Below are positions 1 to 64,000 of a DNA stretch of 64,000 nucleotides, in pieces. Source of the stretch: Hydractinia symbiolongicarpus. Its lineage: Eukaryota; Cnidaria; Hydrozoa; Anthoathecata; Hydractiniidae. The stretch's first letter is position 1, and every line of letters starts with the position of its first letter. The stretch is taken from NCBI RefSeq assembly GCF_029227915.1, contig NC_079878.1:7502001-7566000 (forward strand), given 5' to 3'. The notes below the pieces were generated by a model that saw only the letters and a list, made by a program, of their open reading frames with translations, was not told the origin of the DNA and searched no databases. The position numbers and the translations under genes are program-made.

Positions 1-840
1 TTTGACTTTTATTGTCCAATCAAATCAAAGATACAGTTTCAAATCAATGATAATCACTTGCTAATACAAAATGTTGCAGGTTAGAAAGATGGAGAAGAAA
101 TCGAATATTTGAGGAGAAATTTCAACCAACTACATCCCAAACATTTTACTTTTTTAAATTCCAAAATAAATAAAAAAGTTTGAAATACAGAAAAGTTGGT
201 AAATTTTACTAAAAAAAGCAAGCAAAAACAATTTTTAAGCTTCTAAAACAAGACATTTTGATCAATGGTAAAAATTAAATTATTGGAAATGTCAAGGGAG
301 TAAAGCGAATGTTTAATAACTTTATTACAATGCTGATATGCTGTCACTGGCGAGAGAAAAACAAAAACAAAACAGGTTTAATATTAGTCAATTATGGCAA
401 ATTTCGATAAGAATTTTAAATTTGATACAGAAGAAAGCACAACCTCCCATAACCAAAAATGGAACTATAAAAAAAACTGATAAAGCCAATAAATTACTTG
501 GAGAAGACAATAAGGAGAACCTTTTGTCAGTTTTGCATTTGTTAAATTTTAAAGACTGTCAATTTACGAAATTATTCCGTTGCAAAATCTGTTTGCAATT
601 TTTAAAAATATCGATTAGTAAAAATTAATTTCGTTTTTAACCTCGTAGAAACTTTTCTTATAGTTTTTTCTCCGATTAAAGTATTGAAGTATAATATAAG
701 CAACAATGCAAGTTAGGTTCAAATAGTTATTGTCAAAGATTACATAACTGTAGTTGTTTGGTTTTCTATATATGCTCTCCTCTAAATATCAATAGCTATT
801 ATGTTTTCCATTAATAATATTAGATGTTTATGTAATAATC
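1..840. other. Intergenic, 3' flank of the ARP1 gene
   Basis: No gene is supported here; the only open frame over 90 codons resembles nothing and has no domain pattern. A TTTATT at 321-326 reads as AATAAA on the minus strand and is a possible poly(A) signal for the ARP1 gene, implying a 3' UTR of about 500 nt. Confidence 0.5.
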
Positions 841-1971
841 CTAGAATGTTTTTCTAGTGATCGCCCTTGAACCTTCGTCATCATATTCCTTTTTAGATAC
901 CCACATCTTTTTAAATGTGTCCAACGATGCCAATATAGATCCACCAATCCATGTCGAATACAATCTTTCTTGTGGGGCTGAGATCCTAATTTTTATATCC
1001 TTGGGAGCTACCTTTTTAACTTCGCTTAAAAGGCGGTCACCAAATCCTTTAAATAAAGTTGAACCACCAGACAACACAATATTCTGGTATAACGATTTTC
1101 TAAGGTCTATATCTGATTTTTGTATAGCAAATGCTAATACTTCATGCAAGCCTTCAAATTCTTCACCCAAAAGTTCTGGCCTAAACAGCAGCTCAGGTGC
1201 TCGGAATTTTGCAGCTCCAATATCGAGAACATTTCCATCTGGTAAAACGTATCGCGTTTTTTCACTGTCCAATCCCTCTTCTTTCTGTGGATTCAAGGCC
1301 AAATAACACACCTGCTCTTTGATTAGTTTCACGATTTCTTGCTCTGCTGTCGTTTTGAATGTGGCACCTTCACGTTTAAGTAATAACTTTAGATATCTTG
1401 TGACATCTCTACCTGCTAGGTCAGTTCGCATAATAGAATGTGGCAATGCAAAGCCTTCGAAAATGGGAACAGAGTGAGTAACACCATCTCCACAATCTAA
1501 AACAACACCTGTTGTTCGACCGGTGGCATACAAACTAAGAACAGCTTGCATAGAAACAAATAACGCAGGCACATTAAAGGTTTCAAAAAAAATTTCAGCT
1601 GCCTTTTCTCTATTTCTTCTCGGATTTAAAGGAGCCTCTGTCAACAAAACAGGATGCTCTTCTGAGAAGGTAGATAGTTGCTCTTTTGAATAAATGTATT
1701 GCCAAATTCTTTCCATATCATTCCAGTCTTGAACAACACCATGCTCCATGGGATACTTGATGTTAAGGAGACCACGATACTCTTCAGCTTTTGGACCAAT
1801 GAAAAGGTCTCCCTCCAAGGCACCTGCCATAACTCGAACATGTTTTGGTCGACCTATAAATGATGAAAAATGGCATTTGGGAATTTGGTCACCAGCAAAA
1901 CCAGCTTTAATTACTCCAGAACCATTGTCGATAACAACAGGTTGATTTGCAATGACATCATAATTACTCAT
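841..1971 (-). CDS. ACTR1: Actin-related protein 1 (ARP1, centractin), single exon
   Basis: 376 codons, the length of animal ARP1, the actin-like filament of the dynactin complex that links dynein to cargo in the cytoplasm. Seen: phosphate-loop 1 ([15 protein letters not shown], residues 14-28), the ARP1-type stretch [15 protein letters not shown] (41-55), phosphate-loop 2 (LDCGDGVTH, 158-166), the adenosine motif ([15 protein letters not shown], 300-314), [10 protein letters not shown] (341-350) and a C-terminal RKTF. ARP1 rather than actin is shown by the N-terminal [16 protein letters not shown] and by [20 protein letters not shown]. The second phosphate loop has Cys where vertebrate ARP1 has Ser. 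The whole CDS is one exon. A TTTTAG acceptor-like site lies 9 nt before the ATG, so the mRNA may have a 5' UTR intron or be trans-spliced. A retrocopy is possible, but the frame is intact and closely conserved. Confidence 0.96.
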
Positions 1972-2732
1972 GTTTGCTTTCTAAAATATACATATAAAAA
2001 CACAATCATTTTTACAAAGAAACCTTAAATGTTACAATAAAACCCAAATTAAGTTGATTACATTTTTTGAGGGTAGGGGTGCCTTTTTTAGCTTTGAAAG
2101 TGACAGAGACATGGTATTGCCACAAAACTTGGCACACAATTGTTAGCATAATGAAGGACAAACAGAAAACAAAAGTTTTGGTTAACGTCCTTTACTCCAA
2201 GATGATGCTATCATAATACATTATATTTTAGAAAAAAAGGCTAAAATAATGGAACCAACTTTGTTGAATGTTTGTTAGCATAAAGTTCCCAAAAGCTGTA
2301 ATTGAAAAAGACTCTCATTTTGTCAGTTGTTCTTCCTCGGTTAAGTTCTGGAATTGTTGGTGGAATACATAATAGAATATTTTAATTTTGTTATTTGCTA
2401 ATTTAGGTCAGGGAGTCCACACTCATGTTGCCATAAATAACGTTGTTTGGACATAATTTTTAAAACTTTCCTCCATAATTTCTACCATGGCACAATTCAA
2501 AGTTTTGACCCTATGATTTAATGCAGTGTCTATATCTGTCAGCCAGACAACATATGATCAAAATCTATAGGCCCAGCAGTCTTCAAAATAGTGGAAAAAG
2601 CCAGGACTGCACAAATCTACAAATTCCCTCCAAATGTATAAAGCCAAAATTCCATAAAAATGTCTAAAAAGACGTAACTCTTACCCATAATTTTAAGACC
2701 ATCTTTATTACCACAAAGTTTTCCGCACTTAG
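1972..2732. other. Intergenic, no gene seen
   Basis: AT-rich DNA upstream of ARP1 on the minus strand. I see no coding frame, RNA gene or clear repeat. Confidence 0.4.
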
Positions 2733-2925
2733 AGACTGTTTACATAGGACCCATGCAAAAATTTCACACCAGAGTAAAATTCACAATTTTTGGAAAGTAT
2801 GCCTACCTGAGAGAAAAGATTCGACCCATTAAGGGTTGCTTCTGTATTAAAGTTTAATTTGAAGTAAAGAATCAATTAAAATTTAAATTTGGTTTAATAT
2901 CACCTTCGTCTCGTGTAAACAGCCA
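2733..2925. mobile_element. Possible 193-bp inverted-repeat element
   Basis: The left end AGACTGTTTACA and the reverse complement of the right end, TGGCTGTTTACA, match at 10 of 12 positions. Both ends are flanked by TTAG (2729-2732 and 2926-2929), a possible target duplication. No ORF. The short inverted repeat leaves chance possible. Confidence 0.35.
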
Positions 2926-2999
2926 TTAGTTTAAATTTAGAATAAAACAACCTTATTGTCTTTCTTTTGTAGGAGGACAATGAAACGAACATCAGTTTG

Positions 3000-3136
3000 A
3001 ATAAAAAAAGCTTTAATAAAAATTAAAAACTGTGATTTGTTTCACTCTAAGGTGACATTCTCCATTCTCGAATAAAAAAGCTTTAATAAAATGAAAAACT
3101 GCAATTTGTTTCACTCAAAGGTGACATTCTCCATTA
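3000..3136. repeat. Tandem duplication of a ~68-bp segment
   Basis: Two adjacent copies (about 3000-3066 and 3070-3136) share AATAAAAAAGCTTTAATAAA, TTTGTTTCACTC and AGGTGACATTCTCCATT in the same order with a few substitutions and one small indel. Confidence 0.8.
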
Positions 3137-4354
3137 TTATAAACGCATGTAGATTAACAACTAACAGTTATGCCAACTTTAAGTACATAAATGGTTGCAG
3201 GCATAAAATTTGCGGACTTTGCTCAAATTAGCAATAATTTGTGTTAATTAAAGTTGATTATTTGTTCATGATAATTTGTTGTGATGAAACTAAAATGCTC
3301 GACGGGCTCATTATTTAGTAGTATTTCTAGTTTTCGTACAACTCAAATAGAGAAAGGGTTGCAAGGAGAAAATTTTAGACACTAATTTTGTAATCACAAA
3401 GAGAGTTACGTGGTTAAACAAAAGTTAAAATTTTTATGTGAATTTTAAACAAAATATAGCTACTTTTGTTGAAATAGTTTTAAAGGGAACCCGAGGTATA
3501 AAATAATGTTGAAATTATATTATAGAGCTTAAAAAGTTAGCTAACAAGTCTTTTTAAAATTTTTAAATAGTTCTTTTTGTTCTCAAGATATTCTCATTTA
3601 AAGAATTTCAGATTTAATTATGCTGCATGAATTATGATGTCATATTTCAGTAATAGCAAATTTGGAAATTTTCTTTCATCAGTAATTTTAGACCTGTTAA
3701 GGGGTGTGCATTAAAACTCTATCAATGCATAGATTTTATAAAGGTTAATTGATAAACATAAATTTCTTTGCCAAAATGACACTCGCTTGCTCGTCCCAGG
3801 CCTCTTATTTTTTTGCTGACGACTCAATAACTCGGGATCTGCAACTAGGTTTGCAATCAAATTTTGCGGGTAAGCTTGTATAAGCCCTATATGTTTATAT
3901 GTATAGCTATATATATATATAATTTCTACTTCACAATATTGCGTGCATTTTAGCACAGAATGTAAAAACACTGCAATTCTCACAAATTAAAATAATCTGA
4001 TTTGCTAAATAACTTTCTACCTTTCGTTTTCGTACACAACTTAAAGAAAAAGTTGAACTTGATTCTACTGTGCTTGAAATGAAACGGACAGGAAACTTTT
4101 TCATTCACATGATGTAAACATTGTAAGTACGTGTGCTCAGAACCTTTCCGTTCCACAAAAATTTTCTTGAAGTGGAAAAATAGCCTTAACTCGTGATTAC
4201 ATAAGTTGAGTACATTACAACTGTTATTAAAGTTCTTTGTGTGTGAATTTGCCATAATCATAATGTCTACATATTAAACTCCAAAAATCTGTAGCTAGCT
4301 ACTGGCTAGTATATGGCAAAATATAGCCAGCTAGTTTATGCCATCCTTTCATAT
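3137..4354. other. Intergenic, no gene seen
   Basis: AT-rich. Two minus-strand frames of about 90 codons (3711-3983, 3980-4261) look like random open frames with no recognisable domain. Confidence 0.4.
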
Positions 4355-4359
4355 ACCCT

Positions 4360-5115
4360 CAGTACAGGATCTTTCCCCGATCGGGTGACTGTCCCCCGAT
4401 CGGGATAAATCACCTGATCGAGTGAGTGCACAACGACCCGATCGGGAGAGACTTACCTGAATCGGGTGAGTATTTTTCTTGCTTAAAAGTGCTTTTTAAA
4501 AGAGAAAACCGCTGGCCAAAAGTGCAATATAATTTTTGCTTACATTAAGTCATAAACTTATTTTGTGCCGTTTCACTGATTAAAAAAAAATTCACCGTGC
4601 CGTTACAATGCTACTGATGATTTCTTGAGTTAGATTTACTACATGGGGCATATTTTCAGTCTAGGTTGAACATGTTGTGCCTCTGAAGCTCATTTTAGTT
4701 GTCCTATAGACATGTGCTCGGAATTAATTCAGTAAGAAGCCAGTATAGCAAGCTATATAGAGAAAAATGTGCATATTTTTTTATCTGTCTGACATAAAAT
4801 ATAGAATAATATATATAAATATAATAAATAGAATAATATAAATAAATATATAATAAAATATAGAGAAATATTGATATCTTTAAGACAGCTAGTTAGCTGT
4901 CTCTAGAGCTTAAGCTGACTAGATTAGGCAAGAACCAAGTCTCTCCCAAGCACCTTCGGTTTGTTTGTGTATTTAGCCAGCTAAAAATTTACTGCTTGTT
5001 ATGACTCCCTCAATCCCGTGGTTGTTAAAAATTGCCGCCAGTGCTGACTCACATGATCGAGTGGTTAACTCAATCGGGGGTCACTCACCCCGGATCGGGG
5101 AAAGATCCCGTAGTG
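4360..5115. mobile_element. Non-autonomous DNA transposon with GATC-rich subterminal repeats
   Basis: The ends are inverted repeats: CAGTACAGGATCTTTCCCC on the left, and the right end reads CACTACGGGATCTTTCCCC on the other strand. Both ends are flanked by ACCCT (4355-4359 and 5116-5120), a candidate target duplication. Inside both termini are repeated CCCGATCGGG-like palindromes (4376-4465 and about 5050-5100). The middle is AT-rich with no ORF. The right end TAGTG and the subterminal repeats resemble CACTA/EnSpm elements, but a 5-bp duplication is longer than usual for that group, so the superfamily is open. Confidence 0.75.
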
Positions 5116-5120
5116 ACCCT

Positions 5121-5866
5121 ATTTTGCTACTACCTGTTCCCCATGTTTAATTAGTAGTTACAGTTGATTTATACAGTAACAGCTTAACTACAGCTTATTT
5201 TCTCTGACTAGCTAGCAATAGTGCATGAAACATTCCTTTCCCTTTTTTCATCTATGGCTAATAAATTAACAAACCATTGTTCATGTGACTTTATTGTGAT
5301 TATAGTGATTTCTGAAGAAATTCGGGGAAATTAAAAATTACAATCAATGATAGATTGTTAATTGAAACAACTTTAATGACATTAAAGAAAAGTAAAATTA
5401 GTTAAAAATGACACTCCTTTATACTTTACTTCCAAAAAAGTATGAACAACTTCTCCGCCATTTTAGTTTGTGTTTGCGGCGCATGCTCATAGGATTTCCA
5501 TCGACTTTTACAGGTCAAAAAGCAGAAAAGTAGGCCCCGTCAGCTAAACCTGCATGCCCAGGCCCTTTTAATTTTTGAGGAGTTTTTTCTTATCCCTCAC
5601 CCACCCTCCCAGAGCTATTTTAAATCTTTTAATAAGTTCTGCGTCTCTTCTTCCCCTCTAATTCCCTTTTGTCCTTTCATCTTGTTTAAGCCGTCCAAAT
5701 ATAAAAATCTTACAAGTCATTGGGGATGGAGGACCGAGGTTTGGGGGAGCTATTTTTCTCTTTCTGACAATCTCGGACGAACGAGAAATATTGAGCCGCC
5801 CGAAGTTGTCAGAAAGAGTAAAGAATTAAAAAACAGGGAATCCTAAAGTTAGTGTTTTTTTTCTTT
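5121..5866. other. Intergenic, no gene seen
   Basis: No supported coding region. A CCGCCATTTT motif near 5456, next to a GCGGCGCATGC stretch, could be part of a promoter, but no gene follows that I can recognise. Confidence 0.35.
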
Positions 5867-6146
5867 AAGGGGGATTTTCACGAAGCGAATTGAACGGCGA
5901 ATTCGACGGCGAGTTGTATCTGAGCATGCACAGTTTTGTTTGTTTTGATTTTGCAATGAAATATTCGCTTCGTTAAAAAGTAGAAACAGTTCCTACTTTT
6001 ACGCGGCTAAAGGTTTCGCTGCTAGTTTTTGACCAATTAGAACGCGGTTAAAGTAATGTATAGAATGAATTTGGCGCTTAAGTTATTTTGTGGTTAAAAA
6101 TAAAAAGCGAATTCGCCGTGTAATTCGCTTCATGGAAATCCCCCTT
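5867..6146. mobile_element. 280-bp MITE with long terminal inverted repeats
   Basis: The left end AAGGGGGATTTTCACGAAGC continues into CGAATT and CGGCGAATTCG. The right end read on the other strand is AAGGGGGATTTCCATGAAGC and continues likewise, giving about 40 bp of inverted repeat with few mismatches. No ORF and no obvious target duplication. Confidence 0.8.
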
Positions 6147-7605
6147 CTGATCGACTACAATGACATTTGGTGTTTTTATTCTTCTTCTTGGTGCTACAAA
6201 CATTACTCAGATACACTTGGAACAGTTGATAACGAACAAAAAAAAGGATGAAAAAAGAAAATTTATGCCATTCACAAAAGATTTCCCTTGCAAATAGTTT
6301 TTTTTTTATTTTCGCTGAAGTTCTTACGCGTAAATTGTCCCAAAATTAAAATTCGCGAAAATTTTTGTCACACAATTTCGCGATTTTTTGACCTCTCGGC
6401 TCTGCCTGCAAAAATAGCCCCTAAAATATTAGACGTCAATTCAAAAGGTCAGAATTTACGTCCTTCTTTCAATCGTTGTATAAGAAATTTGTCCAAAGGT
6501 TTCACATCCTTGTCCTATTTATACCTAACTAAGCAAAATCCTTAAGTTTTTGCGTGTGAATTCCTTTTTCGGAGATAGTATATTTGCAATGTCTGGCCTA
6601 GGTTTTTTCTTCTTCCAAAATCAGCCTTTTGAGACATTTTGCGATCAATAACACATAACCTAAACCCCAGAGTAGACTTTCTAAAACAGTATAAACAACA
6701 CAAAAAAATGGCTGCAAGTGAATTTTTCTTTTGATATCATAAACTTTTTTGTTCCTGTTGTCGATCGAAAACGTTTAAACCGTTGTTTTGCGACAGAAGC
6801 AGGTTTATTTCTTTATATACCTTTACCTTTTCTGCTTTTTTCTTCCTCATAGAAAACCTATTTAAAAAATAAACACTGCGTGGAGAGAAAAAAGGTCGCC
6901 TCCCTTGTTCAGTTTTTTAATCAATTACGTTATAGTTTAAATTCTAAAGTTTCTATTCCCTGTAAAAATATTATTTTAAAAAATACAATTTTCTAATATA
7001 ATTTTCTTCACTGGTGCGATGGAGCAATCTTACCGCGCTGTTTGTCGAAACTGGCAATAGGAAGAAGTATCATCAACACAAAATCCCAAGTTCTGCATTG
7101 CACCAAATAGGCGTTTTTTTGGGGTTGCGGAAGAACTGTTCATTAGGAAAAATCTTTTGTTTATGATAAGGACAGCAGAGTTGTTAAAAATAGAATAGAA
7201 AATAAAACTACTTTCATAATGACAAAATAAACGATTTATTTTGACAGTCTGGGTAAATTTGAGATCTTGCAAAAAGCCCTCAAGTTTAAAATTTATATAG
7301 AAAACAATAAATTCTTGCTACGTATTTTCACTATATTCTATCCCCTTATGAATCAATTATAAAGTGGCTCACATGTAAAGCTACAATTTACGTTTTACTT
7401 TCTCGAAACATACCAACAGAGGTTACACAAAACTGCAAAAACTATCCCAGTTAAAAAAATCGGGTGTACATGCAACTAATTTTAATGGAGTGCAAGATAA
7501 ATTAGAAGCTTCTACAATGTTCCTGAAACAATTCTCCTGACAGCTCCATTATTATCTCCTTTGAAGAATATCTCAAGCGAAACAAGCCAAACATAGATGT
7601 CAAAC
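6147..7605. other. Intergenic, 3' flank of the RAP1GDS1-like gene
   Basis: No gene supported. A TTTATT at 7235-7240 reads as AATAAA on the minus strand and is a possible poly(A) signal for the gene ending at 7606. Around 6330-6390 are TTCGCGAAAA-type motifs that recur elsewhere in the window and probably belong to dispersed repeats. Confidence 0.4.
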
Positions 7606-15347
<7,742 letters not shown>

Positions 15348-15670
15348 ACTTTAAAATTCAGAACTAATAATTCTTACTTATATTATCTAAAAAATAAACT
15401 ATGGCTTAACATAGGAAAACGATTATTGTATACAGAGCCACAAGAAAAATGAGAACACACAGTGAATTTTAATTTATGTATTGGTTTTTTAAAGATAGGA
15501 GAACATGTGCAACCCCGCCTCCACACTAATAAATACAAGCTATACTATTATTAGCTCACTAGTCGATAAAGAACTGTGGAAAAATCCACTTAGGCAATAC
15601 GACATTGAAAAAGTTGGTTTGCTGACATCAGCATTGCAAATCCAAAAAAAATTGATGAAATTTAGTTTAT
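15348..15670. promoter_or_regulatory. 5' flank of the RAP1GDS1-like gene
   Basis: Upstream on the minus strand, TTTATTTTTTAG (AG at 15387-15388) sits 39 nt before the ATG and looks like a splice or trans-splice acceptor. No TATA box is evident. Confidence 0.35.
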
Positions 15671-15674
15671 TCGT

Positions 15675-15945
15675 AACGTAGATCTTGAAACGCTGATCAA
15701 GAAAATGTATAGGATCATGGGTTTTTGATGAGCGGTTAATGAGATAAGGGTTTCAAAATTTTGCTGACGTCAGCAATGGCCACGTCAAAACAGAACTTTT
15801 TTTACAAATTTGTGTACCTGCCTCCATCGTATACATCTTGAAATACTGATCAAGAAAATGTATAAGATTATATACTTTTGACAAACGGTTGCAGAGATAT
15901 TAGGGCTTAAGGGATTTTGATGACGTCATAAACCCGTCTATTCCG
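15675..15945. repeat. Imperfect direct repeat, ~150-bp period
   Basis: Two copies share ATCTTGAAA, CTGATCAAGAAAATGTATA, a CGGTT..GAGATA segment and a TGACGTCA core (about 15675-15800 and 15825-15945). Probably part of a dispersed repeat. Confidence 0.7.
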
Positions 15946-17073
15946 AAACGGATTTGGGGACCCAGGTGTGGGAACCTTACCCAAATTGGTCCTAGGTGGT
16001 CCCTAGTTACCCATGCGGTGAAAAATCATTGACGTAACCACCTCGTTTCCAAGTTATTTGGCCTCTAAGTTTTACGTGCACTGTAATGGCTTCATTAATT
16101 TATTATAGGATATTAACGTTAGTGTTATTGACGTTGCGCTGAAACGTCAGAAAATTTAACATATTAGACATAAGTTTTTCGGCTATATATATTAATACCT
16201 TTTGCAAAACAACTTTATCCACACCAAATAGGATATTTGCAATACCACTTTCTCACTAAGAACTTTATAACCAGGTTTATTTGACGTAATAAGAAAATTG
16301 TTTCATTTAAAATTTCTTAAAAATAATTAACGGAAACGGAACAGTATTTACATATATTGAAATATAACAGAAATTAAAAAACTTTTAAAACCTGAAGTGC
16401 TATAGGGTGTCCACTTACAGGGTGCTATTTTGACAAATACTGACATTACGGGATCCTGTGTTTAGCAGTTTTCCTTGACAGTCTAGAATGCCTAAAGGCA
16501 TTGCACATGTGCTTTTACCTGCAGGCATGACAAAATCTTCCTGAAGAAACCTGTAATACACAGTATATAAAATCAATTCAAAAGACAATTTCCAGCGCTG
16601 TGCCTACTGAGTCAGTGAAAAAATTAGGTGCCCTGATTATAATGGGCTATATAAAGAATTTGGAAAAAATTACCAGCCTCCTATCAATTGATGTTGGTGA
16701 TTAAATATAGATAAAGAAGTGGGAAAACATGGCTTCTGATGACTTTGTCAGCAAGCTAGAAAACGGAAAAAACACGCCTTTTATCTTCCTAAAACTTTTA
16801 TGTAAGAATATTCCAGCTAATATTATTGTTAATAACATGCAAGAAAATCCAGTTCAGAAATAATTTCTTTTTAGTAGTTCTAAACTCACATTTTTTTCTC
16901 CCTAAATTCTCAGTTGAATACTACATTTTTAGTTTTTTCTTAATTTGTGGCAAGTTTTCAGCCTCTAAAATCTATGGGTTCTTACATGAAATGTGTCCTT
17001 GAAAACACAAATCTTTCACAATAAGGCACTAAATGACTATCCCATCTTTGTATAGATTAGTTTATAAAAAAAA
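15946..17073. other. Intergenic, no gene seen
   Basis: No coding region or RNA gene supported. A fragment near 16458 (TTTAGCAGTTTTCCTTGAC) resembles the terminal repeat of the element at 17074-17591 and may be a relic of it. Confidence 0.4.
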
Positions 17074-17591
17074 CAGTCAGGGAAAACTGTTAACTAAGAG
17101 TGTACTGCTGCTAATTTGACGTACTACTCTTAATTTGAAGCATGCAACAGCCTAATTTGGTTAAAGGACGTCTAATTAGGCTACGATACGATTAGCCCAG
17201 ATATGCCGAAACTACGTGCCTTTTCATGTTTGCACGCTCTGAGAAATCGATGAACAGTAATCTGTTAAATTCAAAAAAATTTGCTGGGGTCGAAATCAAT
17301 AAATAACCACTTTGTGATTTAATCCAAATTTGGCAGATATAATCCTAATTTGGCGGATAGGCCATTTTGAATTTATGGCTAAGACTGCATGTGCCACCTA
17401 ATTAGACACGCTTAGCACAAAACCTGTCAAAACAACTAATGGCTCCCACGTTTGTTCTACATTGCTTTATTACTGACCTTGGCTTTATTTACAAAGATAA
17501 AATAATTGATGTGGTCCCTCAATTTTGTTCTAAAGGGGTTGAACTAGATTCTCCTAATTAGCAGTACACAGTTAGCAGTTTTCCCTAACTG
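17074..17591. mobile_element. 518-bp MITE with ~40-bp inverted ends
   Basis: Left end CAGTCAGGGAAAACTGTTAA; right end on the other strand CAGTTAGGGAAAACTGCTAA. Both continue into a GTGTACTGC..TAATT segment. No ORF; no clear target duplication (the left flank is an A run). Confidence 0.75.
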
Positions 17592-18075
17592 ATATAGCAT
17601 GACATTTAAGGAATTTTACAGTGTAGAGGTATAGAGTTTTCCGAACTGTAATTAATATCCATTGCAGATAGCAGAATTGCTGCCAAATCACAGAATATTT
17701 TGTTTGATTAAGATTACTATGTCTTTGCGATAGAGCGTAACTTTATATGTCTAACATTCGAAGTTTTTTTAGGAAAAACCATTTTGTACTACATAACTTT
17801 TCAGCCTCTAAAATTACCATTATTTACATGCAGAGGAGGGTGCCGACTTGCGGAATATATGAGGGCCACTGCAGGTGTTTTTTTTTGAGGGGGTTGAGGT
17901 TTTTGTCTGTAACCGCCCAGAAAGGAGTGGGCCTGTCTGAAACCGCCCAAATTGTGCCTGAAATGCAATGCACGCCTGAGCTCATTGTTCTCATTTAAAT
18001 TCTGTTAAGAAGAAGGAAGATCCTCTTTTGTTGTTGTACTCTCAGTTTATTATCTGTGGAATTTCATTACAGCTA

Positions 18076-19082
18076 CAGTACTCGTGTTCGTGTAACGAGT
18101 GTGGTGCACACGCACCATGATAAAATCGTGGTCTTTATGTATAACAAACATTCAAACATTCTATCCTGGCCACCACGCTAATATTATTATCTCCATGAAG
18201 GATCGTGTGTCCCACGATTATTTTTCGCGAGCTCCATGATTTTTATATGCAAGTATAATTTAATTTTTTTACTTTTCAAAAAAGTCTTTCATTAAAGTTA
18301 ATTTGTTTGTTTCAGGTTTTATACTTTTAAAATGCGATCTAAAAAACATTTCTATCGCCGCTTTTCGTTTTTAAACTTTTATAATGCGATCTAAAAAAGC
18401 ATTTCTATCGCCGCTTTTCGTTTATAAACTTGTAAAATGCAATCTTAAAAAACATATCTATCGCAGCTTTTCGTTTTTAAACTTGTAAAATGCAATCTTA
18501 AGAAACATATCTATCGCAGCTTTTCGTTTTTAAACTTTTAAAATGCGATCTAAAAGAACATTTCTATCGCCGCTTTTCGTTTTTGAACTTTTAAAATGCA
18601 ATCTAAAAAAGCATTTCTATAGGCGCAGACAAATTTAACTTTTCTAGACAAATGACATTTCGTAAAAATACGATCGCGTCCATGACGAAAAAGTATACAC
18701 CAAGCGAAAACTATGAATATATGCTTTTTTAACTTGATATAGACAAAAAGCAGCGATAGAAATGTTTTGTTACATCGCATTTTGATTCACAAACAATTAA
18801 AATCTATCGTGTAGCTAGCTTTATCACAACGAATTAAAACAACAAGTGTTAATTTATTTTTTGTCGTCAGTTTTTGATTTAATTGATAAACTAATACGGT
18901 CTTTGTTGTTTTACAATAGAAGTTATCTATCATGGACGCCACAGTGTAATGTTTAATTTTTGCTTGTGTAGCCCACCAGGTCCATGATTGTTAAAAAAAA
19001 TACGCATCGTGGGCTATCATGGTTCGTACGTACCATGAAAAAAACACGAACCACGATGTTAACAAACCTTTTCACAGTACTG
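18076..19082. mobile_element. TA-flanked element containing a tandem repeat
   Basis: Ends CAGTACTCGTG and, on the other strand, CAGTACTGTG, with TA directly outside each end (18074-18075, 19083-19084). CACGAT/ATCGTG words recur near both ends. This fits a non-autonomous Tc1/mariner-like element, but the inverted repeat is short. Confidence 0.45.
18321..18632. repeat. 53-bp tandem repeat, six copies, with a distant inverted copy
   Basis: Units start near 18331, 18383, 18436, 18489, 18542 and 18595 and share AATGCGATCT (or AATGCAATCT), ACATTTCTATCGCCGC and TTTTCGTTTTTAAACTT. One inverted copy is at about 18739-18783, so the array grew from one arm of an inverted repeat. Confidence 0.92.
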
Positions 19083-20007
19083 TATATATTTATCAAATAT
19101 ATAAAAGATATCAGAACATTTCCACTAATACTGCTCGACATTACAAGCATAAAACATGGTAATAATTGTTGTTTCAAATTTATTCAGGTTTCTCTAGGCG
19201 AAATTTTAAGTTTTTTTTAAACGCTGGAAGTCGTCCAACAGCCCTGCGATTTTTGTTAGTTTTGCGAGTTGGCACCCTCATGGGCGTTTGCAAAAAAAGA
19301 AATCAGTGAAAAGTTTAAAAAACTTGTTTCTATTTTTAGTATATTTTTAAATTTTCTATTTTTAGTATATTTTAAAATATAATTTAAAATACGCAAAGTT
19401 GGTTTCACAAGTTTCAAAACTACTTTTTAAAAAGTCTACAGCTACTATCATATTTTGGCTTGATTAGGTGGATGTCACAAATATTTGGTGTTAGAGACCC
19501 TAATATTTGATCGAAATTTTTGATATACTGAGTTGAAAAAACTAAAATGACAAAAAAAATATTATACGTTTGTTGTCTCCCCAAAGCCATTACTCATCAT
19601 TATTGTTGTGCTTCGCTTTAAAATGCGAAAAGGGTTTTGAGAACTAGTTAAAAACAGTGCGCGGAAACTCTATTTAAACGAGGTGCCAAAGTTATCATTA
19701 AATATTGGCGATTTAATGGCGCAAGGGTGAAGATAAACCGCAAACACACGCATATATACAGGCGAGTTTGGGCGACTTTTCGCATTAAATTGACGATTGT
19801 CCACCGAAACCACCCGTACTTTCCTGAACACACCCGAACCATTCCCGAAATGCAACACCTTGTAACATAAACATGGCGGACGACAGCTGAAATAATGCGT
19901 TTGAAGAAAAAGGAGTTAATAAAGTTTATATATAAGTTATTTATCCAGTAAATCTTATCAAAAATCATAAAAACAGTTCTTTTGAGAACTTTGCTACAAC
20001 ATAGTTG

Positions 20008-20380
20008 GGCCACCATCAAAAATATATTATGTTTGCGTCCTCTCCGACCAACTCATTTTTGTAATGAAAACACGAGTTGGTAAGTCGGAAAAAATCCGGA
20101 AAAAACTTTTTGATCCAAACAAGATATATTTGAAAAAAATTTTGTAAGAACTAATTTTCCCAAAATTGACAAAAACTTGGGAAAATTAATTCCCGTAAAA
20201 ATAAATTTGTTTAGGGTAGTCAGGGCAAGTTTACAGACAGGGCCGCGAAAGAAGGGTCTGCATACGATGTCAAGTGGCGCTGTACTGTTTTTTGTCCCTG
20301 GGAACGAATCTTGCCCCATCTAAAAAGCCCGGGAAAAAATACACCCAATCAACCGAGATAACATATTTTTGATGGTGGCC
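20008..20380. mobile_element. 373-bp MITE with GGCCACCATCAAAAATAT ends
   Basis: Left end GGCCACCATCAAAAATATAT; right end on the other strand GGCCACCATCAAAAATATGT. The arms match perfectly for 18 bp. No ORF. It lies inside the CAGAGGAGGGTGCC-bounded region. Confidence 0.75.
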
Positions 20381-20574
20381 TTAGTTCATTTTAATTTTTA
20401 TACTTTTTTAAGTAATTCTTCGAGATTTATTTTGTGGTGAATCTTTTTTTTGGGCATTGTTCGGGACTATGCAGGTTTTTTCGAGCAAATACCTGAAATT
20501 TTTCAAAATGCCGAACTAGCCCGAAAACGCCCACACTTTTTACGGTGTATGCAGCTTATTGGCACCCTCCTCTG

Positions 20575-23500
20575 GACGGTTGGATACAATTTTGCAAAAT
20601 TTTGAGTTATCATTAGCCAAACGACCGGCTGACTCTATTTTTAGTGCTCAAATGACTGTAACACCAGATATTTGTGACGTCCGCCGTGTCTAATTTACGG
20701 TTTTCCCTCTGATTGGATGTGGCACCTCTGGCAGAATGTTTTTTAACTTTTGAAACAAATAGATATCTTCTTCTTTTTCTTCTTCTAAAAACAGTGTTTT
20801 ATTTATCTTAGGTGAGGCAAATGACTTTAAAGTCATTTGCTTCTGTAGACTCTAATCCCTTTATGTTAAAATGAACAGGGAGACGAGACGTCAGTCCGCC
20901 ATTTCGCCTTTCATGCATTTCTCCCAGTGTACAATAATCAGAGTGTGCAGTTTTAGATTTATCTTAATTTAATCAATGATGCTTTAGCTAGCTAAATATT
21001 TTATACCCATTCTTGTGTTATGGAACTAATCCTTACTGTTTGCAGTGCAAAACCACAAACAACTTAATAAACTAGAAGGTGGCGCGCTAATTTTCGTCGA
21101 AGTTGCATTTCTGTATTAACAAGACTTTTAACCTTTGACCTTCACCTAAACTAAGCTAAAACTAGCTTCAAAATCATTTGGCAAACCAACATCCATTCCA
21201 ACCTTGCGAAGGGCACGTCCCATAGCTATGGCTACCATGATGAATACAATGACTACTATACACAAGGTTGTGTATTTCCGCTACGCAACATTGTTGCTTG
21301 TGTGGCGTTCATCAAATATCCTGTAGGTATATAGAATTGATAAATCGTGCTATCGTGCTGGTGACTACCATAACATGCTTTCTCTGTCCAAACTGATTCC
21401 ATTTTCGCCAGAATGTTTTAAAAACGAGTAGCAGAGAAAGAGAAAAGGTTAGCTATTCTTTTCAAGTCTGCTCCTGCTAGCTAGCTAGCTAGCTCGCCTC
21501 TATATATGATACTGTACAAAACAAACAAAAATTTCATAAACGTCCATCTTAACACTGTCAAAGGCAACCCCTGTTGCAAAAATTTACCTACTAAAGCCCT
21601 GTTGTTTGTTTTAAAAACATATAAAACTAACTTATTAGCATGTTGTACTGTCATTAAAAGATCACCCTAGGTAGCTAGCTAGGTATGTAGCTATAGATGA
21701 ATTCTACTGTGACGTTTTTTTATTTTTCAGCTGTAAGCTGTTTGGCTCTGGCATTGGCGTGGCAGAAAAAAAGATGCTAGGATTTGGTGAAGAGAGGTCT
21801 TTTGTAGATTTATTCTCAAGGAAACTTCATTTGAGTTCATTTAAAGTCCTGAGAATACTTCTGTGAGTTGAAATGAACTGTTAATAACTTTGCTTCACAG
21901 GGCCGAAAAGCTTACCACTGAAAATGTACACAACAGAATTCATCTATTGATTTTGCATTATTGGTTGCGGATTGTTACCAATCACCAAAAGTCAGCAATA
22001 AAGTAATTATAATATTGAGTATATATACTGTACTTGCGTAGAATTGGTATTTCGGCTATGATGAGTTGTGACTAGACGTTTTAATTTTGCATCAAGAACA
22101 ATGATGGACATGATGTGCATGCATATGCATGGACAAAAAAATAAACAGCAAAGTATATATATATCTTCAAAAAAAAAAACTTTGTCAAAACCGTAGTTTT
22201 TTTTTAAAGATCATTAGCGATAAACAATGCTGAGCTCTAATTATCACTAATTTTGCTTTGTCAGCAGATTATCGATAATAGTGCAATATGGCTGATGCAT
22301 AAATTTTTTGGCTAATTATTCGAAAAACACAGACAACAACAATCTTTTATGTTCGTCGATTAAATTATTATCAAATTCCCTGCAATTGTCACATATATTC
22401 GATAAAAAACTATCCAAGTGCATTTTTAATCTTGCATTCGTAAAAATTTATTTATATATTAACGTAAATGTAGATTTATTTGCCAATTTAGCCTTGTGAT
22501 CCTTTTAAGATGTGCATGCATTTACGTAACTTTGTAACCATTTGCAACTCATTTATAGATTTACTACACATTTTTTTTAATAAGAACATGCTCGAAGAGC
22601 TAGACTGGGATTTGATTAACCCAAGGATATTTAGAAATAATAAATTTGGTCTGAAAATTTAGGTCAAAAATGCAATTTTATTACATTTTCAATCTTTATT
22701 CCATAAAATATATATGAGTTAACGTAAATAACCAATTCGTCCTATGTGTTCCTACTTTTTTCGTCTGTCACAATGCATGCGCTATGTGGTTCTATTAACC
22801 AGAATTTTGAGGAATGGCTTAGATAAGGAGTTCTGGAGTATATACATTTATATAATGCTCAATTTGATCCACTTGTGATGGCTTTTTTCTCGCATATATA
22901 CAGTGCGTTAAAAATACTCTAAATACTCTTCTGGAAAATGAAAAATATATTAAACCTCTATAATTAATGCTCTCTGTCAAAATGAGGTGTTTGTTAGAGT
23001 TTGATGTGTTGAATGTTTCATTAAATATCGGTTACTGTATTTATTTCCGCCTCTCTAGTAAACCTGCTTTTTTAGTGTGGATTGAAAAAATTATTGTGTC
23101 TCCCTTGTAATCTAGCATGCAGAATTGCTGTAATTCTTATTGAGTTAGTCTTTTTTTATTTCTAAGGCTGAAATGCTGATCTCACAGTAGGGAAAATAGG
23201 GTAAATACGGTATAATGTCAGAAAATAAATATTCAAATGTTATTTTTTTTAATAAGCATATGGGTCTAAGTAATACTTATCTTAATAAATGACCCCTTTC
23301 AAACATTTGCTAAATGCCGGAGGCGTTCATTGCAGAATTTACAGTAACTACAACAATGTACTTGGTATTAAGTAGACTAAAAAAGGTTAAGAAAATAAGA
23401 ACAGAAAAAGTCAGGACAAATCTTACTTATAAAAAACGTACATTTGCGAAAATTTTTAGATGTTAGAATGTCGTAATGAAAAGGCATACACCTTAAAAAG

Positions 23501-24059
23501 TGAGATGTTTCTTAACGTTTCATTTTGTAACGAAAAAACCCAGACAACTGAAGCTACAATTTCATAGTGATACTACGGCGTATTAAAACAAGAGTGCCCT
23601 GGATTACCAAATATGTAACGAATTGCGATTACAGAGATGTGATTTTTGATGACGCACTTGCAATGTTATTACAGAAAATCGTGTAATAATGGAGATTTGA
23701 GAACAAATGAAACAAAATCATCAAACGTAATGTTTTGATTTCTTAAACAGTTCTGGTATTATTTTAAGTTATGAGTATCTACTTTTAGTGACATATTTGA
23801 AAATTTACCTGAAAAACACATGTACTTGTTTCTAGAAGGGTTGACGTGTTCTTGTATGTTTGGTCCTTAGAATCAACCAACCACTGATGTCAAGCGCATT
23901 ATTATGCATATTAATTTTTTTTATCAGACCTTTTCCCATACGTCTTTTAGAACGAATCAAGCTGTGCTTTGATATGGCTAACTAAAAAAATGTTGCTTAT
24001 ATAAGTTACCAGATGATCTTGATAAAAAATGTATTTGATTTCCTCATTTGTGTATTATT
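20575..24059. other. Long intergenic stretch, no gene recognised
   Basis: No coding frame with a known domain. Noted features: a perfect 24-bp palindrome at 20817-20840, a GCCATTTCGCC-type promoter-like word near 20900, and a short (GCTA)n run at 21476-21494. Small exons or a non-coding transcript could be missed. Confidence 0.4.
20817..20840. repeat. Perfect 24-bp palindrome
   Basis: GCAAATGACTTT is followed directly by its exact reverse complement, with no spacer and mismatch immediately outside. Confidence 0.95.
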
Positions 24060-24235
24060 AGTTAACATAAAAGTAATACTCATTTTGAGCTGCACATTCG
24101 GATCTGCACTCTAACTGACAAGTTCCAGCAATGGCCCACACAGTGTGCTATCTAATCCATTTTCCTCATATGGCTGAGATTAACCCAGGCTATGGTAATA
24201 TTCACTTGCCCATATTGACTCGCCACCCATGGGGA
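24060..24235 (-). mobile_element. 5'-truncated SINE (family B)
   Basis: The minus strand shares TTACCATAGCC, GGGTTAA, AGCACACTGTGTGGGCC and GCTCAAAATGAG, in order, with the SINE at 39053-39387, but lacks the tRNA-like head. About 20% or more diverged by eye. Confidence 0.75.
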
Positions 24236-25539
24236 AAAGTATAATTGTGCAAATTTTGCCTTGCTTTTCTGTAAATTGATTTAGGCAGTCCACTAAGTAC
24301 TCTAACAGATAAAACAAAATAATTCATGTCATATTTTGAAGATTTTAAGAACATTAGCTCTCAAGTTTGAAAAAAGTGCTCTAAATTAACCAAAAATTTG
24401 AACCTCAAATTTTGAGTTTATTTTGGTTGTATATCTTCAATGTTTTGCTATCAGAAGATGCTTGACTTTTAATTCATGACATTAAGCAGTTAATTTTTGC
24501 CCACGTTCTTGATTTCGCACACATTTAATTCTGTGTCCTCCTTATGAGTAATATAGACATCTCTTAAAATTAAGAGTTTTTGTGATATTTAACTTATTTT
24601 TTTATAAACTGATCGTTTTGCGTGGCTTGATGATGCTAAAAAATTTCTTTAATCTTAAATTTATGCCAGCCAACACTGATGAGATTTATATTTGTGTAGA
24701 AACATGTTTGTTTTACAAAACTTGGAATCCCTTAATCTAATTTTGCACACATATGAAATATAAGTATTTTATGCAATTAACTTGTTCGTGCAGTGGTTAT
24801 GCACAAAAAATAAAAAATACACGTTAGTTTATTGCAAGAAACATGCATTTGGGCTTAGGCTTAATGTTTCTTAGTTTTTTCGAGAAATAAGTTTCAAATG
24901 TTTCTTTTATTCTCAATTTTTTGAAAACATGCTTTCCTGACGAACAAACATACTTCCTTCCTGAGAGAAATCGATGCAAATGTTTTCCTGTGAGTATTTC
25001 CTCTGTAAAAATTTCAGTGCTTTCTGTTTAGTTTTTGGTTCTTGGAGTGGAATATGTGTTAGTAAAAATTGTTTCTTGCCTTTCTGAGCCTGCCCATGTT
25101 TTTAGGATGTTTCTTACTTTTTTGCCGATTTGAGCCTATGTTTCGTGTATGCATGTTTCTTGTAAAAAAAAGCCCCGTGTATATCCGTATTTTTTTTATA
25201 ACACACTTGTCACGATTTTATAGCTAAAAATACTATTATCTTTAACAAAAAATATTCAGCTTCTCCAAGAATTTTTCTTTAAATTAAAATATTGTGAATA
25301 ATTAATTTTTTAGTGCTACGCACTTGTGAAATTATACAGAAAAAATGACGTAACTATTAAAGAGAAAAAGATGGCTCATTTTTTTAAATTCCGCAATCTT
25401 TTTCTGAGCAATCTTTTTTTGTGCAATAATTTCTTCTCTTAAGGTATATCATGGTGTCATACCCAGTCAAAATCATTCCCTGACCTTAAGCAGCCCAAAG
25501 CTACTTATTAGTAATATTATTTACCCAGGATAGCCTCTT
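24236..25539. other. Intergenic, no gene seen
   Basis: AT-rich. CAAGAAACATGCAT at 24835-24848 is repeated in inverted orientation at 25149-25162, so a roughly 330-bp inverted-repeat element may lie between them. No coding region supported. Confidence 0.4.
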
Positions 25540-25800
25540 CAGTTTCTATAGGAACTGTTATTAACGAGGGTCCTGCGAAGGGGGTCCTAGGTCCCATTTG
25601 AGCTAGGAATGCGTGCAAGCACACCAACCGCTCAACTAGACAACCGCCTAAGATACCAATTCTATTCTCGTGCTTAACGTTAAGGAGAAAGGGTCGATTC
25701 TCACTTTTATAGTCTCTGGCATGACTCGGTCGGGGTTTGAACCCAAGACCTTTCACACTGGAGGTGGACGCTCTACCACAAGGCCACCAGCCTCTAGGCA
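25540..25800 (-). mobile_element. tRNA-derived SINE (family A), best copy
   Basis: The minus-strand head reads GGTGGCCTTGTGGTAGAGCG (A box region) and GGGTTCAAACCCC (B box), then a body with AGTCATGCCAGAGACTA, GAATAGAATTGGTATC and GGACCTAGGACCCC. Shared with 9945-10200 and, more weakly, 7880-8170. A 94-codon frame across it is a by-product, not a gene. Confidence 0.85.
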
Positions 25801-26191
25801 ACTAGTCTTTGCGTTTTCTATGTCACGATAATAATTGCTAATATTTATCTACTTTTATACGTAAGTGACACTGGTAAATTGCTATTTTTTCTCAGGAAAA
25901 TTAAATAACAAATTAATAATGTGATTTTTTGTGTATGTGGCTGACTAGTTTTAAACATTTCCTTATGGAGGCTAAAAGTGGTTTCGCACTCTTTGATAAC
26001 AATGTGTTTTAATACCCTTTTTAAATCAACTGTTTATTACACATTTGTTAGTTCATTGCTACAAAAAATTTATAGTCTTAGAATAAAATTTTGATATGAA
26101 TTCAAACTATTTTGTAGAAATGAGAAAAAGAAGGAATTTTTACTGGTATAATCATAATTTTATCGTTTAGTTATAGATTACAAATCTTTTT
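25801..26191. promoter_or_regulatory. 5' flank of the CHK2-type kinase gene
   Basis: AT-rich. Two acceptor-like sites, GTTTAG (ending 26170) and TTATAG (ending 26176), lie 15-21 nt before the ATG, suggesting a 5' UTR intron or trans-splicing. Confidence 0.35.
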
Positions 26192-27838
26192 ATGGAGGAT
26201 TCCACAAAGACATCATCAAGTCCAAATCAATCTCATTCTTTGGATTCAAATACCAGTAATCTATTAGCAAGTGGTGAAATACCTATTTCAAGTACAGGCA
26301 GAAAGCGATCATTAAGTTCTTCATCACAATATGTCAAATCATCTTCTGACGATAGTCGTCTCGAATCGCAAAACAGTAACAGTTCCAATAGTCAAGCCAC
26401 AACGATTTCACTAGAATCAGGAACTTCGGAGATTGCCACTAATCAAACACCGTTAACATATTCATCCAAAAGTACCAATTCGTCTTTAGGCAGTTCCACG
26501 AGTCAAGCAACAACTTTGTCCCTAGAATCTAACAATTCGGGGATCGTTACAAATCCACTTCCAAGTAATGATATATCGAAAGGCAATTCAAATATCGTTA
26601 CCGGTCCCACGTGGGGCTTGTTGACTGCAGTTAATAATGAGTATAGGAATTACAATTTAAAAGGCAATGGGCCTATTCAGTTTGGACGTCATTATAACTG
26701 TGAATATAAATTTCCTAAAAAAGTCAAATGGAACAATAAAGTTGTGTTTTTCCAACTCTCGGTGTTTCATTTTACGATTTATAGGGTCGTAGACGAACAA
26801 TCGCCAACCGGCTTTACTGTTTACATATCGGACAGAAGCAGACACGGGACTTATTTAAATGGCGAGAAAATTGGAAAGGGCAATTCTCAGCCTTTAACGA
26901 ACTGTTCTAAAATAAGTTTAATATATTCAAATTACGAAACGTTTATGTATTTCGACATCAATTATCATGAGGCTATGCTCAGTAAGTTTCCAAAGGAACT
27001 AAAGGAAGAATACATAGTAGAAACTGTAAGACTTGGCGAAGGTACTTACGGTGTCGTGCAGAGAGGATTTCTAAAGACGACGAACGAACAGGTAGCAATA
27101 AAGATCATCCAAAAAACGCCTTCTCTGTGTTTCGTCAAGGACATCAGCTATGAAGCCAATTTAATGATGGGGCTTAAGCACCCAAATATCGTAGAAATTA
27201 AAGGTTTTTATGAATCCGATGAAAATGTCTGTATCGTTCTAGAATGCGTTGATGGAGGAGAACTCTTCCAATACTTAAAAAAGTATGGTGCTCTAGCAGA
27301 AAGCCGGTGCAAGGATTTGTTTATGGAGCTTTTACAAGCTGTAGATTTCCTCCATAAAAACAACATCGTTCATCGGGACATAAAGCCAGAAAACGTGCTG
27401 TTAACTTGTAAGAACATCGAAACAGCGCATGTCAAATTAACAGACTTCGGTCACAGTCGGATCGCTTCCGAACAGTCTGTATTAAAAACAGATGTTGGCA
27501 CGCCCAATTTTCGTGCACCGGAAATCGTTAGGGGACTTGGCTACACTAAAAACGTTGATTTGTGGTCTCTTGGTTGTATATTGTATGCTTGTCTCTCTGC
27601 TGAGCTACCTTTTACTATGAAGGATGGCATGGACGCGTTAAACGCCTCGATTTTGAGCGGTGTGTACGATTTCGAAAGTATAAACTGGCAGCATATTTCC
27701 TTTGAAGCCAAAGAATTAGTTCGCCAACTTCTGACTGTTGATGTAAACAAAAGAATAAAGTTACACGAAGCATTGCAGCATGACTGGTTTAAACCTGCTT
27801 TGGAACAGCTGTGTAAGAAACAGAAAATCGATAATTAG
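26192..27838 (+). CDS. CHEK2: CHK2-type checkpoint kinase (FHA plus Ser/Thr kinase), single exon
   Basis: 548 codons, close to the 543 of human CHK2. Layout: a Ser/Thr-rich N terminus with four SQ sites (residues 45, 59, 67, 104), as in ATM-phosphorylated SQ clusters; an FHA domain about 139-255 (GR at 165-166, S190 and H193, HGTYLNG at 218-224); and a kinase domain about 274-534 with Gly loop GEGTYGVV (282-289), VAIK Lys304, Glu321, HRD 394-396, DFG 418-420 followed by HSR, activation-loop Thr433 and Thr437, and APE 442-444. DFGHS and the domain order are typical of CHK2/Rad53-type kinases, nuclear effectors of the DNA double-strand-break checkpoint. The tail has a basic CKKQK stretch that could act as a nuclear signal. 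Odd: the FHA NGT motif reads HGT. A single-exon gene is unusual for animal CHK2, so an old retrocopy is possible, but every catalytic residue is present. Confidence 0.93.
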   Translation: MEDSTKTSSSPNQSHSLDSNTSNLLASGEIPISSTGRKRSLSSSSQYVKSSSDDSRLESQNSNSSNSQATTISLESGTSEIATNQTPLTYSSKSTNSSLGSSTSQATTLSLESNNSGIVTNPLPSNDISKGNSNIVTGPTWGLLTAVNNEYRNYNLKGNGPIQFGRHYNCEYKFPKKVKWNNKVVFFQLSVFHFTIYRVVDEQSPTGFTVYISDRSRHGTYLNGEKIGKGNSQPLTNCSKISLIYSNYETFMYFDINYHEAMLSKFPKELKEEYIVETVRLGEGTYGVVQRGFLKTTNEQVAIKIIQKTPSLCFVKDISYEANLMMGLKHPNIVEIKGFYESDENVCIVLECVDGGELFQYLKKYGALAESRCKDLFMELLQAVDFLHKNNIVHRDIKPENVLLTCKNIETAHVKLTDFGHSRIASEQSVLKTDVGTPNFRAPEIVRGLGYTKNVDLWSLGCILYACLSAELPFTMKDGMDALNASILSGVYDFESINWQHISFEAKELVRQLLTVDVNKRIKLHEALQHDWFKPALEQLCKKQKIDN

Positions 27839-30104
27839 ATTAAGATATTCATAAATATTTATGTTAAGTTTTCTGCTTTATATTCCGTCCATAATATATT
27901 CAGTTGGTATATGAGAACAGGAACTTTCGCGATCATAAGTCATTGCAAATTTGGCACATTATTTAAAGAGCTAACGCATACTTTAAAGAAAGAAAGTGTT
28001 TTTGAAAGAAATATATGCTGTTACTGCGAATCCTTTTATTTTGCATGAAAAACACTTCTCAAGTTCGAAAAAAATTTTCATTTAGTTCCCATTCGTTTTA
28101 CTGACTTTAATCTTATAGTACCGAAGTTTTCAGAATTTGTTTCTAATTAGAACATTTCGCAGAAAAAATTTTGCTGTACAACACTACAAACCTTACTTTT
28201 TGCGGTATTAATTTTTTTTTTTAATTTCTTAAAACCCGCAAAATTTCCACATTCTTTTTTTTTAGATAATAATATATAGCCGTGATATTATCAAAGAAGT
28301 CATAAAGTAGTGTTAGTGGGCTTCTAAAAATATATTTTTGACAATTTTTTTTGAAATGGCCCATTAGAGTAAAAAAGTTTTTGGCCAAATCTCTCATCAT
28401 AGCTAATTCGCAAAATTATTATTCTCGAAACGCGTTTTTTAGACCTCGCAAAATTGATTACAAAAAACACATCTGGTAAAGCTTGGAAATGCAAATTAAA
28501 GGACTATCATTGTAACAAATTTCGCTGAAATGTGTTGTACATACTTAATGCTTACAAATGCTGACGTCAGCATTATTTTTGAGTATTATTTCTTTTGTTA
28601 GTTTTCATTTTTTATGTTGTTTTAAAATATTTCTACAAACGTAGTTACTTCTTTTCTATTAAATCAATTTGTATACAAACCAAATTTTGAGCTATTTTTT
28701 TTTAATTTTAAAGTTTAGAAAATCCTCTATCCGCTTGCTCATTCTTTCACGTCATTTTTGCTCAACGTATGTAATTGAAATTTTATTTTAAATACAAACA
28801 TATACTTCACGAACATTGATAAATTTAAGCACTATACCCCTTTAGTCAAATGTGCATACAACGTTTTGCCTTAAAGCACTTTTAGGGAGATTTTGGAGAC
28901 TTTCATTGCTCGCGTTGATTAATTTTCGCTACTGTAAGGCTTAGGTATTTTTTATATATTTAAATTTTTTGTCACACGTATGTTAAATTAACTTTTTGCA
29001 CTTCAGTAACTTTTTGTACGTCTAATTGATTGCACATATTTTTCTCTCGAAGGAAATGATTTGTCTTCTTTCCTCAAAAATAGTTTTGATCAGAATCTGA
29101 AGTCTAAATTAAAAAATTAAATTTCCTAAAATGGAAACAAAAGGATGGAAGAACAGTTTTCGCGCGGATTTATTTTAGCGAATCGGTCCTCGAAGGCTAT
29201 TTCGCGTGGACGTATTTTCGCGAATTGAGCCGAATTTACGAAAATATATACCGCATAATTTATCTTCTTAGGGCATATTGCATTCTGCCTGTGATTTTTA
29301 TTTTATTACATTACCATTTGTAATACAACGCTGCATATGATTTATTAAAAAATATTTGTTTACTCTTTATCTCTTGCTCTTGTAGAAACATTACCATTGT
29401 TTAAGTCACGCGACTGTTGTATATATATTATATATACGTATTTGCATTTTTTTTCGTTACAGTACATGTTTTAGTTAGTATTTCCTTCTTATTACCTTTG
29501 TTTCTTTCATATTACCTTTTAATTAATTGTTGCGAATTTCATCGTTCACGTTTTTTTTATAAGACACATGTATATAAGAAACCTACATTAAAAATTAAGA
29601 AACTTTTACTACTACATTCTATGTCTATTTCTGAAATAAGAAACTTGTTTCTAAATAATTCTTACAAATAATTGAAAAAAATTACATCAAACTGGATGAC
29701 TTCAATGCATTGGACGTGATTTTAGTGGACTAGGGTCATGTTTTTTATTCTTCTTGAGTTGTATTGTTCATATTTTGTTCCGTTGTGTTGTTGATAACTT
29801 TTAGTAAAAGAGACTTTGAAACGAAAAAATGCTTTATTTTTTTATTTTGAAACCAACTAATCCAAAAATTAAAGAAACTGTTTGAACTATTTATTTGATA
29901 TAAGAAACCCTTATTTTGCTAGGAAAATTAAGAAACTATATAAGAAACATTTTGGAACTGGAAACATGGAATTTCAGCCTACAAATAAAAAACTTTTAGA
30001 ACTAGGCCTTTCGCCCTGTTTCGTAAAGAAAATGTGTATTGCAGGACTTATGTATTTTTAGAAACTGAAACTTTTAGGAACTGAAAAACCAAACATCAAC
30101 AACA
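27839..30104. other. Intergenic, no gene seen
   Basis: AT-rich 3' flank of the kinase gene. It holds scattered TTCGCG motifs (29160-29220) and many TAAGAAAC words (29570-29960) that look like decayed repeats. The 84-codon frame at 29417-29671 is low-complexity and unconvincing. Confidence 0.4.
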
Positions 30105-30330
30105 AGACTCCGTAACATTATTTTAATGTGTTTTTAAGCGATAACTTTACAAGATGCACACATAAACGTCATAAAGTGGGATTCGAACCCACGCCTACGG
30201 ATGTAGACTGCGACCTGAACGCAGCGCCTTAGACCACTCGGCCATCCTGACTGTTTTCCACGCCATTTTGCATGTCAAGTTTTTAAGTCATATTGGTTGT
30301 GGATTAATACAAGGAGTAAGCGCTGTTTCC
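30105..30330 (-). repeat. Inverted orphan unit of the tRNA-Leu repeat
   Basis: Read on the minus strand, the DNA before the tRNA (TATTAATCC, CAATAT, ACTTGACATGCAAAATGGCG) matches the spacer just upstream of array units, and part of the 3' spacer also matches (TCG.TTAAAAA). It is diverged and carries a spacer deletion of roughly 25 bp. Confidence 0.8.
30168..30251 (-). tRNA. tRNA-Leu (CAG), orphan inverted copy, possibly defective
   Basis: D arm, anticodon arm (CTGCG TTCAGGT CGCAG), long variable arm and T arm (GTGGG TTCGAAT CCCAC) are all canonical. The 3' acceptor strand reads TTTATGAC, one base longer than usual with a mismatch, and the next base is G where leucine tRNAs have discriminator A. 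It may be a pseudogene despite perfect internal promoter boxes. Confidence 0.75.
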
Positions 30331-30403
30331 CACGTTCTGCGAGTCGGGAACGAAGTTTCTTTTCGGATTCTGCACTACAATGTAACCCGACTTTTCAAAT
30401 TAT

Positions 30404-30430
30404 GCGCATGCGCATGCGAATAGTATAAAT
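30404..30430 (+). promoter_or_regulatory. NRF1-like palindrome and TATA box
   Basis: GCGCATGCGCATGCG (30404-30418), an NRF1-type site, is followed by TATAAAT (30424-30430), about 70 bp before the ATG at 30500 that probably starts the downstream ORF. Confidence 0.5.
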
Positions 30431-30463
30431 GCACCTGTTGTATCCTCGGCCAAGCCTCGGTCT

Positions 30464-31030
30464 TTGGTTGCGTGGAAAGCATCGCAAACTTTAAACAGCA
30501 TGTGGAATCCTGAAGAACTCGATACACGTATCCAACAGCTGGTGGAAGATGCACTTCAACGTCACAAAGAGCAAATATTGGCAGCTGCTACCTCTGTTGC
30601 TAAAGCAATTGCTTCACTTCTTTTAGACAACCAACAGTCAAAGATTGATAAAGCGTTGGAATCTCAAAAGAGCCAGCGTCAATCTAAAAGGCAAAGGAAA
30701 TCAACACCAATTTAACTTTTGTCTAAACGTTATGGACAAATTCGACAAGGCAGCGGACAGTTGGGCGGATAAGGACATAGAAAACGCGCAAAAATTGTTG
30801 TCTGAAGGTGTGATCTTAGTTGAGAAACGTATTAAACTCATTAAGCTGGCAGCCAGAAAAGATCTGGCAACGGTTAATGAATATTTAAGTGACGACTTAG
30901 CGTCTGATTCAGAAGACGAAAAACTTATAAATCAAGCAATCCGTTCAGCCAATGCTAAAAGCGAAAAGCGTAGAAAATTACAGCAACGCACTTTTCCCCA
31001 AAAAACGAACTTTGATCGTAGTAGTGTTGC
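30464..31030 (+). pseudogene. Retroelement-like ORF fragment, frameshifted and truncated by the array
   Basis: The first frame (30464-30715; Met at 30500 is the likelier start, MWNPEELDTRIQQLVEDAL) is helical and charged. It is interrupted near 30680, and the reading continues in the next frame with NFCLNVMDKFDKAADSW, KRIKLIKLAARKDL, DDLASDSEDEK and SEKRRK. From memory, an EG..L..R.KLIK.A, ELASDSEDEK, KRRK layout occurs in cnidarian retrotransposon proteins of the DIRS/tyrosine-recombinase kind; I cannot check this. The frame runs into array sequence at about 31030 (GTTTTACCGTGAAATATACT), so the 3' part, including any reverse transcriptase, is missing. A broken host gene is the alternative. 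Confidence 0.45.
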
Positions 31031-31123
31031 AATGTTTTACCGTGAAATATACTTGTTATTCCTTCTATTAATGACAAATCAATATCACTTACATACTTTA
31101 CATGCGAAATGGCGTAAGAGACA

Positions 31124-31207
31124 TCCAGGATGCCCGAGTGGCCCAAGGCGCTGGGTTCAGGTCGCAGTGTGCATTCGTAGGCGTGGGTTAGAATCCCAGT
31201 TCTGACA
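31124..31207 (+). pseudogene. tRNA-Leu (CAG) relic, unit 1
   Basis: Acceptor TCCAGGA, anticodon stem CTGGG/CGCAG, T loop TTAGAAT. First unit of the array; B box broken. Confidence 0.7.
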
Positions 31208-31479
31208 TAAATTTGCAGATTAACGAAGATTCTCTCTCAAAATCGTTAAAAAGAAATTGCAACTGTAGGTGTTCTTTACGAATAACCTCCATAGCATATT
31301 ATTTATGGTTGTTCAACCATACAGGTCGTTAATGTAGAAATACAGTCTTTTTATGTTCAAACGAAAGCCGAGACAAAGTATTGTTGTTTTATCTTGAAAT
31401 ATAATTGTTATTATGTTCAAACGAAAGCCAAGACCAAGGATTAATGCTTTACCATGATCTATAGTTGTTATTCCTTCTA

Positions 31480-32307
31480 CAGTAGAGTCTCCATAACTCG
31501 AACCTCTATTACTCGAAAGTCTCCTTAACTCGAACGAATTCGTTGGCACCGTGAAAGTTTCCTAATAAACTCTTATAAAAAAACCTCTACTACTCGAACC
31601 TCCATAACTCGAATGTTCCCTTAAGTCGAACAGATTATTTTGTCCCTTGAAGGTTTTTGACTCCATAACTCGAATTTTGTGGCATTTTGAAAAAAATTGA
31701 TAAGTTTTCCTGATCATTTAACTCTTTATCATTTTCATATTTTAATGTTTACGTGTGTTGTGGGCCTTATATTGTTCGAATGCATGATTCGAATGTTTTG
31801 TTTGTGTTTCAAACGACAACGCTTTCTCAACCAATTTTCAAAAACAGAATTTCATAGCAATTTGACAAGGGCGTCTGTGGCAGGGTCAAAAAGAAGTAGA
31901 GCCGATAACAAGTCCTGTAAAATAAAATACAGTACCCTCAAAGAGCTTGAAAAAGGAACTGCTCCAAAGCGTTTTCTCGAAATTTGGAGAAGAAATGTTG
32001 GCTTCCCTAAAGGACTTAAATAAAAACATCAAACGAGATTATGATGATACTTGTAAACAATCAATTATAACTGATTTTTTTCGAAAAATTTGAGCAAAAA
32101 GCAACTAAAACGCTCTGTTTTTGTATTTCACCAACCCAGAACCCCCAATAAGTAAGACTACGTACTTAATATACTGTTTTTGTTCATCTGGTAGGCAGAT
32201 AAGGGAAAAATTTTGAAAAAACTTGAAAACCTCTACTACTCGAACGTCTCCTTAACTCGAACGGTTTCCTTTCCCCCCTGGCCGTTCGAGTTATGGAGAC
32301 TCTTCTG
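31480..32307 (+). mobile_element. Pogo/Tigger-like DNA transposon remnant inserted in a tRNA-Leu unit
   Basis: Terminal inverted repeats CAGTAGAGTCTCCATAACTC (left) and CAGAAGAGTCTCCATAACTC (right end read on the other strand), with TA at both outer edges (31478-31479, 32308-32309). Joining the flanks restores the normal spacer (CTTCTA..CTAATCCAGAATC), so this is a clean insertion. CTCGAAC words repeat near both ends. A frame ending at 32023 contains KIKYSTLKELEKGTAPKRF, like the N-terminal CENP-B/Tigger helix-turn-helix, and then stops: a transposase start with the catalytic part deleted. Mobilisation would need a transposase from elsewhere. Confidence 0.88.
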
Positions 32308-32365
32308 TACTAATCCAGAATCAATATCACTCATATACGTGACATGCAAAATGGCGTTAAAGACA

Positions 32366-32448
32366 GTCAGGATGGCCGAGTGGTCTAAGGCACTGGGTTC
32401 AGGTTGCAGTCTAATTCATAAGCGTGGGATCGCATCCCACTTTTGGCA
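32366..32448 (+). pseudogene. tRNA-Leu (CAG) relic, unit 2
   Basis: Anticodon stem CTGGG/TGCAG, one base missing in the variable arm, T loop ATCGCAT, acceptor 3' strand TTTTGGC. Confidence 0.7.
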
Positions 32449-32718
32449 TAAACCTGCAGATTAAGGACGAAGCTCTCTAAAAATCGTTAAAAAGAAATTG
32501 CAACTGTAGGTGTTCTTTATGAGAAACCTTCCTAAAATTTCCTGTATAATTGTTCAACCGTACAAGTCGTTAATGTAGAAATGCGGTCCATTTTTAGGTT
32601 CAAACGAATGCAAAGACCAAAGGTTAAAGTTTTATCTAGAAATATACTTCCTACTCCTTGTATTAATGCCGAATTAACATCACTTACATACTTGGCGTGT
32701 GAAATGGCGCAAAACACA

Positions 32719-32802
32719 CTCAAGATGGACAAGTGGTCTAAAGCGCTGCGTTCAGGAAGCAATCCACATTCGCAGGCTTTGGTTGGAATCCCCTTTCTGA
32801 CA
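32719..32802 (+). pseudogene. tRNA-Leu relic, unit 3
   Basis: Acceptor CTCAAGA, anticodon arm CTGCG TTCAGGA AGCAA, T loop TTGGAAT with a broken stem. Confidence 0.7.
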
Positions 32803-33071
32803 TTAATACAGAGATTAAGAAGGATGATCTCTAAAAATTGGTAAAAGGAAATTGAAAAATTAGGTCTTCTTTATGAAAAAACTTCCTGGCATATGTTTTA
32901 TGGTTGTTCAATCGTACAGTTATTTAATGTAGAAATACAGTCTTTTTTATGTTCAAAGGAAAGCCAAGACCAAGGATTAGTGTTTTACCGTGAAATACAA
33001 TTGTTATTCCTTCAATTAATCCAGAATCAATATCACTTACATACTTGAATTGAAAAATGCCATAAAAGACA

Positions 33072-33154
33072 GTCAGGATGGTCGAGTGGTCTAAGGCGCT
33101 GCGTTCAGGTCGCAGTCTACATTCGTAGGCGTGGGTTCGAATCCCATTCTGACA
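33072..33154 (+). tRNA. tRNA-Leu (CAG), unit 4, one-base T-stem deletion
   Basis: Acceptor, anticodon arm and T loop canonical; D arm GTCGAG; the T stem 3' side is CCCA instead of CCCAC. Confidence 0.6.
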
Positions 33155-33209
33155 TAAATTTGAAGGTTAATGAAGATGCTGTCTAAAATTCAAAGTGGCG
33201 TAAAAGACA

Positions 33210-33293
33210 GTCAGGATGGCCGAATGATCTATGGCGCTGCGTTCAGGTCGCAGTCTACATTCGTTGGCGTGGGTTGAAATTCCACTTCAGACA
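33210..33293 (+). pseudogene. tRNA-Leu (CAG) relic, unit 5, only 138 bp after unit 4
   Basis: A box damaged (CGAATGATCTATGGC), T loop TTGAAAT, acceptor TTCAGAC. A spacer deletion joins AAAATT to CAAAGTGGCG, making this the shortest unit. Confidence 0.7.
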
Positions 33294-33558
33294 TTAATAT
33301 AGAGATAAAGAAGGATGTTCTTTAAAAATTGGGAAAAGAAGCTTGCAACAGTACGTCCGCTCAAGAAAAACTTTCCTAGCATATGCTTTATGGTTGTTCA
33401 ACCGCACAGGTTGTTACTGTAGAAATACGGTTATTTCTAAGGTTTAAACCAAAGTCAAGGCCAAGGGTTAAAGCTTTTCAAATATACTTGTTATGCCTTG
33501 TATTAAACCAAAATCAATATCAATTACATACTTGACATGCGAAATAGCGTAAACCACA

Positions 33559-33642
33559 CCCAGGCTGGACGAGTGGTGCAGGGCGCTGCGTTCAGGCAGG
33601 AGTTTACATTCGAAGGCGTGGGTTGGAATCGTACTTCTGACA
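33559..33642 (+). pseudogene. tRNA-Leu relic, unit 6
   Basis: Acceptor CCCAGGC, D arm GACGAGTGGTGCAGGGC, anticodon 3' stem AGGAG, T loop TTGGAAT with GTAC stem. Confidence 0.7.
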
Positions 33643-33896
33643 TGAATTTAGAGATTAGGAAGGATGATCTCTAAAACTGCAACAGTAAGTGTTCTTTATG
33701 AAAAACCTTCCTATAATATCCTTTCTGGTTGTTCAACCGTACATGTCGTTAATGTAGAAGTACGGTCTTTCTTATGTTCAAACGAAAGCCAAGACCAAGG
33801 ATTTATGTTGTACCGTGAAACATAATTGTTATTCTTTTTATTAATCCGGAATCAATATACATTACATACCCGAAATGTGAAGTGGCGTTAAAGTCA

Positions 33897-33980
33897 GTTA
33901 GGATAGCCGAGTGGTCTAAGGCGCTGCGTTCAGGTCGCAGTCTACATTGGTAGGCGTGGGTTCGAAACCCCCTTCTGATA
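33897..33980 (+). tRNA. tRNA-Leu (CAG), unit 7, weakened acceptor and T stem
   Basis: Acceptor GTTAGGA/TTCTGAT; anticodon arm intact; T arm GTGGG TTCGAAA CCCCC. Confidence 0.5.
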
Positions 33981-34220
33981 TTAATTTGGAGATTAAGGAA
34001 GAAGCTCTCTAAAAACCGGTAAAAGGAAATTGCTACAGTAAGCCTTCTTTATGAAAAACCTTCCAGGCACATGCTTTATGGTTGTTCAACCGCACAGATC
34101 TTCAATGTAATGTGAAGACTAAAGGTTAAAGTTCTATCTAGAAATAAACTTCTTATTCCTTGTATTAGTGCCGAGTCAACATCACTTATATACTTGACAT
34201 GCAAAATGGAGTAAAAGACA

Positions 34221-34304
34221 GTCAAGATGGCCGAGTGGTCCAAGGTGCTGGGTTCAGGTCGCAGTCTATATTCACAGGCGTGGGATCGCATCCCACTTCT
34301 GACA
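34221..34304 (+). pseudogene. tRNA-Leu (CAG) relic, unit 8
   Basis: Acceptor GTCAAGA, anticodon stem CTGGG/CGCAG, T loop ATCGCAT as in unit 2. Confidence 0.7.
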
Positions 34305-34572
34305 TAAATTTTGATATTAAGGAAGACGCTCTCTAAATATTGTTAAGAAGAAATTGCCGCTGTAGGTGTTCTTTATGAAAAACTTCCCTAGAATGTGCTT
34401 GATTGTTGTTTAACCGTACATGTTGCTAATGTAGAAATACGGACCTTTTTATGTTCAAACGAAAGTCAAGTCCAAGGTTGAAGTTTTATCGAGAAGTATT
34501 CTTCTTATTCCTTGCATTAATCCGGAATCAATATCACTTACATACTTGACATGCAAATTTGCGTAAAACACA

Positions 34573-34656
34573 CTCCGGATTGCCGAGTAGTCCAACGTGC
34601 TCTGTTGAGGTCGCAGTCTAAATCCGTAGACGTGGGTTGGAATCCCAATTGTGACA
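34573..34656 (+). pseudogene. tRNA-Leu relic with GAG anticodon, unit 9
   Basis: Anticodon loop TTGAGGT gives GAG (still a leucine anticodon), but the stem is CTCTG/CGCAG, the acceptor CTCCGGA and the T loop TTGGAAT. Confidence 0.7.
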
Positions 34657-34819
34657 TGAATTTAAGGACTAAGAAGTTTGTTACTTAAAAATTGGTAAAA
34701 GGAAGATGCAACTGTGGCTGTTCTTTACGAAAAACAGTCCTAGCATATGATTTGTGGTTGTTCAACCTTACAGGTCGTTAATGTAGTAATACGGTCCTTT
34801 TTTATGTTCAAACAAAAGT

Positions 34820-34950
34820 TAAGACCAAGAGTTAAAGCCTTATACTCAAATGTACTTGTTTTTCCTTGTATAAAACCAGTATCAACAAGGGTTAGAGTTT
34901 TACCGTGAACTATACTTGTTATTCCTTCTATTAATCCAGAATCAATAACA
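34820..34950. repeat. Internal ~61-bp spacer duplication
   Basis: The AAGACCAAG..TTAAAG..TACTTGTT segment occurs twice, stretching this unit to 414 bp. A similar duplication of the AAACGAAAGCC segment occurs at about 31355-31440. Confidence 0.8.
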
Positions 34951-34986
34951 CTTATATACTTGACATTCGAATTGGCGTAAAAGACA

Positions 34987-35070
34987 ATCAGGATGGCTGA
35001 GTGGTCTATGGCGCTGCGTTCAGGTCGCAGTTTACATTTGTAGGCGTTGGTTGGAATCCCACTTCTGACA
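34987..35070 (+). pseudogene. tRNA-Leu (CAG) relic, unit 10
   Basis: Acceptor ATCAGGA, T arm GTTGG TTGGAAT CCCAC; anticodon arm intact. Confidence 0.65.
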
Positions 35071-35339
35071 TGTAATTCGACATTAAGAAGGATGTTCTTT
35101 AAAATGAGTATAAGGAAATTGCAACAGTAGGTCTCTTTTATAAGAAACCTTTCTGGCATATGCTTTAAGGTTGTTCAACCGTACAGGTCTTTAATGCAGA
35201 AACACGGTCCTTTTTTATGTTCACTCGAAAGTCAAGACCAAGGATTAATGCTTTACCATGAAATATAGTTGTTTTTCCTTCTATTATTCCAGAATCAATA
35301 ATACTTACATACTTGACATGCAATGTGGCGGAAAATATA

Positions 35340-35423
35340 GTCAGGATGGCCGAGTGTTCTAAGGCGCTGCGTTCAGGTCACAGTTTACATTCGTAGGCGT
35401 GGGCTGGAATCCCACTTCTGACA
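35340..35423 (+). pseudogene. tRNA-Leu (CAG) relic, unit 11
   Basis: D loop GAGTGTTCT, anticodon 3' stem ACAG, T loop CTGGAAT. First unit of the 7-unit offset duplication. Confidence 0.65.
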
Positions 35424-35692
35424 TGTAATTGGTGATTAAGAAGGCTGCTCTTTATAATGTGGAAAATGAAATTGCAACAGTATGTGTTCTTTATGAGAAA
35501 CTTTCTTATAATATCCTTTATGGTTGTTCAACCGTAGAGGTCGTTAATGTTGAAACACACCCTCTTTTTATGTTCAAACGAATGTAAAGACAATGGACTA
35601 GTGCTTTACCTTGAAATATAGTTGTTATTCCTTCTATTAATCCAGAATCAATATCACTTACATACTTGAAATTCAAAGTGGCGTAAGAGACA

Positions 35693-35776
35693 ATCAGGAT
35701 GGCGGAGTGGTCTAAGGCGCCGCGTCCAAGTGGCAGTCTGCATTCGTAGGCGTGGGTTCGAATCCCACTTCTGTCA
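35693..35776 (+). pseudogene. tRNA-Leu relic with CAA anticodon, unit 12
   Basis: Anticodon loop TCCAAGT gives CAA, but U33 is C and the stem CCGCG/GGCAG is mispaired. Acceptor ATCAGGA/TTCTGTC. T arm canonical. Confidence 0.65.
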
Positions 35777-36045
35777 TCAACATGAAGATTAAGGAAGATG
35801 CCCTCTAAGAGTCGTTAAGAAGAAGTTGCAACTCTACCTTTTCTTTATAAAAAAACTCCATGGCATATAATTTATGGCTGTTCCTCGTACAGGTCGTTAT
35901 TTTAGAAATACAGTCTTCTTTTATGTTCAAACGAGAGCCAAGGCCACGGATTAGTGTTTAACCTTGAAATATAATTGTTATTCCCTCAATTAATGCAGTA
36001 GCAATATCACTTACATACTTGAAATTCAAAGTGGCGTGAAAGACA

Positions 36046-36129
36046 GTCAGGATGGCAGAGTGGTCTAAGGCGCTGCGTTCAGGTAGCAGTCTACATTCGT
36101 AGGCGTAGGTTCGAATCTCATTTCTGACA
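36046..36129 (+). pseudogene. tRNA-Leu (CAG) relic, unit 13
   Basis: D arm GCAGAG, anticodon 3' stem AGCAG, T arm GTAGG TTCGAAT CTCAT. Confidence 0.6.
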
Positions 36130-36399
36130 TAAACTTGAAAATTAAGGAAGATGCTCTCTAAAAGTCGTTAAAAAGAAGTTACAACTCTACGTTTTCTTTA
36201 TAAAAAAACTCCCTAGCATATGCTTGATTGTTGTTCAATCGTACAGGTCGTTAACGTAGAAACACAGTCTTTTTTTAGGTTCAAACGAGAGCCAAGACCA
36301 AGGATTAGTGTTTTACCTTGAAATATAATTGTTATTCCTTCTATTAATCCAGAATCAATATCACTTACATACTTGAAATTCAAAGTGGCGTAAAAGACA

Positions 36400-36484
36400 G
36401 CCAAGGTTGGCCGAGTTTTCTAATTCGCCGCGTTCAGGTGGCAGTCTACATTCGTAGGCGTGGGCTGGAATCCCACTTCTGACA
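36400..36484 (+). pseudogene. tRNA-Leu (CAG) relic, unit 14
   Basis: One extra base in the acceptor region (GCCAAGGTTGGCC), D loop GAGTTTTCTAATTC, anticodon stem CCGCG/GGCAG, T loop CTGGAAT. Confidence 0.65.
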
Positions 36485-36753
36485 TGTAATTGGTGATTAA
36501 GAAGGCTGCTCTTTATAATGTGGAAAATGAAATTGCAACAGTAAGTGTTCTTTATAAGAAACCTTCCTATAATATCCTTTATGGTTGTTCAACCGTACAG
36601 GTCGTTAACGTAGAAACACAGCGTTTTTTTAGGTTCAAACAAATGTAAAGACCAAGGACTAGTGTTTTACCTTGAAATATAGTTGTTATTCCTTCTACTA
36701 ATCCAGAATCAATATCACTTACATACTTGAAATTCAAAGTTGCGTAAAATACA

Positions 36754-36837
36754 GTCAGGATGTCCGAGTGGTCTAAAGCGCTGCGTTCGGGTTGCAGTTT
36801 ACATTCGTAGGCGTGGGTTGGAATCCCACTTCTGATA
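36754..36837 (+). pseudogene. tRNA-Leu relic with CGG anticodon, unit 15
   Basis: Anticodon loop TTCGGGT gives CGG, which would read the proline codon CCG. Stem CTGCG/TGCAG still pairs. Defects elsewhere: D arm GTCCGAG, T loop TTGGAAT, acceptor end TTCTGAT. Confidence 0.7.
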
Positions 36838-37106
36838 TGTAATTGGTGATTAAGAAGGATGTTCTTTAAAATGTTGAAAACGAAATTGCAACAATAAGTG
36901 TTCTTTATGAGAAGCCTCCCTATAATATCCTTTATGGTTGTTCAACCGTACAGGTCGTTAATGTAGAAACACAGCCTCTTTTTAGGTTCAAACGAATGTA
37001 AAGACCAAAGACTAGTGTTTTACCTTCAAGTACAGTTGTTAATCCTTTCATTAATCCAGAATCAATATCACTTATCTACTTGACATTCGAATTGACATAA
37101 AAGACA

Positions 37107-37189
37107 GTCAGGATGGCCGAGTGGTCTAAGGCGCTGTGCTCAGGTGCAGTCTACATTCGTAGCCGTGGGTTCGAATCCCAACTCTGACA
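37107..37189 (+). pseudogene. tRNA-Leu relic, unit 16, anticodon-arm deletion
   Basis: Anticodon arm CTGTG CTCAGGT GCAG lacks one base; acceptor 3' strand CTCTGAC. T loop canonical. Confidence 0.65.
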
Positions 37190-37459
37190 CAAAGTTGAAG
37201 ATTAAGGAAGATGCTCTCTGAAAGTCGTTAAAAAGAAGTTGCAACTGTACGTTTTTTTTATAAAGAGACTTCCTAGCATATGCTTGATTGTTGTTCAATC
37301 GTACAGGTCCCTGATGTTGAAATACGGTCGTTTTTTAGGTTCAAACAAAAGACAAGAACAAGGATTATTGTTTTACCATGAAATATAGTTGTTTTTCCTT
37401 CTATTAATCCAGAATCAATATTACTTACATACTTGACATGCAATATGGCGGAAAAGATA

Positions 37460-37543
37460 ATCAGGATGGCCGAATCGTCTAAAGCGCTGCGTTCAGGTCA
37501 CAGTCTACATTCGTAGGCGTGGATTCGAATTCTACTTCTGACA
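37460..37543 (+). pseudogene. tRNA-Leu (CAG) relic, unit 17
   Basis: Acceptor ATCAGGA, D arm CGAATCGTCTAAAGC, anticodon 3' stem ACAG, T arm GTGGA TTCGAAT TCTAC. Confidence 0.6.
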
Positions 37544-37812
37544 TAACCTTGAAGATTAAGGAATTTGTTCTCTAAAATTTGTTAAAAAAAAATTTCAACT
37601 GTGCATTTTCTTTATAAAAGACCTCCATGGCATATAATTTATGGCTGTTCCTCGTACAGGTCGTTATTTTAGAAATACAGTCTTCTTTTATGTTCAAACG
37701 AGAGCCAAGACCAAGGATTAGTGTTTTACCTTGAAATAGAATTGTTATTCCCTCTATTAATCCAGAAGCAATATCACTTACATACTTGAAATTCAAAGAG
37801 GCGTAAAATACA

Positions 37813-37896
37813 GTCAGGATGGCCGAGTGTTCTAAGGCGCTGCGCACAGGTCGCAGTTTACATTCGTAGGCGCGGGCTGGAATCCCACTTCTGACA
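37813..37896 (+). pseudogene. tRNA-Leu (CAG) relic, unit 18
   Basis: Partner of unit 11. Anticodon loop CACAGGT (U33 lost), T arm GCGGG CTGGAAT CCCAC. Confidence 0.65.
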
Positions 37897-38165
37897 TGTA
37901 ATTGGTGATTAAGAAGGCTGCTCTTTATAATGTGGAAAATGAAATTGCAACAGTATGTGTTCTTTATGAGAAACTTTCTTATAATATCCTTTATGGTTGT
38001 TCAACCGTAGAGGTCGTTAATGTTGAAACATACCCTCTTTTTAGGTTCAAACGAATGTAAAGACAAAGGACTAGTGCTTTACCTTGAAATATAGTTGTTA
38101 TTCCTTCTATTAATCCAGAATCAATATCACTTACATACTTGAAATTTAAAGTGGCGTTAGAGACA

Positions 38166-38249
38166 ATCAGGATGGCGGAGTGGTCTAAGGCGCCGCGTCC
38201 AAGTGGCAGTCTGCATTCGTAGGCGTGGGTTCGAATCCCACTTCTGTCA
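38166..38249 (+). pseudogene. tRNA-Leu relic with CAA anticodon, unit 19
   Basis: Partner of unit 12: loop TCCAAGT, stem CCGCG/GGCAG, acceptor ATCAGGA/TTCTGTC. Confidence 0.65.
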
Positions 38250-38518
38250 TCAACATGAAGATTAAGGAAGATGCCCTCTAAGAGTCGTTAAAAAGAAGTT
38301 GCAACTCTACCTTTTCTTTATAAAAAAACTCCATGGCATATAATTTATGGCTGTTCCTCGTACAGGTCGTTATTTTAGAAATACAGTCTTCGTTTATGTT
38401 CAAACGAGAGCCAAGGCCACGGATTAGTGTTTTACCTTGAAATATAATTGTTATTCCCTCAATTAATGCAGTAGCAATATCACTTACATACTTGAAATTC
38501 AAAGTGGCGTGAAAGACA

Positions 38519-38602
38519 GTCAGGATGGCAGAGTGGTCTAAGGCGCTGCGTTCAGGTAGCAGTTTACATTCGTAGGCGTAGGTTCGAATCTCATTTCTGA
38601 CA
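38519..38602 (+). pseudogene. tRNA-Leu (CAG) relic, unit 20
   Basis: Partner of unit 13: D arm GCAGAG, anticodon 3' stem AGCAG, T arm GTAGG TTCGAAT CTCAT. Confidence 0.6.
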
Positions 38603-38872
38603 TAAACCTGAAAATTAAGGAAGATGCTCTCTAAAAGTCGTTAAAAAGAAGTTACAACTCTACGTTTTCTTTATAAAAAAACTCGCTAGCATATGCTTGA
38701 TTGTTGTTCAATCGTACAGGTCGTTAACGTAGAAACACAGTGTTTTTTTAGGTTCAAACGAGAGCCAAGACCAAGGATTAGTGTTTTACCTTGAAATATA
38801 ATTGTTATTCCTTCTATTAATCCAGAATCAATATCACTTACATACTTGAAATTCAAAGTGGCGTAAAAGACA

Positions 38873-38957
38873 GCCAAGGTTGGCCGAGTTTTCTAAGTCG
38901 CCGCGTTCAGGTGGCAGTCTACATTCGTAGGCCTGGTTTCGAATCCCACTTCTGACA
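38873..38957 (+). pseudogene. tRNA-Leu (CAG) relic, unit 21
   Basis: Partner of unit 14 with the extra acceptor base; the T loop is TTCGAAT here but its 5' stem is CTGGT. Confidence 0.6.
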
Positions 38958-39052
38958 TAAATTTGAAAGTTAAGGAAGATGCTCTCTAAAAGTCTTTAAA
39001 AAGAAATTTCACCTGTGCGTTTTCTTTCTAAAGAACCTCCCTAGCATACTTG

Positions 39053-39387
39053 TGGCGCCGTAGATTAGTGGTTATAGCTCTCGTACTCTGTGCGGGAGAC
39101 CACGTTTCGATTCCTCTTGACAGCGATTCAACATGTGCGAGTGAATGTTACCATAGCCCCGGGTTAACCCAAGCCATGTGAGGGAAATTGGGAAGATGGC
39201 ACACTGTGTGGGCCGTTGGATGTTGCCGGGAGTTGTCTGGTTGAGCGCGGGCTCTAATTGGGTCTGCGTAGCTCAAAATGAGCATTAAATACTCTAGGAC
39301 TCTCCATCTACGCCATGGCCCCTCCTGGAAATAATAGACAGGGTATATCCCTCGATATTTGTGAGGCTAGCCATGTAGAATATGCAC
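39053..39387 (+). mobile_element. tRNA-derived SINE (family B) inserted in the array
   Basis: Starts TGGCGCCGTAGATTAGTGG (A-box region) and CGTTTCGATTCC (B box), then a body with TTACCATAGCC, GGCACACTGTGTGGGCC and GCTCAAAATGAGCATTAAAT. The 3' end runs into a TCTA microsatellite, as SINE tails often do. The flanks rejoin a normal unit: CTAGCATACTTG on the left and TATTCTTGATTG on the right, so a short TA(T)CTTG-like target duplication is likely. Confidence 0.85.
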
Positions 39388-40657
<1,270 letters not shown>

Positions 40658-40835
40658 TCTTGATTGCTGTTCAACCGTACAGGTCGCTAATGTTAAAATA
40701 CGGCCCTATTTTAGGTTCACACGAAAGTCAAGACCAAGGGTTAAAGTTTTACTGTGAGATATACTTTCTATTCCTTCTATTAATCCAGAATCAATATCAA
40801 TTATATACTTGACATTCGAAATGGCATTGAAGACT

Positions 40836-40919
40836 CTCAGGATGGTCGAGTGGTCTATGGCACTGCGTTCAGGTCGCAGTCTAAATTCGTAGGCGTGGGT
40901 TCGAATCCCAAATCTGAAA
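40836..40919 (+). pseudogene. tRNA-Leu (CAG) relic, unit 22
   Basis: C1 class; D arm GTCGAG..TATGGC; T stem CCCAA; acceptor 3' strand ATCTGAA. Nearly identical to unit 23. Confidence 0.6.
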
Positions 40920-41189
40920 TAAGCTTGAAGATTAAGGAAGATGCTCTCTAAATGTCGTTTAAAAGAAGTTGCAAGTCTACATTTTATTTATAGAAAAACT
41001 CCCTATAATATGCTTGATTGTTGTTCACTCGTACAGGTCGCTAATGTAGAAATACGGTCGTTTTTTAGGTTCAACCGAAAGTCAAGACCAAGGGTTAAAG
41101 TTTTACTGTGAGATATACTTTCTATTCCTTCTATTAATCCAGAATCAATATCACTTATGTACTTGACATTCGAAATGGCATTGAAGACT

Positions 41190-41273
41190 CTCAGGATGGT
41201 CGAGTGGTCTATAGCACTGCGTTCAGGTCGCAGTCTAAATTCGTAGGCGTGGGTTCGAATCCCAAATCTGAAA
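41190..41273 (+). pseudogene. tRNA-Leu (CAG) relic, unit 23
   Basis: Same defects as unit 22, 354 bp earlier, plus ATAGC in the D arm: a recent single-unit duplication. Confidence 0.6.
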
Positions 41274-41543
41274 TAAGCTTGAAGATTAAGGAAGATGCTC
41301 TCTAAATGTCGTTTAAAAGAAGTTGCAAGTCTACATTTTATTGATAGAAAAACTCCCTATAATATGCTTGATTGTTGTTCACTCGTACAGGTCGCTAATG
41401 TAGAAATACGGTCGTTTTTTAGGTTCAACCGAAAGTCAAGACCAAGGGTTAAAGTTTTACTGTGAGATATACTTTCTATTCCTTCTATTAATCCAGAATC
41501 AATATCACTTATGTACTTGACAATAGAAATTGCATTGAAGACT

Positions 41544-41627
41544 CTCAGGATGGTCGAGTGGTCTATAGCACTGCGTTCAGGTCGCAGTCTACATTGGTAG
41601 GCGTAGGTTCGAATCTCATTTCTGACA
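41544..41627 (+). pseudogene. tRNA-Leu (CAG) relic, unit 24
   Basis: C1; 5' half as unit 23 but T arm GTAGG TTCGAAT CTCAT as in units 13/20: a mosaic, suggesting conversion or unequal crossover within the tRNA. Confidence 0.6.
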
Positions 41628-41897
41628 TAACTTTGAAGATTAAGGAATTTGCTCTCTAAAAGTCGTTAAAAAGAAATTGCAACTGTACGTTTTCTTTATA
41701 AAAAAACTCCCTAGCACATGCTTGATTGTTGTTCAACCGTACAGGTCTTTAATGTAGAAACACGGTCCTTTTTCATGTTCAAACGAAAGTCAAGACCAAG
41801 GATTAATGCTTTTCCATGAAATATAGTTGTTATTGCTTCAATTATTCCAGAATCAATATTACTTACATATTTGATATGCAATATGGCGGAAAAGTTA

Positions 41898-41981
41898 GTC
41901 AGGATGGCCGAGTTGTCCAAGGCGCTGTGTCCAGGTCGCAGTCTACATTCGTAGACGTGGTTTCGAATCCCACTTCTGACA
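41898..41981 (+). pseudogene. tRNA-Leu (CAG) relic, unit 25
   Basis: D loop GAGTTGTCC, anticodon arm CTGTG TCCAGGT CGCAG (U33 is C), T stem GTGGT. Confidence 0.55.
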
Positions 41982-42249
41982 GAACTTTGAAGATTAAGGA
42001 ATTTGCTCTCTAAAAGTCGTTAAAAAGAAATTGCAACTGTACGTTTTCTTTATAAAAAACCTCCCTGGCATGTAATTTATGGCCGTTCCTCATACAGGCC
42101 GTTATTTTAGAAATACACTCTTTTTTATGTTCAAACGAAAGCCAAGACCAAGGATTAGTGTTTTACCTTGAAAGATAATTGTTATTCCCTCTATTAATCC
42201 AGAATCAGTATCACTTTCATACTTGAAATTAAAAGTGGCGTAAAAGACA

Positions 42250-42333
42250 GTCAGGATGCCCGAGTGGTCTAAGGCTCTGCGTTCAGGTCGCAGACTACAT
42301 TCGTAGGCGTGGGTTCGAATCCTACTTCTGACA
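42250..42333 (+). tRNA. tRNA-Leu (CAG), unit 26, weakened D stem
   Basis: D arm CCCGAG..GGCT breaks the 10-25 pair; T stem CCTAC (a wobble). Acceptor and anticodon arms canonical. Confidence 0.6.
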
Positions 42334-42604
42334 TAAACTTAAAGATTAAGGAAGATGTTCTCTAAAATTCGTTATAAAAGAATTTGCATCTCTACGTTTT
42401 TTTTATAAAAAATCTTCCTAGCATATGCTTGATTGTTGTTCAACCGTACAGGTCTTTCATGTAGAAACACGGTCCTTTTTTATGTTCAAACGAAAGTCAA
42501 GACCAAGGTTTATTGCTCTACCATTAAATATAGTTGTTATTCCTTCTATTAATCCAGAATCAATATTAGTTACATTCTTGACATGCAATAAGGCGGAAAA
42601 TATG

Positions 42605-42688
42605 ATCAGGATGGCCGAGTTGTTTAAGGCGCTGCGGTCAGGTCTCAGTCTACACTCGTAGGCGTGGGTTCGAATCCCACTTCTGACA
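42605..42688 (+). pseudogene. tRNA-Leu (CAG) relic, unit 27
   Basis: Acceptor ATCAGGA, D loop GAGTTGTTT, anticodon arm CTGCG GTCAGGT CTCAG. T arm canonical. Confidence 0.55.
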
Positions 42689-42958
42689 AAAACTTGAAGA
42701 TTAAGGAAGATGTTCTCTAAAAGTCGTTAAAAGGAAGTTGCAACTCTACGTTTTCTTTATAAAAAAACTCCCTAGCATATGCTTGATTGTTGTTCAACCG
42801 TACAGGTCTTTAATGTAGAAGCACGGTCCATTTTTATGTTCTAACGAAAGTCAAGACCGAGGATTAATGCTTTACCATGAAATGTAGCTGTTATTCCTTC
42901 TATTATTCCAGAATCAATATTACTTACATACTTGAATTTCTAAGTGGCCTAAAAGGGA

Positions 42959-43042
42959 GTCAGAATGGCCGAGTGGTCTAAGGCGCTGCGTTCAGGTCGC
43001 AGTCTACATCCGTAGGCGTGGATTCGAATCCCACTTCTGACA
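42959..43042 (+). tRNA. tRNA-Leu (CAG), unit 28, near-intact
   Basis: Acceptor GTCAGAA pairs fully with TTCTGAC; anticodon arm canonical; one T-stem mismatch (GTGGA), which also alters the B box. Confidence 0.65.
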
Positions 43043-43312
43043 TAACTTTGAAGATTAAGGAAGATGCTCTCTAAAAGTCTTTAAAAAGCAATTTCAACTG
43101 TACGTTTTCTTTCCAAAGACCCTCCCTAGCATTTTCTTGATTGTTGTTCAACCGTACAGGTCACTAATGTAAAAATACAGTCCTATTTTGGGTTCACACG
43201 AAAGTCAACACCAAGGGTTAAAGTTTTGCTGTGAGTTATACTTTTTTTTCCTTCTATTAATCCAGAATCAATATCACTTATATACTTGACATTCCAAATG
43301 GCATAGAACACT

Positions 43313-43396
43313 CTCAGGATGTTCGAGTGGTCTATGGGACTGCGTTCAGGTCGCAGTGTACATTCGTGGGCTTGGGTTCGAATCACACTTCTGACA
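43313..43396 (+). pseudogene. tRNA-Leu (CAG) relic, unit 29
   Basis: C1; D arm GTTCGAG..TATGGGA; variable arm TGTACATTCGTGGGC; T stem TTGGG/CACAC. Confidence 0.6.
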
Positions 43397-43666
43397 TAAA
43401 CTTGAAGATTAAGGAAAATGCTCTCTAAAAGTCGTTAAAATGAAATTGCAACTCTACGTTGGCTTTATACAAAAACTCCATAGCATATGCTTGATTGTTG
43501 TTCAATTGTACAGGTCGCTAATGTAGAAACACAGCCTCTTTTTAGGTTCAAACGAATGTAAAGACCAAGGACTAGTGTTTTACCTTGAAATATAGTTGTT
43601 ATTTCTTCTATTAATCCAGAATCAATATCACTTACATACTTGAAATTCAAAGTGGCGTAAAAGACA

Positions 43667-43750
43667 GTCAGGATGGCCGAGTGGTCTAAGGTGCTGCGTT
43701 CAGGTCGCAGTCTACATTCGTAGGCGTGGGTTCGAATCCCACTTCTGACA
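43667..43750 (+). tRNA. tRNA-Leu (CAG), unit 30, intact
   Basis: All arms canonical; one D-stem pair becomes a G-T wobble (GGT). First T4 run downstream is 66 nt past the 3' end (43813-43816). Confidence 0.88.
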
Positions 43751-44020
43751 TAAACTTGAAAATTAAGGAAGATGCTCTTTAAAAGTCGTTAAAAAGAAAT
43801 TGCAACTCTACCTTTTCTTTATAAAAAAACTCCCTAGCATATGCTTGATTGTTGTTCATCGGTACAGGTTGCTAATGTAGAAATACGGTCCTTTTTTAGG
43901 TTCTACCGAAAGTCAACACCAAGGGTTAAAGTTTTACAGTGATATGTACTTTTTATTCCTTCTATTAATCCAGAATCAATATCACTTATGTACTTGACAT
44001 TCGAAATGGCATAGAAGACT

Positions 44021-44104
44021 CTCAGGATGGCCGAGTGGTCTATGGCGCTGCGTTCAGGTCGCAGTCTACATTCGTAGGCGTGGGTTCGAATCCCACTTCT
44101 GACA
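44021..44104 (+). tRNA. tRNA-Leu (CAG), unit 31, intact except C1
   Basis: Only the first acceptor base differs in paired regions (C1 opposite C72); the D loop is TCTATGGC. Confidence 0.65.
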
Positions 44105-44374
44105 TAAACTTGAAGATTAAGGAAGATGCTCTGTAAAAGTCGTTAAAAAGAAGTTACAACTCTACGTTTTCTTCATAAAAAAACTCCCTAGCATATGCTT
44201 GATTGTTGTTCATCGGTACAAGTTGCTAATGTAGAAATGCGGTCCTTTTTTAGGTTCAACCGAAAGTCAAGACCAAGGCTTAAATTTGTACCGTGAAATA
44301 TACTTGTTATTGCTTCTATTAATCCGAAATCAATATCACTTATTTTCTTGACATTTGAAATGGCATAGCAGACT

Positions 44375-44458
44375 CTCAGGATGGCCGAGTGGTCTATGGT
44401 TCTGCGTTCAGGTCGCAGTCTACATTCGTAGGCGTGGGTTCGAATCCAACTTCTGACA
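44375..44458 (+). pseudogene. tRNA-Leu (CAG) relic, unit 32
   Basis: C1; D 3' stem GGTT; T stem CCAAC. Confidence 0.55.
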
Positions 44459-44729
44459 TAAACTTGAAGATTAAGGAAGATGCTCTCTAAAAGTCGTGAA
44501 AAAAGAAATTGCAACTCTACGTTGACTTTATAAAAAAACTCCCTAGCATATGCTTGATTGTTGTTCAATCGTACAGGTCGCTAATGTAGAAACACAGCCT
44601 CTTTTTAGGTTCAAACGAATGTAAAGACCAAGGACTAGTGTTTTACTTTGAAATATAGTTGTTATTTCTTCTATTAATCCAGAATCAATATCACCTACAT
44701 ACTTGAAATTCAAAGTGGCGTAAAAGACA

Positions 44730-44813
44730 GTCAGGATGGCCGAGTGGTCTAAGGCGCTGCGTTCAGGTTGCAGTCTACATTCGTAGGCGTGGGTTCGAAT
44801 CCCACTTCTGACA
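44730..44813 (+). tRNA. tRNA-Leu (CAG), unit 33, intact
   Basis: Canonical; anticodon stem CTGCG/TGCAG closes with a G-T wobble. Confidence 0.88.
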
Positions 44814-45076
44814 TAAACTTGAAAATTAAGGAAGATGCTCTCTAAAAGTCGTTAAAAAGAAATTGCAACTCTACGTTGGCTTTATACAAAAACTCCCTAG
44901 CATATGCTTGATTGTTGCTCATCGGTACAGGTTGCTAATGTAGAAATACGGTCCTTTTTTAGGTTCAACCGAAAGTCAACACCAAGAGTTAAAGTTTTAC
45001 TGTGAGATGTACTTTTTATTCCTTCTATTAATCCAGAATCAATATAACTTATGTACTTGACATTTGAAAGCAGACT

Positions 45077-45160
45077 GTCAGGATGGCCGAGTGGTCTATG
45101 GCGCTGCGTTCAGGTCGCAGTCTACATTCGTAGGCGTAGGTTCGGATCCAACTTCTGACA
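45077..45160 (+). pseudogene. tRNA-Leu (CAG) relic, unit 34
   Basis: T arm GTAGG TTCGGAT CCAAC. Acceptor retains G1, unlike its partner unit 44. Confidence 0.55.
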
Positions 45161-45430
45161 TAAACTTGAAGATTAAGGAAGATGCTCTCTAAAAGTCGTT
45201 AAAAAGAAGTTACAACTCTACGTTTTCTTTATAAAAAAACTCCCTAGCATATGCTTGATTGTTGTTCATCGGTACAGGTTGCTAATGTAGAAATGCGGTC
45301 CTTTTTTAGGTTCAACCGAAAGTCAAGACCAAGGCTTAAATTTGTACCGTGAAATATACTTTTTATTCCTTCTATTAATCCAGAATCAATATCAGTTACA
45401 TACTTGAAATTCAAAGTGGCGTAAAAGACA

Positions 45431-45514
45431 GTCAGGATGGCCGAGTGGTCAAAGGCGCTGCGTTCAGGTCGCAGTCTACATTCGTAGGCGTGGGTTTGAA
45501 TCCCACTTCTGACA
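45431..45514 (+). tRNA. tRNA-Leu (CAG), unit 35, T loop TTTGAAT
   Basis: Only C56 of the T loop is changed, a near-invariant base of tRNA and B box. Confidence 0.6.
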
Positions 45515-45784
45515 TAAACTTAAAGATTAAGGAAGATGCTCTCTAAAAGTCGTTGAAAAGAAATTGCAACTCTACGTTGGCTTTATAAAAAAACTCCCTA
45601 GCATATGCTTGATTGTTGTTCATCGGTACAGTTCGCTAATGTAGAAATACGGTCTTATTTTAGGTTCACACGAAAGTCAAGACGAAGGGTTAAAGTTTTA
45701 CTGTGAGATATATTTTTTATTCCTGCTATTAATCCAGAATCAATATCACTTATATACTTGACATTCGAATTGGCGTAAAATGCA

Positions 45785-45868
45785 GTCAGGATGGCTGAGC
45801 AGTGTAAGGCGCTGCGTTCAGGTCGCAATCTACATTTGTAGGCGTGGGTTCGAATCCCACTTCTGACA
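45785..45868 (+). tRNA. tRNA-Leu (CAG), unit 36, class C
   Basis: D arm GCTGAGCAGTGTAAGGC alters the conserved GG; anticodon 3' stem CGCAA loses one pair; T arm canonical. Confidence 0.5.
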
Positions 45869-46137
45869 TGTAATTGGTGATTAAGAAGGATGCTCTTTGA
45901 AATGTGCAAAATGAAATTGCAACAGTAAGTGTTCTTTATAAGAAACCTTCCTATAGTATCCTTTATGGTTGTTCAACCGTACAGGTCGCTAATGTAGAAA
46001 TACGGTCTTATTTTAGGTTCAGACGAAAGTCAAGACGAAGGGTTAAAGTTTTACTGTGAGATATATTTTTTATTCCTGCTATTAATCCAGAATCAATATC
46101 ACTTATGTACTTGACATTCGAAATGGCATAGAAGACT

Positions 46138-46192
46138 CTCAGGATGGTCGAGTGGTCTATGGCACTGCGTTCAGGTCGCAGTCTACATTCGT
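46138..46192 (+). pseudogene. Truncated tRNA-Leu, unit 37
   Basis: Stops inside the variable arm after ACATTCGT and fuses to spacer (GTCGTATTGTTGTTC), losing the T arm, 3' acceptor and about 120 bp. Spacing to the next unit is 233 bp. Confidence 0.85.
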
Positions 46193-46370
46193 GTCGTATT
46201 GTTGTTCAATCGTACAGGTCGCTAATGTAGAAACACAGCCACTTTTTAGGTTCAAACAAATGTAAAGACCAAGGCCTAGTGTTTTACCTTGAAATATAGT
46301 TGTTATTCCTTCTATTAATCCAGAATCAAATCCACTTACATACTTGATATTCAAAGTGGCGTAAAAGACA

Positions 46371-46454
46371 GTCAGGATGACCGAGTGGTCTAAGGCGCTG
46401 CGTTCAGGTCGCAGTCTACATTCGTAGGCGTGGGTTCGGTTCCCACTTCTGACA
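46371..46454 (+). tRNA. tRNA-Leu (CAG), unit 38, T loop TTCGGTT
   Basis: A58 is G in the T loop; D arm begins GACCGAG. Confidence 0.5.
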
Positions 46455-46724
46455 TAAACTTGTAGATTAAAGAAGATGCTCTCTAAATGTCGTTAAAAAG
46501 AAGTTACAACTCTACGTTTTCTTTATCAAAAAACTCCCTAGCATATTCTTGATTGTTAATCATCGGTACAGGTCGCTAATGTAGAAATACGGTCCTTTGT
46601 TAAGTTCAAATGAAAGTCAAGACCAAGGGTTAAAGTTTTACTGTGAGATGTACTTTTTATTCCTTCTATTAATCCAGAATCAATATCACTTATGTACTTG
46701 ACATTCGAAATGGCATAGAAGACT

Positions 46725-46808
46725 CTCAGGATGGTCGAGTGGTCTATGGCACTGCGTTCAGGTCGCAGTCTACATTCGTAGGCGTGTGTTCGAATCCCAC
46801 TTCTGACA
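46725..46808 (+). tRNA. tRNA-Leu (CAG), unit 39, class B
   Basis: C1; D arm GTCGAG..TATGGC; T stem GTGTG/CCCAC with one mismatch. Confidence 0.5.
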
Positions 46809-47078
46809 TAAGTTTGAAGAATAAAGAAGATGCTCTATAAAAGTCGTTAAAAAGAAATTGCGACTCTACGTTGGCTTTATACAAAAACTACCTAGCATAT
46901 GCTTGATTGATTTTTAATCGTACAGTTCGCTAATGTAGAAACACAGCCTCTTTTTTGCTTCAAACGAATGTAAGGACCAAGGACTAGTGTTTTACCTTGA
47001 AATATAGTTGTTATTCCTTCTATTAATCCAGAATCAAATCGACTTCCATACTTGAAATTCAAAGTGGCGTAAAAGACA

Positions 47079-47162
47079 GTCAGGATGGCCGAGTGGTCTA
47101 AGGCGCTGCGTTCAGGTCGCAGTCTACATTTGTAGGCGTGGGTTCGGTTCCCACTTCTGACA
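47079..47162 (+). tRNA. tRNA-Leu (CAG), unit 40, T loop TTCGGTT
   Basis: Acceptor, D and anticodon arms canonical; the T loop change is the only obvious defect. Confidence 0.55.
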
Positions 47163-47432
47163 TAAACTTGTAGATTAAAGAAGATGCTCTCTAAATGTCG
47201 TTAAAAGGAAGTTACAACTCTACGTTTTCTTTATCAAAAAACTTCCTAGCATATTCTTGATTGTTAATCATCGGTACAGGTTGCTAATGTAGAAATACGG
47301 TCCTTTGTTAAGTTCAACCGAAAGTCAAGACCAAGGGTTAAAGTTTTACTGTGATATGTACTTTTTATTCCTTCTATTAATCCAGAATCAATATCACTTA
47401 TGTACTTGACATTCGAAATGAAATAGAAGACT

Positions 47433-47516
47433 CTGAGGATGGTCGAGTGGCCTATGGCACTGCGTTCAGGTCGCAGTCTACATTCGTAGGCGTGTGTTCG
47501 AATCCCACTTCTGACA
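47433..47516 (+). pseudogene. tRNA-Leu (CAG) relic, unit 41, class B
   Basis: Acceptor CTGAGGA (two mismatches), T stem GTGTG. Confidence 0.55.
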
Positions 47517-47786
47517 TAAGTTTGAATATTAAAGAAGATGCTCTATAAAAGTCGTTAAAAAGAAATTGCAACTCTACGTTGGCTTTATACAAAAACTACC
47601 TAGCATATGCTTGATTGATTTTAAATCGTACAAGTCGCTAATGTAGAAACACAGCCTCTTTTTAGGTTCAAACGAATGTAAAGACCAAGGACTAGTGTTT
47701 TACCTTGAAATATAGTTGTTATTCCTTCTATTAATCCAGAATTAATATCGCTTACATACTTGAAATTCAAAGTGGCGTAAAAGACA

Positions 47787-47870
47787 GTCAGGATGGCCGA
47801 GTGGTCTAAGGCGCTGCGTTCAGGTCGCAGTCTACATTCGTAGGCGCGGGTTCGAATCCCACTTCTGACA
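47787..47870 (+). tRNA. tRNA-Leu (CAG), unit 42, near-intact
   Basis: Single T-stem mismatch (GCGGG opposite CCCAC); all else canonical. Confidence 0.8.
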
Positions 47871-48139
47871 TAAACTTGAAGATTGAGGAAGATGCTCTCT
47901 AAAAGTCGTTAAAAAGAAGCTGCAACTCTACGCTTTCTTTATGAAAAAACTCCCTAGCATATGCTGATTGTTGTTCAATCGTACAGGTCTCTAATGTAGA
48001 AACACAGCCTCTTTTTAGGTTCAAACGAATGTAAGGACCAAGGACTAGTGTTTTACTTTGAAATATAGTTGTTATTTCTTCTATTAATCCAGAATCAATA
48101 TCACTTACATACTTGAAATTCAAAGTGGCGTAAAAGACA

Positions 48140-48223
48140 GTCAGGATGGCCGAGTGGTCTAAGGCGCTGCGTTCAGGTCGCAGTCTACATTCGTAGGCGT
48201 GGGTTCGAATCCCACTTCTGACA
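48140..48223 (+). tRNA. tRNA-Leu (CAG), unit 43, fully canonical
   Basis: Every paired and conserved position matches class A. The first T4-or-longer run downstream is at 48365-48370, 147 nt past the 3' end, because the nearer site reads ACGTTGGCTTT. Confidence 0.92.
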
Positions 48224-48486
48224 TAAACTTGAAAATTAAGGAAGATGCTCTCTAAAAGTCGTTGAAAAGAAATTGCAACTCTACGTTGGCTTTATACAAA
48301 AACTCCCTAGCATATGCTTGATTGTTGCTGATCGGTACAGGTTGCTAATGTAGAAATACGGTCCTTTTTTAGGTTCAACCGAAAGTCAACACCAAGAGTT
48401 AAAGTTTTACTGTGAGATGTACTTTTTATTCCTTCTATTAATCCAGAATCAATATAACTTATGTACTTGACATTTGAAAGCAGACT

Positions 48487-48570
48487 CTCAGGATGGCCGA
48501 GTGGTCTATGGCGCTGCGTTCAGGTCGCAGCCTACATTCGTAGGCGTGGGTTCGAATCCAACTTCTGACA
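48487..48570 (+). pseudogene. tRNA-Leu (CAG) relic, unit 44
   Basis: C1; T stem CCAAC. Confidence 0.55.
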
Positions 48571-48840
48571 TAAACTTGAAGATTAAGGAAGATGCTCTCT
48601 AAAAGTCGTTAAAAAGAAGTTACAACTCTACGTTTTCTTTATAAAAAAACTCCCTAGCATATGCTTGATTGTTGTTCATCGGTACAGGTTGTTAATGTAG
48701 AAATGCGGTCCTTTTTTAGGTTCAACCGAAAGTCAAAACCAAGGCTTAAATTTGTACCGTGAAATATACTTTTTATTCCTTCTATTAATCCAGAATCAAT
48801 ATCACTTACATACTTGAAATTCAAAGTGGCGTAACAGACA

Positions 48841-48924
48841 GTCAGGATGGCCGAGTGGTCAAAGGCGCTGCGTTCAGGTCGCAGTCTACATTCGTAGGCG
48901 TGGGTTTGAATCCCACTTCTCACA
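48841..48924 (+). pseudogene. tRNA-Leu (CAG) relic, unit 45
   Basis: T loop TTTGAAT and acceptor 3' strand TTCTCAC. Confidence 0.55.
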
Positions 48925-49193
48925 TAAACTTAAAGATTAAGGAAGATGCTCTCTAAAAGTCGTTGAAAAGAAATTGCAACTCTACGTTGGCTTTATAAAA
49001 AAACTCCCTAGCATATGCTTGATTGTTGTTCATCGGTACAGTTCGCTAATGTAGAAATACGGTCTTATTTTAGGTTCACACGAAAGTCAAGACGAAGGGT
49101 TAAAGTTTTACTGTGAGATATATTTTTTATTCCTGCTATTAATCCAGAATCAATATCACTTATAACTTGACATTCGAATTGGCGTAAAATGCA

Positions 49194-49277
49194 GTCAGGA
49201 TGGCTGAGCAGTGTAAGGCGCTGCGTTCAGGTTGCAATCTACATTTGTAGGCGTGGGTTCGAATCCCACTTCTGACA
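49194..49277 (+). tRNA. tRNA-Leu (CAG), unit 46, class C
   Basis: D arm GCTGAGCAGTGTAAGGC; anticodon stem CTGCG/TGCAA. Confidence 0.5.
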
Positions 49278-49546
49278 TGTAATTGGTGATTAAGAAGGAT
49301 GCTCTTTGAAATGTGCAAAATGAAATTGCAACAGTAAGTGTTCTTTATAAGAAACCTTCCTATAGTATCCTTTATGGTTGTTCAACCGTACAGGTCGCTA
49401 ATGTAGAAATACGGTCTTATTTTAGGTTCACACGAAAGTCAAGACGAAGGGTTAAAGTTTTACTGTGAGATATATTTTTTATTCCTGCTATTAATCCAGA
49501 ATCAATATCCCTTATGTACTTGACATTCGAAATGGCATAGAAGACT

Positions 49547-49601
49547 CTCAGGATGGTCGAGTGGTCTATGGCACTGCGTTCAGGTCGCAGTCTACATTCG
49601 T
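49547..49601 (+). pseudogene. Truncated tRNA-Leu, unit 47
   Basis: Same truncation junction as unit 37, inherited in the ten-unit duplication. Confidence 0.85.
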
Positions 49602-49779
49602 GTCGTATTGTTGTTCTATCGTACAGGTCGCTAATGTAGAAACACAGCCTCTTTTTAGGTTCAAACAAATGTAAAGACCAAGGCCTAGTGTTTTACCTTG
49701 AAATATAGTTGTTATTCCTTCTATTAATCCAGAATCAAATCCACTTACATACTTGATATTCAAAGTGGCGTAAAAGACA

Positions 49780-49863
49780 GTCAGGATGGCCGAGTGGTCT
49801 AAGGTGCTGCGTTCAGGTCGCAGTCTACATTCGTAGGCGTGGGTTCGGTTCCCACTTCTGACA
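49780..49863 (+). tRNA. tRNA-Leu (CAG), unit 48, T loop TTCGGTT
   Basis: D 3' stem GGT wobble and the T loop change. Confidence 0.5.
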
Positions 49864-50133
49864 TAAACTTGTAGATTAAAGAAGATGCTCTCTAAATGTC
49901 GTTAAAAAGAAGTTACAACTCTACGTTTTCTTTATCAAAAAACTCCCTAGCATATTCTTGATTGGTAATCATCGGTACAGGTCGCTAATGTAGAAATACG
50001 GTCCTTTGTTAAGTTCAAATGAAAGTCAAGACCAAGGGTTAAAGTTTTACTGTGAGATGTACTTTTTATTCCTTCTATTAATCCAGAATCAATATCACTT
50101 ATGTACTTGACATTCGAAATGGCATAGAAGACT

Positions 50134-50217
50134 CTCAGGATGGTCGAGTGGTCTATGGCACTGCGTATAAGTCGCAGTCTACATTCGTAGGCGTGTGTTC
50201 GAATCCCACTTCTGACA
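50134..50217 (+). pseudogene. tRNA-Leu relic with UAA anticodon, unit 49
   Basis: Anticodon loop TATAAGT in an intact stem gives UAA, a leucine anticodon, but U33 is A. C1 and T stem GTGTG. Its partner, unit 39, has the normal CAG loop, so the change arose after the ten-unit duplication. Confidence 0.6.
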
Positions 50218-50487
50218 TAAGTTTGAAGATTAAAGAAGATGCTCTAAAAAAGTCGTTAAAAAGAAATTGCGACTCTACGTTGGCTTTATACAAAAACTAC
50301 CTAGCATATGCTTGATTGATTTTTAATCGTACAGTTCGCTAATGTAGAAACACAGCCTCTTTTTTGCTTCAAACGAATGTAAGGACCAAGGACTAGTGTT
50401 TTACCTTGAAATATAGTTGTTATTCCTTCTATTAATCCAGAATCAAATCCACTTACATACTTGAAATTCAAAGTGGCGTAAAAGACA

Positions 50488-50571
50488 GTCAGGATGGCCG
50501 AGTGGTCTAAGGCGCTGCGTTCAGGTCGCAGTCTACATTTGTAGGCGTGGGTTCGGTTCCCACTTCTGACA
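50488..50571 (+). tRNA. tRNA-Leu (CAG), unit 50, T loop TTCGGTT
   Basis: Variable loop ATTT; otherwise canonical apart from the T loop. Confidence 0.55.
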
Positions 50572-50841
50572 TAAACTTGTAGATTAAAGAAGATGCTCTC
50601 TAAATGTCGTTAAAAGGAAGTTACAACTCTACGTTTTCTTTATCAAAAAACTCCCTAGCATATTCTTGATTGTTAATCATCGGTACAGGTCGCTAATGTA
50701 GAAATACGGTCCTTTGTTAAGTTCAACCGAAAGTCAAGACCAAGGGTTAAAGTTTTACTGTGATATGTACTTTTTATTCCTTCTATTAATCCAGAATCAA
50801 TATCACTTATGTACTTGACATTCGAAATGGAATAGAAGACT

Positions 50842-50925
50842 CTGAGGATGGTCGAGTGGCCTATGGCACTGCGTTCAGGTCGCAGTCTACATTCGTAGGC
50901 GTGTGTTCGAATCCCACTTCTGACA
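50842..50925 (+). pseudogene. tRNA-Leu (CAG) relic, unit 51, class B
   Basis: Acceptor CTGAGGA, T stem GTGTG. Confidence 0.55.
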
Positions 50926-51189
50926 TAAGTTTGAATATTAAAGAAGATGCTCTATAAAAGTCGTTAAATTGCAACTCTACGTTGGCTTTATACAAAAACT
51001 ACCTAGCATATGCTTGATTGATTTTAAATCGTACAAGTCGCTAATGTAGAAACACAGCCTCTTTTTAGGTTCAAACGAATGTAAAGACCAAGGACTAGTC
51101 TTTTACCTCGAAATATAGTTGTTATTTCGTCTATTACTCCAGAATCAATATCACTTACATACTTGAAACTCAAAGTGGAGTAAAAGACA

Positions 51190-51273
51190 GTCAGGATGGC
51201 CGAGTGGTCTAAGGCGCCGCGTTCAGTTCGCAGTCTACTTTCGCAGACGTGGGTTCGAATCCCACTTCCGACA
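51190..51273 (+). pseudogene. tRNA-Leu (CAG) relic, unit 52
   Basis: Anticodon arm CCGCG TTCAGTT CGCAG (G37 lost), variable arm TCTACTTTCGCAGAC, acceptor TTCCGAC. Confidence 0.55.
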
Positions 51274-51541
51274 TAAATTTGAAGGTTAATGAAGATGCTC
51301 TCAAAAAATTTAAAAAGAAATTTCACCTGTACGTTTTCTTTCTAAAGAACTTCCCTAGCATATTCTTGATTGTTGTTCAACCGTACAGGTCGCTAATGTA
51401 GAAACACAGTCTATTATTAGGTTCAAACGAATATAAAGACCAGGGACTAGTGTTTTACCTTGAAATATAGTTGTTATTCTTTATATTAATCCAGAATCAA
51501 TATCACTTAAATACTTAAAATTCAAAGTGGCGCAAAAGACA

Positions 51542-51625
51542 GTCAGGATGGCCGAGTGGTCTAAGGCGCTGCGTTCAGGTCGCAGTCTACATTCGTAGGC
51601 TTGGGTTCGAATCCCACTTCTGACA
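51542..51625 (+). tRNA. tRNA-Leu (CAG), unit 53, near-intact
   Basis: One T-stem change (TTGGG) at the base next to the variable arm; all else canonical. Confidence 0.75.
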
Positions 51626-51895
51626 TAAACTTGAAGAATAAGGAAGATGCTCTCTAAAAGTCGTTAAAATGAAGTTGCAACTCTAGGTTTTCTTTATAAA
51701 AAAACTCCCTAGCAAATGCTTGATTGTTGTTCATCGGTACATTTCGCTAATGTAGAAATACGGTCCTATTTTAGGTTCACACGAAAGTCAAGACCAAGGG
51801 TTAAAGTTTTACTGTGAGATATATTTTTTATTCCTGCTATTAATCCAGAATCAATATCACTTATATACTTGACATTCGAATTGGCGTAAAATGCA

Positions 51896-51979
51896 GTCAG
51901 GATGGCCGAGCAGTCTAAGGCGTTGCGTTCAGGTTGCAATCTACATTTGTAGGCGTGGGTTTGAATCCCACTTCTGACA
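51896..51979 (+). tRNA. tRNA-Leu (CAG), unit 54, class C with compensated anticodon stem
   Basis: Anticodon stem TTGCG/TGCAA: the class C G-to-A change at position 43 is paired again by C-to-T at 27. T loop TTTGAAT is a defect. Confidence 0.5.
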
Positions 51980-52247
51980 TGTAATTGGTGATTAAGAAGG
52001 ATGCTCTTTAAAATGTGAGAAATGAAATTGAAACAGTAAGTGTTCTTTATGAGAAACCTTCCTATAGTATCCTTTATGGTTGTTCGACTGTACAGGTCGT
52101 TAATGTAGAAATACGGTCCTATTTTAGGTTCACACGAAAGTCAAGACCAAGGGTTAAATTTTACTGTGAGATATATTTTTTATTCCTGCTATTAACCAAG
52201 AATCAATATCACTTATATACTTGACATTCGAGTTGGCGTAATAGACA

Positions 52248-52331
52248 GTCAGGATGGCTGAGTGGTCTAAGGCGCTGCGTTCAGGTCGCAATCTACATTT
52301 GTAGGAGTGGGTACAAATCCCACATCTGACA
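52248..52331 (+). pseudogene. tRNA-Leu (CAG) relic, unit 55
   Basis: T loop TACAAAT, acceptor ATCTGAC, anticodon 3' stem CGCAA. Confidence 0.55.
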
Positions 52332-52602
52332 TAAACTTGAAGATTAAGGAAGATGCTCTCTAAAAGTCGTTAAAAAGAAGTTACAACTCTACGTTTTCTT
52401 TATAAAAAAAACTCCCTAGCATATGCTTGATTGTTGTTAATCGGTACAGGTTGCTAATGTAGAAATGCGGTCCTATTTTAGGTTCAACCGAAAGTCAAGA
52501 CCAAGGCTTAAATTTGTACCGTGAAATCTAGTTGTTATTGCTTCTATTAATCCGGAATCAATATCACTTATGTTCTTGACATTTGAAATGGCATAGCAGA
52601 CT

Positions 52603-52686
52603 CTCAGGATGGCCGAGTGGTCTATGGCGCTGCGTTCAGGTCGCAGTATACATTCGTAGGCGTGGGTTCGAATCCAACTTCTGACA
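52603..52686 (+). pseudogene. tRNA-Leu (CAG) relic, unit 56
   Basis: C1; variable arm TATACATTCG; T stem CCAAC. Confidence 0.55.
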
Positions 52687-52955
52687 TAAACTTGAAGATT
52701 AAGGAAGATGCTCTCTAAAAGTTGTTAAAAAGAAGTTACAACTCTACGTTTTTTTATCAAAAAACTCCCTAGCATATTCTTGGTTGTTAATCATCGGTAC
52801 AGGTCGCTAATGTAGAAATACGGTCCTTCGTTAAGTTCAACCGAAAGTCAAGACCAAGGGTTAAAGTTTAACTGTGAGATGTACTTTTTATTCCTTCTAT
52901 TAATCCAAAATCAATATCACTTATGTACTTGACATTCGAAATGGCATAGAAGACT

Positions 52956-53039
52956 CTCAGGATGGTCGAGTGGTCTATGGCACTGCGTTCAGGTCGCAGT
53001 CTACATTCGTAGGCGTGTGTTCGAATCCCACTTCTGACA
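52956..53039 (+). tRNA. tRNA-Leu (CAG), unit 57, class B
   Basis: C1; D arm GTCGAG; T stem GTGTG. Confidence 0.5.
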
Positions 53040-53308
53040 TGTAATAGGTGATTAAGAAGGATGCTCTTTGAAATGTGCGAAATGAAATTGCAACAGTAAG
53101 TGTTCTTTATGAGAAACCTTCCTATAGTATCCTTTATGGTTGTTTAACTGTACAGGTCGTTAATGTAGAATCACGGCCTCTTTTTAGGTTCAAACGAATG
53201 TAAAGACCAAGGACTAGTGTTTTACCTTGAAATATGGTTGTTTCTCTTTTTATTAATCCAAAATCAATATCACTTACATACTTGAAATTCAAAGTGGCGT
53301 AAAAGACA

Positions 53309-53392
53309 GTCAGGATGGACGAGTGGTTTATGGCGCTGCGTTCAGGTCGCAGTCTACATTCGTAGGCGTGGGTTCGAATCCAACTTCTGACA
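53309..53392 (+). tRNA. tRNA-Leu (CAG), unit 58
   Basis: D arm GACGAGTGGTTTATGGC and T stem CCAAC each lose one pair. Confidence 0.5.
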
Positions 53393-53662
53393 TAAACTTG
53401 AAGATTAAGGAAGATGCTCTCCTAAAGTCGTTAAAAAGAAGTTACAACTCTAAGTTTTCCTTATAAAAAAACTCCCTAGCATATGATTGATTGTTGTTCA
53501 TCAGTACAGGTTGCTAATGTAGAATTGCGTTCCTATTTTAGGTTCACACGAAAGTCAACACTAAGGGTTAAAGTTTTACTGTGAGTTATACTTTTTTTTC
53601 CTTCTATTAATCTAGAATCAATATCACTTATATACTTTACATTCCAAATGGCATAGAAGGCT

Positions 53663-53746
53663 CTCAGGATGTTCGAGTGGTCTAGGGCACTGCGTTCAGG
53701 ACGCAGTGTACATTCGTGGGCTTGGGTTCGAATCACACTTCTGACA
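53663..53746 (+). pseudogene. tRNA-Leu (CAG) relic, unit 59
   Basis: C1; D arm GTTCGAG; loop TTCAGGA; T stem TTGGG/CACAC. Closest to unit 29. Confidence 0.6.
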
Positions 53747-54016
53747 TAAACTTGAAGATTAAGAAAAATGCTCTCTAAAAGTCGTTAAAATGAAATTGCA
53801 ACTCTACGTTGGCTTTATACAAAAACTCCCTAGCATATGCTTGATTGTTGTTCAATCGTACAGGTCGCTAATGTAGAAACACATCCTCTCTTTAGGTTGA
53901 AACGAATGTAAAGGCCAAGGACTAGTGTTTTACTTTGAAATATAGTTGTTATTCCTTCTATTAATCCAGAATCAATATCACTTACATACTTGAACTTTAA
54001 AGTGGCGTAAAAGACA

Positions 54017-54100
54017 GTCAGGATGGCCGAGTGGTCAAAGGCGCTGCGTTTAGGTCGCAGACTACATTCGTAGGCGTGGGTTCGAAACCCACTTCTGACA
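54017..54100 (+). tRNA. tRNA-Leu (UAG), unit 60, intact
   Basis: Anticodon loop TTTAGGT gives UAG (reads CUA). Acceptor, D arm (GCCGAG..AAAGGC), anticodon stem and T arm (GTGGG TTCGAAA CCCAC) all pair. A one-base anticodon switch in an otherwise working-looking gene. Confidence 0.85.
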
Positions 54101-54370
54101 TAAACTTTAAGAATAAGGAAGATGCTCTCTAAAAGTTGTTAAAATGAAATTGCAACTCTACGTTTGCTTTATACAAAAACTCCCTAGCATATGCTTGATT
54201 GTTGTTCAATCGTACAGGTCGCTAATGTAGAAACACATCCTCTTTTTAGGTTCAAACGAATGTAAAGGCCAAGGACTAGTCTTTTACCTTGAAATATAGT
54301 TGATATTCCTTCTATTAATCCAGAATCAATATCACTTACATACTTGAAATTCAAAGTGGCGTAAAAGACA

Positions 54371-54454
54371 GTCAGGATGGCCGAGTGGTCAAAGGCGCTG
54401 CGTTCAGGTCGCAGACTACATTCGTAGGCGTGGGTTCGAATCCCACTTCTGACA
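54371..54454 (+). tRNA. tRNA-Leu (CAG), unit 61, intact
   Basis: All arms canonical; variable arm ACTACATTCGTAGGC. T4 run at 54517-54520, 66 nt downstream. Confidence 0.9.
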
Positions 54455-54724
54455 TAAACTTTAAGAATAAGGAAGATGCTCTCTAAAAGTTGTTAAAATG
54501 AAGTTGCAACACTAGGTTTTCTTTATAAAAAAACTCCCTAGCATATTCTTGATTGTTAATCATCGGTACAGGTCGCTTATGTAGAAATACGGTCCTTCGT
54601 TAAGTTCAACCGAAAGTCAAGACCAAGAGTTAAAGTTTAACTGTGAGATGTACTTTTTATTCCTTCTATTAATCCAAAATCAATATCACTTATGTACTTG
54701 ACATTCGAAATGGCATAAAAGACT

Positions 54725-54808
54725 CTCAGGATGGTCGAGTGGTCTATGGCACTGCGTTCAGGTCGCAGACTACATTCGTAGGCGTGGGTTCGAATCCCAC
54801 TTCTGACA
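54725..54808 (+). tRNA. tRNA-Leu (CAG), unit 62, intact except C1
   Basis: D stem GTC/GGC keeps pairing through a wobble; the T arm is canonical; C1 opposite C72. 3' half matches unit 61, 5' half class B: a mosaic. Confidence 0.6.
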
Positions 54809-55078
54809 TAAACTTTAAGAATAAGGAAGATGCTCTCTAAAAGTTGTTAAAATGAAGTTGCAACACTAGGTTTTCTTTATAAAAAAACTCCCTAGCATAT
54901 TCTTGATTGTTAATCATCGGTACAGGTCGCTAATGTAGAAATACGGTCCTTCGTTAAGTTCAACCGAAAGTCAAGACCAAGGGTTAAAGTTTAACTGTGA
55001 GATGTACTTTTTATTCCTTCTAATAATCCAAAATTAATATCACTTATGTACTTGACATTCGAAATGGCATAGAAGACT

Positions 55079-55162
55079 CTCAGGATGGTCGAGTGGTCTA
55101 TGGCACTGCGTTCAGGTCGCAGTCTACATTCGTAGGCGTGTGTTCGAATCCCACTTCTGACA
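55079..55162 (+). tRNA. tRNA-Leu (CAG), unit 63, class B
   Basis: C1; T stem GTGTG. Upstream spacer almost identical to that of unit 62. Confidence 0.5.
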
Positions 55163-55431
55163 TGTAATAGGTGATTGAGAAGGATGCTCTTTGAAATGTG
55201 CAAAATGAAATTGCAACAGTAAGTGTTCTTTATAAGAAACCTTCCTATAGTATCCTTTATGGTTGTTTAACTGTACAGGTCGTTAATGTAGAATCACGGC
55301 CTCTTTTTAGGTTCAAACGAATGTAAAGACCAAGGACTAGTGTTTTACCTTGAAATATGGTTGTTTTTCTTTTTATTAATCCAAAATCAATATCACTTAC
55401 ATACTTGAAATTCAAATTGGCGTAAGAGTCA

Positions 55432-55515
55432 GTCAGGATGGCCGAGTGGTCTAAGGCGCTGCGTTCAAGTCGCAGTCCACATTCGCAGGCGTGTTTTCGA
55501 ATCCAACTTCTAACA
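55432..55515 (+). pseudogene. tRNA-Leu (CAA), unit 64, defective T arm
   Basis: Anticodon loop TTCAAGT gives CAA (reads UUG) in an intact stem with U33 kept. T stem GTGTT/CCAAC and acceptor TTCTAAC are damaged. Confidence 0.65.
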
Positions 55516-55784
55516 TAAACTTGTAGATTAAAGAAGATGCTCTCTAAAAGTTGTTAAAAAGAAGTTACAACTCTACGTTTTTTTATCACAAAACTCCCTA
55601 GCATATGCTTGATTGTTGTTCAATCGTACAGGTCGCTAATGTAGAAACACAGCCTCTTTTTAGGTTCAAACGAATGTAAAGACCAAGGACTAGTGTTTTA
55701 CCTTGAAATATAGTTGTTATTCCTTCTATTAATCCAGAATCAATATCGCTTACATACTTGAAATTCGAAGTGGCGTAAAAGACA

Positions 55785-55868
55785 GTCAGGATGGACGAGT
55801 GGTCTATGGCGCTGCGTTCAGGTCGCAGTCTACATTCGTAGGCGTGGGTTCGAATCCAACTTCTGACA
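55785..55868 (+). tRNA. tRNA-Leu (CAG), unit 65
   Basis: D arm GACGAG and T stem CCAAC each lose one pair. Confidence 0.55.
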
Positions 55869-56138
55869 TAAACTTGAAGATTAAGGAAGATGTTCTCCTA
55901 AAGTCGTTAAAAAGAAGTTACAACTCTAAGTTTTCCTTATAAAAAAACTCCCTAGCATATGATTGATTGTTGTTCATCAGTACAGGTTGCTAATGTAGAA
56001 TTGCGTTCCTATTTTAGGTTCACACGAAAGTCAAGACCAAGGTTTAAAGTTTTACTGTGAGATATATTTTTTATTCCTGCTATTAATCCAGAATCAATAT
56101 CACTTAAATACTTGACATTCGAATTGGCGTAAAATGCA

Positions 56139-56222
56139 GTCAGGATGGCTGAGCGGTCTAAGGCGCTGCGTTCAGGTTGCAATCTACATTTGTAGGCGTG
56201 GGTTCGAATCCTACTTCTGACA
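56139..56222 (+). tRNA. tRNA-Leu (CAG), unit 66, class C
   Basis: D arm GCTGAGCGGTCTAAGGC keeps GG; anticodon stem CTGCG/TGCAA; T stem CCTAC. Confidence 0.55.
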
Positions 56223-56491
56223 GGTAATTGGTGATTAAGAAGGATGCGCTTTAAAATGTGCAAAATGAAATTGCAACAGTAAGTGTTCTTTATGAGAAAC
56301 CTTCCTATAATATCCTTTATGTTTGTTAAGCCGTACAGGTCGTTAATGTAGAAACACGGCCTCTTTTTAGGTTCAAACGAAAGCCAAGACCAAGGGTTAA
56401 AGTTTTACTGTGAGATATATTTTTTATTCCTGCTATTAATCCAGAATCAATATCACTTATATACTTGACATTCGAATTGGCGTAAAATGAA

Positions 56492-56575
56492 GTCAGGATG
56501 GCTGAGCGGTGTAAGGCGCTGCGTTCAGGTCGCCATCTACATTTGTAGGCGTGGGTTCGAATCCCAGTTTTGACA
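56492..56575 (+). pseudogene. tRNA-Leu (CAG) relic, unit 67, class C
   Basis: Anticodon 3' stem CGCCA, T stem CCCAG, acceptor TTTTGAC. Confidence 0.55.
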
Positions 56576-56845
56576 TAAACTTGAAGGTTAAGGAAGATGC
56601 TCTCTAAAAGTCGTTAAAAAGAAGTTACAACTCTACGTTTTCATTATGAAAAAACTCCCTAGCATATTCTTGATTGTTGTTCATCGGTACTGGTCGCTAA
56701 TGTAGAAGTACGGTCATTTTTTAGGTTCAACCGAAACTCAAGACCAAGGGTAAAAGTTTTACTGTGAGATGTACTTTTTATTCCTTCTATTAATCCAGAA
56801 TCAATATCACTTATGTACTTGACATTCGAAATGGCATAGAAGACT

Positions 56846-56929
56846 CTCAGGATGGTCGAGTGGTCTGTGGCACTGCGTTCAGTTTGAAGTCTACATTTGT
56901 AGGCGTGGGTTCAAATCCCACTTCTGACA
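56846..56929 (+). pseudogene. tRNA-Leu relic, unit 68
   Basis: C1; anticodon arm CTGCG TTCAGTT TGAAG is broken; T loop TTCAAAT. Confidence 0.6.
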
Positions 56930-57199
56930 TAAGTTTGAAGATTAAGAAAGATGCTCTAAAAAAGTCGTTAAAAAGAAATTGCGACTCTACGTTGGCTTTA
57001 TACAAAAACTACCTAGCATATGCTTGATTGATTTTTAATCGTACAGTTCGCTAATGTAGAAACACAGCCTCTTTTTTGCTTCAAACGAATGTAAGGACCA
57101 AGGACTAGTGTTTTACCTTGAAATATAGTTGTTATTCCTTCTATTAATCCAGAATCAAATCCACTTACATACTTGAAATTCAAAGTGGCGTAAAAGACA

Positions 57200-57283
57200 G
57201 TCAGGATGGCCGAGTGGTCTAAGGCGCTGCGTTCAGGTCGCAGTCTACATTTGTAGGCGTGGGTTCGGTTCCCACTTCTGACA
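57200..57283 (+). tRNA. tRNA-Leu (CAG), unit 69, copy of unit 50
   Basis: T loop TTCGGTT as in the partner. Confidence 0.55.
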
Positions 57284-57553
57284 TAAACTTGTAGATTAAA
57301 GAAGATGCTCTCTAAATGTCGTTAAAAGGAAGTTACAACTCTACGTTTTCTTTATCAAAAAACTCCCTAGCATATTCTTGATTGTTAATCATCGGTACAG
57401 GTCGCTAATGTAGAAATACGGTCCTTTGTTAAGTTCAACCGAAAGTCAAGACCAAGGGTTAAAGTTTTACTGTGATATGTACTTTTTATTCCTTCTATTA
57501 ATCCAGAATCAATATCACTTATGTACTTGACATTCGAAATGGAATAGAAGACT

Positions 57554-57637
57554 CTGAGGATGGTCGAGTGGCCTATGGCACTGCGTTCAGGTCGCAGTCT
57601 ACATTCGTAGGCGTGTGTTCGAATCCCACTTCTGACA
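57554..57637 (+). pseudogene. tRNA-Leu (CAG) relic, unit 70, copy of unit 51
   Basis: Acceptor CTGAGGA, T stem GTGTG. Confidence 0.55.
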
Positions 57638-57901
57638 TAAGTTTGAATATTAAAGAAGATGCTCTATAAAAGTCGTTAAATTGCAACTCTACGTTGGCTT
57701 TATACAAAAACTACCTAGCATATGCTTGATTGATTTTAAATCGTACAAGTCGCTAATGTAGAAACACAGCCTCTTTTTAGGTTCAAACGAATGTAAAGAC
57801 CAAGGACTAGTCTTTTACCTCGAAATATAGTTGTTATTTCGTCTATTACTCCAGAATCAATATCACTTACATACTTGAAACTCAAAGTGGAGTAAAAGAC
57901 A

Positions 57902-57985
57902 GTCAGGATGGCCGAGTGGTCTAAGGCGCCGCGTTCAGTTCGCAGTCTACTTTCGCAGACGTGGGTTCGAATCCCACTTCCGACA
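57902..57985 (+). pseudogene. tRNA-Leu (CAG) relic, unit 71, copy of unit 52
   Basis: Loop TTCAGTT, acceptor TTCCGAC. Confidence 0.55.
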
Positions 57986-58253
57986 TAAATTTGAAGGTTA
58001 ATGAAGATGCTCTCAAAAAATTTAAAAAGAAATTTCACCTGTACGTTTTCTTTCTAAAGAACTTCCCTAGCATATTCTTGATTGTTGTTCAACCGTACAG
58101 GTCGCTAATGTAGAAACACAGTCTATTATTAGGTTCAAACGAATATAAAGACCAGGGACTAGTGTTTTACCTTGAAATATAGTTGTTATTCTTTATATTA
58201 ATCCAGAATCAATATCACTTAAATACTTAAAATTCAAAGTGGCGCAAAAGACA

Positions 58254-58337
58254 GTCAGGATGGCCGAGTGGTCTAAGGCGCTGCGTTCAGGTCGCAGTCT
58301 ACATTCGTAGGCTTGGGTTCGAATCCCACTTCTGACA
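58254..58337 (+). tRNA. tRNA-Leu (CAG), unit 72, copy of unit 53, near-intact
   Basis: Single T-stem change TTGGG. Confidence 0.75.
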
Positions 58338-58607
58338 TAAACTTGAAGAATAAGGAAGATGCTCTCTAAAAGTCGTTAAAATGAAGTTGCAACTCTAGGT
58401 TTTCTTTATAAAAAAACTCCCTAGCAAATGCTTGATTGTTGTTCATCGGTACATTTCGCTAATGTAGAAATACGGTCCTATTTTAGGTTCACACGAAAGT
58501 CAAGACCAAGGGTTAAAGTTTTACTGTGAGATATATTTTTTATTCCTGCTATTAATCCAGAATCAATATCACTTATATACTTGACATTCGAATTGGCGTA
58601 AAATGCA

Positions 58608-58691
58608 GTCAGGATGGCCGAGCAGTCTAAGGCGTTGCGTTCAGGTTGCAATCTACATTTGTAGGCGTGGGTTTGAATCCCACTTCTGACA
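58608..58691 (+). tRNA. tRNA-Leu (CAG), unit 73, copy of unit 54
   Basis: Compensated anticodon stem TTGCG/TGCAA; T loop TTTGAAT. Confidence 0.5.
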
Positions 58692-58959
58692 TGTAATTGG
58701 TGATTAAGAAGGATGCTCTTTAAAATGTGAGAAATGAAATTGAAACAGTAAGTGTTCTTTATGAGAAACCTTCCTATAGTATCCTTTATGGTTGTTCGAC
58801 TGTACAGGTCGTTAATGTAGAAATACGGTCCTATTTTAGGTTCACACGAAAGTCAAGACCAAGGGTTAAATTTTACTGTGAGATATATTTTTTATTCCTG
58901 CTATTAACCAAGAATCAATATCACTTATATACTTGACATTCGAGTTGGCGTAATAGACA

Positions 58960-59043
58960 GTCAGGATGGCTGAGTGGTCTAAGGCGCTGCGTTCAGGTCG
59001 CAATCTACATTTGTAGGAGTGGGTACAAATCCCACATCTGACA
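58960..59043 (+). pseudogene. tRNA-Leu (CAG) relic, unit 74, copy of unit 55
   Basis: T loop TACAAAT. Confidence 0.55.
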
Positions 59044-59314
59044 TAAACTTGAAGATTAAGGAAGATGCTCTCTAAAAGTCGTTAAAAAGAAGTTACAACT
59101 CTACGTTTTCTTTATAAAAAAAACTCCCTAGCATATGCTTGATTGTTGTTAATCGGTACAGGTTGCTAATGTAGAAATGCGGTCCTATTTTAGGTTCAAC
59201 CGAAAGTCAAGACCAAGGCTTAAATTTGTACCGTGAAATCTAGTTGTTATTGCTTCTATTAATCCGGAATCAATATCACTTATGTTCTTGACATTTGAAA
59301 TGGCATAGCAGACT

Positions 59315-59398
59315 CTCAGGATGGCCGAGTGGTCTATGGCGCTGCGTTCAGGTCGCAGTATACATTCGTAGGCGTGGGTTCGAATCCAACTTCTGACA
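59315..59398 (+). pseudogene. tRNA-Leu (CAG) relic, unit 75, copy of unit 56
   Basis: C1; T stem CCAAC. Confidence 0.55.
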
Positions 59399-59667
59399 TA
59401 AACTTGAAGATTAAGGAAGATGCTCTCTAAAAGTTGTTAAAAAGAAGTTACAACTCTACGTTTTTTTATCAAAAAACTCCCTAGCATATTCTTGGTTGTT
59501 AATCATCGGTACAGGTCGCTAATGTAGAAATACGGTCCTTCGTTAAGTTCAACCGAAAGTCAAGACCAAGGGTTAAAGTTTAACTGTGAGATGTACTTTT
59601 TATTCCTTCTATTAATCCAAAATCAATATCACTTATGTACTTGACATTCGAAATGGCATAGAAGACT

Positions 59668-59751
59668 CTCAGGATGGTCGAGTGGTCTATGGCACTGCGT
59701 TCAGGTCGCAGTCTACATTCGTAGGCGTGTGTTCGAATCCCACTTCTGACA
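59668..59751 (+). tRNA. tRNA-Leu (CAG), unit 76, copy of unit 57
   Basis: C1; T stem GTGTG. Confidence 0.5.
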
Positions 59752-60020
59752 TGTAATAGGTGATTAAGAAGGATGCTCTTTGAAATGTGCGAAATGAAAT
59801 TGCAACAGTAAGTGTTCTTTATGAGAAACCTTCCTATAGTATCCTTTATGGTTGTTTAACTGTACAGGTCGTTAATGTAGAATCACGGCCTCTTTTTAGG
59901 TTCAAACGAATGTAAAGACCAAGGACTAGTGTTTTACCTTGAAATATGGTTGTTTCTCTTTTTATTAATCCAAAATCAATATCACTTACATACTTGAAAT
60001 TCAAAGTGGCGTAAAAGACA

Positions 60021-60104
60021 GTCAGGATGGACGAGTGGTTTATGGCGCTGCGTTCAGGTCGCAGTCTACATTCGTAGGCGTGGGTTCGAATCCAACTTCT
60101 GACA
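60021..60104 (+). tRNA. tRNA-Leu (CAG), unit 77, copy of unit 58
   Basis: D arm GACGAG, T stem CCAAC. Confidence 0.5.
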
Positions 60105-60374
60105 TAAACTTGAAGATTAAGGAAGATGCTCTCCTAAAGTCGTTAAAAAGAAGTTACAACTCTAAGTTTTCCTTATAAAAAAACTCCCTAGCATATGATT
60201 GATTGTTGTTCATCAGTACAGGTTGCTAATGTAGAATTGCGTTCCTATTTTAGGTTCACACGAAAGTCAACACTAAGGGTTAAAGTTTTACTGTGAGTTA
60301 TACTTTTTTTTCCTTCTATTAATCTAGAATCAATATCACTTATATACTTTACATTCCAAATGGCATAGAAGGCT

Positions 60375-60458
60375 CTCAGGATGTTCGAGTGGTCTAGGGC
60401 ACTGCGTTCAGGACGCAGTGTACATTCGTGGGCTTGGGTTCGAATCACACTTCTGACA
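60375..60458 (+). pseudogene. tRNA-Leu (CAG) relic, unit 78, copy of unit 59
   Basis: C1; loop TTCAGGA; T stem CACAC. Confidence 0.6.
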
Positions 60459-60728
60459 TAAACTTGAAGATTAAGAAAAATGCTCTCTAAAAGTCGTTAA
60501 AATGAAATTGCAACTCTACGTTGGCTTTATACAAAAACTCCCTAGCATATGCTTGATTGTTGTTCAATCGTACAGGTCGCTAATGTAGAAACACATCCTC
60601 TCTTTAGGTTGAAACGAATGTAAAGGCCAAGGACTAGTGTTTTACTTTGAAATATAGTTGTTATTCCTTCTATTAATCCAGAATCAATATCACTTACATA
60701 CTTGAACTTTAAAGTGGCGTAAAAGACA

Positions 60729-60812
60729 GTCAGGATGGCCGAGTGGTCAAAGGCGCTGCGTTTAGGTCGCAGACTACATTCGTAGGCGTGGGTTCGAAAC
60801 CCACTTCTGACA
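60729..60812 (+). tRNA. tRNA-Leu (UAG), unit 79, copy of unit 60, intact
   Basis: Second copy of the UAG gene, all arms paired. Confidence 0.85.
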
Positions 60813-61082
60813 TAAACTTTAAGAATAAGGAAGATGCTCTCTAAAAGTTGTTAAAATGAAATTGCAACTCTACGTTTGCTTTATACAAAAACTCCCTAGC
60901 ATATGCTTGATTGTTGTTCAATCGTACAGGTCGCTAATGTAGAAACACATCCTCTTTTTAGGTTCAAACGAATGTAAAGGCCAAGGACTAGTCTTTTACC
61001 TTGAAATATAGTTGATATTCCTTCTATTAATCCAGAATCAATATCACTTACATACTTGAAATTCAAAGTGGCGTAAAAGACA

Positions 61083-61166
61083 GTCAGGATGGCCGAGTGG
61101 TCAAAGGCGCTGCGTTCAGGTCGCAGACTACATTCGTAGGCGTGGGTTCGAATCCCACTTCTGACA
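61083..61166 (+). tRNA. tRNA-Leu (CAG), unit 80, copy of unit 61, intact
   Basis: All arms canonical. Confidence 0.9.
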
Positions 61167-61436
61167 TAAACTTTAAGAATAAGGAAGATGCTCTCTAAAA
61201 GTTGTTAAAATGAAGTTGCAACACTAGGTTTTCTTTATAAAAAAACTCCCTAGCATATTCTTGATTGTTAATCATCGGTACAGGTCGCTTATGTAGAAAT
61301 ACGGTCCTTCGTTAAGTTCAACCGAAAGTCAAGACCAAGAGTTAAAGTTTAACTGTGAGATGTACTTTTTATTCCTTCTATTAATCCAAAATCAATATCA
61401 CTTATGTACTTGACATTCGAAATGGCATAAAAGACT

Positions 61437-61520
61437 CTCAGGATGGTCGAGTGGTCTATGGCACTGCGTTCAGGTCGCAGACTACATTCGTAGGCGTGGG
61501 TTCGAATCCCACTTCTGACA
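61437..61520 (+). tRNA. tRNA-Leu (CAG), unit 81, copy of unit 62
   Basis: C1 is the only unpaired acceptor position. Confidence 0.6.
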
Positions 61521-61790
61521 TAAACTTTAAGAATAAGGAAGATGCTCTCTAAAAGTTGTTAAAATGAAGTTGCAACACTAGGTTTTCTTTATAAAAAAAC
61601 TCCCTAGCATATTCTTGATTGTTAATCATCGGTACAGGTCGCTAATGTAGAAATACGGTCCTTCGTTAAGTTCAACCGAAAGTCAAGACCAAGGGTTAAA
61701 GTTTAACTGTGAGATGTACTTTTTATTCCTTCTAATAATCCAAAATTAATATCACTTATGTACTTGACATTCGAAATGGCATAGAAGACT

Positions 61791-61874
61791 CTCAGGATGG
61801 TCGAGTGGTCTATGGCACTGCGTTCAGGTCGCAGTCTACATTCGTAGGCGTGTGTTCGAATCCCACTTCTGACA
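61791..61874 (+). tRNA. tRNA-Leu (CAG), unit 82, copy of unit 63
   Basis: C1; T stem GTGTG. Confidence 0.5.
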
Positions 61875-62143
61875 TGTAATAGGTGATTGAGAAGGATGCT
61901 CTTTGAAATGTGCAAAATGAAATTGCAACAGTAAGTGTTCTTTATAAGAAACCTTCCTATAGTATCCTTTATGGTTGTTTAACTGTACAGGTCGTTAATG
62001 TAGAATCACGGCCTCTTTTTAGGTTCAAACGAATGTAAAGACCAAGGACTAGTGTTTTACCTTGAAATATGGTTGTTTTTCTTTTTATTAATCCAAAATC
62101 AATATCACTTACATACTTGAAATTCAAATTGGCGTAAGAGTCA

Positions 62144-62227
62144 GTCAGGATGGCCGAGTGGTCTAAGGCGCTGCGTTCAAGTCGCAGTCCACATTCGCAG
62201 GCGTGTTTTCGAATCCAACTTCTAACA
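62144..62227 (+). pseudogene. tRNA-Leu (CAA), unit 83, copy of unit 64
   Basis: Loop TTCAAGT; damaged T stem and acceptor. Confidence 0.65.
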
Positions 62228-62496
62228 TAAACTTGTAGATTAAAGAAGATGCTCTCTAAAAGTTGTTAAAAAGAAGTTACAACTCTACGTTTTTTTATCA
62301 CAAAACTCCCTAGCATATGCTTGATTGTTGTTCAATCGTACAGGTCGCTAATGTAGAAACACAGCCTCTTTTTAGGTTCAAACGAATGTAAAGACCAAGG
62401 ACTAGTGTTTTACCTTGAAATATAGTTGTTATTCCTTCTATTAATCCAGAATCAATATCGCTTACATACTTGAAATTCGAAGTGGCGTAAAAGACA

Positions 62497-62580
62497 GTCA
62501 GGATGGACGAGTGGTCTATGGCGCTGCGTTCAGGTCGCAGTCTACATTCGTAGGCGTGGGTTCGAATCCAACTTCTGACA
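62497..62580 (+). tRNA. tRNA-Leu (CAG), unit 84, copy of unit 65
   Basis: D arm GACGAG, T stem CCAAC. Confidence 0.55.
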
Positions 62581-62850
62581 TAAACTTGAAGATTAAGGAA
62601 GATGTTCTCCTAAAGTCGTTAAAAAGAAGTTACAACTCTAAGTTTTCCTTATAAAAAAACTCCCTAGCATATGATTGATTGTTGTTCATCAGTACAGGTT
62701 GCTAATGTAGAATTGCGTTCCTATTTTAGGTTCACACGAAAGTCAAGACCAAGGTTTAAAGTTTTACTGTGAGATATATTTTTTATTCCTGCTATTAATC
62801 CAGAATCAATATCACTTAAATACTTGACATTCGAATTGGCGTAAAATGCA

Positions 62851-62934
62851 GTCAGGATGGCTGAGCGGTCTAAGGCGCTGCGTTCAGGTTGCAATCTACA
62901 TTTGTAGGCGTGGGTTCGAATCCTACTTCTGACA
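62851..62934 (+). tRNA. tRNA-Leu (CAG), unit 85, copy of unit 66
   Basis: Class C; anticodon stem CTGCG/TGCAA. Confidence 0.55.
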
Positions 62935-63203
62935 GGTAATTGGTGATTAAGAAGGATGCGCTTTAAAATGTGCAAAATGAAATTGCAACAGTAAGTGTTC
63001 TTTATGAGAAACCTTCCTATAATATCCTTTATGTTTGTTAAGCCGTACAGGTCGTTAATGTAGAAACACGGCCTCTTTTTAGGTTCAAACGAAAGCCAAG
63101 ACCAAGGGTTAAAGTTTTACTGTGAGATATATTTTTTATTCCTGCTATTAATCCAGAATCAATATCACTTATATACTTGACATTCGAATTGGCGTAAAAT
63201 GAA

Positions 63204-63287
63204 GTCAGGATGGCTGAGCGGTGTAAGGCGCTGCGTTCAGGTCGCCATCTACATTTGTAGGCGTGGGTTCGAATCCCAGTTTTGACA
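63204..63287 (+). pseudogene. tRNA-Leu (CAG) relic, unit 86, copy of unit 67
   Basis: Anticodon 3' stem CGCCA, acceptor TTTTGAC. Confidence 0.55.
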
Positions 63288-63557
63288 TAAACTTGAAGGT
63301 TAAGGAAGATGCTCTCTAAAAGTCGTTAAAAAGAAGTTACAACTCTACGTTTTCATTATGAAAAAACTCCCTAGCATATTCTTGATTGTTGTTCATCGGT
63401 ACTGGTCGCTAATGTAGAAGTACGGTCATTTTTTAGGTTCAACCGAAACTCAAGACCAAGGGTAAAAGTTTTACTGTGAGATGTACTTTTTATTCCTTCT
63501 ATTAATCCAGAATCAATATCACTTATGTACTTGACATTCGAAATGGCATAGAAGACT

Positions 63558-63641
63558 CTCAGGATGGTCGAGTGGTCTGTGGCACTGCGTTCAGTTTGAA
63601 GTCTACATTTGTAGGCGTGGGTTCAAATCCCACTTCTGACA
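63558..63641 (+). pseudogene. tRNA-Leu relic, unit 87, copy of unit 68
   Basis: C1; broken anticodon arm TTCAGTT TGAAG. Confidence 0.6.
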
Positions 63642-63910
63642 TAAGTTTGAAGATTAAGAAAGATGCTCTATAAAGGTCGTTACAAGAAATTGCAACTCTA
63701 CGTTGGCTTTATACAAAAACTCCCTAGCATATGCTTGACTGTTGTTCAATCGTACAGGTCGCAAATGTAGAAACACAGCCTCTTTTTAGGTTCAAACGAA
63801 AGTCAAGACCAAGGGTTAAAGTTTTACTGTGAGATATATTTTTTATTCCTGCTATTAATCCAGAATCAATATCACTTATATACTTGACATACGAATTGGC
63901 GTAAAATGAA

Positions 63911-63994
63911 GTCGGGATGGCTGAGCGGTGTAAGACGCTGCGTTCAGGTCGCAATCTACATTCGTAGGCGTGTGGTCGAAACCCACTTCTGACA
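63911..63994 (+). pseudogene. tRNA-Leu (CAG) relic, unit 88, class C
   Basis: Acceptor GTCGGGA, D 3' stem GAC, anticodon 3' stem CGCAA, T arm GTGTG GTCGAAA CCCAC. Not part of the 6712-bp duplication; the array continues past the window. Confidence 0.6.
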
Positions 63995-64000
63995 TAAGTT

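Follow-up and report, generated by a model that had tools for sequence, protein, structure and literature searches.

A tandem array of 88 leucine tRNA gene copies, arranged head to tail on the plus strand, runs from position 31124 to the end of a 64,000-nt stretch of Hydractinia symbiolongicarpus DNA (NC_079878.1, positions 7,502,001 to 7,566,000; hereafter the window). The array is real in the assembly, and on balance we consider it probable that it represents a reservoir of tRNA genes, amplified in blocks, that decays and renews itself with a turnover like that of satellite DNA. The age of the units, the copying of blocks and the integrity of the genes are all legible here, and the array gives an uncluttered view of how tandem gene families, satellites and pseudogenes merge into one another.

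Layout of the array and its surroundings

For identification of the units, the window was scanned with an 84-nt tRNA-Leu consensus as the query, and matches of at least 48/84 positions were counted. The matches to tRNA-Leu(CAG) span 31124-63911; 87 of the 88 units scored at least 57/84, and the remaining one, which carries an indel, scored 48/84. Chance was ruled out as the origin of these matches, the first 30 kb of the window giving at best 36/84. ARAGORN called 76 of the 88 units together with one inverted copy, and the Rfam RF00005 gathering score was reached by 57 units and again by the inverted copy. Spacing was regular, with 79 of the 87 distances between units within 347-355 bp and values of 354 and 353 bp most frequent, while the eight odd spacings measured 1242, 138, 338, 324, 414, 1962, 233 and 233 bp. 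These counts bear out an earlier note on this DNA, which had described 88 head-to-tail units of about 354 bp, each with one tRNA-Leu, extending beyond the window end. The array and the features at its left end and within it are as follows.

31124-64000, plus strand: tandem array of 88 tRNA-Leu-bearing units with a modal length of 354 bp, running off the window (consensus scan and spacings)
30168-30319, minus strand: lone tRNA-Leu copy in inverted orientation, with homology extending 68 bp upstream (comparison with the array consensus)
about 31478-32311, unstranded: DNA-transposon-like insert between units 1 and 2, with terminal inverted repeats matching at 25/26 positions
about 39051-40655, plus strand: SINE-like insert (tRNA-like head by eye) followed by a perfect (ATCT)317 tract, in unit 21

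Six of the first 87 units were dropped before alignment because of odd spacing, and the last unit is incomplete at the window end, leaving 81 complete units. As 18 of these duplicate other units exactly, fewer than 88 units are independent; the duplicates were removed, and the tests described below used the 63 distinct sequences. The average identity among units is 83%. Within-group identity is 0.795 for the left units 1-21 versus 0.849 for units 22-68, and the greater divergence on the left is as expected for the old edge of an array. A search of a viral contig collection with two exact spacer patterns, of 30 and 24 bases, gave no matches.

A tRNA-derived SINE would show as scattered copies with tails and target duplications; within the window the units stand in tandem, and the inverted tRNA-Leu is the sole copy found outside the array. 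Its body agrees with the array consensus at 77/78 positions and its upstream sequence to 81% over 68 bp, and the homology ends near tRNA position 78. As the inverted copy carries this homologous upstream stretch, the stretch either predates the array or is common to the tRNA-Leu genes of this genome. The interval from the inverted copy to unit 1 holds an open-frame fragment, which we guess to resemble part of a mobile element; its two longest frames gave no Pfam match. The insert between units 1 and 2 we take to be pogo/Tigger-like. As for the neighbouring proteins, among the 120 candidates listed for each out of those with the most shared words, centractin matched at 85% to Rhopilema and Acropora, 93% to further records and 80-82% to many other animals, and a CHK2-like protein matched at 38% to Porites and 46% to another record, which suggests an animal and perhaps a cnidarian.

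Block copying within the array

Units have been copied in blocks, at periods of 7, 10 and 19 units. Adjacent units share a mean identity of 0.836, units offset by 10 reach up to 0.997, and 18 pairs of units offset by 19 are identical, a feature of satellite DNA with higher-order repeats.

50236-56958, plus strand: first copy of the 19-unit-period block, identical over 6,723 bp to 56948-63670
56948-63670, plus strand: second, exact copy of the 19-unit-period block (identity to the first copy)
35340-38873, plus strand: 7-unit-period duplication, units 11-13 versus units 18-20, 97.5-99.2% identical
42786-53010, plus strand: 10-unit-period duplication, 42786-49601 versus 46198-53010, 92.7% overall

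In the 10-unit copy, units 33-36, 38 and 39 are 97.7-99.7% identical to units 43-46, 48 and 49, units 32 and 42 have an identity of 0.952, and a truncated unit with a spacing of 233 bp is present in both copies (units 37 and 47). The 19-unit period measures 6,712 bp, and its two copies show zero mismatches. Judging from the sequences, the 7- and 10-unit-period copies appear to be older than the exact 19-unit copy, which stems either from crossing over in the very recent past or from duplication in the assembly.

The latter origin would be compatible with the other readings of the array: a 6.7-kb exact repeat would have been entered twice in the assembly, for example through the joining of two haplotypes. 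The two copies are adjacent and without a mismatch, when the best pairs of the 7- and 10-unit periods differ by 0.3-2.5% and the pair 32/42 by 4.8%, which argues for such an error. The block nevertheless keeps the unit register, its two ends falling 19 and 29 nt past a tRNA, as a real crossover would leave it, an arrangement that an artefact could match. Outside the exact block the aligned units differ, 63 of the 81 complete ones being distinct, so the array as a whole cannot collapse to a few units. We regard a partial artefact of this kind as possible, if somewhat doubtful.

Decay of the units and constraint on the tRNA body

The integrity of each tRNA was evaluated on 24 stem pairs and 13 conserved positions. 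Seven of the 88 units pass, namely 30, 33, 43, 60, 61, 79 and 80, precisely those that had been named as intact before. They amount to five distinct sequences because units 79 and 80 duplicate units 60 and 61 exactly. The head-to-tail units thus each bear a tRNA, and some of these tRNAs are structurally intact, as is characteristic of a tandem tRNA array. The intact units, identified by this test and, for the two copies, by block identity, are listed below.

43667-43750, plus strand: intact tRNA-Leu(CAG), unit 30
44730-44813, plus strand: intact tRNA-Leu(CAG), unit 33
48140-48223, plus strand: intact tRNA-Leu(CAG), unit 43, equal to the consensus
54017-54100, plus strand: intact tRNA-Leu with anticodon TAG, unit 60; exact copy, unit 79, at 60729
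54371-54454, plus strand: intact tRNA-Leu(CAG), unit 61; exact copy, unit 80, at 61083

With the anticodon read at a fixed position in all 88 units, by which copies with indels may be misread, there are 79 CAG, 4 CAA, 2 TAG, 1 GAG, 1 TAA and 1 CGG. Of the 88 units, 24 belong to one broken type (C1 with T23), indicating that broken units amplify too. Strict box A and strict box B, defined by our own patterns, are both kept in 22/88 units, more than are intact. Pol III stops at T runs, usually close behind the gene. Three of the 88 units, two of them truncated, have a T4 run no more than 60 nt behind the tRNA, unit 88 being incomplete at the window end; behind the five distinct intact tRNAs such a run first appears after 63 nt (units 30 and 61) or 142-143 nt (units 33, 43 and 60). 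With T4 runs at these distances termination would be late, which is a mild warning against usable Pol III transcripts, and the intact units may give rise to long trailers.

For the 63 distinct units, the tRNA has a diversity of 0.125 and the spacer one of 0.191; with base and CpG class taken into account, this gives a ratio of 0.57. The tRNA ranks third for low diversity among 354 circular 84-nt windows, with the minimum at offset 2. GC or CpG content was ruled out as the source of the low tRNA diversity, the base-class correction strengthening the signal. A 35-nt upstream stretch, picked after looking, is also low in diversity (ratio 0.60). The changes per site are nearly equal, at 3.18 in the tRNA versus 3.22 in the spacer, and the raw number of tRNA changes is 267 versus 314 expected by base class (bootstrap range 272-357); the difference is strong in how frequent the variants are and in how deep their branches lie. 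Low diversity and nearly equal changes per site fit together if mutations enter the tRNA freely and rarely become old.

This was also the pattern on trees of the units, any single one of which is approximate owing to recombination between units. In the first tree analysis, the ratio of tRNA changes was 1.01 on terminal branches and 0.61 on internal branches. As tested columns inside the tree could bias a result on branch depth, a second analysis was performed at 30 window positions with the tested window left out of the tree. The tRNA then stood at 1.07 of expectation on terminal and 0.48 on internal branches, the lowest internal ratio of the 30 windows; the expectation was itself set by the 16 windows clear of the tRNA, with starts from 85 to 265, whose internal ratios were 0.72-1.38. 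Within the tRNA, the ratios, all for short regions, are 0.32 for the anticodon triplet, 0.45 for the anticodon arm, 0.47 for the acceptor, 0.49 for the variable arm, 0.57 for box A, 0.64 for box B and 0.68 for the T arm, the highest measured. Pair-keeping changes account for 49 of 149 stem changes versus 25.7% expected (one-sided P = 0.03), with 13/45 on internal versus 36/104 on terminal branches (P = 0.57). The lack of a difference between internal and terminal branches makes selection on structure harder to argue, and conversion by dispersed tRNA genes may be at work.

The earlier note had called the array both a gene family and a graveyard, and both halves of that description stand: seven of the 88 units are intact (five sequences without the duplicates), no part of the unit varies less than the tRNA body, and it is the old mutations, not the recent ones, that are depleted. 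We read the array as a birth-and-death gene family, in which working copies would seed the array and most copies would decay. A tRNA-Leu(CAG) gene together with its upstream region would have been amplified head to tail, mostly as multi-unit blocks, with unequal crossing over as the probable cause of the block copies. The tRNA of each unit would mutate as freely as the spacer, so that most copies decay, and the lineages that persist and are copied would be those whose tRNA stayed better conserved, as the depletion of old changes suggests. Selection for a working leucine tRNA may be the cause of this persistence, with the intact units presumably transcribed. Block amplification, decay and better-kept persisting lineages would together make the array work as a reservoir of this kind. 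Such selection could act at the level of the population of units, where units decay neutrally, blocks with a working tRNA-Leu survive and re-expand, and turnover maintains the function while most copies are dead at any time; this is plausible, and we hold it tentatively, at slightly short of even confidence. If the persistence signal does reflect selection, it is turnover, not the preservation of every copy, that keeps the function, and the working dose in genomes of this sort is smaller than a raw count of tRNA genes suggests.

The same pattern might arise in a selfish satellite without array function, provided that its tRNA body is homogenised by conversion with dispersed working tRNA-Leu genes that share the tRNA and a short upstream stretch. 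Selfish tandem DNA had been proposed before; alone, it leaves the conserved tRNA body unexplained, and it becomes tenable only with this addition. Homology to the out-of-array copy covers no more than the tRNA body and 68 bp upstream, which would confine conversion tracts in the way observed, and the abundance of one broken type and the lack of enrichment of internal branches in pair-keeping changes are likewise consistent with conversion. An even effect over the body would be expected, yet the anticodon, acceptor and variable arm ratios fall below that of the T arm, though in short regions; moreover, ongoing conversion should erase some recent changes too, yet the terminal ones are not reduced. 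We consider this explanation unlikely. Far less probable is the earlier suggestion of a TFIIIC-binding boundary or heterochromatin element, which would mean selection on boxes A and B only, with the tRNA product irrelevant. Although more units keep both strict boxes than are intact as tRNA, and a boundary role via CTCF is proposed for a human tRNA tandem repeat (PMC4041453), boxes A and B are conserved no more than the rest of the tRNA (ratios of 0.60 and 0.56; permutation P = 0.63), so that TFIIIC binding alone does not explain the pattern and the suggestion is left without sequence support.

Comparison with known tandem tRNA systems

Among the entries listed from the open-access literature, judged mostly by title and the start of the abstract, we found no animal array of one tRNA type with comparable size, unit regularity and decay, which is no proof of absence in print. 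To call the array uncommon is fair for its size and purity, but clusters of at least fifty tDNAs are already on record for Nematostella and teleosts (PMC2888827). For Nematostella vectensis, the same survey gives more than 17,000 tRNA genes and pseudogenes, 89% of them clustered (PMC2888827). The likeness thus lies in very many, clustered tDNAs; neighbouring pairs in Nematostella are reported to be mostly heterogeneous, whereas the Hydractinia array repeats a single tRNA type at a fixed unit length of 354 bp.

Arabidopsis offers two likenesses (PMC12308677, PMC10701932). The tRNA-Cys locus repeats in tandem a unit of about 0.42 kb that holds a single tRNA gene, with a pseudogene ahead of the first repeat, and the core of the tRNA-Ser/Tyr (SYY) locus was expanded by tandem duplication and includes some tRNA-like pseudogenes. 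These are plant arrays, however, with 4 units for Cys in the reference and 27 units with Ser and Tyr genes for SYY, and the majority of the Cys genes are reported as possibly functional, in contrast to 7/88 intact here. Entamoeba likewise carries long tandem tRNA gene arrays, some with one gene per unit; the units there are reported to be mostly uniform within an isolate and to show no clear pseudogenes (PMC2652664), whereas the Hydractinia units share 83% identity on average and are mostly broken. The human 1q23.3 tRNA VNTR is also tandem, tRNA-bearing and variable in copy number, with 9-43 units per allele, but its unit is 7.3 kb long and GC-rich, with tRNA genes making up less than 6% and a CTCF site (PMC4041453). 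Since tandem tRNA arrays are already known, the Hydractinia array takes its place as a large, decayed example of the tandem tRNA gene array.

Upstream stretch and anticodons of the array units

Diversity corrected for base and CpG class was low (ratio 0.60) at positions 296-330 of the 354-bp unit, a stretch picked after looking at the data, which extends from about 59 to about 25 bp before the tRNA of every unit and falls within the 68 bp common to the array and the inverted copy, an isolated minus-strand tRNA-Leu. This stretch is possibly part of an upstream Pol III promoter. The anticodon of one intact unit (54017-54100) is TAG, still leucine, and the broken unit 15 (36754-36837) has the proline anticodon CGG in the body of a leucine tRNA, as read at a fixed position where indels may mislead.

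Insertions in the array

31478-32311, insert with inverted ends
39051-39387, SINE-like insert
39388-40655, a 1,268-bp perfect run of (ATCT)317, directly behind the SINE-like insert

'ACTCGAA' motifs recur in the insert with inverted ends, which we take to be pogo/Tigger-like. The SINE-like insert has a partial second copy within the window at 24129-24223 (81% over 96 bp). The purity and length of the (ATCT)317 tract are striking for a tetranucleotide run.

Coding and exon-like frames outside the array

841-1980, centractin, one open frame
10405-10939 and 13089-13388, minus strand, exon-like frames
26183-27838, CHK2-like FHA kinase, one open frame

One of the two exon-like frames carries an armadillo repeat, and both look SmgGDS/RAP1GDS1-like. 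The centractin and the kinase are each about as long as their relatives, and their genes apparently lack introns.
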